Assembly: GCA_934486875.1 (NCBI GenBank) | Contig: CAKSPU010000018.1 | Location: 1-42,975, forward strand | DNA: 42,975 nt | Direction of reading: 5' to 3' | Source: an uncultured Oscillospiraceae bacterium | GTDB lineage: Bacteria; Bacillota; Clostridia; Oscillospirales; Ruminococcaceae | Part shown: piece after piece, positions 1-42,975 of the stretch | How positions within the stretch are numbered: position 1 is the stretch's first letter | Layout: each line of letters starts with the position of its first letter | The notes under the pieces: model-generated | Told to the model about the DNA's origin: nothing | What the model saw: only the letters and a program-made list of their open reading frames with translations | Databases searched by the model: none | Program-made: the position numbers and the translations under genes

Positions 1-38
1 TCCGGTGGAACGTTTTGGACAAAGCAACTCCCCCAAGC

Positions 39-60
39 TTTTTGTACAGTTTGTACAAAA
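39..60. repeat. Possible fragment of a palindromic element
   Basis: An 8-base perfect inverted repeat, TTTTGTAC-agttt-GTACAAAA, lies here. Its left half matches the inner arm (TTTTTTGTACAGTTT) of the palindromic elements at 5600 and 25532. No terminal TTATAC-type end is visible beside it, so it may be a decayed remnant or a chance hairpin. Confidence 0.3.
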
Positions 61-83
61 CCGATATCTTTTTCGACAGACTG

Positions 84-120
84 ATGCGCCTGCTGTGAAA
101 ACGGCAGGCGCATATTTTTT
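84..120 (+). terminator. Rho-independent terminator
   Basis: A perfect 10-bp stem (ATGCGCCTGC at 84-93 with GCAGGCGCAT at 104-113) has a 10-base loop and is followed by ATATTTTTTAT. It would end a plus-strand gene lying to the left of the window. Confidence 0.75.
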
Positions 121-183
121 ATATTACCGTATAAAGAGGACAAAAGCGGCAAAAATATCAAAAGAAGCAAAAAGCTTCCAAGT

Positions 184-249
184 ATAATACTGTGACCGAT
201 AAAACTAATACTAAACACCATTATAATTATGGATCGGTTATTGGTATAA
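184..249. repeat. Palindromic element, short copy
   Basis: The left arm near 184-206 (ATACTG, GACCGATAAAACT) resembles the left arm of the copy at 25532. The right end, ATCGGTTATTGGTATAA (233-249), matches the right end of the copy at 5600. The arms are inverted relative to each other and enclose about 30 A+T-rich bases. It sits immediately upstream of the SpoIIQ-like gene, so its TTGGTATAAA may contribute to that gene's promoter. Left-arm identity is partial. Confidence 0.5.
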
Positions 250-268
250 AACGAAAGGATATGGTAAT

Positions 269-1027
269 ATGAAAAAGTTTTTCAACGGCAGGCTTTCGGG
301 CAAAAGCACAGCGGCGATAATCTGTTTCTGCCTTGCGGCAGTGGCGGCGCTTGGCATTTTTTCCTACAACAAGGCATCTGAAGAGCTGGCAGGCAGTCTT
401 ACGGGTGTAAAGGACAGTACATCACAGACAGGTACCGAAGCCGTGACGGAAGCGGCGGAGGAAGCGGGCGTATCGGCGGATAATGTGCCTATGGAGCCCT
501 CAGAGCCTGCGGAAGCACCCGAGGAGACCTTAAGGCTTGAGCAGGACGCTTTCGGAGCAGGGGACGGCGGCGAATCACCCGAGGCACAGCCCGTTTCCGA
601 GTCCTTTACGGGAGCGGCTGTAAGACCCGTCAGCGGCGATGTACTGTCTGATTTCTCAGACGGTGAGCTTGTGAAGTCCAGGACCCTCAGCGTCTGGAAG
701 ACCCACGACGGCATTGACATTGCGGCGGAAACGGGCTCGGCGGTCAAATCCGCAGCATCGGGCACTGTGGTTTCCGTTACCGATGACGCTCTTATGGGCG
801 TGACCGTTGTTATCGACCACGGCAGCGGATACGAGGGATATTACTGCAATCTTGCCTATGATGTTCCCGTTTCCGAGGGTGACAGCGTGAATGCGGGCAG
901 CGTTATCGGTGAGGTAGGCTCCACTGCCGAAGCGGAGATATCCGAAGAGCCTCATCTCCATTTCGGGCTCAAAAAGAACGGCAGCTGGACAGACCCTGCG
1001 GATATGCTTTCCGGCGAGGGGTCATAA
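269..1027 (+). CDS. SpoIIQ-like M23 (LytM) metallopeptidase, membrane anchored
   Basis: This 252-residue protein has one N-terminal membrane anchor (about residues 13-33), a low-complexity acidic Ala/Glu/Pro linker (40-110) and a C-terminal LytM/M23 domain (about 118-248). The complete zinc site is visible: H146 and D150 in the HxxxD motif (HDGID), and H229 and H231 in HLH. The preceding stretch (PVSGDVL, DGELVKSRTLSVWKTH) resembles SpoIIQ, the forespore protein that binds SpoIIIAH across the engulfing membranes. In Bacillus SpoIIQ the zinc site is degenerate, whereas clostridial forms keep it. Here it is intact, so endopeptidase activity on peptidoglycan is plausible. The start has an upstream GAAAGGA. 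A terminator follows. None of the other genes nearby is a sporulation gene, so a general cell-wall hydrolase is the alternative. Confidence 0.8.
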   Translation: MKKFFNGRLSGKSTAAIICFCLAAVAALGIFSYNKASEELAGSLTGVKDSTSQTGTEAVTEAAEEAGVSADNVPMEPSEPAEAPEETLRLEQDAFGAGDGGESPEAQPVSESFTGAAVRPVSGDVLSDFSDGELVKSRTLSVWKTHDGIDIAAETGSAVKSAASGTVVSVTDDALMGVTVVIDHGSGYEGYYCNLAYDVPVSEGDSVNAGSVIGEVGSTAEAEISEEPHLHFGLKKNGSWTDPADMLSGEGS

Positions 1028-1053
1028 TTAAAAATCCATTGTAAATCAGTCTG

Positions 1054-1086
1054 ACGGCTTCTCACTCGGGGAAGCCGTTATTTTTT
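1054..1086 (+). terminator. Rho-independent terminator of the M23 gene
   Basis: An 8-bp stem ACGGCTTC (1054-1061) / GAAGCCGT (1071-1078) is followed by TATTTTTTT. The stem overlaps the last codons of the convergent CYTH gene. Confidence 0.75.
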
Positions 1087-1556
1087 GCAAGAGCGGCATT
1101 TGAATACCGCTTGTCGCCCGTGACCTCCTTTATTATCTCGGCGCAGGGCGGGAAAAATATCTCCTGGGCTTCATCGGCAAGCTCCAGCTCCATCGACGCA
1201 AGCTCATCTGAAAACGGGTAGCTGTCTATCTCAAAGCGCTGCCCCGAAAATTCAAGGATATGCCTTGTCTTTATAATAGGCACAAGGGACATATCCGCTT
1301 CCGAACGGAGCTTTTCGTATTCCTCACAGGTGATCTCCCGCTCGTTTTCCTCTCGTGTCACAGCGGATAAAAAGCGTTTTTCGGTGTAATAATATTTAGT
1401 TTCCCCCTCTGCTGTCATACTGCGGATTCGCCTTTGAACAGAGGGGTCTGTCTTTATCAGATAAATCTGCTCAATGTCCGTTTTTTTTGAGCAGGCGGCG
1501 AAAAGCCCGGGGGTCTGACGGATAAGAAATTTGCGCTCTATTTCAAGTGGTATCAT
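1062..1556 (-). CDS. CYTH-domain triphosphate tunnel phosphohydrolase
   Basis: This 164-residue protein begins with the CYTH signature ExExK (E5, E7, K9 in EIERKF). Charged residues recur on alternating positions along predicted strands (RRIRS, KYYYTEKR, EREIT, RFEIDSYP, MELEL), as expected for the eight-stranded tunnel that binds triphosphates with divalent metal. Family members include class IV adenylate cyclases, thiamine triphosphatases and bacterial short-chain inorganic triphosphatases. Nothing here decides which substrate is used, although tripolyphosphatase is the commonest activity in small bacterial members. It is a single gene whose promoter region lies back to back with that of ktrB. 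The AAAGGAAG upstream of ATG supports the start. Confidence 0.8.
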   Translation of the reverse strand: MIPLEIERKFLIRQTPGLFAACSKKTDIEQIYLIKTDPSVQRRIRSMTAEGETKYYYTEKRFLSAVTREENEREITCEEYEKLRSEADMSLVPIIKTRHILEFSGQRFEIDSYPFSDELASMELELADEAQEIFFPPCAEIIKEVTGDKRYSNAALAKNNGFPE

Positions 1557-1633
1557 AATTTTATCTTCCTTTCAAATGAACTGATAATGCTATTATTATA
1601 CATTAAATATGCATTAAAACTGTGAATTTATAA

Positions 1634-1662
1634 TTGACAAAAAATATACCTTGTGATAAAAT
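1634..1662 (+). promoter_or_regulatory. Sigma-A promoter of the ktrBA operon
   Basis: TTGACA (1634-1639), a 17-base spacer, then TAAAAT (1657-1662), 36 bases upstream of the ktrB start. A TATAAT on the minus strand (1595-1600) probably serves the divergent CYTH gene. I see no riboswitch-sized structured leader between promoter and gene. Confidence 0.7.
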
Positions 1663-1697
1663 AAACATATATATTTCTGATTGAAAAGGATATTCCT

Positions 1698-3068
1698 ATG
1701 AATAAGCTTTCGGACATAGACAAAGTTAAAAAGTTTCGTATCAATAAGCTTTCCTCGGCGCAGATAATAGCCTTCGGATATATGGTCATAATCCTTGCGG
1801 GAACGCTTCTGCTGATGCTGCCGATAGCATCAAAGGGTGCATCACCAAAATTTCTCGACGCAATGTTCACGGCGACCTCAGCCACCTGCGTAACGGGGCT
1901 TGTGGTGTTCGATACATATACTCAGTGGTCGGTTTTCGGACAGGCAGTCCTGCTGCTGCTCATTCAGATAGGCGGACTGGGCTTTATGACGGTGATATCC
2001 CTTGCGGCTATGGCGACAGGCAGAAAAATAGGGCTCAAAGAGCGCAGCGTGCTCCAGGACAGCGTAAACGGATTGCAGCTTGCGGGAATAGTCCGAATGG
2101 CACGGAAAATTTCTTTCGGAACGTTCTTTTTCGAGGGCGTGGGAGCAGCGATACTCGCTGTACGGTTTATCCCGAAAATGGGGCTTTGGGAGGGCATCGG
2201 GAACTCGGTGTTCTTCGCAATATCATCATTCTGCAATGCGGGCTTTGACCTTAACGGAAAATACGGGGCATATTCGTCCCTCACGGAATTTGCCTCCGAC
2301 CCCCTTGTGTGCATAACCGCCTGTATGCTTGTCCTTATCGGCGGCATCGGCTTTTCCGTCTGGGACGACATCGGCAGAAATAAGCTCAGCTTTTCAAAAT
2401 ACAGGCTTCACAGCAAAATCGCCCTTGTTTTCACAGGAGTGCTCACTCTCGTTACAGTTATCCTTTTTATGATATTCGAGCAAGGCTATACCAATGTGGG
2501 AGCAGACTTCGGGCAGAGCCTTTTAAATGCATTCGTTGACTCCGTTGCACCGAGAACTGCGGGCTTTAATTCCGTTGATACGGCGGCTCTCAGCCCTGCA
2601 TCATCGGTGCTCACAATGATCTGTATGTTCATCGGCGGCAGCCCCGGCTCCACCGCAGGCGGCGTTAAGACCGTCACTGTTGCGGTGCTTATCCTCTCGG
2701 CTGTGGCGGGAATGAAAAACAGCGATGATGTGGAGATATTCGGCAGGCGGCTTGAAGAGGATCTGCCCCTTAAGGCTCTTACAGTCGTATCTGTGAACCT
2801 TTTCCTTGCGTTCACGGGCATTCTCTGTATATGTGCATTCCAGCCCGATTTTTCCGTCAAGGACATTGTTTTCGAGTGCTTCTCGGCAATAAACACTGTG
2901 GGAATGACCACGGGCATAACAAGAGAGCTTTCACAGGCTTCAAGGATAGTGATAATCCTTATGATGTACTGCGGAAGAGTGGGAAGCGTTTCCTTTGTGC
3001 TTATTTTTACAAGGCTGAAAAAATATACGGGGGTCCGCAATCCTGTTGAACAGGTGAACGTGGGCTGA
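1698..3068 (+). CDS. ktrB: KtrB/TrkH-family K+ channel subunit
   Basis: This is a 456-residue integral membrane protein with four M1-P-M2 repeats. Each pore loop carries its selectivity-filter glycine: TCVTGL (G67), CNAGFD (G182), PRTAGF (G289) and NTVGMT (G402). The glycine-rich gating loop GGSPGSTAGG in the third repeat (313-322) and GRVGS near the end (426-430) are typical of KtrB. The protein takes up K+, often coupled to Na+, as a dimer sitting on a ring of KtrA. The ktrA gene follows 16 bases later, which fits a two-gene transporter. The start follows AAAAGGATATTCCT at good spacing. Length and all key motifs are normal for the family. Confidence 0.93.
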   Translation: MNKLSDIDKVKKFRINKLSSAQIIAFGYMVIILAGTLLLMLPIASKGASPKFLDAMFTATSATCVTGLVVFDTYTQWSVFGQAVLLLLIQIGGLGFMTVISLAAMATGRKIGLKERSVLQDSVNGLQLAGIVRMARKISFGTFFFEGVGAAILAVRFIPKMGLWEGIGNSVFFAISSFCNAGFDLNGKYGAYSSLTEFASDPLVCITACMLVLIGGIGFSVWDDIGRNKLSFSKYRLHSKIALVFTGVLTLVTVILFMIFEQGYTNVGADFGQSLLNAFVDSVAPRTAGFNSVDTAALSPASSVLTMICMFIGGSPGSTAGGVKTVTVAVLILSAVAGMKNSDDVEIFGRRLEEDLPLKALTVVSVNLFLAFTGILCICAFQPDFSVKDIVFECFSAINTVGMTTGITRELSQASRIVIILMMYCGRVGSVSFVLIFTRLKKYTGVRNPVEQVNVG

Positions 3069-3084
3069 TGAAAGGTGATATGAT

Positions 3085-3738
3085 ATGAAGCGTTCCGTAC
3101 TGATAATAGGTTTGGGAAGATTCGGAAAAACCCTTGCGGACAAATTTGACAAGCTGGGCAATGATGTAATGGTTGTGGACAACGATGAGGACAATATCCG
3201 TGAGTTTATGAACCGCCAGATAAAAGTGAAAATTGCGGACTGCACCAAAAGGGAAGCTCTGGACAGTCTGGGTGTGAAAAATTTCGACATATGCTTTGTG
3301 TGCATCGGCAGCAATTTTCAGGCAAGTCTTGAGATAACCGACCAGCTCAAGGAGCTTGGGGCAAAAAAAGTCGTCAGCAAGGCAAGCACAGCTATCCACG
3401 CAAAATTCCTTGCCAAGAACGGCGCAGATGATGTGGTCTATCCCGAAAGGGACAGAGCCGAAAAGCTGGCTCTCCAGTATTCCTCAAATCTTTTCGAGTA
3501 CACCGAGATTTCCAAGGACACGGGAACCTGCGAGATGCCCATACTCAATGAATGGAAAAATCACAGCATCAGCAAGCTGAATATCCGAAATAAATATCAG
3601 ATAATCATTCTTGCAATAAAGAAAGATGATAATGTTCTGCCGCTGCCCAATGCCGAATACGTTTTTGAAGAGGACGACCACGTTCTGGTCCTGGGCAAGC
3701 AGACTGACATTGAAAAGATATCCAAACGAATAAAGTAA
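3085..3738 (+). CDS. ktrA: KtrA/TrkA regulatory subunit of K+ uptake
   Basis: This 217-residue cytosolic protein has an RCK_N (TrkA-N) Rossmann domain with the nucleotide loop G9-x-G11-x-x-G14 (GLGRFG) and an acidic residue ending the second strand (D32). It is followed by an RCK_C (TrkA-C) domain, about residues 135-217. In this family the ring of RCK_N domains binds ATP/ADP and gates KtrB, and RCK_C may bind c-di-AMP. Which ligand is used here cannot be read from sequence. It is the second gene of the ktrB-ktrA-antiporter operon, with AAAGGTGAT upstream of its start. Confidence 0.92.
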   Translation: MKRSVLIIGLGRFGKTLADKFDKLGNDVMVVDNDEDNIREFMNRQIKVKIADCTKREALDSLGVKNFDICFVCIGSNFQASLEITDQLKELGAKKVVSKASTAIHAKFLAKNGADDVVYPERDRAEKLALQYSSNLFEYTEISKDTGTCEMPILNEWKNHSISKLNIRNKYQIIILAIKKDDNVLPLPNAEYVFEEDDHVLVLGKQTDIEKISKRIK

Positions 3739-3747
3739 GGAGAGCTT

Positions 3748-4767
3748 ATGAAAATAATCATCTATATCATACTTCTTGCCCTTGCTGTGGTAACAAGCTA
3801 TGTTTTTCCCCTGCCCCAGATGATGATACTTAGCATAGTAATGCTCATAGCGGGCTTTTATATGCTCATAAGCGGCGCTGATTATTTTGTTGAGGGCAGC
3901 AGCTCTCTTGCACGGAAGCTGAAAATTCCCTCCCTCATCGTCGGGCTTACCATTGTGGCTATGGGAACAAGCGCTCCTGAGCTTGCGGTCAGCGTGTCGG
4001 CGGCAGTGAGCGGCTCAAATTCCATTGCCATAAGCAATGTTATCGGCTCAAATATTTTCAATCTCCTTGTTGTCCTCGGCGTTTGCTCCGCCATTAAGCC
4101 CATTGCCACGAATGACAGCGTTGCAAAGAGGGATTATCCCATTTCCATTGCGGCAGGCGTGCTTTTTGTCATATTTATCCTTGACGGCGTTATGAGCAGG
4201 CTTGAAGCGGCTGTGCTGCTCGCAGGGCTCATTGTATATATGATAGTTTCCGTAAGGCTTGCCAAAAAGGAAGCGGGAGACAGCGGAAATGATACAGCAC
4301 CTGAGAGCAGCTTTTCAGCCGTAAAATGCGCCCTGGGAATGACAGGCGGCATTGCGGGAATAATCCTGGGCGGAAATCTTGTGGTGGATAATGCTCAGTC
4401 TGTTGCCGTTGCGGCAGGTATGAGCGAGACCCTTGCAGGACTTACTATCTGCGCCGTGGGAACAAGTCTTCCCGAGCTTGTGACCTCCGTAACAGCCGCA
4501 AAAAAAGGCGAAAACGATATGGCTGTGGGAAATGTTATCGGTTCAAATATTTTCAACTCTCTCGGCATACTCGGCATTTCGGGCATCATAACCCCTATGG
4601 CTGCGGAGAGCTCTGCGGTCATTGACGGGATTATCCTTGCGGTGCTCAGCGCCGTGGCATATGTGTGGTATCTCACCGACAAAAAGATGTCACGGGGGGA
4701 GGGTGTTACCCTTATCCTTGTCTATGCCGCATATATGGCGTATATTATTGCAAGAAATTACATCTGA
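3748..4767 (+). CDS. CaCA-family Ca2+(Na+)/cation antiporter, YrbG type
   Basis: This is a 339-residue membrane protein built from two inverted alpha-repeats. Each has the cation-binding signature: GTSAPE (73-78) with NVIGSNIF, and GTSLPE (238-243) with NVIGSNIF again. The near-identical repeats and the hydrophobic segments around them give the ten-helix pattern of the Ca2+/cation antiporter superfamily. Bacterial YrbG-like members exchange Ca2+ for Na+ or H+, some with K+. It starts 9 bases after ktrA with AAGGAG upstream, so it is co-transcribed with K+ uptake. The operon probably balances monovalent and divalent cations together. The ion specificity is inferred. Confidence 0.88.
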
Positions 4768-4836
4768 ATGAAAAATTTCCCTGTGTACGGTTGTTTATTA
4801 TATATAAGACTTTGTAACGGAAAGGGAGTAATATAA

Positions 4837-5610
4837 ATGAAAAAAATTCTCATCGCAGCCGCAGCGCTGATAATATGCACGGCAATGTCGGCAGCAGTCA
4901 GCGCAGATGTTTTGATCGAGCCTGTTGACAGCTTTTACACTTCCCATTTAAACGAGATAGAAACAAACAGCGGAAGAAATTCCAGAAAATTTGAACTTAC
5001 CGCCGAAACAAAGGTGTATAATGACCCGGGCGGCAAGGTCGTGGGAAAGCTTTCCGCAGGCATCTCGCCCTACATTTCGTTTTACTATACCGACAAGAGC
5101 GGCATTAAATGGGGCGGATATTATGATTATTCGGGCGATGACGAGCTTCTGTGGATATCCCTTGACGGGCTTGATGTGGTTTATGACAATTACTCCTTTG
5201 AGGAAGAGCACAAGGACGAAATAATAAACGGCAAGGCTGATGAATATGCTTCCTACAGAACGGACAAGACCATATATCTGTGGGATTATCCGGGCAGTAC
5301 CGAAAGCCTTTCTATGGAGAGCCACCCCGATGATTTTGTGACCTATGTGAGCAGGATATATACTGACACAACAGGGGGCAAATGGGGATATATCGGCTAT
5401 ATGTGGGGCTGCGAGGGCTGGATATACCTTGATGATCCCATCGACCCCGCACCCTTCGGCGAAGATGTTTCCGCAGGGGCAATGACGGCGGAAAGCGTTT
5501 ACGAGGAAACGGACAGCGGAAATTCCTATGCTCTGCCTGCCGTGCTTGCAGCGGGTGCGGCAGCTGTGTCCGCCGCAATGGTTTTCGGTATGAAGAAGAA
5601 AAGAAACTGA
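4837..5610 (+). CDS. Secreted, C-terminally membrane-anchored protein with SH3-like repeats
   Basis: This 257-residue protein has a cleavable signal peptide (about 1-23, ending SAVSA), an extracellular part of roughly 200 residues and a C-terminal transmembrane helix with a KKKR stop-transfer tail (about 232-257). Two parallel segments (about 46-110 and 132-200) each carry a strand pattern ending in KWGGYYDY / KWGYIGYMWG and then a W-containing strand. This looks like a pair of bacterial SH3-like modules, which usually bind cell wall. The anchor lacks LPxTG, so it is held by the helix and not by sortase. I cannot name the family. GAAAGGGAG precedes the ATG. Its stop codon lies at the edge of the palindromic element that follows. 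Confidence 0.75.
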   Translation: MKKILIAAAALIICTAMSAAVSADVLIEPVDSFYTSHLNEIETNSGRNSRKFELTAETKVYNDPGGKVVGKLSAGISPYISFYYTDKSGIKWGGYYDYSGDDELLWISLDGLDVVYDNYSFEEEHKDEIINGKADEYASYRTDKTIYLWDYPGSTESLSMESHPDDFVTYVSRIYTDTTGGKWGYIGYMWGCEGWIYLDDPIDPAPFGEDVSAGAMTAESVYEETDSGNSYALPAVLAAGAAAVSAAMVFGMKKKRN

Positions 5611-5707
5611 TTGAGAACCGATTAAAAACTGTAAAAAATCAAGAATGATCCTGTGTATATGGATCATTCTTGATTTTTTTGTACAGTTTTATTGGTTATT
5701 GGTATAA
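5600..5707. repeat. Palindromic element, complete copy
   Basis: The left arm (GAGAACCGATTAAAAACTGTA, about 5612-5632) and right arm (GTACAGTTTTATTGGTTATTGGTATAA, ending 5707) are imperfect inverted repeats. They share AACC-AT-AAAACTGTA. They enclose a 19-bp perfect hairpin with A and T runs. The termini and inner arms match the copy at 25532 while the hairpin sequence differs. The left boundary overlaps the stop codon of the preceding gene (TGA at 5608-5610). Confidence 0.75.
5633..5680. terminator. Bidirectional terminator hairpin inside the element
   Basis: A 19-bp perfect stem (5633-5651 with 5661-5679) has a 9-base loop. The stem begins with an A run and ends with a T run, so the transcript from either strand ends in U residues. 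On the plus strand it would end the preceding membrane-anchored protein gene. Confidence 0.8.
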
Positions 5708-6027
5708 TAACCTGCGCTTTACCATTGCTTTCTCCCTCACTTCGGCTCCGTGCAGCCTGTTATTATCATTAATTCATAGTATATTTCTATGAACATAGCG
5801 TTAACTATTGCGATAAATTTAATAATTTCTGCATAAAATGCCTTGCTTTTGCGGAAAACGTTTCCTCTCGGTATGATGCAGTTATCATATCATAACATAC
5901 ACATTATAAATTCACCCGACTGTCACACTGTTATCCGACAATTTTCGGTGTTTTTTCACAATAGCGGGGTTAATAATATATCAAGTTTTAACAGTAAATG
6001 AGAATTTTCAGGTTTATAAAATAAATG
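5708..6027. other. A+T-rich intergenic stretch, no gene seen
   Basis: About 320 bases between the palindromic element and the antiporter promoter. There is no ORF with a ribosome-binding site. An inverted pair ATAATAAC / GTTATTAT flanks 5704-5767. I recognised no riboswitch or RNA motif. Confidence 0.5.
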
Positions 6028-6056
6028 TTGAATGTTCATAAATATTGTGCTATAAT
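6028..6056 (+). promoter_or_regulatory. Sigma-A promoter of the CPA2 antiporter
   Basis: TTGAAT (6028-6033), a 17-base spacer, then TATAAT (6051-6056), 50 bases upstream of the start codon. AGAAAGGACGA supplies the ribosome-binding site. Confidence 0.7.
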
Positions 6057-6106
6057 TCAGACTGAACTAAATAATATACCTATTTTATAAAGAAAGGACG
6101 ATTTTT

Positions 6107-7318
6107 ATGCAAGATTATTCGTACCTGCTTTCGATAGCGCTTATCCTCATCAGCACAAAGCTGCTGGGACTTTTTTCAAAGAAGATAAAGCTCCCTCAGG
6201 TCGTCGGAGCGCTTATTGCGGGCGTTATTATGGGTCCTGCCTGTCTCGGCTGGATACATAACACCGATATGCTCAGTTGCCTTTCCGAGATCGGTGTTAT
6301 CGTTCTGATGTTTGCCGCAGGACTGGAGACTGATATAAATGAGCTCAAGCGTACAGGAAAGGCATCTTTCCTTATTGCTCTCATAGGCGTTGTGGTTCCT
6401 ATGCTGGGCGGTGCGGCTGCCGCATATTTCTTCAACGATTCCACGGACGGAAACAAGATGCTCCAGAACATCTTCATCGGCATTATCCTTACAGCCACTT
6501 CCGTCAGTATCACCGTTGAGACCCTTAAGGAAATGGGCAAGCTTTCCACCCCTGCGGGCAATGCGATCCTCGGTGCGGCTATCATAGATGATATCCTCGG
6601 CATCATCGCTCTTACAATGGTCATCAGTATGGCTGACTCCTCCGTAAGCATCGGAATGGTTCTTCTTAAGATACTCGGCTTCTTTGTATTCACCTTCGTT
6701 GCCGCTGTGGGCTACCACTACGCATTCAAGAAGTGGACCGACAACAACCCCGTAAAGCTCAGAAGATACGTTGTTATCAGCTTTGCATTCTGCCTTGTCC
6801 TTGCATACTGCGCTGAGGAATTTTTCGGCGTTGCGGATATCACAGGTGCATTCTTCGCAGGTCTTGCGATATCGGGAACGAATAAGGCGGATTACGTTAC
6901 CAAGCGTTTCGACACACTTTCCTATCTGCTCCTTTCACCTATCTTCTTCGCAAGCATCGGTCTTAAGGTAGTTCTCCCCAAGATGAACCTTGAAATAGTC
7001 CTCTTTACCGTCATCATCTGCCTTGTGGCTATTATTACAAAGGTCATCGGCTGCGGTCTCGGTGCAAAGATATGCAAGTATTCAAATAAGGAATCTCTCC
7101 AGATCGGCGTGGGTATGATATCCCGTGGAGAGGTCGCCCTCATCGTTGCCAACAAGGGCGAGGCTGTGGGACTTATGAGCGACAAGTTCTTCGCTCCCAT
7201 CGTTATAATGGTCGTGCTCACAACTATCATAACCCCTGTGCTGCTAAAGGTTGTGTTCAAGGATAAAAATGATGCGGATAAGCTCGAAGAAAAAGAGCCT
7301 GTAGCCGCTGCCAAGTAA
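6107..7318 (+). CDS. CPA2-family Na+(K+)/H+ antiporter
   Basis: This is a 403-residue membrane protein with about 12 hydrophobic segments and only the Na_H_exchanger domain. The C-terminal TrkA-N domain of Kef proteins is absent. The ion-binding helix reads GAAIIDDILGI with paired aspartates D161-D162, the pattern of electrogenic NapA/NhaA-type exchangers, whereas Kef-type proteins have Gln-Asp. The unwound fourth-helix segment TATSVSITVETL (129-140) is also typical. It probably expels Na+ in exchange for protons and so complements the K+ and Ca2+ transporters upstream. It is a single gene with its own promoter and terminator. Confidence 0.88.
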   Translation: MQDYSYLLSIALILISTKLLGLFSKKIKLPQVVGALIAGVIMGPACLGWIHNTDMLSCLSEIGVIVLMFAAGLETDINELKRTGKASFLIALIGVVVPMLGGAAAAYFFNDSTDGNKMLQNIFIGIILTATSVSITVETLKEMGKLSTPAGNAILGAAIIDDILGIIALTMVISMADSSVSIGMVLLKILGFFVFTFVAAVGYHYAFKKWTDNNPVKLRRYVVISFAFCLVLAYCAEEFFGVADITGAFFAGLAISGTNKADYVTKRFDTLSYLLLSPIFFASIGLKVVLPKMNLEIVLFTVIICLVAIITKVIGCGLGAKICKYSNKESLQIGVGMISRGEVALIVANKGEAVGLMSDKFFAPIVIMVVLTTIITPVLLKVVFKDKNDADKLEEKEPVAAAK

Positions 7319-7331
7319 TAATTACAATATT

Positions 7332-7368
7332 TCTGCTGTGCGAAAAGATCGTGCAGCAGATTTTTTTT
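7332..7368 (+). terminator. Rho-independent terminator of the antiporter
   Basis: Stem TCTGCTG (7332-7338) / CAGCAGA (7354-7360) followed by eight T residues. Confidence 0.75.
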
Positions 7369-7410
7369 ATATGCATAAAACGGCTTTGCTGCGTCACTTG
7401 CGAATGCTTT

Positions 7411-7437
7411 TTAGCACTCTCTGTGTTAATTTGCTAA
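7411..7437. promoter_or_regulatory. Degenerate second CIRCE operator
   Basis: A perfect left half TTAGCACTC (7411-7419), exactly nine spacer bases, then ATTTGCTAA (7429-7437), which matches six of nine positions of GAGTGCTAA. It lies 19 bases upstream of the -35 box. It is either an auxiliary HrcA site or a decaying duplicate. Confidence 0.5.
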
Positions 7438-7455
7438 TTTTTTTTCAAAAACCCC

Positions 7456-7483
7456 TTGACAAGTCGGAAAAATGGTGTATAAT
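7456..7483 (+). promoter_or_regulatory. Sigma-A promoter of the hrcA operon
   Basis: TTGACA (7456-7461), a 16-base spacer, then TATAAT (7478-7483). It lies just upstream of the CIRCE, so bound HrcA would cover the transcription start. Confidence 0.85.
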
Positions 7484-7487
7484 ATAA

Positions 7488-7514
7488 TTAGCACTCAGGA
7501 AAGAGGAGTGCTAA
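7488..7514. promoter_or_regulatory. CIRCE operator (HrcA binding site)
   Basis: A perfect match to the CIRCE consensus: TTAGCACTC, nine bases, GAGTGCTAA. HrcA, encoded by the next gene, binds it and represses the heat-shock operon until chaperone load inactivates it. Confidence 0.97.
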
Positions 7515-7557
7515 CAGACAAAAATATCAAGTGCTAAAGGAAGAGGGTGATGAGCCT

Positions 7558-8637
7558 GTGCTGGACGACAGAAAGCTGAAAATTCTGGCGGCGGTCGTTG
7601 ATGAATATATTCGTACAGGTGAGCCGGTAGGTTCAAAAGCCATCGCTTCTCTGCCCGATATCAGAGTTTCATCAGCCACTATCAGAAACGATATGGCGAT
7701 GCTGGAGCAGCTGGGCTTTCTGGAGCAGCCCCACACATCTGCGGGACGTATCCCCACATACAGCGGCTATAAGCTTTATATCGAGACCCTTATGCCGAAA
7801 AAGCAGCTCTCCGATGATGAAAAGGAGATGCTTGACAAGGCTCTCGGTGATGATTACTCCTCGGAGGAAGTCCTCATCGACAATGCAACAAGGGCGCTTG
7901 CGGAAATAACGGACTGTGCGGCAGTTGTTTCAAACTGCTCACCTCAGTTCTCGGTGATCGCAAAGGTCGATGCGGTCCCCACAGGAAAGCATATGTACGT
8001 TCTCCTGATGATAACCTCATCGGGAAACATACAGAACAAGGTATGCAGGCTGGAGCTTGACCTTACAAATGAACAGCTTGCGTTTTTCAATGAATATATG
8101 ACCAAGAACCTCAGCGGAATGAGCGTGGACAGCCTTTCGGACGAAACGCTGGAACGCCTTGCGGAGGCAATGGGTGCATATACAGTTACCCTTTCTCCTC
8201 TTATGAAGGGAATAAGGGAGCTTGCGAAGGGCTTTATGCAGTCTGATGTTCACGTCAGCGGCGAAAGAAATCTTCTCAAGCGAAACGATATCGAAGCAGG
8301 CGACGTTATCAGATTCTTTGAACAGAAAAATGAGTTCTCCAAGATGCTGGACGACAGCTTCAGCGAGCTTAAGGTACTGTTCAGCGAGGACGGCGGCTTC
8401 GTTATCGGAAATTCCAGTATGATCGTTTCCCCCATCAAAAAGGGCAGGCGGACAGCAGGCTCGCTGGGACTTATAGGTCCGTTAAGACTTGATTATGCAA
8501 AGGTGATACCTTACATCGAGTATATGACCGATAAGATAAGCGAGATGATCTCGGAGGGACCCGAGGGACGGCTTTCGGAGGAAAGCGAAAGCAAACCTGC
8601 GCTGGAAACTGCGGATAATGACGGACAGAAAGGATGA
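7558..8637 (+). CDS. hrcA: Heat-inducible transcription repressor HrcA
   Basis: About 359 residues from GTG at 7558. A longer frame opens at GTG 7531, but AGGAAGAGGG sits 10 bases before 7558 and HrcA proteins normally begin MLDxRKLKIL, so the later start is preferred. The N-terminal winged helix ends with SSATIRNDMAMLEQLGFLEQ and then SAGRIPTYSGY. The central GAF-like and dimerisation parts follow (about 75-340). It binds CIRCE, found just upstream, and needs GroEL to fold in active form, which makes the operon sense chaperone availability. It is the first gene of hrcA-grpE-dnaK-dnaJ. The final 20 residues are an acidic tail of low conservation. Confidence 0.95.
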   Translation: MLDDRKLKILAAVVDEYIRTGEPVGSKAIASLPDIRVSSATIRNDMAMLEQLGFLEQPHTSAGRIPTYSGYKLYIETLMPKKQLSDDEKEMLDKALGDDYSSEEVLIDNATRALAEITDCAAVVSNCSPQFSVIAKVDAVPTGKHMYVLLMITSSGNIQNKVCRLELDLTNEQLAFFNEYMTKNLSGMSVDSLSDETLERLAEAMGAYTVTLSPLMKGIRELAKGFMQSDVHVSGERNLLKRNDIEAGDVIRFFEQKNEFSKMLDDSFSELKVLFSEDGGFVIGNSSMIVSPIKKGRRTAGSLGLIGPLRLDYAKVIPYIEYMTDKISEMISEGPEGRLSEESESKPALETADNDGQKG

Positions 8638-8645
8638 TATACAAA

Positions 8646-9245
8646 ATGGCAGAAGAAAAGAAGCAGACAGACAAGACCGAACAGGAAGCCGCACCCGAGC
8701 AGGAGACTGCGAAGCAGCCCGAAACTGATGCAGCGGGTGCCGGAAAGGCAGAAGAACCTGCGGTCGAACCTCAGAAAGAGCTTTCCGCCGAAGAAAAGCT
8801 CACAGCAGAGGTCGAAAGCCTTAAAAAGGAGCTGGCTGACGAAAAGGAAAAATATCTCAGGCTCGATGCCGAGTATTACAATTACCGCACACGTTCTCTC
8901 AAAGAAAAGCAGGAAGCTTATGACAATGCTCTCTGCAAGACAGTCACTGAGGTGCTCAGCGTCATAGACAACTTTGAAAGAGCCGCAAATGCGGAGTGCT
9001 CCGATGAAAATTTCAAGAAGGGTGTTGATATGATATTCAAGCAGTATCTTGCAATACTCGAAAAGCTGGGCGTTTCCGAGATACCCGCACAGGGTCAGCC
9101 CTTTGACCCAAATCTTCACAATGCGGTAAGCAGCTGTGAGGACGAAAATCTCGGTGAGAATACCGTTGCGGCAGTCCTCCAAAAGGGCTACACCCTCGGC
9201 AAAAAGGTTATCCGCCACGCAATGGTGACGGTGGCAAATCCGTAA
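8646..9245 (+). CDS. grpE: Nucleotide exchange factor GrpE
   Basis: About 199 residues from ATG 8646, with AAAGG 12 bases upstream. An in-frame ATG at 8634 overlaps the hrcA stop but abuts the ribosome-binding site. The first 55 residues are disordered and rich in Glu, Lys and Ala. A long coiled coil follows (about 58-100, YLRLDAEYYNYRTRS), then the four-helix and beta-wing domain with FDPNLHNAV and the closing VIRHAMVTVANP typical of GrpE. It drives ADP release from DnaK and acts as a heat sensor of the cycle. The hrcA-grpE-dnaK order is standard for Firmicutes. Confidence 0.95.
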   Translation: MAEEKKQTDKTEQEAAPEQETAKQPETDAAGAGKAEEPAVEPQKELSAEEKLTAEVESLKKELADEKEKYLRLDAEYYNYRTRSLKEKQEAYDNALCKTVTEVLSVIDNFERAANAECSDENFKKGVDMIFKQYLAILEKLGVSEIPAQGQPFDPNLHNAVSSCEDENLGENTVAAVLQKGYTLGKKVIRHAMVTVANP

Positions 9246-9304
9246 AAGAGATCAACTTTTACCCGTTTTCATATATACTTTAACTTTTGAAAGGAAGAAT
9301 TTTT

Positions 9305-11149
9305 ATGTCAAAGATCATTGGTATCGACCTTGGTACAACTAACTCCTGCGTAGCCGTTATGGAGGGCGGCAGCGCAGTCGTAATACCCAACTCCGAAGGT
9401 GCAAGAACCACTCCCTCCGTTGTAGGCTTCACAAAGACAGGCGAAAGACTTGTAGGACAGGTCGCAAAGCGTCAGGCAGTTACAAATGCAGAGCGCACAG
9501 TTTCTTCTATCAAGAGACATATGGGCACAGACTACAAGGTAACTATCGGCGACAAGAAGTACACTCCTCAGGAAATTTCCGCTATGATACTCCAGAAGCT
9601 TAAGGCAGACGCTGAGGCATATCTCGGCGAGCCCGTTACAGAGGCTGTTATCACAGTTCCCGCATACTTCACCGATGCACAGCGTCAGGCTACAAAGGAC
9701 GCAGGACAGATCGCAGGTCTCAATGTAAAGCGTATCATCAACGAGCCTACCGCAGCTGCTCTTTCCTACGGCATCGACAAGGAGCAGGATCAGACCGTTA
9801 TGGTATATGACCTTGGCGGCGGTACATTCGATGTATCCATTATCGAAATGGGCGACGGCGTTCAGGAAGTTAAGGCTACCGCAGGTAACAACCACCTGGG
9901 CGGCGATGACTTCGACCAGCGTATCATCAACTGGATGATCGAGTCCTTCAAGGCTTCCGACGGAATCGACCTTTCAGGCGACAAGATGGCTATGCAGAGA
10001 CTTAAGGAAGCAGCAGAAAAGTCCAAGATCGAGCTTTCCTCTACTCCCTCTTCAATGATAAACCTCCCCTATATCACAGCTGATGCTACAGGCCCCAAGC
10101 ACCTTGAGCTTACTCTCACAAAGGCTAAGTTCGATGAGCTTACTCACGACCTCGTTGAGTCCACAATGGGCCCTGTAAAGCAGGCACTTTCCGATGCGGG
10201 TCTTAAGCCCTCCGACATCAACAAGGTGCTTATGGTCGGCGGTTCTTCAAGAATCCCTGCCGTTCAGGAAGCTGTTAAGAAGTTTATGAACACTGACCCC
10301 TTCAAGGGCATCAACCCCGATGAGTGCGTTGCTCTCGGTGCTGCTCTCCAGGGCGGTGTATTCACAGGCGATGTAACAGGAATGGTTCTCCGTGATGTAA
10401 CTCCTCTGTCCCTCGGTATCGAGACTATGGGCGGCGTTTGCACCAAGATGATCGAGAGAAACAAGGCTATTCCTATAAAGCACACAATGGTATTCTCCAC
10501 TGCGGCTGATAACCAGACTGCCGTTGATATCAACGTTCTCCAGGGCGAAAGAGAGTTCGCTAAGGACAACAAGCAGCTCGGTATGTTCCGTCTCGACGGC
10601 ATCGCTCCCGCACCCAGAGGAATCCCTCAGATCGAAGTAACCTTCGATATCGACTCCAACGGTATCGTTCACGTATCCGCTAAGGATCTTGGCACAGGCA
10701 AGGAGCAGAACATCACTATCCAGTCCTCCTCCAATATGTCCAAGGAAGATATCGACAAGGCTGTTGAGGAAGCTGAGAGATACGCAGAAGAGGACAAGAA
10801 GCGTAAGGAAGAGGTCGATGTCAAGAATCAGGCTGAAAGCCTCGTATTCCAGAGCGAAAAGGCTCTCACCGACTTCGGCGACAAGGTAAGCGAGTCCGAC
10901 AAGGCTCCTATCCGGGCTAAGATAGATGAGCTCAAGAAGGCTATCGAGGGCGGCAGCACCGCTGACATCAAGGCTAAGACCGATGAGCTCCAGAAGGCTG
11001 TTTATGACCTTTCTTCCAAGGTATATCAGGCAGCAGGTGCGGCACAGCAGGCTGCGCAGGGTGAAGCTCCTCAGGGCGGCGCTTCCGATAACGGCGGAAA
11101 CGGCGGCAATGACGACGGCTTCGTTGACGCAGAATTCACAGAGTCATAA
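9305..11149 (+). CDS. dnaK: Chaperone DnaK (Hsp70)
   Basis: 614 residues from ATG 9305, which has AAAGGAAG eight bases upstream. An in-frame start at 9287 has no such site. The ATPase domain shows the phosphate loop [10 protein letters not shown] (5-14), the second phosphate motif [13 protein letters not shown] and the adenosine motif VGGSSRIP. The substrate-binding beta sandwich and helical lid follow, then a Gly/Asn-rich tail ending DDGFVDAEF. It binds unfolded segments in an ATP cycle with DnaJ and GrpE. Codon choice is markedly biased toward C-ending codons compared with neighbouring genes, as expected for a very highly expressed gene. All length and motif features are normal. Confidence 0.98.
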
Positions 11150-11174
11150 TCCCACGATTATAGCTTAAACGGCA

Positions 11175-11198
11175 AAGGGCGGACATTCCTCCGCCCTT
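11175..11198 (+). terminator. Weak hairpin between dnaK and dnaJ
   Basis: A 9-bp stem AAGGGCGGA (11175-11183) / TCCGCCCTT (11190-11198) is followed by GTTGT and not by a clean T run. It may be an attenuator or an RNA-processing or stability hairpin that lowers dnaJ relative to dnaK. Confidence 0.5.
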
Positions 11199-11258
11199 GT
11201 TGTCGGTTTTAAGAGAAACAGCTTTCAGCCGTTTCTTTGGAAAGGATGGTCATAAATT

Positions 11259-12425
11259 ATGGCTGATAAGAGAGATTATTACGAGGTGCTGGGGCTTTCA
11301 AAGGGCGCTTCGGACGATGAGATAAAGAAAGCATACCGTGCCTGCGTTAAAAAATACCACCCCGACCTCCACCCCGACGACAAGGAGTGCGAGGAAAAGA
11401 TGAAAGAGGTCAACGAGGCATACGAATGCCTCTCAGACCCCGATAAAAAGGCTAAGTACGACCAGTTCGGCTTTGCGGGCGTTGATCCGAGCTACGGCGC
11501 AGGTGCAGGCGGCGGCGGAGGATTCGGCGGCTTTGGCGGCTTCGGAGATATGGGCGATATCGGCGATATATTCAGCTCATTCTTCGGCGGCAGCAGCTTC
11601 GGAGGACGTTCCTCCAACCCCAATGCACCGAGAAGAGGTCAGGATATCCAGACCTACACCACCATTGATTTTATGGATGCCTGCAACGGCAAAAAGGTAG
11701 ATATCAGAGTAAACAGAACAGAAAGCTGCCCCGACTGTCACGGTACGGGTGCGGCAGCAGGTTCATCTGCCGATACCTGTTCGGAGTGTCACGGCACGGG
11801 CTATGTCAAGACCGCACAGCGCACACCCCTCGGTATGATATCCTCACAGCGTCCCTGCTCACGCTGCGGCGGAAAGGGCAAGGTAATTACAAATCCCTGC
11901 TCAAAGTGCCACGGTTCGGGCAGAGTTTCCGTAGCAAAGACAGTTACCGTTACGATCCCTGCGGGCATTGATGACGGTCAGACACTTCAGGTAAGAGGTC
12001 AGGGCCACAGCGGTGCAAACGGCGGTCCCAGCGGTGATCTTCACGTTACCGTTCAGGTTCGTCCCGATCCTATCTTTGAGAGAGACGGCTATGATATCCG
12101 CACGGAAGTGCCTATCACCTATGCACAGGCTGTTCTGGGCGATGAGATAGAGATACCCTGCATCGACGGCAAGGGCAAGATCACCATTGCCGAGGGTACT
12201 CAGTCGGGCACTGTTTTCAGGATAAGAGGAAAGGGCGTAAAGCGTCTTAACCGCTCCGACAGAGGCGACCAGTATGTTACCGTTAATGTGGAGGTACCCA
12301 AGAACCTTAACAAAACTCAGAAGGATCTTCTGAAAAAGTTCGAGGAGAGCCTCGGTGAGAGCAACTACAACAAGCGCAAAAGCTTTTTCGCCAAGGTAAA
12401 GGATATACTTAAGAGCGACATCTGA
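11259..12425 (+). CDS. dnaJ: Co-chaperone DnaJ (Hsp40)
   Basis: 388 residues of the full type I class. J domain 5-70 with H34-P35-D36, which stimulates DnaK ATPase. Gly/Phe-rich linker, about 75-115. Four zinc-finger CxxCxGxG repeats: C157/C160, C174/C177, C200/C203 and C214/C217. Then two C-terminal substrate-binding domains. It delivers unfolded clients to DnaK. It lies 109 bases downstream of dnaK behind a hairpin, with GGAAAGGATG before the start, and ends at a strong terminator that closes the heat-shock operon. Confidence 0.97.
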   Translation: MADKRDYYEVLGLSKGASDDEIKKAYRACVKKYHPDLHPDDKECEEKMKEVNEAYECLSDPDKKAKYDQFGFAGVDPSYGAGAGGGGGFGGFGGFGDMGDIGDIFSSFFGGSSFGGRSSNPNAPRRGQDIQTYTTIDFMDACNGKKVDIRVNRTESCPDCHGTGAAAGSSADTCSECHGTGYVKTAQRTPLGMISSQRPCSRCGGKGKVITNPCSKCHGSGRVSVAKTVTVTIPAGIDDGQTLQVRGQGHSGANGGPSGDLHVTVQVRPDPIFERDGYDIRTEVPITYAQAVLGDEIEIPCIDGKGKITIAEGTQSGTVFRIRGKGVKRLNRSDRGDQYVTVNVEVPKNLNKTQKDLLKKFEESLGESNYNKRKSFFAKVKDILKSDI

Positions 12426-12446
12426 TAATTTTTGATCTATAAAGCA

Positions 12447-12486
12447 AAGGCAGTCATCATATTATTATGGTGGCTGCCTTTTTTTA
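12447..12486 (+). terminator. Rho-independent terminator of the heat-shock operon
   Basis: A 14-position stem, AAGGCAGTCATCAT (12447-12460) with ATGGTGGCTGCCTT (12467-12480), has a 6-base loop and is followed by TTTTTTAT. Confidence 0.85.
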
Positions 12487-12543
12487 TCAGAAAAACAGAA
12501 TAAAAGATGTGCAAAAATTGCTGTAATAATTTCACAAAAATAC

Positions 12544-12572
12544 TTGAAAGATGTCGATAAATATGGTATGAT
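12544..12572 (+). promoter_or_regulatory. Sigma-A promoter of the sensor-GGDEF gene
   Basis: TTGAAA (12544-12549), a 17-base spacer, then TATGAT (12567-12572), about 50 bases upstream of the start. Confidence 0.65.
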
Positions 12573-12620
12573 GTAAATAATATATCAGCTGCAAAAGAAA
12601 GGCAGCATAAAAGGAGTGAG

Positions 12621-14909
12621 TTGACTTTGAGAAAGAGATATACGATCGGTCTTATGATTCATCATCTTGACAACGATTACTCAAAGTCGGTTTTAAACGG
12701 AGCGGCAGCGGCTGCAAAAAGTCTGGACGTTAACCTTGCCATATATCCGGGACGTTCCCTGAACAGCCAGCTGGACGACAAGAAATTTACGGCTTACGAG
12801 TATCAGAACAATGTGGTCTACAGCTATGTTTCATCAAAATCTCTCGATGCGGTCATCGTGTCGGCGGGAACGGTGGGCTCCTTTGTCTCTGCGGAGGAGT
12901 TCAAGCGCTTTCTTGACGGCTACAGAGGGCTGCCTGTCCTCACAATGGAAAACAAGGTGGAGGGCTATCCCTGCGTAAGACTGTCGGGCAGCGGCATAAA
13001 GGACATAGTGAACCATTTCATAAAGGAGCACGGCAGACGGCATATCGCATTTGTCAGCGGTCCCAAGGGCAACTCTGATGCCGAGGAGAGACTGGGTTAT
13101 TACAGGCAGGCACTTGAGGAAAACGGCATTCCATATGACCCGGATCTTGTGGCTCACGGCAAATTTTCCGAGTACTGCGTTGACATCGTGGGCGACCTTA
13201 TCGACAGGAACGAGGGCAGGATCGACGCTATCTGCTTTGCAAACGATATGATGTGCAAGGGCGGCTACAAGGCAATTGAGCGCAGGGGGCTGAGAGTTGG
13301 CGTTGATATCGCCGTTTCGGGATATGACGACTCAGAGGTGGCGCTCTCGCTCAGACCAAGGCTCACAACAGTCCGTGCGGACGCTTCCGCTCTGGGCTAC
13401 AGAGCTGTTATGGAAGCGGTGGCGCTGGCAAAGAGAAAAAAGGTGGAGGATATAAGTCTTGATTCCTTCCCCGTTTACAGATTTTCCTGCGGCTGTCAGG
13501 GTCAGGCTGTGTCCGAGGCGGAAAAGGCTGCGTCCAACGGCGAGACCTCCCTTAAAATAGCCGATGCTATCCTTTCCGAGCAGATACACCGCTACTGCGA
13601 GCTTCTTGCAAGGAGCGAATCGCTGTATGAGCTGAGAAAATTTATCGCTGCTGTGCTGGAATATGCCCAGGGCAACGGGGGAGACGAGGACTCTCTTGCA
13701 AAGACCGTATTCCTGCGGCTGCTGGGTGATGATGCCCTTGACCTCACATCTCCCGAGGCACTGCTCAGAATTGCGAAAAATGTGCGCATTTCCGCAAGGA
13801 CTCTTTGTGCGGAGAAGTGTCCCGAAAGAATGATAAGCGTTGACAACATCACCGAGGATATGACCGAAGCCGCTGCGGAACGCATCATCAGCATTCATTA
13901 CAGCAAAATCGACGATATCACCTTCACCCATTTTCTTATCAGCAACATCACAAAGGATATGACCATATACGGCAACAATGCCGAGAAATGCTTCTATTCG
14001 GTGGTCAATAATCTTTATCGTGCCCACATCGACAGAAGCTATATTTATGTTTACGAGGAGCCTATCATCCACAGTGCAAAGAGCCGCTGGGTGCTGCCCG
14101 ACACGGTGCTTTTAAAGGCATATCACGACAGGGACAAGCTTGCCACGGTTTCGGGTGAGGCTCAGAAAATAGCGTCCTCGTCTATCCTCTCGAATATGTA
14201 CACGCCCCCCGATGTCCGCCGCACAATGGTGGTTTTCCCGCTGTATATGAACGAGGAGCAGTACGGCGTAATGGTGTTCGAGCTTGAAAATGAATATTTC
14301 CCTTACATATACTCCATAACCCCGCAGATAGGAACGGCGATAAAGCTTACAAACCTTGTGGTGCAGCTTGAAAATTCTCTGGATCAGGTACAGAGCAGGA
14401 ACAATCAGCTCAGCAAGATGTCGATGTCCGACGAGCTTACGGGAATTTACAACCGCCGTGGATTTTACGTTTTTGCAAACCGTATCCTGAAAGCTCCCGA
14501 GAATGAGGGCAGGCAGGCGGTTGTCATCTTCGGTGACCTTGACAATCTGAAAAAGATAAACGACACCTTCGGTCACGAGGACGGCGACTATGCAATAATG
14601 ACGGCTGCAAGCGTGATAAAGAACAGCCTGAGAAATTCCGATGTTGTTGCACGTATCGGCGGAGATGAATTTGCAGCCTTTGCCATCTGCGGTGACAGGG
14701 ACATTATCGCAAAGCTCCCCGAGAGAATAAAAGGAATTGCCGCCGCTCACAATGCGGAAAGCTCAAAGCCCTACAATGTCACAGTCAGCGTGGGTATATA
14801 TGAGCTTGTGTGCTCTCCCGAGCTTAATATCCAGCAGTTTATGGATTATGCGGACGCTGCCCTTTACGAGGACAAGAAGCATAAAGATCCTGATATTATG
14901 AAGAAATAA
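12621..14909 (+). CDS. LacI-type sensor domain fused to a GGDEF diguanylate cyclase
   Basis: This is a 762-residue protein without signal peptide or membrane helix. Residues 5-300 form a periplasmic-binding-protein-like fold of the LacI/GalR sensor type (IGLMIHHLDNDYSKSVLNGA, HIAFVSGP, AICFANDMM, VAVSGYDDSEVALSLRPRLTTV). The DNA-binding helix-turn-helix that precedes this fold in LacI repressors is absent. A middle region (about 310-595) ends in a coiled coil. The C-terminal cyclase has DELTGIYNRRGF (604 onward), the intact active site G680-G-D-E-F684, and an RxxD inhibition site (RNSD) five residues before it. It probably makes c-di-GMP in response to a small cytosolic ligand, likely a sugar. 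The start is a TTG at 12621 or 12627. AAGGAG at 12611 is better spaced for the latter. Confidence 0.88.
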   Translation: MTLRKRYTIGLMIHHLDNDYSKSVLNGAAAAAKSLDVNLAIYPGRSLNSQLDDKKFTAYEYQNNVVYSYVSSKSLDAVIVSAGTVGSFVSAEEFKRFLDGYRGLPVLTMENKVEGYPCVRLSGSGIKDIVNHFIKEHGRRHIAFVSGPKGNSDAEERLGYYRQALEENGIPYDPDLVAHGKFSEYCVDIVGDLIDRNEGRIDAICFANDMMCKGGYKAIERRGLRVGVDIAVSGYDDSEVALSLRPRLTTVRADASALGYRAVMEAVALAKRKKVEDISLDSFPVYRFSCGCQGQAVSEAEKAASNGETSLKIADAILSEQIHRYCELLARSESLYELRKFIAAVLEYAQGNGGDEDSLAKTVFLRLLGDDALDLTSPEALLRIAKNVRISARTLCAEKCPERMISVDNITEDMTEAAAERIISIHYSKIDDITFTHFLISNITKDMTIYGNNAEKCFYSVVNNLYRAHIDRSYIYVYEEPIIHSAKSRWVLPDTVLLKAYHDRDKLATVSGEAQKIASSSILSNMYTPPDVRRTMVVFPLYMNEEQYGVMVFELENEYFPYIYSITPQIGTAIKLTNLVVQLENSLDQVQSRNNQLSKMSMSDELTGIYNRRGFYVFANRILKAPENEGRQAVVIFGDLDNLKKINDTFGHEDGDYAIMTAASVIKNSLRNSDVVARIGGDEFAAFAICGDRDIIAKLPERIKGIAAAHNAESSKPYNVTVSVGIYELVCSPELNIQQFMDYADAALYEDKKHKDPDIMKK

Positions 14910-14915
14910 AAAGAG

Positions 14916-14954
14916 TCCCCTCTTCCGTGAGTGATAATAAAACGGAAGAGGGGA
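14916..14954. terminator. Bidirectional terminator between convergent genes
   Basis: A 13-bp perfect stem, TCCCCTCTTCCGT (14916-14928) with ACGGAAGAGGGGA (14942-14954). The minus-strand exit is CTCTTTTTATTT, the plus-strand exit TATTTATG. It serves both flanking genes and is stronger for the minus strand. Confidence 0.75.
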
Positions 14955-14998
14955 TATTTATGTGTTATGCAGTTTCAGATGATTTCAAAGCAGATAAA

Positions 14999-15625
14999 TT
15001 ATGTCTTGGGAAGAAGCTTTTCGTCCTCCTGCCTGATGTACTTTATCCATCTGACATTAAGACCGTGCTTTTTCCTCATCTGACGGAAGCTTACGATAAG
15101 GTCTGCAGTGAGTATCACCATAAGCATTATGGACAGAGGCTTTATATCCTGAGTGTTCATCATTCCGATAACGCCCATAATGGGGTCGAAGCAGGCACCC
15201 ATAAAGGAGGTGATTATTGCGGCAAAGCCAATGCTTGTGGGGATAGATGTGTACTTTGTGATGTGGAGGGGTATCCAGTTGTAATTCCAGTATTCAAAGC
15301 CGCATATCCATTCCATAAGGTGTCCCAGCACCAGCTCGCCCACCGTAACAATGACCATTGAGCAGAGAAAATAGATAAGGAATTTCTGAGCCTTGGTCCC
15401 GTTTATATATATCCGACCCGTGAGAGCCATATGCTCGGGAGTGCCAAGAATCAGGTACATTCCCACAACAAGAACGCCGTATCCCATAAGGAAGGGCAGG
15501 TGCATATTCCTGTTGTCGATAAATCCTTTTGTTGCGGCAAGCCAGAGGTCTTCAAGGCAGAAGCCGAGAAAAGATATGACCGCCACCATAATTCCCAGTG
15601 AATAAATATCATAGATGTTTGTCAT
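14999..15625 (-). CDS. CmpB-like putative ABC transporter membrane protein (PF06541 type)
   Basis: This 208-residue protein has five or six hydrophobic helices. The central stretch GELVLGHLMEWICG-x-YWNYN-x-IPLHI fits the ABC_trans_CmpB (putative ABC-transporter type IV) family, whose members share an (E/L)W-x-YWDY-type motif. The biochemical role of the family is unproven and no ATPase or binding-protein gene is adjacent. It is a single minus-strand gene with AAAGGACGG before the ATG, a TATAAT about 50 bases upstream on the minus strand (15675-15680), and a strong terminator after it. Confidence 0.7.
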   Translation of the reverse strand: MTNIYDIYSLGIMVAVISFLGFCLEDLWLAATKGFIDNRNMHLPFLMGYGVLVVGMYLILGTPEHMALTGRIYINGTKAQKFLIYFLCSMVIVTVGELVLGHLMEWICGFEYWNYNWIPLHITKYTSIPTSIGFAAIITSFMGACFDPIMGVIGMMNTQDIKPLSIMLMVILTADLIVSFRQMRKKHGLNVRWIKYIRQEDEKLLPKT

Positions 15626-15809
15626 AGAATATAACCGTCCTTTCCTGAAAATATCACTCTATTTTCATTTTCTGATTATATTCTACTGCTTTATTTGCAA
15701 CTTAACTTCAACCGAACCTCAATTTTTGTTGAGATTCATAAAATAGCTTAACGGAATTTTTACTGAATGCTGTTTGTACACATTTTTGTGTGATATCTTT
15801 GTGTCGTTA

Positions 15810-16751
15810 TCAATATCTGAACTCGCTGCCGCCGATAAATTCCCTTATCATCGAAGAGGTGGGAACATATTCGGGGGCGATGGCATCAAGCTCGGACAGG
15901 AATTTTATTATCTCGCCGCAGGCAGGAAATTTGGCAAGCTCACTGTCACGTTCGGCAATAAGCCCGTCAAGGAGGAAGTTTTTATATACCGATGCTTCGT
16001 AAGCCATAAATGTGTCGATGTCGAAATCCGCACGGGATTTGTAAGGGGTGATGTACAGGTCCTCGCCCCGTGAAACGCTGGTAAACATTCTGAAGCTTTC
16101 CCCGTACTGCCTTTTTCTGAAAAGCCTGTCACGGCAGAGACGGCGCATAAGCCTGATGTGACGGGGGTGGAGCATCGTTCCGTCGGCGGCTCTGAGCCTT
16201 GTGCGGACGGAAACATACATACAAAGGGCAAACTTGTGGGTGTCACCCGTAACGGTGGGGTTAAGGGCGTGGATACCCTCGATAATGATTATTTCGTTGT
16301 GCCCCCGTGACATTTTCACCGAGCCGCTGCGGGACTGAGTGGTGAAGTCAAATCGGGGCATATCAAATTCTTCCTTGGTGGCAAGCTTTCTTAGATGCTC
16401 CGAAAACAGGGGGATATCAAGTCTCAGCGGTGATTCAAGGTCAATGTTGCCGTTCTCGTCACGGGGGAGGTCTTTGGCGCTTTTTTCATCAATGGGAAGA
16501 AAATAGTTGTCCATTGAGATAGTGTGTGCGGCACGTCCCTGCTCTCTGAGACATTTTTCAAGTCTCAGGGCGGCGGAGGTCTTTCCCGAACCCGAGGGAC
16601 CTGACAGCAGTATTATGGGCTTTTCCGCAAGAATGGCTCTCTGCGCCGCTTCTGCGATGTATGCGGAGTAGTTGTTTTCGGAAAGCCTTATGAAGCTTTC
16701 GGGGCATTTTGCTTCCCTGTTTATTGATGATACCGCTGCGAATTTTATCAT
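15810..16751 (-). CDS. Uridine kinase-like nucleoside kinase (PRK/Udk P-loop family)
   Basis: This 313-residue soluble protein has the Walker A loop GPSGSGKT (51-58), then TISMDNYF, in which the aspartate and tyrosine are the substrate-site signature of uridine kinases. PRFDFTTQSRSG and the Walker B-like strand IIIIEGIHAL follow. MRRLCRDRLFRKR matches the arginine-rich lid. This is the pattern of the long uridine kinase-like proteins of Clostridia, which sometimes carry an N-terminal TGS/threonyl-tRNA-synthetase-like part. That part is not present here. The expected reaction is phosphorylation of uridine or cytidine, but the substrate is inferred. The AAAGG upstream of ATG sits 12 bases away. 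Confidence 0.8.
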   Translation of the reverse strand: MIKFAAVSSINREAKCPESFIRLSENNYSAYIAEAAQRAILAEKPIILLSGPSGSGKTSAALRLEKCLREQGRAAHTISMDNYFLPIDEKSAKDLPRDENGNIDLESPLRLDIPLFSEHLRKLATKEEFDMPRFDFTTQSRSGSVKMSRGHNEIIIIEGIHALNPTVTGDTHKFALCMYVSVRTRLRAADGTMLHPRHIRLMRRLCRDRLFRKRQYGESFRMFTSVSRGEDLYITPYKSRADFDIDTFMAYEASVYKNFLLDGLIAERDSELAKFPACGEIIKFLSELDAIAPEYVPTSSMIREFIGGSEFRY

Positions 16752-16816
16752 AAATTTATCGACCTTTCTATGTCATCGTTCATAAATATGAACCGATCGC
16801 ACTCATTATTCTGATT

Positions 16817-16856
16817 TTAATGCTAATAACGGTTGTTCTGTAGATAAAGCCGACAG
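16817..16856. repeat. Palindromic element, single arm (subtype with AAAGCCGACAG)
   Basis: This 40-base stretch is nearly identical to 42848-42887: both read TTGTTCT, TAGATAAAGCCGACAG after a TAATAAC terminus. No opposite arm is recognisable nearby. It lies between two minus-strand genes, just after the stop of the membrane GGDEF gene. An ACCGATC / GATCGGT pair flanks it at about 70 bases separation. Confidence 0.7.
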
Positions 16857-16873
16857 ATTATAAGATCGGTCTT

Positions 16874-17962
16874 TTATTCATAAACCACTTTATTTTTGCC
16901 CGATTTTTTTCCGCTGTAAAGCCGCTCGTCAGCAAGAGATATCATCTCTTCGATAGTTGCGGCTTCGGTGCTTTCCGCAGCTCCTGCGGTTATGGTGCAT
17001 TGTATGGTGTGCTCCTCGCAGCAGACCTTCATATCCTCGATATGAGCCCTTATGCGCTCTGCCACCAGTGCTGCGCCGCTTAAAGGTGTTCCCGATGCAA
17101 GGATAAGTATTTCCTCACCGCCCCAGCGACAGACAAAATCATTCTCACGGAGAATTGATATCATCGTTTCGGATATCCTTTTAAGGACTTCATCGCCGCT
17201 GTTGTGACCGTAGGTGTCGTTTATCTTTTTAAAATCGTCAATATCGCACATAATAACGGAAAAGGTCTTGCCCGAGTTCTGTGCGCCGTCAAGAAATTTT
17301 ACCATACTCCTGCGGTTGTAAAGTCCCGTAAGTGAGTCTATGCCCGCAATTTTGTCAAGTCTTGCGTTCTGCTCTTCAAGCACAGATCTTGAAAACTGTA
17401 TCTCTCTTAGGAAAAACAGTGAGAAAAACAGGAGCAGCCCAAATGCGCAGAGGGTGTTGAAAATGTAGATATGCATTGACGCTTTGGGGGATATGGTGTA
17501 AACAGGCTCTATCCTGTAGGAAATTATCCTGCACACGATGAATGAAACAATGCAGCACAGCCCGATAAGCAGCGATTCTTTCAGGCTTGCGCTTTCGTTC
17601 AGGGAGAAATGCATATAGAAAATTACGGGCATAATTCCGATTATGTACAGCGGGAAGCCCAGCTGCCAGCCCACAAGTATGGTTGCCGTGTAGGAATGGA
17701 GACATATTTCAACAAAGGTGATGTAGTAAAAAAGTATGTACCGCTCTTTTTTCACAAGAATGCTGCAGAGAAGATAGCATATCGTGCTTGCGATATTAAA
17801 GACCATCATACTGTAAACGTGAACTGAGGCAAAAATGAAAATGAGCATAAAATGCACAGCCGCCGTACCCCATTGCAGAATGGCGTATTTTACCTTGTTG
17901 GTCACAGCAGCTCCGTCCGTGAAAATTTCGGAGATCATCTGACTTAATTTTTCGTTTTTCAA
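16874..17962 (-). CDS. Membrane-bound GGDEF diguanylate cyclase
   Basis: This 362-residue protein has six hydrophobic helices (about 30-185) with short loops as its sensor, then a short coiled coil, then a GGDEF domain beginning DSLTGLYNRRSM (209 onward). The active-site loop is G281-G-E-E-I285 (GGEEI in place of GGDEF/GGEEF). The acidic catalytic residues are kept, so activity is plausible. The RxxD inhibition site is present (R272, D275) five residues before it. The start is TTG at 17962, supported by GGAGGG upstream. It is the second cyclase within 5 kb, suggesting local c-di-GMP signalling, but I see no EAL or HD-GYP phosphodiesterase in the window. Confidence 0.87.
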   Translation of the reverse strand: MKNEKLSQMISEIFTDGAAVTNKVKYAILQWGTAAVHFMLIFIFASVHVYSMMVFNIASTICYLLCSILVKKERYILFYYITFVEICLHSYTATILVGWQLGFPLYIIGIMPVIFYMHFSLNESASLKESLLIGLCCIVSFIVCRIISYRIEPVYTISPKASMHIYIFNTLCAFGLLLFFSLFFLREIQFSRSVLEEQNARLDKIAGIDSLTGLYNRRSMVKFLDGAQNSGKTFSVIMCDIDDFKKINDTYGHNSGDEVLKRISETMISILRENDFVCRWGGEEILILASGTPLSGAALVAERIRAHIEDMKVCCEEHTIQCTITAGAAESTEAATIEEMISLADERLYSGKKSGKNKVVYE

Positions 17963-18164
17963 AATGTGCCCTCCGTTGCTAATATGTATTATGATACCTG
18001 TTCGTTGAATAATTTCCGTCTGACTGCAAATAATGAGTACAGGGAATATTTTCGCACTGCGGCGTATTTCCCACGGGTTTGCAGGAACGCCGACAGGTAT
18101 TCTCCGAATGCTTATCGGCGTTTTGATTTCACAATATACCCTTTACGGAAAGTAGGTAATGAAT

Positions 18165-18377
18165 ATGTTTGACAAGATAGCTCTTATTCTGCTCATCATC
18201 GGCGGACTTAACTGGGGTCTTGTGGGTATTTTCAGCTTTGACCTTGTGGCGTGGCTCTTCGGCGGCACAGGCGCACTGCTCAGCAGGGTAGTCTATATCC
18301 TTGTGGCGCTTGCTGCGGTATGGTGCATAACGCTGCTTTTCAGAGAGCCCGCAGGCGCTGAGGCAAGAGGTCACTGA
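18165..18377 (+). CDS. DUF378-family small membrane protein
   Basis: About 70 residues, two transmembrane helices. MFDKIALILLIIGGLNWGLVGIF followed by FDLVAWLFGG and a second helix YILVALAAVWCI matches DUF378 (YuzA-like) proteins, which have no known function. ATG at 18165 is preferred over ATG 18159 because family members start at MFDK and GGAAAGTAGG is better spaced. It is a monocistronic gene ending in a terminator that abuts the convergent amidase gene. Confidence 0.85.
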   Translation: MFDKIALILLIIGGLNWGLVGIFSFDLVAWLFGGTGALLSRVVYILVALAAVWCITLLFREPAGAEARGH

Positions 18378-18404
18378 CCGTCTGCGGTCATCTGATCACA
18401 TTAA

Positions 18405-18439
18405 ACGGGAGGCATATTACGGTATGCTTCCTGTTTTTT
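18405..18439 (+). terminator. Rho-independent terminator of the DUF378 gene
   Basis: A 12-position stem (18405-18416 with 18423-18434, two G-U pairs) has a 6-base loop and runs into TTTTTT. It touches the stop codon of the convergent gene. Confidence 0.75.
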
Positions 18440-21400
18440 AGTTCAGGAGGTCGTACGGGTCATTGAAATTATACGGGTCACTGAAATTCGGGTCGGCGGG
18501 CAGAGCCGCAATATCTTCAGATGTAACGGGGGACTGCTCGGTTTGGGCGGGAACGCTTGCTGCGGGAGGGGTGCTGTTTGTAAACTGAGCGGAGCCGTCT
18601 CCGAAGCAGGAATAGCTGCATCTTGCGAGATAATCGGAAGCACCGTCAACGATAGCCTGAGCGATGCCGTCCTGATGAGTGGGGTCGGCAAGCGCCATTG
18701 CTTCGGTGTAATTCGTAACGAAGCCGCACTCTATGAGCACGGAGGGGAAGTCCTGCTGCTGGGTGACGAAGAAGTAGTTGTACTGCTCTCCTCTGTCCAT
18801 TCCCTCGGCATTATCCACCTTGCTGCCAAGATATGCGCCCACACGGGCGGAGATCCTGTCCGCAAGGGGCTGTGAAAACGGTGTGAAGTAATATGCTTCC
18901 GCACCTCTTGCATTCTCTCCTGCGGCGTTGCAGTGGATCGCAAGGAAAAGGTCGGGGCTGTACTGCCTTGCGTAGGAAGCACGCTGCGATGTAACGTAGG
19001 TCTCGCTTTCGGTCTTAAGGCGGATAACATTTGCTCCTGCCGCTTCAAGCTTTGATGTGACAAGCTTTGCGATGGCAAGGTTTGCTTCCTGCTCCTTGAT
19101 GTGTCCCACGGCTCCGGGGTCAAATTCAGATGCGCCTGTGTAGCCGTGACCCGGGTCAATTACGACAGTTGCGCCGTTTAAGGAGCTGCGGCAGCCGTTG
19201 AAGCGGAAGGTAAGGTCGCCGTTTTCATCGTATGATGATGTAACGCCGCCGAAAATTCCCGATTGTCTCAGGGTGAGGGTGAGCCGTGTTTTGGTAAGCT
19301 CGCCCGATTCGTATGTATCCCACACGCCCTCGGTGAATACGGAGCTGTCGGGGAAGGCTATGCTGCTTGCGGAGATCGTCGTTACATAGTCAAAGGTTAT
19401 GACAAGGGACGATGCATCAAAGGAGGATACATAGTAATTACCGTTATTGCCGCCGTTGTAGCTTACCCCCGTAAAGGACATAGCAAAGGGTACCTTTGAG
19501 TTGGTATGGAGCTTTAAAACGGTGTCGGTGCCGTCCTTTGCGGCGCTTGTCACGCTTATGGGATTGGTTCCGAGAGGCTTGTTGTCAAGGACATTCACAT
19601 CGCTCACACGGATACGCTTGCCCGAGTTTGTGAGGTAATAATCCGTTCCCGAATAGCTTACGGTCTTGACCTGATAATCAAGTGTTCCTGCGGGGAGACG
19701 TGCCATATCGGGGGTGGGGTCGGTGCTTGTGGTCTTTGCGTCATAGACCATTGTGTTGTCGCTCTTTACTTCAAGGAGAGCGCCGCTGTAGTCATTCAGT
19801 ATCTCCGCAAGGGCATTGACGATTATGCGGCTGCCTGTGCGGCTTTCCTTGAAATCGCCTGTTTTGGTGTGATATGTGCCGTAGAATGTTACCTCGCCAA
19901 GATCTATGTCCTGACCCTTTATTCCTGCGGGGGCGATGTAGGTGCCTGTGTATTTGGTGTAGTTGGAGTTGGGGTCAAGCTCATCGGTCTGACCGTCAAT
20001 GGGGGTTAGCTCCACAGTTTTGCCGTTTATAGATGCGGAAACGTCCGAGCCCTTGTATGCCACTGCGCTGAGAGTTATGGCGGACTGCTCCTCCACCCTC
20101 ATTTCCGATACCGCAGGCTCAACGCTTTTGAGTACATTCACGGTTCGGGTTATCTTATATGTAACGGTTTTTCCCTTGTTCTTGAACGTAAAGGTGTTCA
20201 CGCCAACGTCAAGATCCATATTGAAATAAAATCGTCCCGCTTCGTTCAGCTCAATGGGCTCGCCCTGAAAATAAATGGTGAAGTTGGGGTCGAATGAGCC
20301 TGCGAAGATAACGGTAGGCTCTTCAGTCTTGAACTTTGTGGACTGGGGGAGGGTCATTTCAAGCTCGTTGTTCAGACCCTCACGGTCTATCTGGTCATTG
20401 AAATGCTTCACAAGCACCGAGGTGGATTCCTCGGCGTTCTTTTCGAGAGCGGGGAGGGAGTTGAAAACGCTGCCGATGCAGGCATCATATTCATCAGCCT
20501 TTATGACCTGCTTTACAAGCTCATCGGGGGAGCTCCAGCCTGTGTGATCGGTGCAGACACGCTCGTTTATGTGGTCAACTATCATAGGAATGCCCGCTGC
20601 GTCCGCCTTGTCGTTCCACCAGCTCACAACGTCCTCAAAGGGCATTGTTTCGCTGGCAAATGCGCCCTCCGCCTTTACGATGATGAAGTCGGCATAGCCG
20701 CTGCTTATGTAGCCCAGAGTGTCCGCATAGCCGTCGGTGAGGGCTTCAAAGCTTACAGATGTTTCGCTGCCGTTTTCCCTGGTGGTGTAGTTTGCCCAGA
20801 TGTCGTTGAGGGAAATTCCCACGGGCACGCTGTTGCTGGTCCTGTGAACAGCGTCGGAAACAAGGCTGAAAACATATGCGCCGTTGTCAAGGAGCCAGTT
20901 GTCATAGCCGATCCCCGAGCCGTTTTCGATGTAATCCGCAAAGCTTGCGCTGTCACGGCTGGAATAGTAGCCGTCGATGATTATGCCGTCAACGGGATAT
21001 TTCACGGTGAAATTGTGAACGGTGAGGGCAAGGCGGTCTATCCTTGCCTTGGCGGTGTCCTCGGTGATGCCTGCAAGAGCGGAGTTTATGTCGAATGTGA
21101 CGTAAACGTACATTCCTCTGTCCGCAGCACGCTCCACGCACAGTTCGGCAGGGGAGCGGACGGCGGTTTTGTTCACATCAAGGCTGTAGTAAACGCCGTT
21201 TTCGTCCGATGTGCTGATGATGACTGCGTTGAGACTGCTTTCCTCCGCAGCGTCAAGGGCTCTGTCGATGCCTGCGTTTATCTCCTCCTCGGAAAGGGCT
21301 GTGCCGTTTTCATCGGTGAGAGGAAAATCCTTTGCGGGGTTTATGTAAACGCCCCTTACCTCGTCGGGAAATGAGAACATCGGCGTGTATTCGGGCTCTG

Positions 21401-21569
21401 TGAACTGCTCCAGCTCCTCATCACGCTGCACCTCATGTACGATTTCTTCATATACCGCTTCGCTTTCGGCGGAAGCGTCGATCCCGAAGCTTATGTCTCC
21501 CCACAGCGGCACGGTCATAAGAGCGGCGCAGGCAAGGGAGCAAAGCCTTTTTATAAATCTTTTTTTCAT
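18438..21569 (-). CDS. Large secreted protein: GHL10-like glycosidase domain plus N-acetylmuramoyl-L-alanine amidase
   Basis: About 1043 residues. The start MKKRFIKR at 21569 has AAAGGATA upstream. The frame runs on to 21650 without another good site. A signal peptide (1-33) is followed by a TIM-barrel-like domain (about 60-350) of the DUF187/GHL10 type (VRGVYINPAKDF, GIDRALDAAEESSLNAVII, VDGIIIDGYY). Beta-rich linker domains of the cadherin or Ig type follow. The amidase_3 domain (about 800-990) has complete zinc and catalytic residues: DPGHG, KEQEANL, AIHCNAA and LIECGF. It should cleave the amide between muramic acid and the stem peptide. A Pro/Ser-rich tail closes it. The protein probably remodels or separates peptidoglycan. 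The barrel's substrate is unknown. Confidence 0.88.
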   Translation of the reverse strand: MKKRFIKRLCSLACAALMTVPLWGDISFGIDASAESEAVYEEIVHEVQRDEELEQFTEPEYTPMFSFPDEVRGVYINPAKDFPLTDENGTALSEEEINAGIDRALDAAEESSLNAVIISTSDENGVYYSLDVNKTAVRSPAELCVERAADRGMYVYVTFDINSALAGITEDTAKARIDRLALTVHNFTVKYPVDGIIIDGYYSSRDSASFADYIENGSGIGYDNWLLDNGAYVFSLVSDAVHRTSNSVPVGISLNDIWANYTTRENGSETSVSFEALTDGYADTLGYISSGYADFIIVKAEGAFASETMPFEDVVSWWNDKADAAGIPMIVDHINERVCTDHTGWSSPDELVKQVIKADEYDACIGSVFNSLPALEKNAEESTSVLVKHFNDQIDREGLNNELEMTLPQSTKFKTEEPTVIFAGSFDPNFTIYFQGEPIELNEAGRFYFNMDLDVGVNTFTFKNKGKTVTYKITRTVNVLKSVEPAVSEMRVEEQSAITLSAVAYKGSDVSASINGKTVELTPIDGQTDELDPNSNYTKYTGTYIAPAGIKGQDIDLGEVTFYGTYHTKTGDFKESRTGSRIIVNALAEILNDYSGALLEVKSDNTMVYDAKTTSTDPTPDMARLPAGTLDYQVKTVSYSGTDYYLTNSGKRIRVSDVNVLDNKPLGTNPISVTSAAKDGTDTVLKLHTNSKVPFAMSFTGVSYNGGNNGNYYVSSFDASSLVITFDYVTTISASSIAFPDSSVFTEGVWDTYESGELTKTRLTLTLRQSGIFGGVTSSYDENGDLTFRFNGCRSSLNGATVVIDPGHGYTGASEFDPGAVGHIKEQEANLAIAKLVTSKLEAAGANVIRLKTESETYVTSQRASYARQYSPDLFLAIHCNAAGENARGAEAYYFTPFSQPLADRISARVGAYLGSKVDNAEGMDRGEQYNYFFVTQQQDFPSVLIECGFVTNYTEAMALADPTHQDGIAQAIVDGASDYLARCSYSCFGDGSAQFTNSTPPAASVPAQTEQSPVTSEDIAALPADPNFSDPYNFNDPYDLLN

Positions 21570-21655
21570 AGCTATATCCTTTAATATTGTCTTTTGTTCG
21601 TATATATCTTTAATGTATATGTATTCGTGCAAAAGCATACATTTACACATTTTTC

Positions 21656-21684
21656 ATTATACCACATTCCCCGACAGATTTCAA
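21656..21684 (-). promoter_or_regulatory. Sigma-A promoter of the amidase gene
   Basis: On the minus strand TTGAAA (21684-21679), a 17-base spacer, then TATAAT (21661-21656). It leaves an untranslated leader of about 80 bases before the chosen start. Confidence 0.75.
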
Positions 21685-21782
21685 CTGCTCTGAGGAAAAA
21701 AACAGACATTTCCCGCAGAATATCGGCAGAGGTCGGGAACATAATATTTAGGAGAATTTTATTACGGAAAACGGTGATAGCT

Positions 21783-22877
21783 TTGAGCGGAAAGAGCATA
21801 AAAAAGTACATTGTTCCATTTCTGGCAGCCTTTGCAGCCCTCGCCCTGCTTATCCGCCCGAGAGACGTGGGGAAGATGCTTTCGGCGGCGGCTTATGCTT
21901 TGTCCCCGTTTGTTATGGGGATAATACTTGCGGCGGTCATAGACCCTGCGGTGTGCAGGTTCGAGAGATTTTTTTCACGTCGGCTGCACATAAAAAAACA
22001 CGCCCGAGGAGGGGCGATAGCGGCGGTATATATCCTCATTGCGGGGGTGACATCGGCGGCTGCTGTTATGATACTGCCGAAGCTGTGGGAGAGCGGAGCG
22101 CTTTTTGTGAGCAGCGCCGACGGATATTACAGCGATTTCCGCAGGCGGTATGCAAACGGCGGTCATTCCGTTGCAATAAAGCTCCTTGACAGCCTTGCGG
22201 AGCAGGCGGCGCTGAAGCTCCCCGCATTTTTTGAACGCACCTTTCAGGTAACGGCAGGCTTTTTGCGGTCGGCAGGCTCATTCCTCGTGGGGGCGGTGCT
22301 GTCGGTGTATATCCTTGACCAGAAGGACGATATATTACAGTTTGTAAGCTCGGCGGCACGGGCTGCTATGTCCGAAAAGGCATACAAAAAAACCGCCCGT
22401 GTGCTGTCCGCCGTCAACTCCTGTCTTGTGAGCTTTATTGCGGGTCAGCTTTCGGAAGCGGTGCTTCTGGGAACATTGTGCTTCGGTGGAATGGTGCTTT
22501 TCGGCTTTGAGTATCCTCTGCTCATAAGCTCAATAATCGCCGTTACGGCGCTTGTGCCTGTGGCAGGGGCAATTGCGGGGGCTGTTCCCTCGGCTCTCAT
22601 ACTTTTTCTTGTAAAGCCCTCGTCTGCTTTGTGGTTCATAGTGTTCATCGTAATACTTCAGCAGCTTGAAAATAATTTTATCTATCCGAGGGTGGTGGGC
22701 AAAAGCGTGGGACTGCCGCCCATACTTATCCTTGCCGCCATAATCATCGGTGCGGAGCTGTGGGGAGCGGCGGGGATAATGCTGGGCATTCCCCTTGTAT
22801 CGGCGGCGTATATGCTGCTCAGGGAAAAGATAGAGAGCGGACGGGACACACACAGGGGCATCTCCGGAGATCACTGA
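21783..22877 (+). CDS. AI-2E-family transporter (PF01594)
   Basis: About 364 residues from TTG 21783, preceded by GGTGAT. The open frame extends upstream to 21594 but that part is A+T-rich and overlaps the divergent promoter, so it is not counted. Eight hydrophobic segments, a charged segment after the second (RFFSRRLHIKK), a soluble part in the middle and the conserved late helices GFEYPLLISSIIAVTALVPVAGAIAGAVPSA and QQLENNFIYPRVVGKSVGLPP identify the AI-2 exporter-like (TqsA/YtvI/YhhT) family. Members export signals or exchange Na+/H+, so the substrate is open. GTG 21774 is another possible start. Its end overlaps the convergent XRE gene by 7 bases. Confidence 0.85.
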   Translation: MSGKSIKKYIVPFLAAFAALALLIRPRDVGKMLSAAAYALSPFVMGIILAAVIDPAVCRFERFFSRRLHIKKHARGGAIAAVYILIAGVTSAAAVMILPKLWESGALFVSSADGYYSDFRRRYANGGHSVAIKLLDSLAEQAALKLPAFFERTFQVTAGFLRSAGSFLVGAVLSVYILDQKDDILQFVSSAARAAMSEKAYKKTARVLSAVNSCLVSFIAGQLSEAVLLGTLCFGGMVLFGFEYPLLISSIIAVTALVPVAGAIAGAVPSALILFLVKPSSALWFIVFIVILQQLENNFIYPRVVGKSVGLPPILILAAIIIGAELWGAAGIMLGIPLVSAAYMLLREKIESGRDTHRGISGDH

Positions 22878-23119
22878 TTTTTATATGCTGCCGTTTCGGG
22901 ATATCTCTGCTTTGAATCGGTAACTCCCAGTATGTAATCAACACTCACGCCGTAAAATTCCGACAGGGTGATAAGATGATCCAGAGGGATATCCCTCCGT
23001 CCGATCTCATAATGGGAATAGCTGACCTGAGAGCATTTCAGAAGGTTCGCTATTTCCCTCTGAGTGTAATCATTGTCTTCACGGAGAGCTCTCAGACGTT
23101 CGGCTGTTATGATGTTCAT
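22871..23119 (-). CDS. Small XRE-family transcriptional regulator
   Basis: 82 residues, nearly all one helix-turn-helix_3 domain: LRALREDNDYTQREIANLLKCSQVSYSHYEIGRRDIP, then LITLSEFYGVSVDYILGVTD, the usual ending of Cro/C1-type regulators. No effector domain. It lies convergent with the AI-2E-family gene (7-base overlap) and divergent from the solute-binding lipoprotein gene. The 288-base region between them could hold its operator and link it to control of that gene. A TATAAT pair on the minus strand lies upstream (about 23162-23176). Confidence 0.88.
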   Translation of the reverse strand: MNIITAERLRALREDNDYTQREIANLLKCSQVSYSHYEIGRRDIPLDHLITLSEFYGVSVDYILGVTDSKQRYPETAAYKNQ

Positions 23120-23189
23120 ATAGAATGGTTCAATCCTTTCGAGAGTATGCTTTTATCGATTATATCTATTATAACTCATTTTTTTCCTT

Positions 23190-23218
23190 AATTGGGATTA
23201 TAAAACAAATTGGAATAA
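23190..23218. repeat. Phased direct repeat in the XRE / lipoprotein intergenic region
   Basis: AATTGGGATTA (23190-23200) and AATTGGAATAA (23208-23218), start to start 18 bases. They lie between the divergent XRE regulator and solute-binding protein genes and are a candidate operator. The surrounding A+T richness makes chance similarity possible. Confidence 0.3.
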
Positions 23219-23327
23219 AAAATTTGTCGAATAAAGTCATATTATGCAAAAATTAACGGAATATCAATATATATTTTACTATTTGAACGGCGTTTGAGGA
23301 ATGAAATAAAATTATATACAAAATTAT

Positions 23328-23356
23328 TTGACAATCGGCGCTCAATGTGTTAAAAT
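23328..23356 (+). promoter_or_regulatory. Sigma-A promoter of the solute-binding lipoprotein
   Basis: TTGACA (23328-23333), a 17-base spacer, then TAAAAT (23351-23356), about 51 bases upstream of the start codon. AGAGAAAGGAA is the ribosome-binding site. Confidence 0.75.
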
Positions 23357-23407
23357 AATGGAAACAGTATAAACCGCTGTTATATAGGAGAGAAAGGAAT
23401 CTTTGAA

Positions 23408-24853
23408 ATGAAAAATGTGAAGAAAACTATTGCGGGCATATCGGCTCTTTCAATGGCAATGAGCCTTGCTGCCTGCGGCGGCTCTGCCGAGGAGCAGACC
23501 GAAGCTGTGACTCAGGAGACCACCACTCAGGCTACCGTTGAGATCAACACTGCGACCCTTGCCGAGAACGATCAGCAGACCCTTGATGATATGGCTTCTG
23601 AATATCTCCGTGATGTTGAGCTTGAAAACAAGACTATCAAGTGGCTGGCACACTATGACATCAATCCCTCGGGCTCGGGTCAGTCCGAATCCGTAGCACT
23701 GAACCTTTTCAAGAATAAGTACGGCGGTGAGGTAAAATATTATCCCACTACCTGGAACAGCCGCTACAGCGACCTTTCCACAAGCGTTCTTGGCGGAGAG
23801 GGAATAGATTTCTTCCCCTGCGATACATCTGCTCTTCCCAAGGGCGTTATCAACGGAATGTTCCAGCCTGTTGACGAATACATAGATATGGATTCTCCCC
23901 TCTGGACCGATATGAAGCCCGCTATGGAGATATACAACTTCAACGGCAGGCACTATGAGCTTGTAAACAGCGTTTCCGCCGAGCAGCTCGTTATTTACAA
24001 CAAGCAGACCATTGAAGAAAACGGCTTTGATGACCCCTGGGAGCTTTATAAGAACGGCGAATGGAACTGGGACACCTTTACAAAGATGCTGGAGCAGTTT
24101 GTTGACCCCGACAATGACCGCTACGGTCTTGACGGCTGGTTCAACGAGAAGGCACTTCTCCTTTCCGCAGGCGTTCCCTCCGTTTCCTCCGTTGACGGCA
24201 CACTGACAGTCAATCTCAATGACCCCACTATCGAAAAGGCAATGAACTGGAGCTATGACCTTTACAACAAGGGTCTGGTTTTCGACCTTTCCCTCTATGA
24301 CTGGAATATCCAGCCTCAGTTTATGGGCGAGGGCAAGGAGCTTTTCTATATCGTAGGCTCCTGGGACGTTCAGGCTAATCCCGATACCTGGGCTACACAG
24401 ATATCTCCCGAAAATCTGGGCTTTGCTCCCGTTCCCTCTCCCGCAGGCTCCGACCCCTATCAGTCCGCTACTCTGGACGGCTGGGTAATATGCAAGGGTG
24501 CGGCTAATCCCACAGGTGTTGCCCTCTTTGCGGAGTGTACACGTCTTGCAAACACCAACGATGAGGCTATAGCTATCGGTGACCAGAAGTGCAGAGACGA
24601 CTATCAGTGGTCCGATGAGCTTATCGCACGCAACAAGGAGATAAACGAGCTTGCTCAGAAATATCCCGTTGTTGACCTTGCTACAGGCGTTTCCAGCGAT
24701 GTGGCTTCCCTTACCACAGACGGCGGTTCCGAGATAGGTCTCCGTGCTGCTTTCCACGGCTATGACTGGGCTACCACAAGAGATTCCATCAGCGAGGTTG
24801 TTACAATGCTCGTTGATGAAGCCGATCAGCAGATAAAGTCTATCGGCGGATAA
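23408..24853 (+). CDS. Extracellular solute-binding lipoprotein (ABC sugar-binding type)
   Basis: This 481-residue protein has a lipoprotein signal peptide with lipobox SLAAC (C23) and a Thr/Glu/Gln-rich linker. The mature part is of the family 1 solute-binding type (IKWLAHYDINPSG, YGGEVKYYPTTWNSRYSDLSTSVLGGEGIDFFPCD, GRHYELVNSVSAEQLVIYNKQTIEENGFDDPW, WNWDTFTKMLEQF). Aromatic residues are frequent in the likely cleft, as in oligosaccharide binders. It should capture a carbohydrate at the cell surface for an ABC importer. No permease or ATPase genes are next to it, so the partner must be elsewhere. Codon use is biased like dnaK, implying high expression. It has its own promoter and terminator. 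Confidence 0.88.
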   Translation: MKNVKKTIAGISALSMAMSLAACGGSAEEQTEAVTQETTTQATVEINTATLAENDQQTLDDMASEYLRDVELENKTIKWLAHYDINPSGSGQSESVALNLFKNKYGGEVKYYPTTWNSRYSDLSTSVLGGEGIDFFPCDTSALPKGVINGMFQPVDEYIDMDSPLWTDMKPAMEIYNFNGRHYELVNSVSAEQLVIYNKQTIEENGFDDPWELYKNGEWNWDTFTKMLEQFVDPDNDRYGLDGWFNEKALLLSAGVPSVSSVDGTLTVNLNDPTIEKAMNWSYDLYNKGLVFDLSLYDWNIQPQFMGEGKELFYIVGSWDVQANPDTWATQISPENLGFAPVPSPAGSDPYQSATLDGWVICKGAANPTGVALFAECTRLANTNDEAIAIGDQKCRDDYQWSDELIARNKEINELAQKYPVVDLATGVSSDVASLTTDGGSEIGLRAAFHGYDWATTRDSISEVVTMLVDEADQQIKSIGG

Positions 24854-24866
24854 AAATATAATGCTC

Positions 24867-24906
24867 TGCCTGTCCGTATGCGTGTCATCGGGCAGGCATT
24901 TTTTTG
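24867..24906 (+). terminator. Rho-independent terminator of the solute-binding protein
   Basis: A 10-position stem, TGCCTGTCCG (24867-24876) with CGGGCAGGCA (24889-24898), one G-U pair, followed by eight T residues. Confidence 0.8.
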
Positions 24907-24987
24907 CGTTTGTTAGCTGCCTGCACACCAATCCTCTCCGATAATGGTGTATAATGTCAGTATCAATCTATTTTTGGGGGAGATATT

Positions 24988-25179
24988 ATGAAATACTGTT
25001 CAAAATGCGGTCAGGCAAATGATGACAATGCGGAAAACTGCTCAAAATGCGGAGCGAAGATCACCGACAAGCCCCTTACCGTCATAAACAAAAATTCCTA
25101 TCACTGGGACGCTGTAAGAATAATCCTTGCCATACTTATCATAGGAATTATGATAGCGGGCTTTGCTTTCGAGGGCTGA
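24988..25179 (+). CDS. Small zinc-ribbon membrane protein
   Basis: 63 residues. An N-terminal zinc ribbon with two CxxC pairs (C4/C7 and C17/C20: CSKCGQANDDNAENCSKCG) is joined by a short linker to one transmembrane helix (about 43-61). It is of the common zinc_ribbon_2 type, function unknown. A TATAAT (24950-24955) and GGGGGAG precede it. Its stop overlaps the start of the next gene (TGATG), so the two are translationally coupled. Confidence 0.8.
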   Translation: MKYCSKCGQANDDNAENCSKCGAKITDKPLTVINKNSYHWDAVRIILAILIIGIMIAGFAFEG

Positions 25180-25550
25180 TGAAGAAAAATATTGCCGCCG
25201 CTATAGTCACATTCGGTATGTATCTCATAAACCGCAGGGTGAGGACTGTGGCAGGCGGTGCTGTCGGGTACTTCCTGCGGTGCTATTTCAACGATATCGC
25301 AGGAAGCGTCACGTTTATGTCCCTTGTGAATATCGTGCTGCTTTTTCTGGGCTTTCGTGAGATAACAAGGCTCCTGCACACTGAAATGCTGATGCTTGGT
25401 GCGGGGATCATATGGGAATACGTCACTCCGCTTTTCCGCAGCGATACGGTGTCGGATCCTTTTGATATCCTTGCGTATATGCTGGGCGGATTTATTTACC
25501 GGGTCATTGTGCAGAAAATGCAGGACACTGTTTATACTGATAACCAATAA
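25179..25550 (+). CDS. Small integral membrane protein, coupled to the zinc-ribbon gene
   Basis: 123 residues from ATG 25179, which overlaps the upstream stop. Three or four hydrophobic segments, with GAGIIWEYVTPLF and DPFDILAYMLGGFIYRVI. The order (hydrophobic helix, WE-containing loop, D-x-x-D-x-x-AY-x-x-G helix) resembles small VanZ-like membrane proteins, but I cannot assign it firmly. The last codons (Y-T-D-N-Q-stop) lie inside the left arm of the palindromic element that begins at 25532, so the present C-terminus is partly element-derived. Confidence 0.7.
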   Translation: MKKNIAAAIVTFGMYLINRRVRTVAGGAVGYFLRCYFNDIAGSVTFMSLVNIVLLFLGFREITRLLHTEMLMLGAGIIWEYVTPLFRSDTVSDPFDILAYMLGGFIYRVIVQKMQDTVYTDNQ

Positions 25551-25637
25551 AACTGTAGACAAAAAATCTTCGCATAATCCATATATGCAAGATTATGCTC
25601 GATTTTTTGTACAGTTTTTAGTTGGTTCTCAGTATAA
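25532..25637. repeat. Palindromic element, complete copy (106 bp), with terminator hairpin
   Basis: This is the clearest copy. The left arm starts TTATACTGATAACCAATA, and the reverse complement of the right end starts TTATACTGAGAACCAACTA. Both continue AAAACTGTA and AAAAAATC. Inside is a hairpin with stem GCATAATC (25572-25579) / GATTATGC (25591-25598) bounded by the A and T runs, so it can terminate transcription in either direction. It supplies the stop codon of the preceding gene. No ORF is inside. Confidence 0.85.
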
Positions 25638-25758
25638 CCCGATTTTACAAAAAAATAATTGCATTGCCTGTTTAAATGTGTTATAATCATTTATACAGGC
25701 AATGTTTTTTTGACTGTCCGAGATATTTGTAAAATTTATTTAAGCGGAGGTATATAAA

Positions 25759-26961
25759 ATGGGCAAGGCTCTTATCATCGGCTGCGGAGGCGTGGCAAGC
25801 GTTGTTATACACAAGTGCTGCCAAAATTCCGAGGTTTTTGAGGAAATTATGATAGCGTCACGCACAAAGTCCAAGTGCGACGCTCTTAAGGAAAAGCTTC
25901 AAGGCACTACAAAAACAAAAATATCCACAGCTAAGGTGGACGCTGACAAGGTGGACGAGCTTGTGGCTTTGATGAAAGAGTTTAAGCCCGACATCTGCAT
26001 AAATGTTGCTCTCCCTTATCAGGATCTTACCATTATGGACGCTTGCCTCGAGTGCAGAGTGGATTATGTTGACACCGCAAACTATGAGCCCGAGGATACC
26101 GCAAAGTTTGAATACAGCTGGCAGTGGGCGTACCGTGAGAGATTTGAAAAGGCAGGCATCACCGCTCTTCTGGGAAGCGGCTTTGACCCCGGCGTTACAG
26201 GCGTTTTCTGCGCTTATGCACAGAAGCATTATTTTGACGAGATAAACTACATCGACATTCTTGACTGCAATGCGGGTGACCACGGCTATCCCTTTGCCAC
26301 AAACTTCAATCCCGAAATAAATATCCGTGAGGTGTCCGCAAAGGGCTCCTACATCGAGGACGGCAAGTGGGTGGAGACCGAGCCTATGGAGATAAAGAGA
26401 GTCTACGATTTTCCCGAGATAGGCGAAAAGGATATGTATCTTCTTCACCACGAGGAGCTTGAATCTCTGGCTCTGAACATCAAGGGCATCAAGCGTATCC
26501 GCTTCTTTATGACCTTCGGACAGTCCTATCTCACACATCTCAAATGCCTTGAAGATGTGGGAATGACATCTATCGAGCCCATAAACTACAACGGTATGGA
26601 GATAGTTCCCCTCCAGTTCCTTAAGGCTGTTCTTCCCGACCCCGCAAGCCTTGGCCCCAGAACAAAGGGCAAGACCAACATCGGCTGCATTATGCAGGGA
26701 TTTAAGGACGGCAAGCCTGTTAAATACTACGTTTACAACGTGTGCGTTCACGAGGAATGCTACGCTGAGGTAGGCTCTCAGGCTATTTCCTACACCACAG
26801 GCGTTCCTGCGATGATAGGCGCTATGATGGTGATGACGGGCAAGTGGAAAAAGCCCGGCGTTCACAACATCGAGGAGTTCGACCCCGATCCCTTTATGGA
26901 CGCTCTGAACAAGTGGGGACTTCCCTGGAAGGAAAGCTTCGATCCCAAGCTTGTTGACTGA
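25759..26961 (+). CDS. Carboxynorspermidine dehydrogenase (saccharopine dehydrogenase family)
   Basis: This 400-residue soluble enzyme has an N-terminal Rossmann loop, LIIGCGGVAS (5-14), then IASRTKSKC, and the catalytic half with ALLGSGFDPGVTGVFCAYA and DCNAGDHGYPFATNFNPEIN. These match the bacterial carboxynorspermidine synthase branch (LYS9-like) and not lysine-pathway saccharopine enzymes. The reaction condenses aspartate semialdehyde with diaminopropane or putrescine, using NADPH, to give carboxynorspermidine or carboxyspermidine. The decarboxylase NspC, usually adjacent, is not in this window. Codon use suggests strong expression. It has its own terminator, and GCGGAGG precedes the start. 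Confidence 0.88.
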   Translation: MGKALIIGCGGVASVVIHKCCQNSEVFEEIMIASRTKSKCDALKEKLQGTTKTKISTAKVDADKVDELVALMKEFKPDICINVALPYQDLTIMDACLECRVDYVDTANYEPEDTAKFEYSWQWAYRERFEKAGITALLGSGFDPGVTGVFCAYAQKHYFDEINYIDILDCNAGDHGYPFATNFNPEINIREVSAKGSYIEDGKWVETEPMEIKRVYDFPEIGEKDMYLLHHEELESLALNIKGIKRIRFFMTFGQSYLTHLKCLEDVGMTSIEPINYNGMEIVPLQFLKAVLPDPASLGPRTKGKTNIGCIMQGFKDGKPVKYYVYNVCVHEECYAEVGSQAISYTTGVPAMIGAMMVMTGKWKKPGVHNIEEFDPDPFMDALNKWGLPWKESFDPKLVD

Positions 26962-26973
26962 TAACATTTTTGT

Positions 26974-27009
26974 GCCGAGAGCGGAAAATATTTTGCTCTC
27001 GGCTTTTTT
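26974..27009 (+). terminator. Rho-independent terminator
   Basis: A 9-bp stem, GCCGAGAGC (26974-26982) with GCTCTCGGC (26995-27003), then TTTTTT. Confidence 0.8.
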
Positions 27010-27038
27010 GATAAGGACATCATAAGGAGTATTTTGAA

Positions 27039-27968
27039 ATGAAGGTAATGGAATTCAGCGAAAGGACAAAGGAAGATCACGTTTTGCCCGAATGGGCAGG
27101 GTTTATGGGCAAGGACGATCATATAAGCTATATGCCTTCCTACAAGGGCGGGGAATATCTCGGAATGTTTGATGAAAGAATATGCAGAGCTCCTGAAAAT
27201 CAGCCGCCCTTTGATTCTATGACCTGCTATTTGTTTGACCCCACAAAGCACGGCAGGGACAGGGGCGGAAAATATCCGCTGCTTATTTTTATTCACGGAG
27301 CCACAAATGCTCTTGACGGCAGAAAATGCATCGGTCACAGCGGCGGGGAAATGTTTGCATCTCCCGAATATCAGGACAGAATGGACGGTGCTTTCATTCT
27401 TGTGCCCCTTGCAAATGAAAGGCGTGATGAAAACGGTATGCTTGCGGACAGCTGGGGTGCGGGATATATCCCTCTTGTTAAAAAGGCGGCAGATGATGTT
27501 ATTGCAGAGTTCGGAGACAATATATCGGGTGTGTTTGCTCTTGGCGGCAGCTCGGGAGGCTGTATGTCCTGGGCAATGGCTGAGGCATATCCCGATTTTT
27601 TCACAGGGATAATGCCTGTGTCGGCGGATTATGTCCCGTCTGCAAATGCGCTTGACGAGCTTTGCCGCAATAACGTTAAGGTATTCTTTGCGGTGGGAAA
27701 GCACGATGAATTCGGAAGCTATTCGGAGCGGCTTGTTTCAAGGCTGAGTGAGCTTGAAAGCTACGACAATATCACCTGTTGGTTCCCCGAGTGGGTCAGA
27801 AACGGGGACGGGGGCATTGCCTCACTTTATTTCGGCATTGAAATGGGGCAGCACTGTATTATAACTCAGGTGCAGGCTGATCTTATGTTTGATGACGGTT
27901 CGCCGTATTGTAAGGCGCTGCCCCACGGGGTCACGGGGTGGATAAAGGAATTGATGTGCAAAAAGTAA
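27039..27968 (+). CDS. Alpha/beta-hydrolase esterase (PHB-depolymerase-like)
   Basis: 309 residues, no signal peptide, so cytosolic. The oxyanion strand LLIFIHGA (81-88), the nucleophile elbow GGSSGG with S172, a likely acid D223 in VGKHDEF and a candidate histidine H272 (GQHC) outline a complete triad. The layout resembles small esterase/poly-hydroxybutyrate-depolymerase-like hydrolases, which in gut bacteria often remove acyl groups from imported oligosaccharides. The substrate is not deducible. It is the first gene of a short plus-strand cluster (esterase, lipoprotein, histidine phosphatase). AAGGAG precedes the start. Confidence 0.78.
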   Translation: MKVMEFSERTKEDHVLPEWAGFMGKDDHISYMPSYKGGEYLGMFDERICRAPENQPPFDSMTCYLFDPTKHGRDRGGKYPLLIFIHGATNALDGRKCIGHSGGEMFASPEYQDRMDGAFILVPLANERRDENGMLADSWGAGYIPLVKKAADDVIAEFGDNISGVFALGGSSGGCMSWAMAEAYPDFFTGIMPVSADYVPSANALDELCRNNVKVFFAVGKHDEFGSYSERLVSRLSELESYDNITCWFPEWVRNGDGGIASLYFGIEMGQHCIITQVQADLMFDDGSPYCKALPHGVTGWIKELMCKK

Positions 27969-27980
27969 GGGGGACAGCTT

Positions 27981-29009
27981 ATGAAGCTTCAAAAGACATT
28001 TGTTATCGGTATGGCGGTGCTTTTTTCCGCCTGCTCTGCGGGAGAAAATATTTCCCTGACAAAGCCTGAAAGTATGACCGATACAGCTCCCGAAACGAGA
28101 GAGATAATAGAAAGCAAGGCAGACCCCGAAGCTATGCCAGCAAAGCTGTCGGAGCGTGATATTTCGGGGTATGTGCTCAGCGGGAATGTCATTGATGATG
28201 AAAACGGTGCAAGGACTGTTTACTCGGCAGACATCACCGACAATGTGGACATTTCGGCGGCGGAGGACTTTATTTCCCGTATCGAAGCGATGCCCCTTTG
28301 TTACACATCGGAATTTTATGACACCTTTAATTCTTCATCTGCCTCGCTGACCCTTGAAAAGGACGGAGAAAGATACACATACACCGAAAAGAGCTATAAC
28401 GAAAACGGCGTTAAATTCTGCTGTATCCTGAGACGGGGCATTTACGGCAGTGACACGTTCTGCGTCCGCTTTGAGGACGACGGAGAAAACTCCCTACATT
28501 CACTTATGGACAGGCTTATTGCCAAGGAGGAAAATGTTTCGGAGAGGGAAAAATATCCCGAAAAAAGCGGCATTGTGCTTATCAGGGAATACAAAAACTG
28601 GGCGTGGGGATATCAGCACAGCGGAAGCTTTGTGGATATGAGCGGCAATGTTTATGACTTCGATTTTTCCACAGATACCTACGGCGGCGAGGAGATAGGC
28701 TCAGATGTAAAGCTTATGGAAAGGCTGACGGAGATATGTTCGGAGGGTGAGCCCGTATCCGATGCGGCGGTCGGTCATACGGACATTCTCAGGCAGATAC
28801 GTGAGCTTGCGGACGGGGCTGACAGGGATGCAAGGCTTATGTCCCGACCCGACTGCTATGATGCGGGGCAGAGCACTGTATATGCCGTGACCTCGGAAAA
28901 CAGGCTTGTGACCGTATATTCTGACGGAGACAGTATTGTGACGAGTACGGACGGGAACGCTTATAAAATTCAGAAGCTATGGGAAGAAATGATAAATACA
29001 AAGGAATGA
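27981..29009 (+). CDS. Lipoprotein of unknown function
   Basis: 342 residues with lipoprotein signal MKLQKTFVIGMAVLFSAC (C18), a Ser/Thr/Glu-rich linker to about residue 50, and a globular part with no motif I recognise. Two similar-looking halves each hold strands with charged and aromatic residues (LEKDGERYTYTEKSY, IVLIREYKNWAWGYQHSG). It starts 12 bases after the esterase gene with AAGGGGGA, so they share a transcript. Surface location is expected. Confidence 0.7.
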   Translation: MKLQKTFVIGMAVLFSACSAGENISLTKPESMTDTAPETREIIESKADPEAMPAKLSERDISGYVLSGNVIDDENGARTVYSADITDNVDISAAEDFISRIEAMPLCYTSEFYDTFNSSSASLTLEKDGERYTYTEKSYNENGVKFCCILRRGIYGSDTFCVRFEDDGENSLHSLMDRLIAKEENVSEREKYPEKSGIVLIREYKNWAWGYQHSGSFVDMSGNVYDFDFSTDTYGGEEIGSDVKLMERLTEICSEGEPVSDAAVGHTDILRQIRELADGADRDARLMSRPDCYDAGQSTVYAVTSENRLVTVYSDGDSIVTSTDGNAYKIQKLWEEMINTKE

Positions 29010-29013
29010 GCTT

Positions 29014-29559
29014 ATGAAAATATACTTCACCCGACACGGGGAGACCGAATGGAACAGCAGGGACATCATCTGCGGAAGGACTGATGTGGAGCTGACCGAA
29101 AAGGGACGTATGCAGGCAAAAGCCCTCGGTGAGCGCCTTGCCGCAGACCACAGGGACATTGATATGATAATATGCTCGCCGCTGAAGCGTGCAAGGGACA
29201 CAGCAGGATATGCGGCGGCGGCTCTCGGGCTGCCCGTTTCCTATGATGACAGGCTCATCGAGTGGGATTACGGCAGCTTTGAGGGAAAGGACCGTGACGC
29301 TGAGGGCTTTCTTGACAGCAAGCTGGAGTTCGGGTGCAGAATGCCGGGCGGCGGCGAATCGGTTTTTGATATCGTAAACAGGGTGTACGGGCTTATTGAT
29401 GAGCTTTACGGAAAATATCCAGGCAAAAATATCCTGCTTGTATGCCACGGGGGAGTTTGCAGGGTCATTGAGACATATTTCCGTGATATGACCCGTGACG
29501 AATTTGCTCATTTCTTTATGGGCAACTGCGAGCTGAGAGAGGGAGAAAAATCTGTATAA
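29014..29559 (+). CDS. Histidine phosphatase (phosphoglycerate mutase superfamily)
   Basis: 181 residues. The phosphohistidine motif RHGE (7-10), a second arginine R59 in SPLKRARDTA, E83 and the second histidine H145 in CHGGVCR complete the catalytic pocket of the branch that includes CobC/GpmB-like phosphatases. The reaction is phosphate removal from a small molecule by way of phospho-H8. Possible substrates are alpha-ribazole phosphate, sugar phosphates or fructose-bisphosphate. No cobalamin genes are near, so the CobC role is not favoured. It starts 4 bases after the lipoprotein gene. Confidence 0.85.
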   Translation: MKIYFTRHGETEWNSRDIICGRTDVELTEKGRMQAKALGERLAADHRDIDMIICSPLKRARDTAGYAAAALGLPVSYDDRLIEWDYGSFEGKDRDAEGFLDSKLEFGCRMPGGGESVFDIVNRVYGLIDELYGKYPGKNILLVCHGGVCRVIETYFRDMTRDEFAHFFMGNCELREGEKSV

Positions 29560-29574
29560 AAAATCGAATATGAC

Positions 29575-29603
29575 TTGACATTTGAGAACAATTGTGCTAT
29601 AAT
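29575..29603 (+). promoter_or_regulatory. Perfect consensus sigma-A promoter of the beta-mannosidase
   Basis: TTGACA (29575-29580), exactly 17 bases, TATAAT (29598-29603). It lies 58 bases upstream of the start at 29661. No operator-like palindrome is obvious around it. Confidence 0.9.
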
Positions 29604-29660
29604 AGAATATATCACTTTCGGAAATTTTATGACGCAGATGAGAAAGGACGGTCATTTTTT

Positions 29661-32174
29661 ATGAAAATATCCTTAGGCGGCGTGTGGACGCTCACTGACA
29701 TAAACCAGTCGGAAAAGCTGAATATTTCCGCAAAGGTCCCCGGCTCCCTTTACTCCGCTATGCTTGATGCGGGGCTTATGGCTGACCCCTATTATCGGGA
29801 GAATGAATACATCTCCACGGACATTTCCGACAGGGACGTTTCCTTTGAAAGAAGCTTTGACGTGCCCGAGGAGATGCAGGGCTCGGACAGGCTGCTCCTT
29901 GATTTCAAGGGCATCGACACTGTTGCCGAGGTGATGCTCAACGGCACTGTTCTCGGAAATACTGCCAATATGCACAGGGAATATGTTTACGATGTTACGG
30001 ACATCGTTATGCCTGTGGGAAATGTGCTTAAGGTGAACATTTTTTCGCCCCTCAGATATATCCGTGAGAAGAACGAAAAGGAGCCGCTGTGGGGCGTGGC
30101 TTCCACGGTGGCGGGATTTCCCCATATACGCAAGGCGCATTATATGTACGGCTGGGACTGGGGTCCCAAGCTCCCCGATATGGGAATATGGCGAGATGTT
30201 TTTCTGAAAGGCGTTAAGGGCGGTGTTATTGACGGGGTCTATGTAAGACAGAATCACGGCAGGGCTGACGAGGGTGTTGTGACTCTCAGCGTTGAGGTGA
30301 CTGCGGGACATATCTGCTCAGAAAGCCTGTCCGCAAAGGCTGTTATCACCTGCCCCGACGGAAGTGTGCTTGAAGCATCGGCGGAATTTGGCGAGGGAAG
30401 AAAGGTAACTCTTGGATTTGCCGTGGAAAATGCACAGCTGTGGTACCCGAGAGGATACGGCGAGCAGCCCCTTTATGCCCTTGCTGTAAGGCTTTATGAC
30501 GGTGAGACGGAAGCCGACTGCCACAGGGAGAATATCGGTCTCAGGACAGTTTATGTAAGTCAGACCCCAGATGCTGAGGGGGACGGCAGAGAGTTTGCTT
30601 TTGTGGTGAACGGCATAAAAATTTTCGCTATGGGAGCAAATTATATCCCCGAGGATCAGATAATTTCCCGATGCTCTCCCGACAAGACTGCGAGACTTTT
30701 AAAGCAGTGCGCAATGGCGAATTTTAATATGATAAGAGTGTGGGGCGGCGGATTTTATCCCGATGACAGCTTTTATGATGCCTGCGACAGGCTTGGTCTG
30801 CTGGTATGGCAGGACTTTATGTTTGCCTGCGCTGTGTACCGTGCTGATGTGGATTTCTGCGCCAACGTCAAGCAGGAGATCGCCGACAATGTGAAGAGGC
30901 TCAGAAACCACCCCTCTCTTGCGATGTGGTGCGGCAACAACGAGATAGAGTCTATGTGGCAGTACTGGGGCATTGACGCTGACCCCGAGTATAAAAAGGA
31001 TTACCTCAGACTTTTCGAGGCACTTATCCCCAAGGTGCTTGATTTCTATGACCCTGTGACATTCTATCACCCCTCGTCACCCTCATCGGGAGGCGGCTTC
31101 AATGACAGCGGCGCAAATAACAAGGGCGATTCCCATTACTGGGCTGTATGGCACAGTCTCAGACCATTTACCGATTATTACAGCTACAAGTTCCGCTTCT
31201 GCTCGGAATACGGCTTTGAATCCATTCCCTCTGTCAAGACCGTCCGCAGGTTTGCGGAAAAGGAGGATCTTAACCTTATGTCCCCTGTTATGGAGGCGCA
31301 TCAGAAGTGCGAGGCGGGCAATGAGAAAATTATGTATTACCTTGCTCAGATGTCCCATTATCCGTATACATTCAAGGGGCTTATCTATGCTACTCAGATG
31401 GTGCAGTCGGACGCAGTGCGGCTGAATGTGGAGCATATGAGACGGAACAGGGGCGAGTGTATGGGCTCACTGTACTGGCAGGTGAATGACTCAAACCCCG
31501 TTATCTCCTGGTCATCAATAGACTATTATCACAGGTGGAAAGCGCTTCATTACGCAGCAAAGAAATTCTATGCACCTGTGCTGATCTCCGCTGACGGGGA
31601 GGACAGGGACAATATAAGGCTCAACATTTCCTCGGAGCGCAGAGAGGGATTTTCCGCTGTTATCCGCTGGCGTTCGAGAATGAACACGGGCGAGGTCATT
31701 ATGCAGGGAATGGAGAACGTGGACGTAAAGCCCCTTTTTGCTGAGGATTTCATAACACTTACCCCCGAAAACACGGGCATTTCCCCCGATATGAGGGACA
31801 GGGCATACATCGAATTTACGGTCATCGAAAATGGCGTAAGGCTTTCTTCGGGCACATTTATGTTCGTTCAGCCCAAGAGCTTCCGATTTGCTGACCCCGA
31901 GCTTAAGATCGCTGCTGTGGATATGGGCAGGAAATTCAAGATAGTTGTTTCCGCAAAGGCATTTGCAAAGAGCGTGTGCCTGGAGCTGAGAGAGGGTGAC
32001 TGCCTTTTCTCAGACAACTGGTTCGACCTCCACGGCGACACTGCGGGGGTTTACGTGAGCAAGGCAAAGCTCCCCGCAGGAATTACCTGTGAGGAGCTGG
32101 CAAAGAATATAAGGGCTGTTTCATATTATGATGCGGTATATCCGCACACGGCGGCAAAAACGCACACTGACTGA
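29661..32174 (+). CDS. Beta-mannosidase, glycoside hydrolase family 2
   Basis: 837 residues from ATG 29661. The frame opens earlier at 29592, upstream of the promoter's likely start, but AGAAAGGACGG supports 29661. No signal peptide, so it acts in the cytosol. N-terminal sugar-binding jelly roll (LGGVWTLTDI, KVPGSLYSAML), Ig-like domain, then the GH2 barrel. WGGGFYPDDSFYDACDRLGLLVWQDFMFAC precedes the acid/base E428 in CGNNE. The nucleophile is E516 in FCSEYGFES. It removes beta-linked mannose from mannan or N-glycan fragments. It starts the operon with the HD hydrolase gene 13 bases downstream. Confidence 0.92.
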   Translation: MKISLGGVWTLTDINQSEKLNISAKVPGSLYSAMLDAGLMADPYYRENEYISTDISDRDVSFERSFDVPEEMQGSDRLLLDFKGIDTVAEVMLNGTVLGNTANMHREYVYDVTDIVMPVGNVLKVNIFSPLRYIREKNEKEPLWGVASTVAGFPHIRKAHYMYGWDWGPKLPDMGIWRDVFLKGVKGGVIDGVYVRQNHGRADEGVVTLSVEVTAGHICSESLSAKAVITCPDGSVLEASAEFGEGRKVTLGFAVENAQLWYPRGYGEQPLYALAVRLYDGETEADCHRENIGLRTVYVSQTPDAEGDGREFAFVVNGIKIFAMGANYIPEDQIISRCSPDKTARLLKQCAMANFNMIRVWGGGFYPDDSFYDACDRLGLLVWQDFMFACAVYRADVDFCANVKQEIADNVKRLRNHPSLAMWCGNNEIESMWQYWGIDADPEYKKDYLRLFEALIPKVLDFYDPVTFYHPSSPSSGGGFNDSGANNKGDSHYWAVWHSLRPFTDYYSYKFRFCSEYGFESIPSVKTVRRFAEKEDLNLMSPVMEAHQKCEAGNEKIMYYLAQMSHYPYTFKGLIYATQMVQSDAVRLNVEHMRRNRGECMGSLYWQVNDSNPVISWSSIDYYHRWKALHYAAKKFYAPVLISADGEDRDNIRLNISSERREGFSAVIRWRSRMNTGEVIMQGMENVDVKPLFAEDFITLTPENTGISPDMRDRAYIEFTVIENGVRLSSGTFMFVQPKSFRFADPELKIAAVDMGRKFKIVVSAKAFAKSVCLELREGDCLFSDNWFDLHGDTAGVYVSKAKLPAGITCEELAKNIRAVSYYDAVYPHTAAKTHTD

Positions 32175-32187
32175 GAGGGGCATTGAA

Positions 32188-32790
32188 ATGAAAGACGGCA
32201 CACCCGATATTAATGCGCTCAAAAAGCGTTTTACGGATATTTACACCGAAAATGTGAAGCGTGAGGGGGCGGACAGGCTCCTTGAATATCTCCTGTCCTC
32301 AAAGAGCGACTTTTTCACTGCCCCTGCAAGCACCCGCTATCACGGTTCATATGAGGGAGGGCTTTTACAGCACAGTCTGAATGTTTATGACTGCCTGTGC
32401 GATTATCTTGACAGACCACGTGTAAAGGAGCTGTACGGTCTGACGGCTGACAATGAGACGAGGGCGGTCATTGCCCTGCTCCACGACATTTGCAAGGTGA
32501 ATTTTTACAAGACGGATTTCAGAAATGCCAAAAACGATCAGGGCATTTGGGAAAAAGTTCCATATTACACCATTGATGACCGCCTGCCCTACGGACACGG
32601 CGAAAAATCCGTTTACATAATCACTGGCTTTATGCGGCTTTCCCGTGAGGAGGCTTTTGCCATTCGCTTTCATATGGGCTTTTCGGGCAGTGAGGACATT
32701 AATCTTGTGGGAAGAGCTTTTGAACAGTTCCCCCTTGCATATGCGCTTCACGCTGCGGATATGGAGGCAAGTTATTTCCTGGAGAGGTAA
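32188..32790 (+). CDS. HD-domain hydrolase
   Basis: 200 residues from ATG 32188 with GAGAGGGG upstream. Metal-binding HD motif: H62 in LLQHSLNVYDCL and H99-D100 in LLHDICKV, with RFHM later as the possible final ligand. HD proteins hydrolyse phosphate esters of nucleotides or act as 3'-5' exonucleases. The short length and lack of other domains leave the substrate open. It lies 13 bases after the beta-mannosidase gene, probably on the same transcript, although a link in function is not evident. Confidence 0.8.
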   Translation: MKDGTPDINALKKRFTDIYTENVKREGADRLLEYLLSSKSDFFTAPASTRYHGSYEGGLLQHSLNVYDCLCDYLDRPRVKELYGLTADNETRAVIALLHDICKVNFYKTDFRNAKNDQGIWEKVPYYTIDDRLPYGHGEKSVYIITGFMRLSREEAFAIRFHMGFSGSEDINLVGRAFEQFPLAYALHAADMEASYFLER

Positions 32791-32840
32791 AAAGCTTTGG
32801 GGAGCTGCTTTGTGTGGCTTTATCTATGCGGATCTTTCAG

Positions 32841-33959
32841 TTAACTTTCCTGAATGCAAAATCTGTATTCAAGGAGCAGATCGACCATTCTTCCGTAGCT
32901 TTTACTGCCGTCCGCTATGCCGCCGACTTTGAGTGTGGTGTCGATCGCCTTATTTGACACCGCCTTTGTCGTTTCGGTGGATATGACTGCCTTTTGACGG
33001 ATATATTCCATATATTCCTCGCTCACAAAGGTATTGTCCTTTCTGACCTCGGGGGATATGAGTGTGCAGAGACGGTAGTATTCCTCGTATGGCAGGCTTT
33101 TTCGGCAGGCGGACAGGAGATAGTTTGAGGCGCTGATATATCCGCTGTACCTGACCTCGGGCTCCTCGGCTTCAAGGCAGGCAAGATATGCGATAAAGCC
33201 CGCTTCGTCCTCTCGGATAAAGCCTTTAAGGTGGCTCAGCTCGTGCATCACCGTGGAGGGGACACGGGCGGGGCTGAGGGCTTTATTGTAATTGGCTTCA
33301 AGGGTGAACGGGAAATACACCCCTTGCAGGTCAAAGCTTGTCATAACCGCTCCGCTGACCTTTTTTGGCTTGGGGCAGCTGCCTTTCAGCTCGGGATAGC
33401 TTTCGGAGAGGATATTCATTGAACGCTCGGCTATTTCATCAAAATTCTTCGGGAGAATGATATCGCCGTTTTCATCACGGGCAACCTGCGATGCAAGCTC
33501 ATTTGCGCTGAGAATGGTTTCCTCGCAGAGCTGTGAGAGCTGAGCATTTGTAAAGCCGCTGCTGCCTGCTCCGCCGTAGTATTTCTGTGAAAATTCCGTT
33601 GTGCGGTAGAGGACGAAGCAGTTGAATGTCTCGGTGAAAAGTATGTAGATCAGCACCCAGCCGAAAAATATGCCGAAGCCCTTCAGAAGCTGCTTTTTCT
33701 TTTTCACCGCCCCGATAATTACGATAAACGGCGCAGCGATGAGCAGCAGTATGCCCATTGCTATGAGGACGGCTCCTATGGAAAAGGGGAGTATGCCCGT
33801 TATTTCGCTTATGATGTCGGACAGGGGTGCGAAGATGTGCTTCATATAAAGGTCGGCGGCGGCGGTGCTGAAAACTGCGATGACATTTGCGGCGATGCAG
33901 ACTGCGGTGACGGAGATCATTGCTATGAGGTTTTTGGAGAGCTTTTTCTTTTCCTGCAA
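32841..33959 (-). CDS. DUF3810 membrane protein with HExxH motif
   Basis: This 372-residue protein has three hydrophobic helices in the first 120 residues (about 10-33, 45-85, 95-118) followed by a long extracytoplasmic part. The zinc-peptidase motif H239-E-L-S-H243 and a downstream glutamate in REDEAGFIAYLAC (about 252) form a gluzincin-like site, the hallmark of DUF3810. Proteolysis is inferred and has not been shown for this family. The start is TTG 33959, eight bases after AAAGGA. It is divergent from the PAP2 gene. Confidence 0.82.
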   Translation of the reverse strand: MQEKKKLSKNLIAMISVTAVCIAANVIAVFSTAAADLYMKHIFAPLSDIISEITGILPFSIGAVLIAMGILLLIAAPFIVIIGAVKKKKQLLKGFGIFFGWVLIYILFTETFNCFVLYRTTEFSQKYYGGAGSSGFTNAQLSQLCEETILSANELASQVARDENGDIILPKNFDEIAERSMNILSESYPELKGSCPKPKKVSGAVMTSFDLQGVYFPFTLEANYNKALSPARVPSTVMHELSHLKGFIREDEAGFIAYLACLEAEEPEVRYSGYISASNYLLSACRKSLPYEEYYRLCTLISPEVRKDNTFVSEEYMEYIRQKAVISTETTKAVSNKAIDTTLKVGGIADGSKSYGRMVDLLLEYRFCIQES

Positions 33960-33974
33960 GGCGGTTTCCTTTCA

Positions 33975-33998
33975 TAGAACAGTTGGTTATTAGTATAA
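33975..33998. repeat. Palindromic element, solitary end
   Basis: TAGAACAGTTGGTTATTAGTATAA is the reverse complement of the terminus at 42848 with only two or three differences. It lies in the 55-base divergent gap between the DUF3810 and PAP2 genes, with TATAAA at its end close to the PAP2 start. No second arm is visible. Confidence 0.6.
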
Positions 33999-34014
33999 AA
34001 TTCAAGAGGTTTGT

Positions 34015-34542
34015 ATGACTGATCTTTACAACAAAAGCTGTGAGCGCTTTTATGAAAATTATCCCCGGATCTACGAGTGGTTCACGGCTTCGGAAAAGCG
34101 TGTTTCGGGGCTGAAAATTTTTAAGTCCCTGTCGACTGCGGTAATGTACGGGGCGTATATTCTGCTGCTTGTGTTTCTCGGTGCATCAGGGGATATGAGG
34201 ATAATAAAGGCGGTGGCTGTGCCTGCATTCGTGTTCCTTTTCGTGACGGCGGTGCGAAAGGGGATAAACGCTCTGAGACCTTATGAAAAATATCCCATAA
34301 AGCCTGTCATTCCCAAATCAACTAAGGGAAAATCCTGCCCCAGCCGTCACACTGCCTGCGCTTTTATAATCGCTCTGGCGGTGCTTTATGTAAATGTGCC
34401 ATTCGGCATATGCCTGCTGATATTGTCCGTATTTATCGGCATTTCACGCCCTGTTATGGGGGTGCATTTTCCCCTTGATGTGCTTTTTGCGGCGGTAATT
34501 GCCATTATTCTCGGGATCCTTGGCTTTTATATCATTCCCTGA
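34015..34542 (+). CDS. PAP2-family membrane phosphatase
   Basis: 175 residues with five hydrophobic helices. Acid phosphatase signature in three parts: RKGINALRP (81-89), CPSRHTA with PSRH (109-112) in place of the usual PSGH, and SRPVMGVHFPLDV (S144, R145, H151, D155). The catalytic histidines H112 and H151 are kept. It should dephosphorylate lipid phosphates such as undecaprenyl pyrophosphate or phosphatidic acid at the membrane. Its 3' end overlaps the convergent mnmM-like gene by 11 bases, leaving no room for a terminator. Confidence 0.85.
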   Translation: MTDLYNKSCERFYENYPRIYEWFTASEKRVSGLKIFKSLSTAVMYGAYILLLVFLGASGDMRIIKAVAVPAFVFLFVTAVRKGINALRPYEKYPIKPVIPKSTKGKSCPSRHTACAFIIALAVLYVNVPFGICLLILSVFIGISRPVMGVHFPLDVLFAAVIAIILGILGFYIIP

Positions 34543-35098
34543 TGATGAAAATGGGGATCGGGGGGCAGTTGGGACGGTTGGAAAATTCGGCGGTGATGAC
34601 GGTGTATTCATCGCTGTCGATCGTTTTTACAAATTCAAGGAGAGCGTCCTTTTCCTCAAAGCCCGTGTCCCTGCCGTAGTAAAGTATCATTGAGATGAGT
34701 CCGCCCTTTCTGATAAGGCGCAGGGCTTTTTTCACCGCTTCAAGGCTTGTGTCCTTGTTTGTATGAACGGTGTGGTCGCCCCCGGGGAGCCAGCCGAAAT
34801 TAAAGGTTATGCAGGATACTGTGCCCTCATAGGCATAGTTGTCCATCTCCGTATGGCTGCCGAGGACAAGTCTGGCACGGTCGTAAAGCCCCTTTTCGCA
34901 GAGAAGCTTTTTGGTGCTTTCGATAGCGTCGCTCTGGATATCAAAGGCGGTCACCTTTCCGCTGTCGCCCACAAGCTCACATAAAAATGCGGTGTCGTTT
35001 CCTCTGCCTGCGGTGGCATCTATGCAGATGTCGCCCTCGGAGACACGGGAGGCTATGACACCCTTTGAGATGTCAAGGGCATTGAATGTCTTTCTCAT
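34532..35098 (-). CDS. mnmM: tRNA (mnm5s2U34) methyltransferase MnmM (YtqB) family
   Basis: 188 residues with the class I methyltransferase motif DATAGRGNDTAFL (27-39), an acidic residue after the second strand (FDIQ) and FNFGWLPGGDH (99-109), the signature of the YtqB/rRNA_methylase (PF06962) group. Bacillus YtqB has been shown to be MnmM, which methylates the aminomethyl group of tRNA wobble uridine using S-adenosylmethionine. Function here is by family. Its ATG overlaps the stop of the pantothenate kinase gene (ATGA), so it is the last gene of the long minus-strand run. Confidence 0.85.
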   Translation of the reverse strand: MRKTFNALDISKGVIASRVSEGDICIDATAGRGNDTAFLCELVGDSGKVTAFDIQSDAIESTKKLLCEKGLYDRARLVLGSHTEMDNYAYEGTVSCITFNFGWLPGGDHTVHTNKDTSLEAVKKALRLIRKGGLISMILYYGRDTGFEEKDALLEFVKTIDSDEYTVITAEFSNRPNCPPIPIFIIRE

Positions 35099-35925
35099 AT
35101 ATTCTGCGTCCTTTCAAGTCCGAGGATAACTGCGCCCAGAGCACCTGCATAGGCGGCTTTCGGGGGAACGGTGAATTTCAGTCCGTGGAGGTCGCCCACC
35201 GCTTCGAGAATGGCTTTGCCCTCGGGTATCTCGGACATTGCGCCTACGAAAACGGCTTCGGTGAAGTCGGTACCTTTGCAGGCAAAGGCTGCCATCACAC
35301 CTGCGGTCTGGAACACCATATTCGCAAGTCCTGCGGCGATATGGGCAGGCTCGTGAGATATATGGCGGCTGCCGAAATTTGCGGCGGTGACGTTTGCCGC
35401 AAGACCGCCTAAAATGCCCTTGCAGATGTCGCCCATTGTGAGATCGACCTTGGCAGGGTCGCCCTCGGATATAAGGCGGTTCACGGTATCGCTGTCGGTG
35501 ACGTTTATTGTAAGGTCCGCAAGACCTGCAAGTGTGCCGCCGCCGACTCCGCTGCCGCCGATATGGGTGAGCCTGTCGCCGTCGGCGGTGACAAATGCTG
35601 TACCCGTGCCGATGCTCACAACAACAGCCTTGCTTATGCCGCTGAGCTTCTGCGCCCCACGGGCAAAGCAGCCGAACTCCTCAAAATAAGTCCGTGGGAT
35701 ATTTCCGAAGCGGTGCTCGGCAATGTCATTGCCTGCTCCTGTAAGGAAAATGTACTGCGGAGGGGCTGTTATTCCCGCTTCACCAAGCATTGCCCTCACT
35801 TCCGCTTCGAGATGTTCACCGCTGCCGTCGGCGGTGTATTTTCTGCCTGCAAGGATATTTGCGCTGTCATCTGCGGCGATGAGCTTTACTGCCGAGCCGC
35901 CGATATCTGCTCCAAGATAGTACAT
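35095..35925 (-). CDS. coaW: Type II pantothenate kinase
   Basis: 276 residues from ATG 35925. A longer TTG start at 35946 would place the ribosome-binding site AGAAAGGA inside the gene. ASKHA fold: GADIGGSAVKLI at the N-terminus (phosphate 1), VVVSIGTGTAF in the middle, then GGSGVGGGTLAGL and FVGAM toward the end. This is the pattern of the eukaryote-like (Fumble/CoaW) kinases, which phosphorylate pantothenate, the first step of CoA synthesis, and are usually insensitive to CoA feedback. It lies 4 bases after the ThuA gene and overlaps mnmM by 4. Confidence 0.87.
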   Translation of the reverse strand: MYYLGADIGGSAVKLIAADDSANILAGRKYTADGSGEHLEAEVRAMLGEAGITAPPQYIFLTGAGNDIAEHRFGNIPRTYFEEFGCFARGAQKLSGISKAVVVSIGTGTAFVTADGDRLTHIGGSGVGGGTLAGLADLTINVTDSDTVNRLISEGDPAKVDLTMGDICKGILGGLAANVTAANFGSRHISHEPAHIAAGLANMVFQTAGVMAAFACKGTDFTEAVFVGAMSEIPEGKAILEAVGDLHGLKFTVPPKAAYAGALGAVILGLERTQNI

Positions 35926-35929
35926 TTTC

Positions 35930-36652
35930 TCAGTTTCCTTTCTCAAGAGGTTCGGGATTGGTGCAGGGGATATTGCGGCTTTCCCTGTCCAGCGGCGCTG
36001 CCCATTTTACGGCATTTTTTATTATCCGAAGCACGTTTTTGTCGTGATAAACGGGATATTCCTCGTGTCCCGGCTGGAAATAGAAGATATGCCCTGCGCC
36101 CCGCCTGAAGGTCACGCCGCAGCGGAATACCTCGCCTCCCGAAAACCAGCCCATAAACACTACCTCGTCGGGGTTCGGGATATCAAAGGGCTCGCCGTAC
36201 ATCTCCTCACGGGGAAGCTCAAAATGCTCGGGAATGCCCTGTGCAATGGGGTGGGAGGGTATGACTGTCCAGACACGCTCTCTGTCGCCGTGCCGCCATT
36301 TCAGATTGCAGGAGGTGCCGCAGAGGGCTTTGAATATTTTGCTGTGGTGGGCTGAGTGGAGGGGGATAAAGCCCATTCCGCCGTTTATCCGCTCGGTCAC
36401 AAGGCGGACGGTCTCGTCGCTTACCCTGTCGTGAGCCTGATGTCCCCACCATATCAGGACATCGGTATCGTCAAGGAGCTCCTTGGTGATGCCGTCTCTT
36501 TCCATACCGAGTGAGGCGTATTTTACGGAAAATTCCCCGTCAGCTTCAAGATATTTTCCGATTTGGCGGTGTATTCCCTCGGGATATATGGCAGCCACCT
36601 CGGGCTGATTTTTCTCGTGGATATATTCGTTCCACACAAGCACATTTATCAT
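35930..36652 (-). CDS. ThuA-like (trehalose utilization) protein
   Basis: 240 residues of a class I glutamine-amidotransferase-like fold. It begins INVLVWNEYIHEKN and has DVLIWWGHQAHD, GFIPLHSAHHS, CNLKWRHGDRERVW and RGAGHIFYFQPGHEEYPVY, all typical of ThuA-like proteins (PF06283), which take part in disaccharide catabolism in rhizobia. The exact reaction is unknown. It directly follows the small gene upstream, with the latter's TAA adjoining this ATG and GGAGGAGC as ribosome-binding site. Confidence 0.83.
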   Translation of the reverse strand: MINVLVWNEYIHEKNQPEVAAIYPEGIHRQIGKYLEADGEFSVKYASLGMERDGITKELLDDTDVLIWWGHQAHDRVSDETVRLVTERINGGMGFIPLHSAHHSKIFKALCGTSCNLKWRHGDRERVWTVIPSHPIAQGIPEHFELPREEMYGEPFDIPNPDEVVFMGWFSGGEVFRCGVTFRRGAGHIFYFQPGHEEYPVYHDKNVLRIIKNAVKWAAPLDRESRNIPCTNPEPLEKGN

Positions 36653-36892
36653 TTATGAAAGCTCCTCCATTATGCGCTCTGCGGACTCCTTTGCGGCTTC
36701 TCCGAGAGCTTTCTTGGACTTTGTTTCCGAGCTTATCATTTCAAGCTCCATAAGCACGTCTTCAAGCAGGCAGGCGGTGTCATCATCTGTGCGGGTGTCA
36801 TCACAGACGGCGGAAAGCTTGTCGTAAAAGGCTTCAAAGCTTATTTTGCCGCTTATCGCCTGTGAGCATATGTCCTTTATTTTATCGGTCAT
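36653..36892 (-). CDS. Small hypothetical helical protein
   Basis: 79 residues from ATG 36892, which overlaps the stop of the sugar isomerase gene (ATGA) and has AAGGAG eight bases before it. Acidic and almost wholly helical by composition (IKDICSQAISGKISFEAFYDKLSAV). No motif I recognise. The tight coupling on both sides supports a real gene. It may be a partner of the isomerase or ThuA protein, but that is only inference. Confidence 0.65.
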   Translation of the reverse strand: MTDKIKDICSQAISGKISFEAFYDKLSAVCDDTRTDDDTACLLEDVLMELEMISSETKSKKALGEAAKESAERIMEELS

Positions 36893-37743
36893 TTTAAGCA
36901 CTCCTTAAATATGTTCAGTAAGTTTTCAGCCGATCTTCTCATATACGACAGTTGATCCGCTGCGCCGAAATGTTCCACGGAAAAGCTGTCTCTGTAGCCG
37001 TCCTCAAGCAGCTTTCTGACTATTCCCCCGATGCCGATGTATCCGCCGCAGGCTTCGCAGGGGTACATTATTTTTCCCGAAAGGTCTGTCTTGCCGTTGG
37101 TGCCTGAGGCGTTTCTGCGTGAGCTGTCACGGGAGCGGTCTTTGAGATGAACGTGGGCTGTGTATTTTCTGAGCTTTAAATATGCTTCCTCCGCATTTTC
37201 AAGGCTGTAGGCGAAATTTCCCGTGTCAAAGGTGAATTTCAGCCCGTTTACGTTCTCCATAAACCACAGAAGTCCGTCAGCGTCGGAATATGGTGCGGCT
37301 TCGTCGTCAAAATCCTCGAGAGTGACGGTTATGCCGTACTGCTTTGCTTCTTCGCACATAAAGCTGAGGCTTTCCGCCATTTTGCCCCTGACCGCTTCAA
37401 AATTATCCTCGGGGGTGATAAATCCCGCAACGGCGAGGACCTTTTTTGCCCCGAAATATGCGGCGGTTTCCAGATGCTCCTTTATTTTGTTACGGGTGAT
37501 ATTTTCGGCTTCGTGACCCATATCGAAGCGGTTGTAGACCGAGGCGGCGGACAGTCCGCAGGAGTCGAAAAGCGCTTTTGTCTCTGCCCTTTCGGACAGC
37601 CGCCAGAGGTCACATTCAAGTCCCTCATAGCCTGCTTCACGGGCATATTCCAGCATTTTTTCGGGCGATATGCCCTGCTGCTCTGCGCCCTCGTAAATGT
37701 GTTCAAGGAAGATGTTCAGCTGTGGAAATTTTGGTGTGTACAT
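36889..37743 (-). CDS. Sugar phosphate isomerase/epimerase (AP endonuclease 2 TIM barrel)
   Basis: 284 residues of the xylose isomerase-like TIM barrel. Metal-ligand positions are seen in VTLEDFDD, FTFDTGNFAYS, AHVHLKDRS and the closing FSVEHFG, giving the Glu-Asp-His-Glu set of this family. It interconverts or cleaves a keto/aldo sugar or sugar acid, with divalent metal. It lies 13 bases after the DUF4832-like secreted protein gene and beside ThuA, a pairing that is common in sugar-degradation operons, so these two may act on the same substrate. Confidence 0.83.
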   Translation of the reverse strand: MYTPKFPQLNIFLEHIYEGAEQQGISPEKMLEYAREAGYEGLECDLWRLSERAETKALFDSCGLSAASVYNRFDMGHEAENITRNKIKEHLETAAYFGAKKVLAVAGFITPEDNFEAVRGKMAESLSFMCEEAKQYGITVTLEDFDDEAAPYSDADGLLWFMENVNGLKFTFDTGNFAYSLENAEEAYLKLRKYTAHVHLKDRSRDSSRRNASGTNGKTDLSGKIMYPCEACGGYIGIGGIVRKLLEDGYRDSFSVEHFGAADQLSYMRRSAENLLNIFKECLK

Positions 37744-37756
37744 AGTCGGGTTCCTT

Positions 37757-39154
37757 TCAATTGCTTATTTTTCCGAGCAGAAGATAATTATTGTCTGCGG
37801 TGTGCTTGTTTGCAAAGCGGATATCGGGGGTGCTGTCCTTTTCATAGCTGCCCTCAAATGCACCGACAGCAAGGTGCTTTCCTTTGGGAAGAAGGCTGCT
37901 GCTAAGGGTGAATGAGATGGTTTTGGTTTTGCCCGAGCCAAATGCTCCGCTGTCAATTTTAAAGCTTTTGGGTAGGAGCTTTATGACCTTGCCGTTTTGG
38001 TCGGTGACGGCAAATCTCAGTTCTGTAGGGAAATATGCAGGGGCATTTCCTGTGTTTTTTATCTTCAGTTTTATTGTGGTGTTGTTTTCATTTCGGGTGA
38101 GTGATGCCGAGGTTACGGTAAAGTTGTAGCCCATTTCATTGCTGAGCCGTTCCACAAGCTCTTTTTTGTCGCTGTAAAGTGCGGAGCCGTCATACATTGA
38201 GCCGCCAAGCGCCATATATGTGAGCTTTCCCACTTCCACAGAGTCGATGAGTGCCTTGTCAGTCCAGCTTCCGTCATCACGCTGATAGGAATATCCATAG
38301 CACATTTCGCCAACGGTGGGGAGGTTGTTTTCCGCTGCGGGGAGGAGGGCTTTTTCGTGACCGATAAGTCCCACAAGTCCGTCACGGCGGAGTGTTATGC
38401 CCAGGGATACGGCGTATTCGGAAACGGGAGTAGGCTTGTCATCATTCACGGGGAGAACCAGCTGTGTGCTGTGAAAAAGCTCCGACCAGTCCTTGAGACA
38501 CTTTTTCTGCGTATCCTCCGAGGGCATTTTGCTGCCATCAAGACCGTAGGTGTGCCACTCGCCCCAGTTGCCGTAGGTACGGATATCGATAAATTCTATG
38601 CGGCTGTCGCCGTCATAGCGCTCTGCAATGGCTTTTGCAAGGCTCATTGCGGCAGTATAATAATGCTTGTCGCTCCAGACGGGTGTGCGCTGGGTGCTGT
38701 CATCGCTGTAGAATGATGTGGCGGCGGCGGTTGTGTATTTGCAGCCATTGTCGTAGACATACTGAGGCACAAGCCCGTCGGGGGCATCTGAGCCTGAATC
38801 GGCGGGGACAATGCCGAATGCAAAGGTCTTGCCGTATTTGTCGCATAGCTCTGCCAATTCATCTATCCGAGACCAGTCATAAACGCCCTCTGAGGTCTCG
38901 ATATCCTTCCAGTTGAAGCGGGAATAGACTACGGATATCATATCCCAAGCAGGGTCATTTTCGATACCGTAAACGGGGTCATCAAACCAGCTTGGGTCAT
39001 AGACATACTCCACCCAGCCTTTGTGGGGATTGGGCACTGCGGCGGTCTCGGGAGCTATTGGGAACGCCATTGTTCCGCTTTCGGCGGACAGGGGTGTACA
39101 GAGCAGGGGGAGGGATATCACTGCGGCAAGGATAAGTGAAAGTATTCTTTTCAT
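37757..39154 (-). CDS. Secreted DUF4832/DUF4874-type glycosidase-like protein
   Basis: 465 residues from ATG 39154 with ACAGGAGC upstream. The frame opens at 39211 but the signal peptide MKRILSLILAAVISLPLLCTPLSA begins here. A TIM-barrel-like domain follows, with NPHKGWVEYVYD, VYSRFNWKDIETSEGVYDWSRIDE and IDIRTYGNWGEWHTYG, characteristic of DUF4874/DUF4832 proteins, which resemble GH42-like beta-glycosidases. A C-terminal beta-sandwich (about 350-465, KIKNTGNAPAYFP) looks like a DUF4832 or carbohydrate-binding module. Catalysis is not established for the family. The glutamate in NWGEW is a candidate acid/base. Confidence 0.78.
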   Translation of the reverse strand: MKRILSLILAAVISLPLLCTPLSAESGTMAFPIAPETAAVPNPHKGWVEYVYDPSWFDDPVYGIENDPAWDMISVVYSRFNWKDIETSEGVYDWSRIDELAELCDKYGKTFAFGIVPADSGSDAPDGLVPQYVYDNGCKYTTAAATSFYSDDSTQRTPVWSDKHYYTAAMSLAKAIAERYDGDSRIEFIDIRTYGNWGEWHTYGLDGSKMPSEDTQKKCLKDWSELFHSTQLVLPVNDDKPTPVSEYAVSLGITLRRDGLVGLIGHEKALLPAAENNLPTVGEMCYGYSYQRDDGSWTDKALIDSVEVGKLTYMALGGSMYDGSALYSDKKELVERLSNEMGYNFTVTSASLTRNENNTTIKLKIKNTGNAPAYFPTELRFAVTDQNGKVIKLLPKSFKIDSGAFGSGKTKTISFTLSSSLLPKGKHLAVGAFEGSYEKDSTPDIRFANKHTADNNYLLLGKISN

Positions 39155-39173
39155 ATATAACGCTCCTGTTATA

Positions 39174-40034
39174 TTACATAAGCGCCGAAAGCTGCCGGGA
39201 AACATCTGCAAACTGCTGTAGGGTGAGCTGCTCGGGGCGGATATTTTCCGAAAGCCCTGCGGCTTTTATTGCGCTTATAACGGTCTGCTTGTCGGCGGAC
39301 ATTGATGAGGAAAGGGAGTTTGCGAGATTTTTTCTTCGCTGTGAGAATGCTCCTCTTACCACACGGAAAAAGAATTTTTCATCGGCAACATTTACTGCGG
39401 GGGTCTCCCTGATATCAAGGCGGATAACGCAGGAATCAACGTTGGGAGCGGGCATAAAGCTGCCTCGTGAAACGTTGAAAAGGAGCTTGGGCTCTGCGTA
39501 GTAATGCACCGCCGCAGTTACCGCTCCGCACTCTCTGCTGCCGGGCTTTGCACAAAGTCTTACCCCTGCTTCCTTTTGAACCATTACGGTGACAGACTTT
39601 ATGGGCAGGCGGCTTTCAAGGAGGTACATTATGATAGGTGAGGTGATGTAATAGGGGAGGTTTGCGCAGACCGCCACATCAAGCCCCTTGAAATTTTCCT
39701 CGATAACGGCGTTAAGGTCGGTTTTCATAACGTCCGCATTGATAATTGTAACGTTATCATATTCCGCTAAGGTCTCCTGTAAAATCGGGATAAGGCGGGT
39801 GTCGATCTCCACCGCTGCGACCCTGTCCGCACGCTTGGCAAGCTCGTTTGTGAGAACGCCCACGCCTGTTCCTATCTCGATAACGCCGAAGCCTTTTCCG
39901 GCATTGCCCATTTCGGCAATTTTCGGGCATATTGAGGGATTTATGATAAAATTCTGCCCCAGTGCTTTGGAAAATGTGAAGCCGTGGCGCTCAAAGATAT
40001 CCTTTATAACGTTTATGTTTGTGAGATTTTCCAT
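39174..40034 (-). CDS. rsmA: 16S rRNA (A1518/A1519-N6)-dimethyltransferase KsgA/RsmA
   Basis: 286 residues. S-adenosylmethionine site VIEIGTGVGVLT (51-62), AVEIDTRLI (75-82) and the N6-adenine methylase signature NLPYYIT (125-131). It begins with HGFTFSKALGQNFIINP, the conserved KsgA N-terminus, and ends with the small helical domain. It dimethylates two adenosines in helix 45 late in 30S assembly, and loss gives kasugamycin resistance. It lies 12 bases after sfsA in the long run of minus-strand genes. Confidence 0.95.
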   Translation of the reverse strand: MENLTNINVIKDIFERHGFTFSKALGQNFIINPSICPKIAEMGNAGKGFGVIEIGTGVGVLTNELAKRADRVAAVEIDTRLIPILQETLAEYDNVTIINADVMKTDLNAVIEENFKGLDVAVCANLPYYITSPIIMYLLESRLPIKSVTVMVQKEAGVRLCAKPGSRECGAVTAAVHYYAEPKLLFNVSRGSFMPAPNVDSCVIRLDIRETPAVNVADEKFFFRVVRGAFSQRRKNLANSLSSSMSADKQTVISAIKAAGLSENIRPEQLTLQQFADVSRQLSALM

Positions 40035-40046
40035 AAGGTCTTTCCT

Positions 40047-40748
40047 TTATAAAATTATTTTGCAGGGCTTGTCTATCACCATACTGTCGGGGGTGACGGC
40101 GCAGGTGTATGCGAGGACGTTCACGCCGTTTTCCGAAGCGGCTTTCAGGGCATCGGCAAACTGTGGGTGGGTGTTACGGTTGGGGGTGAAATATTTCGCC
40201 CTTTCCATTTGTATCACAAAGAGAATGTATGCCTCGTATCCGCTTTTTGCGGCGGTCACAAGCTCATTTATGTGCTTTAGTCCACGCTCTGTCGGTGCGT
40301 CGGGAAAGCGGCACACACCGTTATCCTCAAGGGTGCAGCCCTTGACCTCCATAAATATTCTGCGTTCCCCCGCTTCAATGTAAAAATCAAATCGGGAGCT
40401 GCCGAAAACCGTTTCGGGGCGGATATATGTGACATTTTCAAAAAGCTGTGGGATAAATTCCATTGCGGCTTTGTTGGGGCTCTGGCTGTCCATATTTATG
40501 AGCATTCCGTTTTTGTAAACGGCGATGAGGTCATATTGTGTCTTTCGGCGGGGGGCTTTGCTGCTGTCTGCGGGAGGGGCTTTTTCAAGTATCACCCTTG
40601 CGCCCCGGGGCAGAAGCTCTTTGCACCGTCCTGTGTTTTTAACGTGGACGGTCTCTTCTCTGCCGTTTACTGTGACCTTTGCAATAAATCTGTTGGGGCG
40701 GGAGATGAACACGCCCTCTTCGGTAATGCCGTATTTTATGGAGCTCAC
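40047..40748 (-). CDS. sfsA: SfsA family DNA/RNA nuclease-like protein
   Basis: 233 residues. FISRPNRFIAKV, HVKNTGRCKELL, SRFDFYIE, FMEVKGCTLE and FPDAPTERGLKHI are the family signatures. The last three form a PD-(D/E)xK-like nuclease core. Known as sugar fermentation stimulation protein in E. coli, it binds DNA, and nuclease activity has been suggested. The listed start is GTG 40748, but AAGGGGTGAG abuts it. Family members start around MKYG, and here that position is ATA (40739), so start choice is uncertain. It lies 3 bases after the DUF6472 gene. Confidence 0.9.
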   Translation of the reverse strand: MSSIKYGITEEGVFISRPNRFIAKVTVNGREETVHVKNTGRCKELLPRGARVILEKAPPADSSKAPRRKTQYDLIAVYKNGMLINMDSQSPNKAAMEFIPQLFENVTYIRPETVFGSSRFDFYIEAGERRIFMEVKGCTLEDNGVCRFPDAPTERGLKHINELVTAAKSGYEAYILFVIQMERAKYFTPNRNTHPQFADALKAASENGVNVLAYTCAVTPDSMVIDKPCKIIL

Positions 40749-40751
40749 CCC

Positions 40752-40946
40752 TTACATCTGATGCTTTACAACGCCGTATTCATCGTCAAGACGATAGTAG
40801 GGACAGGCGTAATTCGTGCCGTTCATAAAGCGGTACATCTCGTCCTCGTCAAGATTTACAAGGCAGGTGTAGCAGTCATAATCATCGTCATATACGTAAT
40901 TCACGCAGGTATCGCAGTTTGTGGGCTGCTTTGCAGTTCGGGACAT
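40752..40946 (-). CDS. DUF6472-family small cysteine-rich protein
   Basis: 64 residues from ATG 40946, with AAAGGAAG upstream. The listed frame opens 24 bases earlier. C11/C14, C25/C28 and C48 with NCDTCVNYVYDDDYDCYTC and ACPYYRLDDEYGVV give a probable zinc- or iron-binding mini-domain, very acidic. I recall this family as DUF6472, widespread in Clostridia and of unknown function. Tight spacing between the nitrilase and sfsA genes. Confidence 0.78.
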   Translation of the reverse strand: MSRTAKQPTNCDTCVNYVYDDDYDCYTCLVNLDEDEMYRFMNGTNYACPYYRLDDEYGVVKHQM

Positions 40947-40966
40947 TTTCGGCACTTCCTTTCGGG

Positions 40967-41845
40967 TCATCTTTTTCTGTCGCTTCTCACAAATGGATAT
41001 TTTATCTCTTCCGATGTCAGGAGCGAATATTTTTCGGGTCGTCTGTAGGCATTTCCGTGGACTTCGGTCTCACGGTATCGTCTGAGCACATCAATATCAA
41101 GCTCGCCTATGTATATGCCCTCGGTTTCCCCTGCATCAAGGACGCAGGTATCACGGGAGGAGGGAAGCTCGGGGAGGTATGCCACGCCGTCAAAAAGGGT
41201 GGAATGACCGTTGCAGTCGGGGTGTCCTGCGGGATAATTGCAGGTGGCTATGGCGGTCATATTTTCATAGGCTCTGCCCCTGAGCTGGGAGAGCCTGTTT
41301 ATCTCCATAGGGCAGGCATTCGGCACAAGGATAAGCTCTGCGCCTTTGAGCATAAGTATCCTTGCACTTTCGGGAAATTCCCTGTCATAGCATATCATTG
41401 AGCCTACGGTCACATCTCCCTTGGCGGTGGAAAGAACGCCTGTGTAAAAGTCATCGCCCGCAGAAAGTCGGGCTTCGCAGCCGAAATCGCAGGTATGCAC
41501 CTTGGAATATTTATAAACGAGTCTGCCGCTTTTGTCAAAAAGGCTGACGGTGTTTTTGGGCAGCGGTTCAAAACTTTCAGGATAGGTCACGGCAATTGCC
41601 GTTTCAAGCTCGGCGGCAAGGCTTTGGAATGAACGGACAAACCTGCCCTCCGATGATACTGCCATTGCCTTTAGCTCTGAAATATCCTCGGGAATGGTAT
41701 ATCCGCAGCTCCACATTTCGGGGAACAGAATGATGTCCGCTCCCATTTCCTTTGCTTTTTTGCAGGCTTCTGTGCCCTTTTTCAGATTGCCCTCTGCCGA
41801 TGCTTCGGGGAGCAGCTGCATAAAGGCGATTTTAAGCTTATCCAT
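40967..41845 (-). CDS. Carbon-nitrogen hydrolase (nitrilase superfamily)
   Basis: 292 residues from ATG 41845. AAAGG lies 11 bases upstream and an earlier ATG at 41863 precedes that site. Catalytic triad Glu-Lys-Cys is complete: E43 in FPEMWSCGY, K115 in YSKVHTCDFG and C152 in GSMICYDREFPES. It hydrolyses an amide or nitrile, substrate unknown. NAC-x-x-EINRLSQLRGRAYEN and the closing GELDIDVLRRYRE fit the amidase branches near N-carbamoylputrescine amidase and omega-amidase. It starts 14 bases after the DUF5131 gene. Confidence 0.87.
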   Translation of the reverse strand: MDKLKIAFMQLLPEASAEGNLKKGTEACKKAKEMGADIILFPEMWSCGYTIPEDISELKAMAVSSEGRFVRSFQSLAAELETAIAVTYPESFEPLPKNTVSLFDKSGRLVYKYSKVHTCDFGCEARLSAGDDFYTGVLSTAKGDVTVGSMICYDREFPESARILMLKGAELILVPNACPMEINRLSQLRGRAYENMTAIATCNYPAGHPDCNGHSTLFDGVAYLPELPSSRDTCVLDAGETEGIYIGELDIDVLRRYRETEVHGNAYRRPEKYSLLTSEEIKYPFVRSDRKR

Positions 41846-41859
41846 AATTTTTGTACCTT

Positions 41860-42675
41860 TCATATATCATCAATCGTGAGCTGAATGTTTTCCTCTTCGG
41901 TCATTCGGGCGGTCTCGGGGATATAGTTTTCGCCTATGCGGAAATCAATGTCCGCTTTTCTTGCCTGACTGCGCTGATAGCGGCGCTTTATAAAATATGT
42001 TCTGCCGTCCTTGACAAACCGTGCGCCTGTCTGATGAAAATAAAAGGGGATATTTTCCGAGATGCACTGCTCTCTGAGGGACAATATCCAGTCATAATCG
42101 CAGGGACGGGCATTCTGACCCGATTCGCCCCCTGCGGAGACCTCCTCTATACGCCCGTCAAGATAGGGGGATATGTTTATTTTTTCAAGCAGGGGAGCGG
42201 CTATGACGGAGCGGTGCTTTATGGGCAGGGAGAGGAATATCGGCAGGCGGAAGTCGGCTCTGTCCTGATTTTCAACGGTGCAGCCTATCATCACGTTGTC
42301 ATAGCCGTCGCCCCAGTCATCGGGCAGGCAGCTTTCAAGGCGGTCGATGCGCTTGGTAAAGAAATAAAAGCGGCAGTCGATTCGCTCTTTCATCATTTTC
42401 CAGCAGTCATCACGCCAGCCGTCGGCATCGGACAGGAGAAAATCAGAGGTGAAGCAGGTAAATAGCATCCTGCCCGAGGGTATTTTATAGCTGCCGTCAC
42501 GCTTTCGTTTAACGGGCAGGTCAAAATTGCCTGTTTTCTTGCAGAGGCTGCTTGACTGCGTGCTTCCGTACATTTCGTCCTGTCGGTAGACGTAGCAGTA
42601 TTTGCAGCCCGGGCTTATTTTCGTGCAGCCGTGCCACGGGTTCCAGTCGGCATAGAGCGGTGAGATGTTTTTCAT
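41860..42675 (-). CDS. DUF5131 (phage Gp37/Gp68-like) protein with a radical-SAM-like cysteine motif
   Basis: 271 residues. N-terminal DWNPWHGCTKISPGCKYCYVY holds C17, C24 and C27 (Cx6CxxC), which suggests an iron-sulfur cluster as in radical-SAM-like enzymes. FYFFTKRIDRL, NVMIGCTVENQDRADFRLPIFL and SAGGESGQNARPCDYDW are hallmarks of DUF5131/PF07505. The family is frequent in phages and mobile DNA but also in chromosomes. The role is unknown. Its ATG overlaps the stop of a small upstream gene (ATGA), and its own ribosome-binding site is weak, so translation is probably coupled. Confidence 0.85.
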   Translation of the reverse strand: MKNISPLYADWNPWHGCTKISPGCKYCYVYRQDEMYGSTQSSSLCKKTGNFDLPVKRKRDGSYKIPSGRMLFTCFTSDFLLSDADGWRDDCWKMMKERIDCRFYFFTKRIDRLESCLPDDWGDGYDNVMIGCTVENQDRADFRLPIFLSLPIKHRSVIAAPLLEKINISPYLDGRIEEVSAGGESGQNARPCDYDWILSLREQCISENIPFYFHQTGARFVKDGRTYFIKRRYQRSQARKADIDFRIGENYIPETARMTEEENIQLTIDDI

Positions 42676-42857
42676 TTTTTTATCTTTTCAAAAAGTACGG
42701 TCTGCTCTTTAAGAGATATCTTTCCCACCTTGTGACCGTATTCGGTCAGCTCTTTTTTACAGCTGAGGAAAGAATGGTCTATGGGCAGTCCTGCGATTTT
42801 TTCTGTTTCGGAAAATGTGAGACAAAGGCTTTCTCTGTCAAGCTTTTTTATACTAAT
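42672..42857 (-). CDS. Small protein of unknown family, 5' end apparently replaced by a repeat element
   Basis: About 61 residues if an ATT or ATA inside the repeat serves as start. The frame stays open to a TTG at 42941, but that upstream part is the repeat element itself. Its sequence KLDRESLCLTFSETEKIAGLPIDHSFLSCKKELTEY shows a compact alpha/beta domain, and the ATGA overlap with the DUF5131 gene shows it belongs to the same transcript. No ATG and no Shine-Dalgarno sequence lie near its beginning. I infer the element inserted at or within its 5' end, leaving a truncated gene, or that a non-standard start is used. Confidence 0.5.
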   Translation of the reverse strand: MSIKKLDRESLCLTFSETEKIAGLPIDHSFLSCKKELTEYGHKVGKISLKEQTVLFEKIKK

Positions 42858-42975
42858 AACCGATTGTTCTATAGATAAAGCCGACAGATGAAATAAGCCC
42901 AGTCTAGGAAAGCGACCGCAGGCGGGCTTTGCGCCCGGCAAGGAAGCTTGACGACGAATGGGCTTATTTCAGCCG
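42848..42975. repeat. Palindromic element, large structured copy, cut by the window edge
   Basis: It begins TTATACTAATAACCGATTG and shares 40 nearly identical bases with 16817-16856. Inside, TGAAATAAGCCCA (42889-42901) and TGGGCTTATTTCA (42959-42971) form a 13-bp perfect stem enclosing 57 bases, in which CGGGC (42923-42927) / GCCCG (42933-42937) makes a second hairpin. The opposite terminal arm, if present, lies beyond the window. The insert is G+C-rich, unlike the A+T-rich ends. Confidence 0.7.

Follow-up and report, generated by a model that had tools for sequence, protein, structure and literature searches.

Palindromic copies in the window

The window, by which we mean the whole 42,975-nt stretch of contig CAKSPU010000018.1 that was analysed, contains two full copies of a palindromic element designated type A (~100 bp; E1 and E2), one 38-bp derivative, one cut type B copy and two type B fragments. 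The following features were assigned:

206-208 and 247-249: TAA and TAA, identical triplets flanking the 38-bp derivative
209..246, unstranded: 38-bp deletion derivative in which a left end resembling type C (TACTAAACACCATTATAATTATGG) is fused to a right end (GGTTATTGGTA)
5608..5610, + strand: TGA stop codon of the ORF at 4837-5610, forming the left flank of E1
5611..5704, unstranded: complete type A copy E1 with a central hairpin, left end 2 nt shorter than that of E2
5680..5708, + strand: promoter-like site (TGTACA-17-TATAAT, extended -10) made of the E1 right end and flank, a consensus match only
5705-5707: TAA, right flank of E1, differing from the left TGA
16821..16858, + strand: decayed type B arm, a fragment
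25532..25534 and 25635-25637, unstranded: TTA (left) and TAA (right), the non-identical flanks of E2
25535..25634, unstranded: complete type A copy E2, 100 bp
33974..33995, unstranded: type B arm fragment, with right flank TAA at 33996-33998
42851..42975, + strand: type B copy running off the window end, with left flank TTA at 42848-42850

These six sites had been proposed, by a sequence-only reading, to form one dispersed family, and this was borne out: the outer ends (TACTRANNACC…GGTNNTYAGTA) are common to them while the centres differ. The sites named in that reading are real, but their extents needed correction; the 38-bp copy, for example, occupies 209-246 rather than 184-249. The pattern TATACTRATAACC (<=2 mismatches) had 8 matches in the window against 1.0 expected, a count reached in none of 100 shuffles. 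Six of these fell at five of the named sites, with both arms matched at 25532, and the other two (5968 and 6619) look like chance. The site at 16817-16858 was detected via the inner arm CGATTGTTCTATAGATAAAGCCGACAGAT (<=3 mismatches), which matched twice, at 16830 and 42861 (0.00 expected). Matches to AACCRATWAAACTGTA (3 mismatches) were confined to the two complete copies, a count which by itself lies within chance (19/100 shuffles).

The two full copies do carry different central hairpins, with fold energies of -40.0 and -42.0 kcal/mol. It had also been stated that the elements contain no genes; this holds, but the ORF at 25047-25550 extends 16 nt into E2 and has its stop codon inside the element. 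Neither E1 (TGA/TAA) nor E2 (TTA/TAA) retains identical flanking triplets. Neither the window nor L001, L003 or L004 gave an Rfam match at the gathering score, and weak miRNA matches to the hairpins were attributed to chance.

Copies in relatives and an insertion sequence with the same ends

Many dispersed copies were found in relatives. The A arm pattern (<=3 mismatches) matched 6 of the 16 nearest genomes, with 1 to 29 matches each (counts that include some B arms and second arms of single copies), and the reversed A-arm control gave one match across all 16. Tens of matches were present in G001, G003, G004 and G005, as they were, for type B, in G024, G028 and G003. Two exact arm patterns had no match in viral contigs, and no A element was found in plasmids. 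The elements are short (38-160 bp) and non-coding, with TACTRANNACC inverted at the two ends. Several miniature families share these outer ends, A (~100 bp), B (~160 bp outside the window, whose own copy is truncated by the window end) and C (~100 bp), together with shorter derivatives.

Identical flanking TNA triplets, expected of a target-site duplication, were present in 67 of 76 copies gathered by their ends alone, with flanks unused (TTA 26, TAA 24, TGA 9, TCA 8). Permuted flanks gave a mean of 23.3 and a maximum of 36 identical pairs. Before this count 13 of 89 rows had been excluded (10 chance pairs in unrelated loci and 3 overlapping rows); none had matching triplets, and their inclusion gives 67/89. 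Identical triplets occurred in 86 of 100 rows of a larger set, one row of which (L008) is not an element, and in all 10 copies from faecal contigs (10 records taken from 20 hits). Longer duplications were limited to one match at 4 bp, with none at 5-9 bp. TAA...TTA flanks, seen in 6/100 rows, are unexplained exceptions.

Some orthologous places in relatives lack the element, most of these comparisons being one-sided. The two-sided case is L110 (G004) against L122 (G003). One-sided comparisons, among the matches listed, showed E2 to be absent in G001 and the site of a stop-codon copy (G003:C3:13826) to be empty in G024 and G023; a faecal copy was likewise without counterpart in the window (one-sided). 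The type B fragment at 33974-33995 is absent from the orthologous place in G001. The TGA of the E1 site is also present in G001, where other sequence comes after it; this comparison is not two-sided because the flanks of E1 sit on different G001 contigs. Flank searches at L313 and L220 found no junction for an empty site, and a third found a different element occupying the same place.

The search for a transposase gene with matching ends, suggested by the sequence-only reading, recovered a 1.1-kb IS630-family insertion sequence whose outer ends are those of the miniatures and whose subterminal sequence is similar. The autonomous element at L081 (392-1526) has the ends TACTAACCACCAATTAAACTATAGACAAA and TACTAAACACC and is flanked by TCA/TCA. 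Its ORFs match HTH_33, HTH_23 and DDE_3 (PF13358 among the models matched); the second is assigned to IS630 by NF033545 (134 bits, cut-off 100) and the first scores 64.7 bits against that model. End pairs enclosing ORFs were identified at 5 of 18 loci in the first set and 3 of 5 in the second, and the triplets were identical TNA in 8/8, a count covering only elements where such a pair could be chosen. Instead of the TA target and 2-bp duplication usual for IS630, this transposon thus appears to duplicate three bases, TNA. In another 6 of 14 loci AGTA|TNA directly follows the ORF. At 13 of the 18 loci (cut, broken or diverged) there was no end pair around the ORFs, and chance TACT...AGTA pairs there had unequal triplets. 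No such pair was found at L393, and the broken L394 has one weak pair with unequal triplets (TAT/TTA). At L363 the inner pair was chosen because it abuts the ORFs; an outer alternative matches the ends better (14 vs 12 of 16) with unequal triplets (TCA/TTA).

The miniature elements have ends in common with an autonomous transposon. Subterminal matches to the insertion sequence left end were found for the A left end (p 0.0015) and the B right end (reached in 0/2000 shuffles), both values coming from 12 comparisons and uncorrected. The A left end did not resemble the insertion sequence right end (p 0.108), and resemblance of the C ends was weak. In G001 the insertion sequence ends TACTAATCTTC and the genome's own miniatures end TACTAATAACC; the pairing is therefore clear for the outermost bases but becomes weaker further in. 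Transposase matches were found in 4 of the 16 genomes (draft metagenome assemblies), with none (E<=0.001) in G004 and G005, the genomes richest in A-arm matches.

The palindromes are miniature inverted-repeat transposable elements (MITEs), the first of the two identities offered from sequence, supported by the dispersed copies, the target-site duplications, some empty orthologous sites and the transposase with matching ends. Very probably, the 1.1-kb IS630-family element provides in trans the transposase for their cut-and-paste transposition. The transposase would bind and move the miniature elements, the 3-bp duplication would reflect a 3-nt staggered cut, and the miniatures may have arisen by internal deletion and replacement of the centre.

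Gene ends, host use and other origins

Copies are mostly intergenic and favour convergent gene ends (27 vs 10 divergent, of 93). They coincide with stop codons in 14 of 65 cases against 6.9 expected, about twice expectation. This excess depends on ORFs called in a simple way; it is stable when the length cut-off takes three values (p 0.004-0.006 inside the same gap) and persists when restricted to 60 nt behind the stop (p 0.008-0.012). Our first count (16/93 vs 78/1446 control sites) exaggerates the excess, since regions upstream of genes are part of its control. TNA can regenerate TAA or TGA.

It is possible, though in our view unlikely, that the mobile miniatures are also used by the host, type A as portable two-way terminators or type B as structured RNA. 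Type A elements fold into one long hairpin, with A- and T-tracts on its two sides in 63 of the 75 that measure 97-103 bp, and could, judging from this fold, be two-way terminators, for which the location at gene ends would be suited; a consensus terminator scan called neither window copy. In type B, two-sided changes occur in 9 of 55 pairs, and stem covariation (0.137) exceeds that in shuffles (0.080) and slid versions (0.009-0.050), but further pair types are no commoner than in shuffles (19 vs 18.9), and covariation in a palindrome can come from template switching without function. The location is also explicable by selection against harmful insertions, and the copies show no preference for landing near other hairpins (6/65 vs 6.8 expected). 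A broader and equally doubtful scenario is that an IS630 lineage exchanged its 2-bp TA target for the 3-bp TNA, so that its elements may land on and regenerate stop codons (TAA and TGA both fit TNA, whichever strand is read); the miniatures would then spread two-way terminators and structured RNA to gene ends with little harm, making gene ends preferred, re-used docking sites.

The TNA duplications might instead come from an IS5/IS1031-type transposase, the IS630 elements having the same ends by chance or capture. IS1031-group elements do target TNA and make 3-bp repeats (PMC12016507, in excerpt), as seen here. We consider this origin very unlikely, since the genes enclosed by these ends in eight insertion sequences encode IS630-type transposases, and the insertion sequences are themselves flanked by TNA repeats. 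IS5 models were not among the matches of the two L081 ORFs, and the IS1031 example ISLrh begins, in the excerpted text of PMC12016507, with GAACCTGT and not TACT; transposase and ends thus both differ from that group.

It is less probable still that the copies are immobile, fixed in position and conserved as regulatory sequences or terminators. The tract-flanked hairpin of type A and the favouring of convergent gene ends would suit such sequences; the target duplications, the copies that are nested or lie in tandem (L235, L238) and the orthologous places without the element argue against them. As a sole explanation, conserved fixed sequence is ruled out by the target duplications.

REPs are tagged palindromes (20-40 bp in an excerpted account) without target duplication, and to our knowledge none has terminal inverted repeats with target duplications. 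The REP-like palindromic unit also suggested from sequence, for which the mobilising enzyme would be a REP-associated tyrosine transposase, fits the palindromic and extragenic nature of the copies but has a negligible probability, being ruled out by their duplications, terminal inverted repeats and ends in common with the IS630 element.

Comparison with known systems

In the open-licence PMC literature we found no report of TNA duplication in the IS630/Tc1/mariner group, and no paper combining IS630, MITE, target site duplication and TNA, or Ruminococcus, MITE and IS630. In the excerpted texts TA duplication is treated as characteristic of this group (PMC2170065; PMC8533490/PMC7386202), and a structure of mariner Mos1 joined to a TA target exists (PMC5481204). 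A bacterial TNA lineage would offer a natural contrast for asking which transposase parts determine the choice of target and the spacing of the cuts. For annotation, the family accounts for a repeat class in gut Ruminococcus relatives that has no Rfam entry. The repeats probably break metagenome assemblies, since many B matches end at contig ends. Zator makes a 3-bp TWA duplication and has bacterial relatives, which could make TNA less surprising.

The repeat unit of pneumococcus (RUP) duplicates TA. It differs also in its host; the present elements duplicate TNA and combine one set of ends with several centres. The likeness is that of a ~100-bp repeat sharing end features with an IS630-family element, RUP being described in excerpt as ~107 bp with ends resembling those of IS630-Spn1 (PMC3049150). 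SPRITE of pneumococcus, a small terminator-like repeat enriched close to 3' ends where genes converge, has, in the same excerpted account, only AAAA/TTTT ends (PMC3049150), whereas here ends and duplication are clear. The IS1031 group of IS5 resembles our elements in targeting TNA, in its 3-bp repeat and in having two ORFs that overlap, with a -1 frameshift, but has another transposase family and other ends (PMC12016507, excerpt). Non-TA duplications are known from the IS630-Tc1-mariner members pogo (TAA/TAAA), treated as a superfamily of eukaryotic transposons, and Sailor (TATA); the excerpted accounts mention no triplet in which the middle base is free (PMC7386202; PMC8533490). ISY100 inserts, according to an excerpt, almost only at TA, which it duplicates (PMC2170065); the elements described here have a transposase of the same family (NF033545, PF13358) and differ in their duplication, TNA in 8/8.

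Element copies, types and spread

The end motif that the sequence-only reading had placed at dispersed sites was found eight times in the window against 1.0 expected (none of 100 shuffles scored as high), and a 29-nt inner arm was found twice against 0.00 expected; the end motif thus occurs well beyond chance. The following copies were delimited:

209-246, 38-bp copy
5611-5704, complete type A copy of the ~100-bp class (E1)
16821-16858, fragment
25535-25634, complete type A copy of the ~100-bp class (E2)
33974-33995, fragment
from 42851, type B copy, truncated by the window end

Identical flanking triplets were detected only at the 38-bp copy (E1, TGA/TAA; E2, TTA/TAA). The stop codon of an ORF at 25047-25550 lies inside a MITE; this ORF had no Pfam match, and its region did not align to contig L001 of genome G001. 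That contig (CAMBJF010000009.1, titled uncultured Ruminococcus) is the closest one compared, with 90-93% identity over aligned blocks longer than 400 nt, and the window host is Ruminococcus-like.

The type A arm pattern, allowing up to three mismatches, was searched in 16 genomes, the nearest as judged from a single protein. Matches were present in six (G004, 29; G005, 26; G001, 22; G003, 3; G006, 3; G002, 1) and absent from 10; these are matches rather than copies, and include type B arms (mainly in G002 and G003) and second arms of single copies. The reversed pattern gave one match across all 16 genomes. Arm matches were also detected in six of 20 genomes of a genus sample. Alignments to a type B query numbered 43 in G024, 31 in G028, 30 in G003 and 13 in G001, many at contig ends and some representing two strands of a single palindrome.

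The ends are common to three main centres and to shorter derivatives: type A has an A/T-tract hairpin centre, type B is 158-160 bp and structured, and type C is 100 bp with ends mostly TACTAAACACC. Rough labels for 100 rows, which are the loci fetched and not a full census, were A 64, B 16, C 14 and other 6. At L235 (G028 contig C5) a B element is nested in a second, B-like one; at L238 (G023 contig C44) two distinct MITEs lie in tandem and share a TTA. Other palindromic units, CTATAGAC- and GTCTATAG-type hairpins with ends AGTATTA or AGTATAA, adjoin MITEs just below 3983 in L004 and just below 1708 (minus strand) in L321; they are possibly a further family.

Contigs obtained from faecal samples in Mexico and recorded as unverified 'Bacteriophage sp.' also carry these MITEs (MT836536.1, MT836567.1, MT835868.1, MT839986.1, MT838372.1, MT837237.1, MT839977.1, MT836584.1, MT836087.1 and MT835833.1). 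At least MT838372.1 is probably bacterial DNA, since positions 6129-7266 and 34527-35104 of the window, both chromosomal, align to it at about 80%.

Target duplication and sites without the element

After 13 of 89 end pairs were dropped (10 chance pairs in unrelated loci and three overlapping rows, none with matching triplets), identical flanking triplets were found in 67 of 76 copies, every one TNA. Permutation of the right flanks (1000 times) gave a mean of 23.3 and a maximum of 36 identical triplets, and a 4-bp match occurred once among the 76 copies. Triplets were identical in 86 of 100 rows of a larger set, for which the search pattern loosely included TNA and one row (L008) is not an element, and in 10/10 copies on the faecal contigs (from 10 of the 20 records hit). 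Outside the triplet a weak symmetric preference was seen at 86 sites, for T at the third position to the left of the triplet centre and A at the third position to its right (55% each). Triplets were unequal in nine of the 76 copies, four of them TAA...TTA in G001; TAA left and TTA right flanks, in place of a direct repeat, were present in six of the 100 rows, spread over three genomes (L093, the same copy as in L001; L149, L150, L293, L238 and L231).

A copy with TTA on both sides (L110, G004) aligns through its junction with a locus of G003 (L122; 71% over 496 columns) that has no element and a single GTA. The fragment at 33974 is absent from G001 inside a continuous 801-base alignment. E2 is likewise absent from G001, where homology on the right reaches the element edge and the left flank is not shared. 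One-sided cases include a G003 copy (C3:13826) located on the stop codon (TAA) of a predicted gene, with the same TAA and no element in matching stretches of G024 and G023, and a faecal copy whose site in the window (near 34527) lacks the element. A further two-sided alignment (L293 with L306), involving a TAA...TTA copy, is ambiguous. In G022 (L237, C127) a B copy directly follows a gene stop codon (TAA, then TACT); the orthologous place in G028 (L382, C27), a second species, holds, at the same TAA, a different element of ~59 bp starting TACTAATCTTCA, reflecting either target re-use or replacement in place.

Candidate mobiliser

Two ORFs in G003 lie between inverted ends that are separated by 1,129 bp and flanked on either side by TCA. 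The first ORF hits HTH_33, HTH_23 and, below cut-off, the NCBIfam IS630 model; the second matches DDE_3 and is assigned by NCBIfam to the IS630 family (134 bits, cut-off 100). An A7 run joining the ORFs, seen in seven of nine relatives searched, would fit a -1 frameshift. ORF-enclosing end pairs were found in five of 18 loci (L081 TCA, L222 TAA, L361 TAA, L362 TTA, L363 TCA) and three of five later ones (L390 TAA, L391 TTA, L392 TTA). Identical TNA thus flanked 8/8 insertion sequences with chosen end pairs, which were selected by position from outputs also containing chance pairs; an outer alternative in L363 has 14/16 end bases against 12 for the chosen pair, with triplets TCA/TTA. AGTA followed by TNA stands directly after the ORF in six more of 14 loci, and not in L364 or L368. 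The insertion sequence at 886-2014 of L362 (G216) has unlike ends (TACTAATCTTC left, TACTAAACACC right; TTA both sides) and looks like a hybrid.

Relatives occurred in 11 of 297 genomes of a family sample (E<=1e-40) and seven of 394 of an order sample (E<=1e-25); no transposase was matched in G004 or G005, both rich in type A. Types A and B resemble the insertion sequence ends in their subterminal sequence: 12 uncorrected comparisons gave p 0.0015 for type A (left), 0/2000 shuffles for type B and p 0.02-0.15 for type C. With target duplications, dispersed copies, sites without the element and an IS630-type transposase between matching ends all found, the proposal that the elements are MITEs is borne out.

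Insertion places, possible functions and known systems

In 93 long-flank rows the elements lay between convergent genes in 27, divergent genes in 10 (27 against 10, p 0.008) and co-directional genes in 34, and within called ORFs in 22, some of which are probably false. Identical triplets flanked 65 intergenic copies, of which 14 coincided exactly with a stop codon; 6.9 would be expected were each TNA of the same gap equally likely (ORF cut-off, 80 codons; p 0.005). When the comparison was limited to sites at most 60 nt from a stop, 14/37 were observed and 7.7 expected (p 0.012). The excess is mild and may partly reflect selection. Elements showed no excess of nearness to other hairpins.

Type A forms an extended hairpin bearing A- and T-tracts, the tracts being present in 63 of 75 elements of 97-103 bp; a terminator scan called neither window type A copy. 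The right end of E1 and its flank contain a promoter-like TGTACA-17-TATAAT, a consensus match only. Among 14 type B copies, two-sided changes affected nine of 55 predicted pairs, with a covariation score of 0.137, compared with 0.080 for shuffles and 0.050 or less for slid controls; further pair types showed no excess (19, shuffles 18.9). As a sign of structured RNA this is suggestive only, because the structure was itself predicted from these aligned copies, which are related to one another, and such changes could also result from hairpin repair. No Rfam family was matched at gathering score.

Among known systems the nearest is RUP of pneumococcus, a repeat of ~107 bp whose ends are like those of IS630-Spn1 (PMC3049150). 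The likely partner of the elements is IS630-like by its transposase but does not show the TA duplication and is therefore classed as a divergent lineage; no bacterial IS630 lineage with TNA was found in the open-licence papers searched. TA is given for the whole IS630/Tc1/mariner group in one paper, with the TATA of Sailor as a modification (PMC8533490), and TAA and TAAA are reported for pogo in another (PMC7386202). The surprise is the target rule: ISY100 inserts at TA and duplicates it (PMC2170065), whereas the present IS630-like insertion sequences seem to duplicate TNA, a target known from the IS1031 group of IS5 (PMC12016507).
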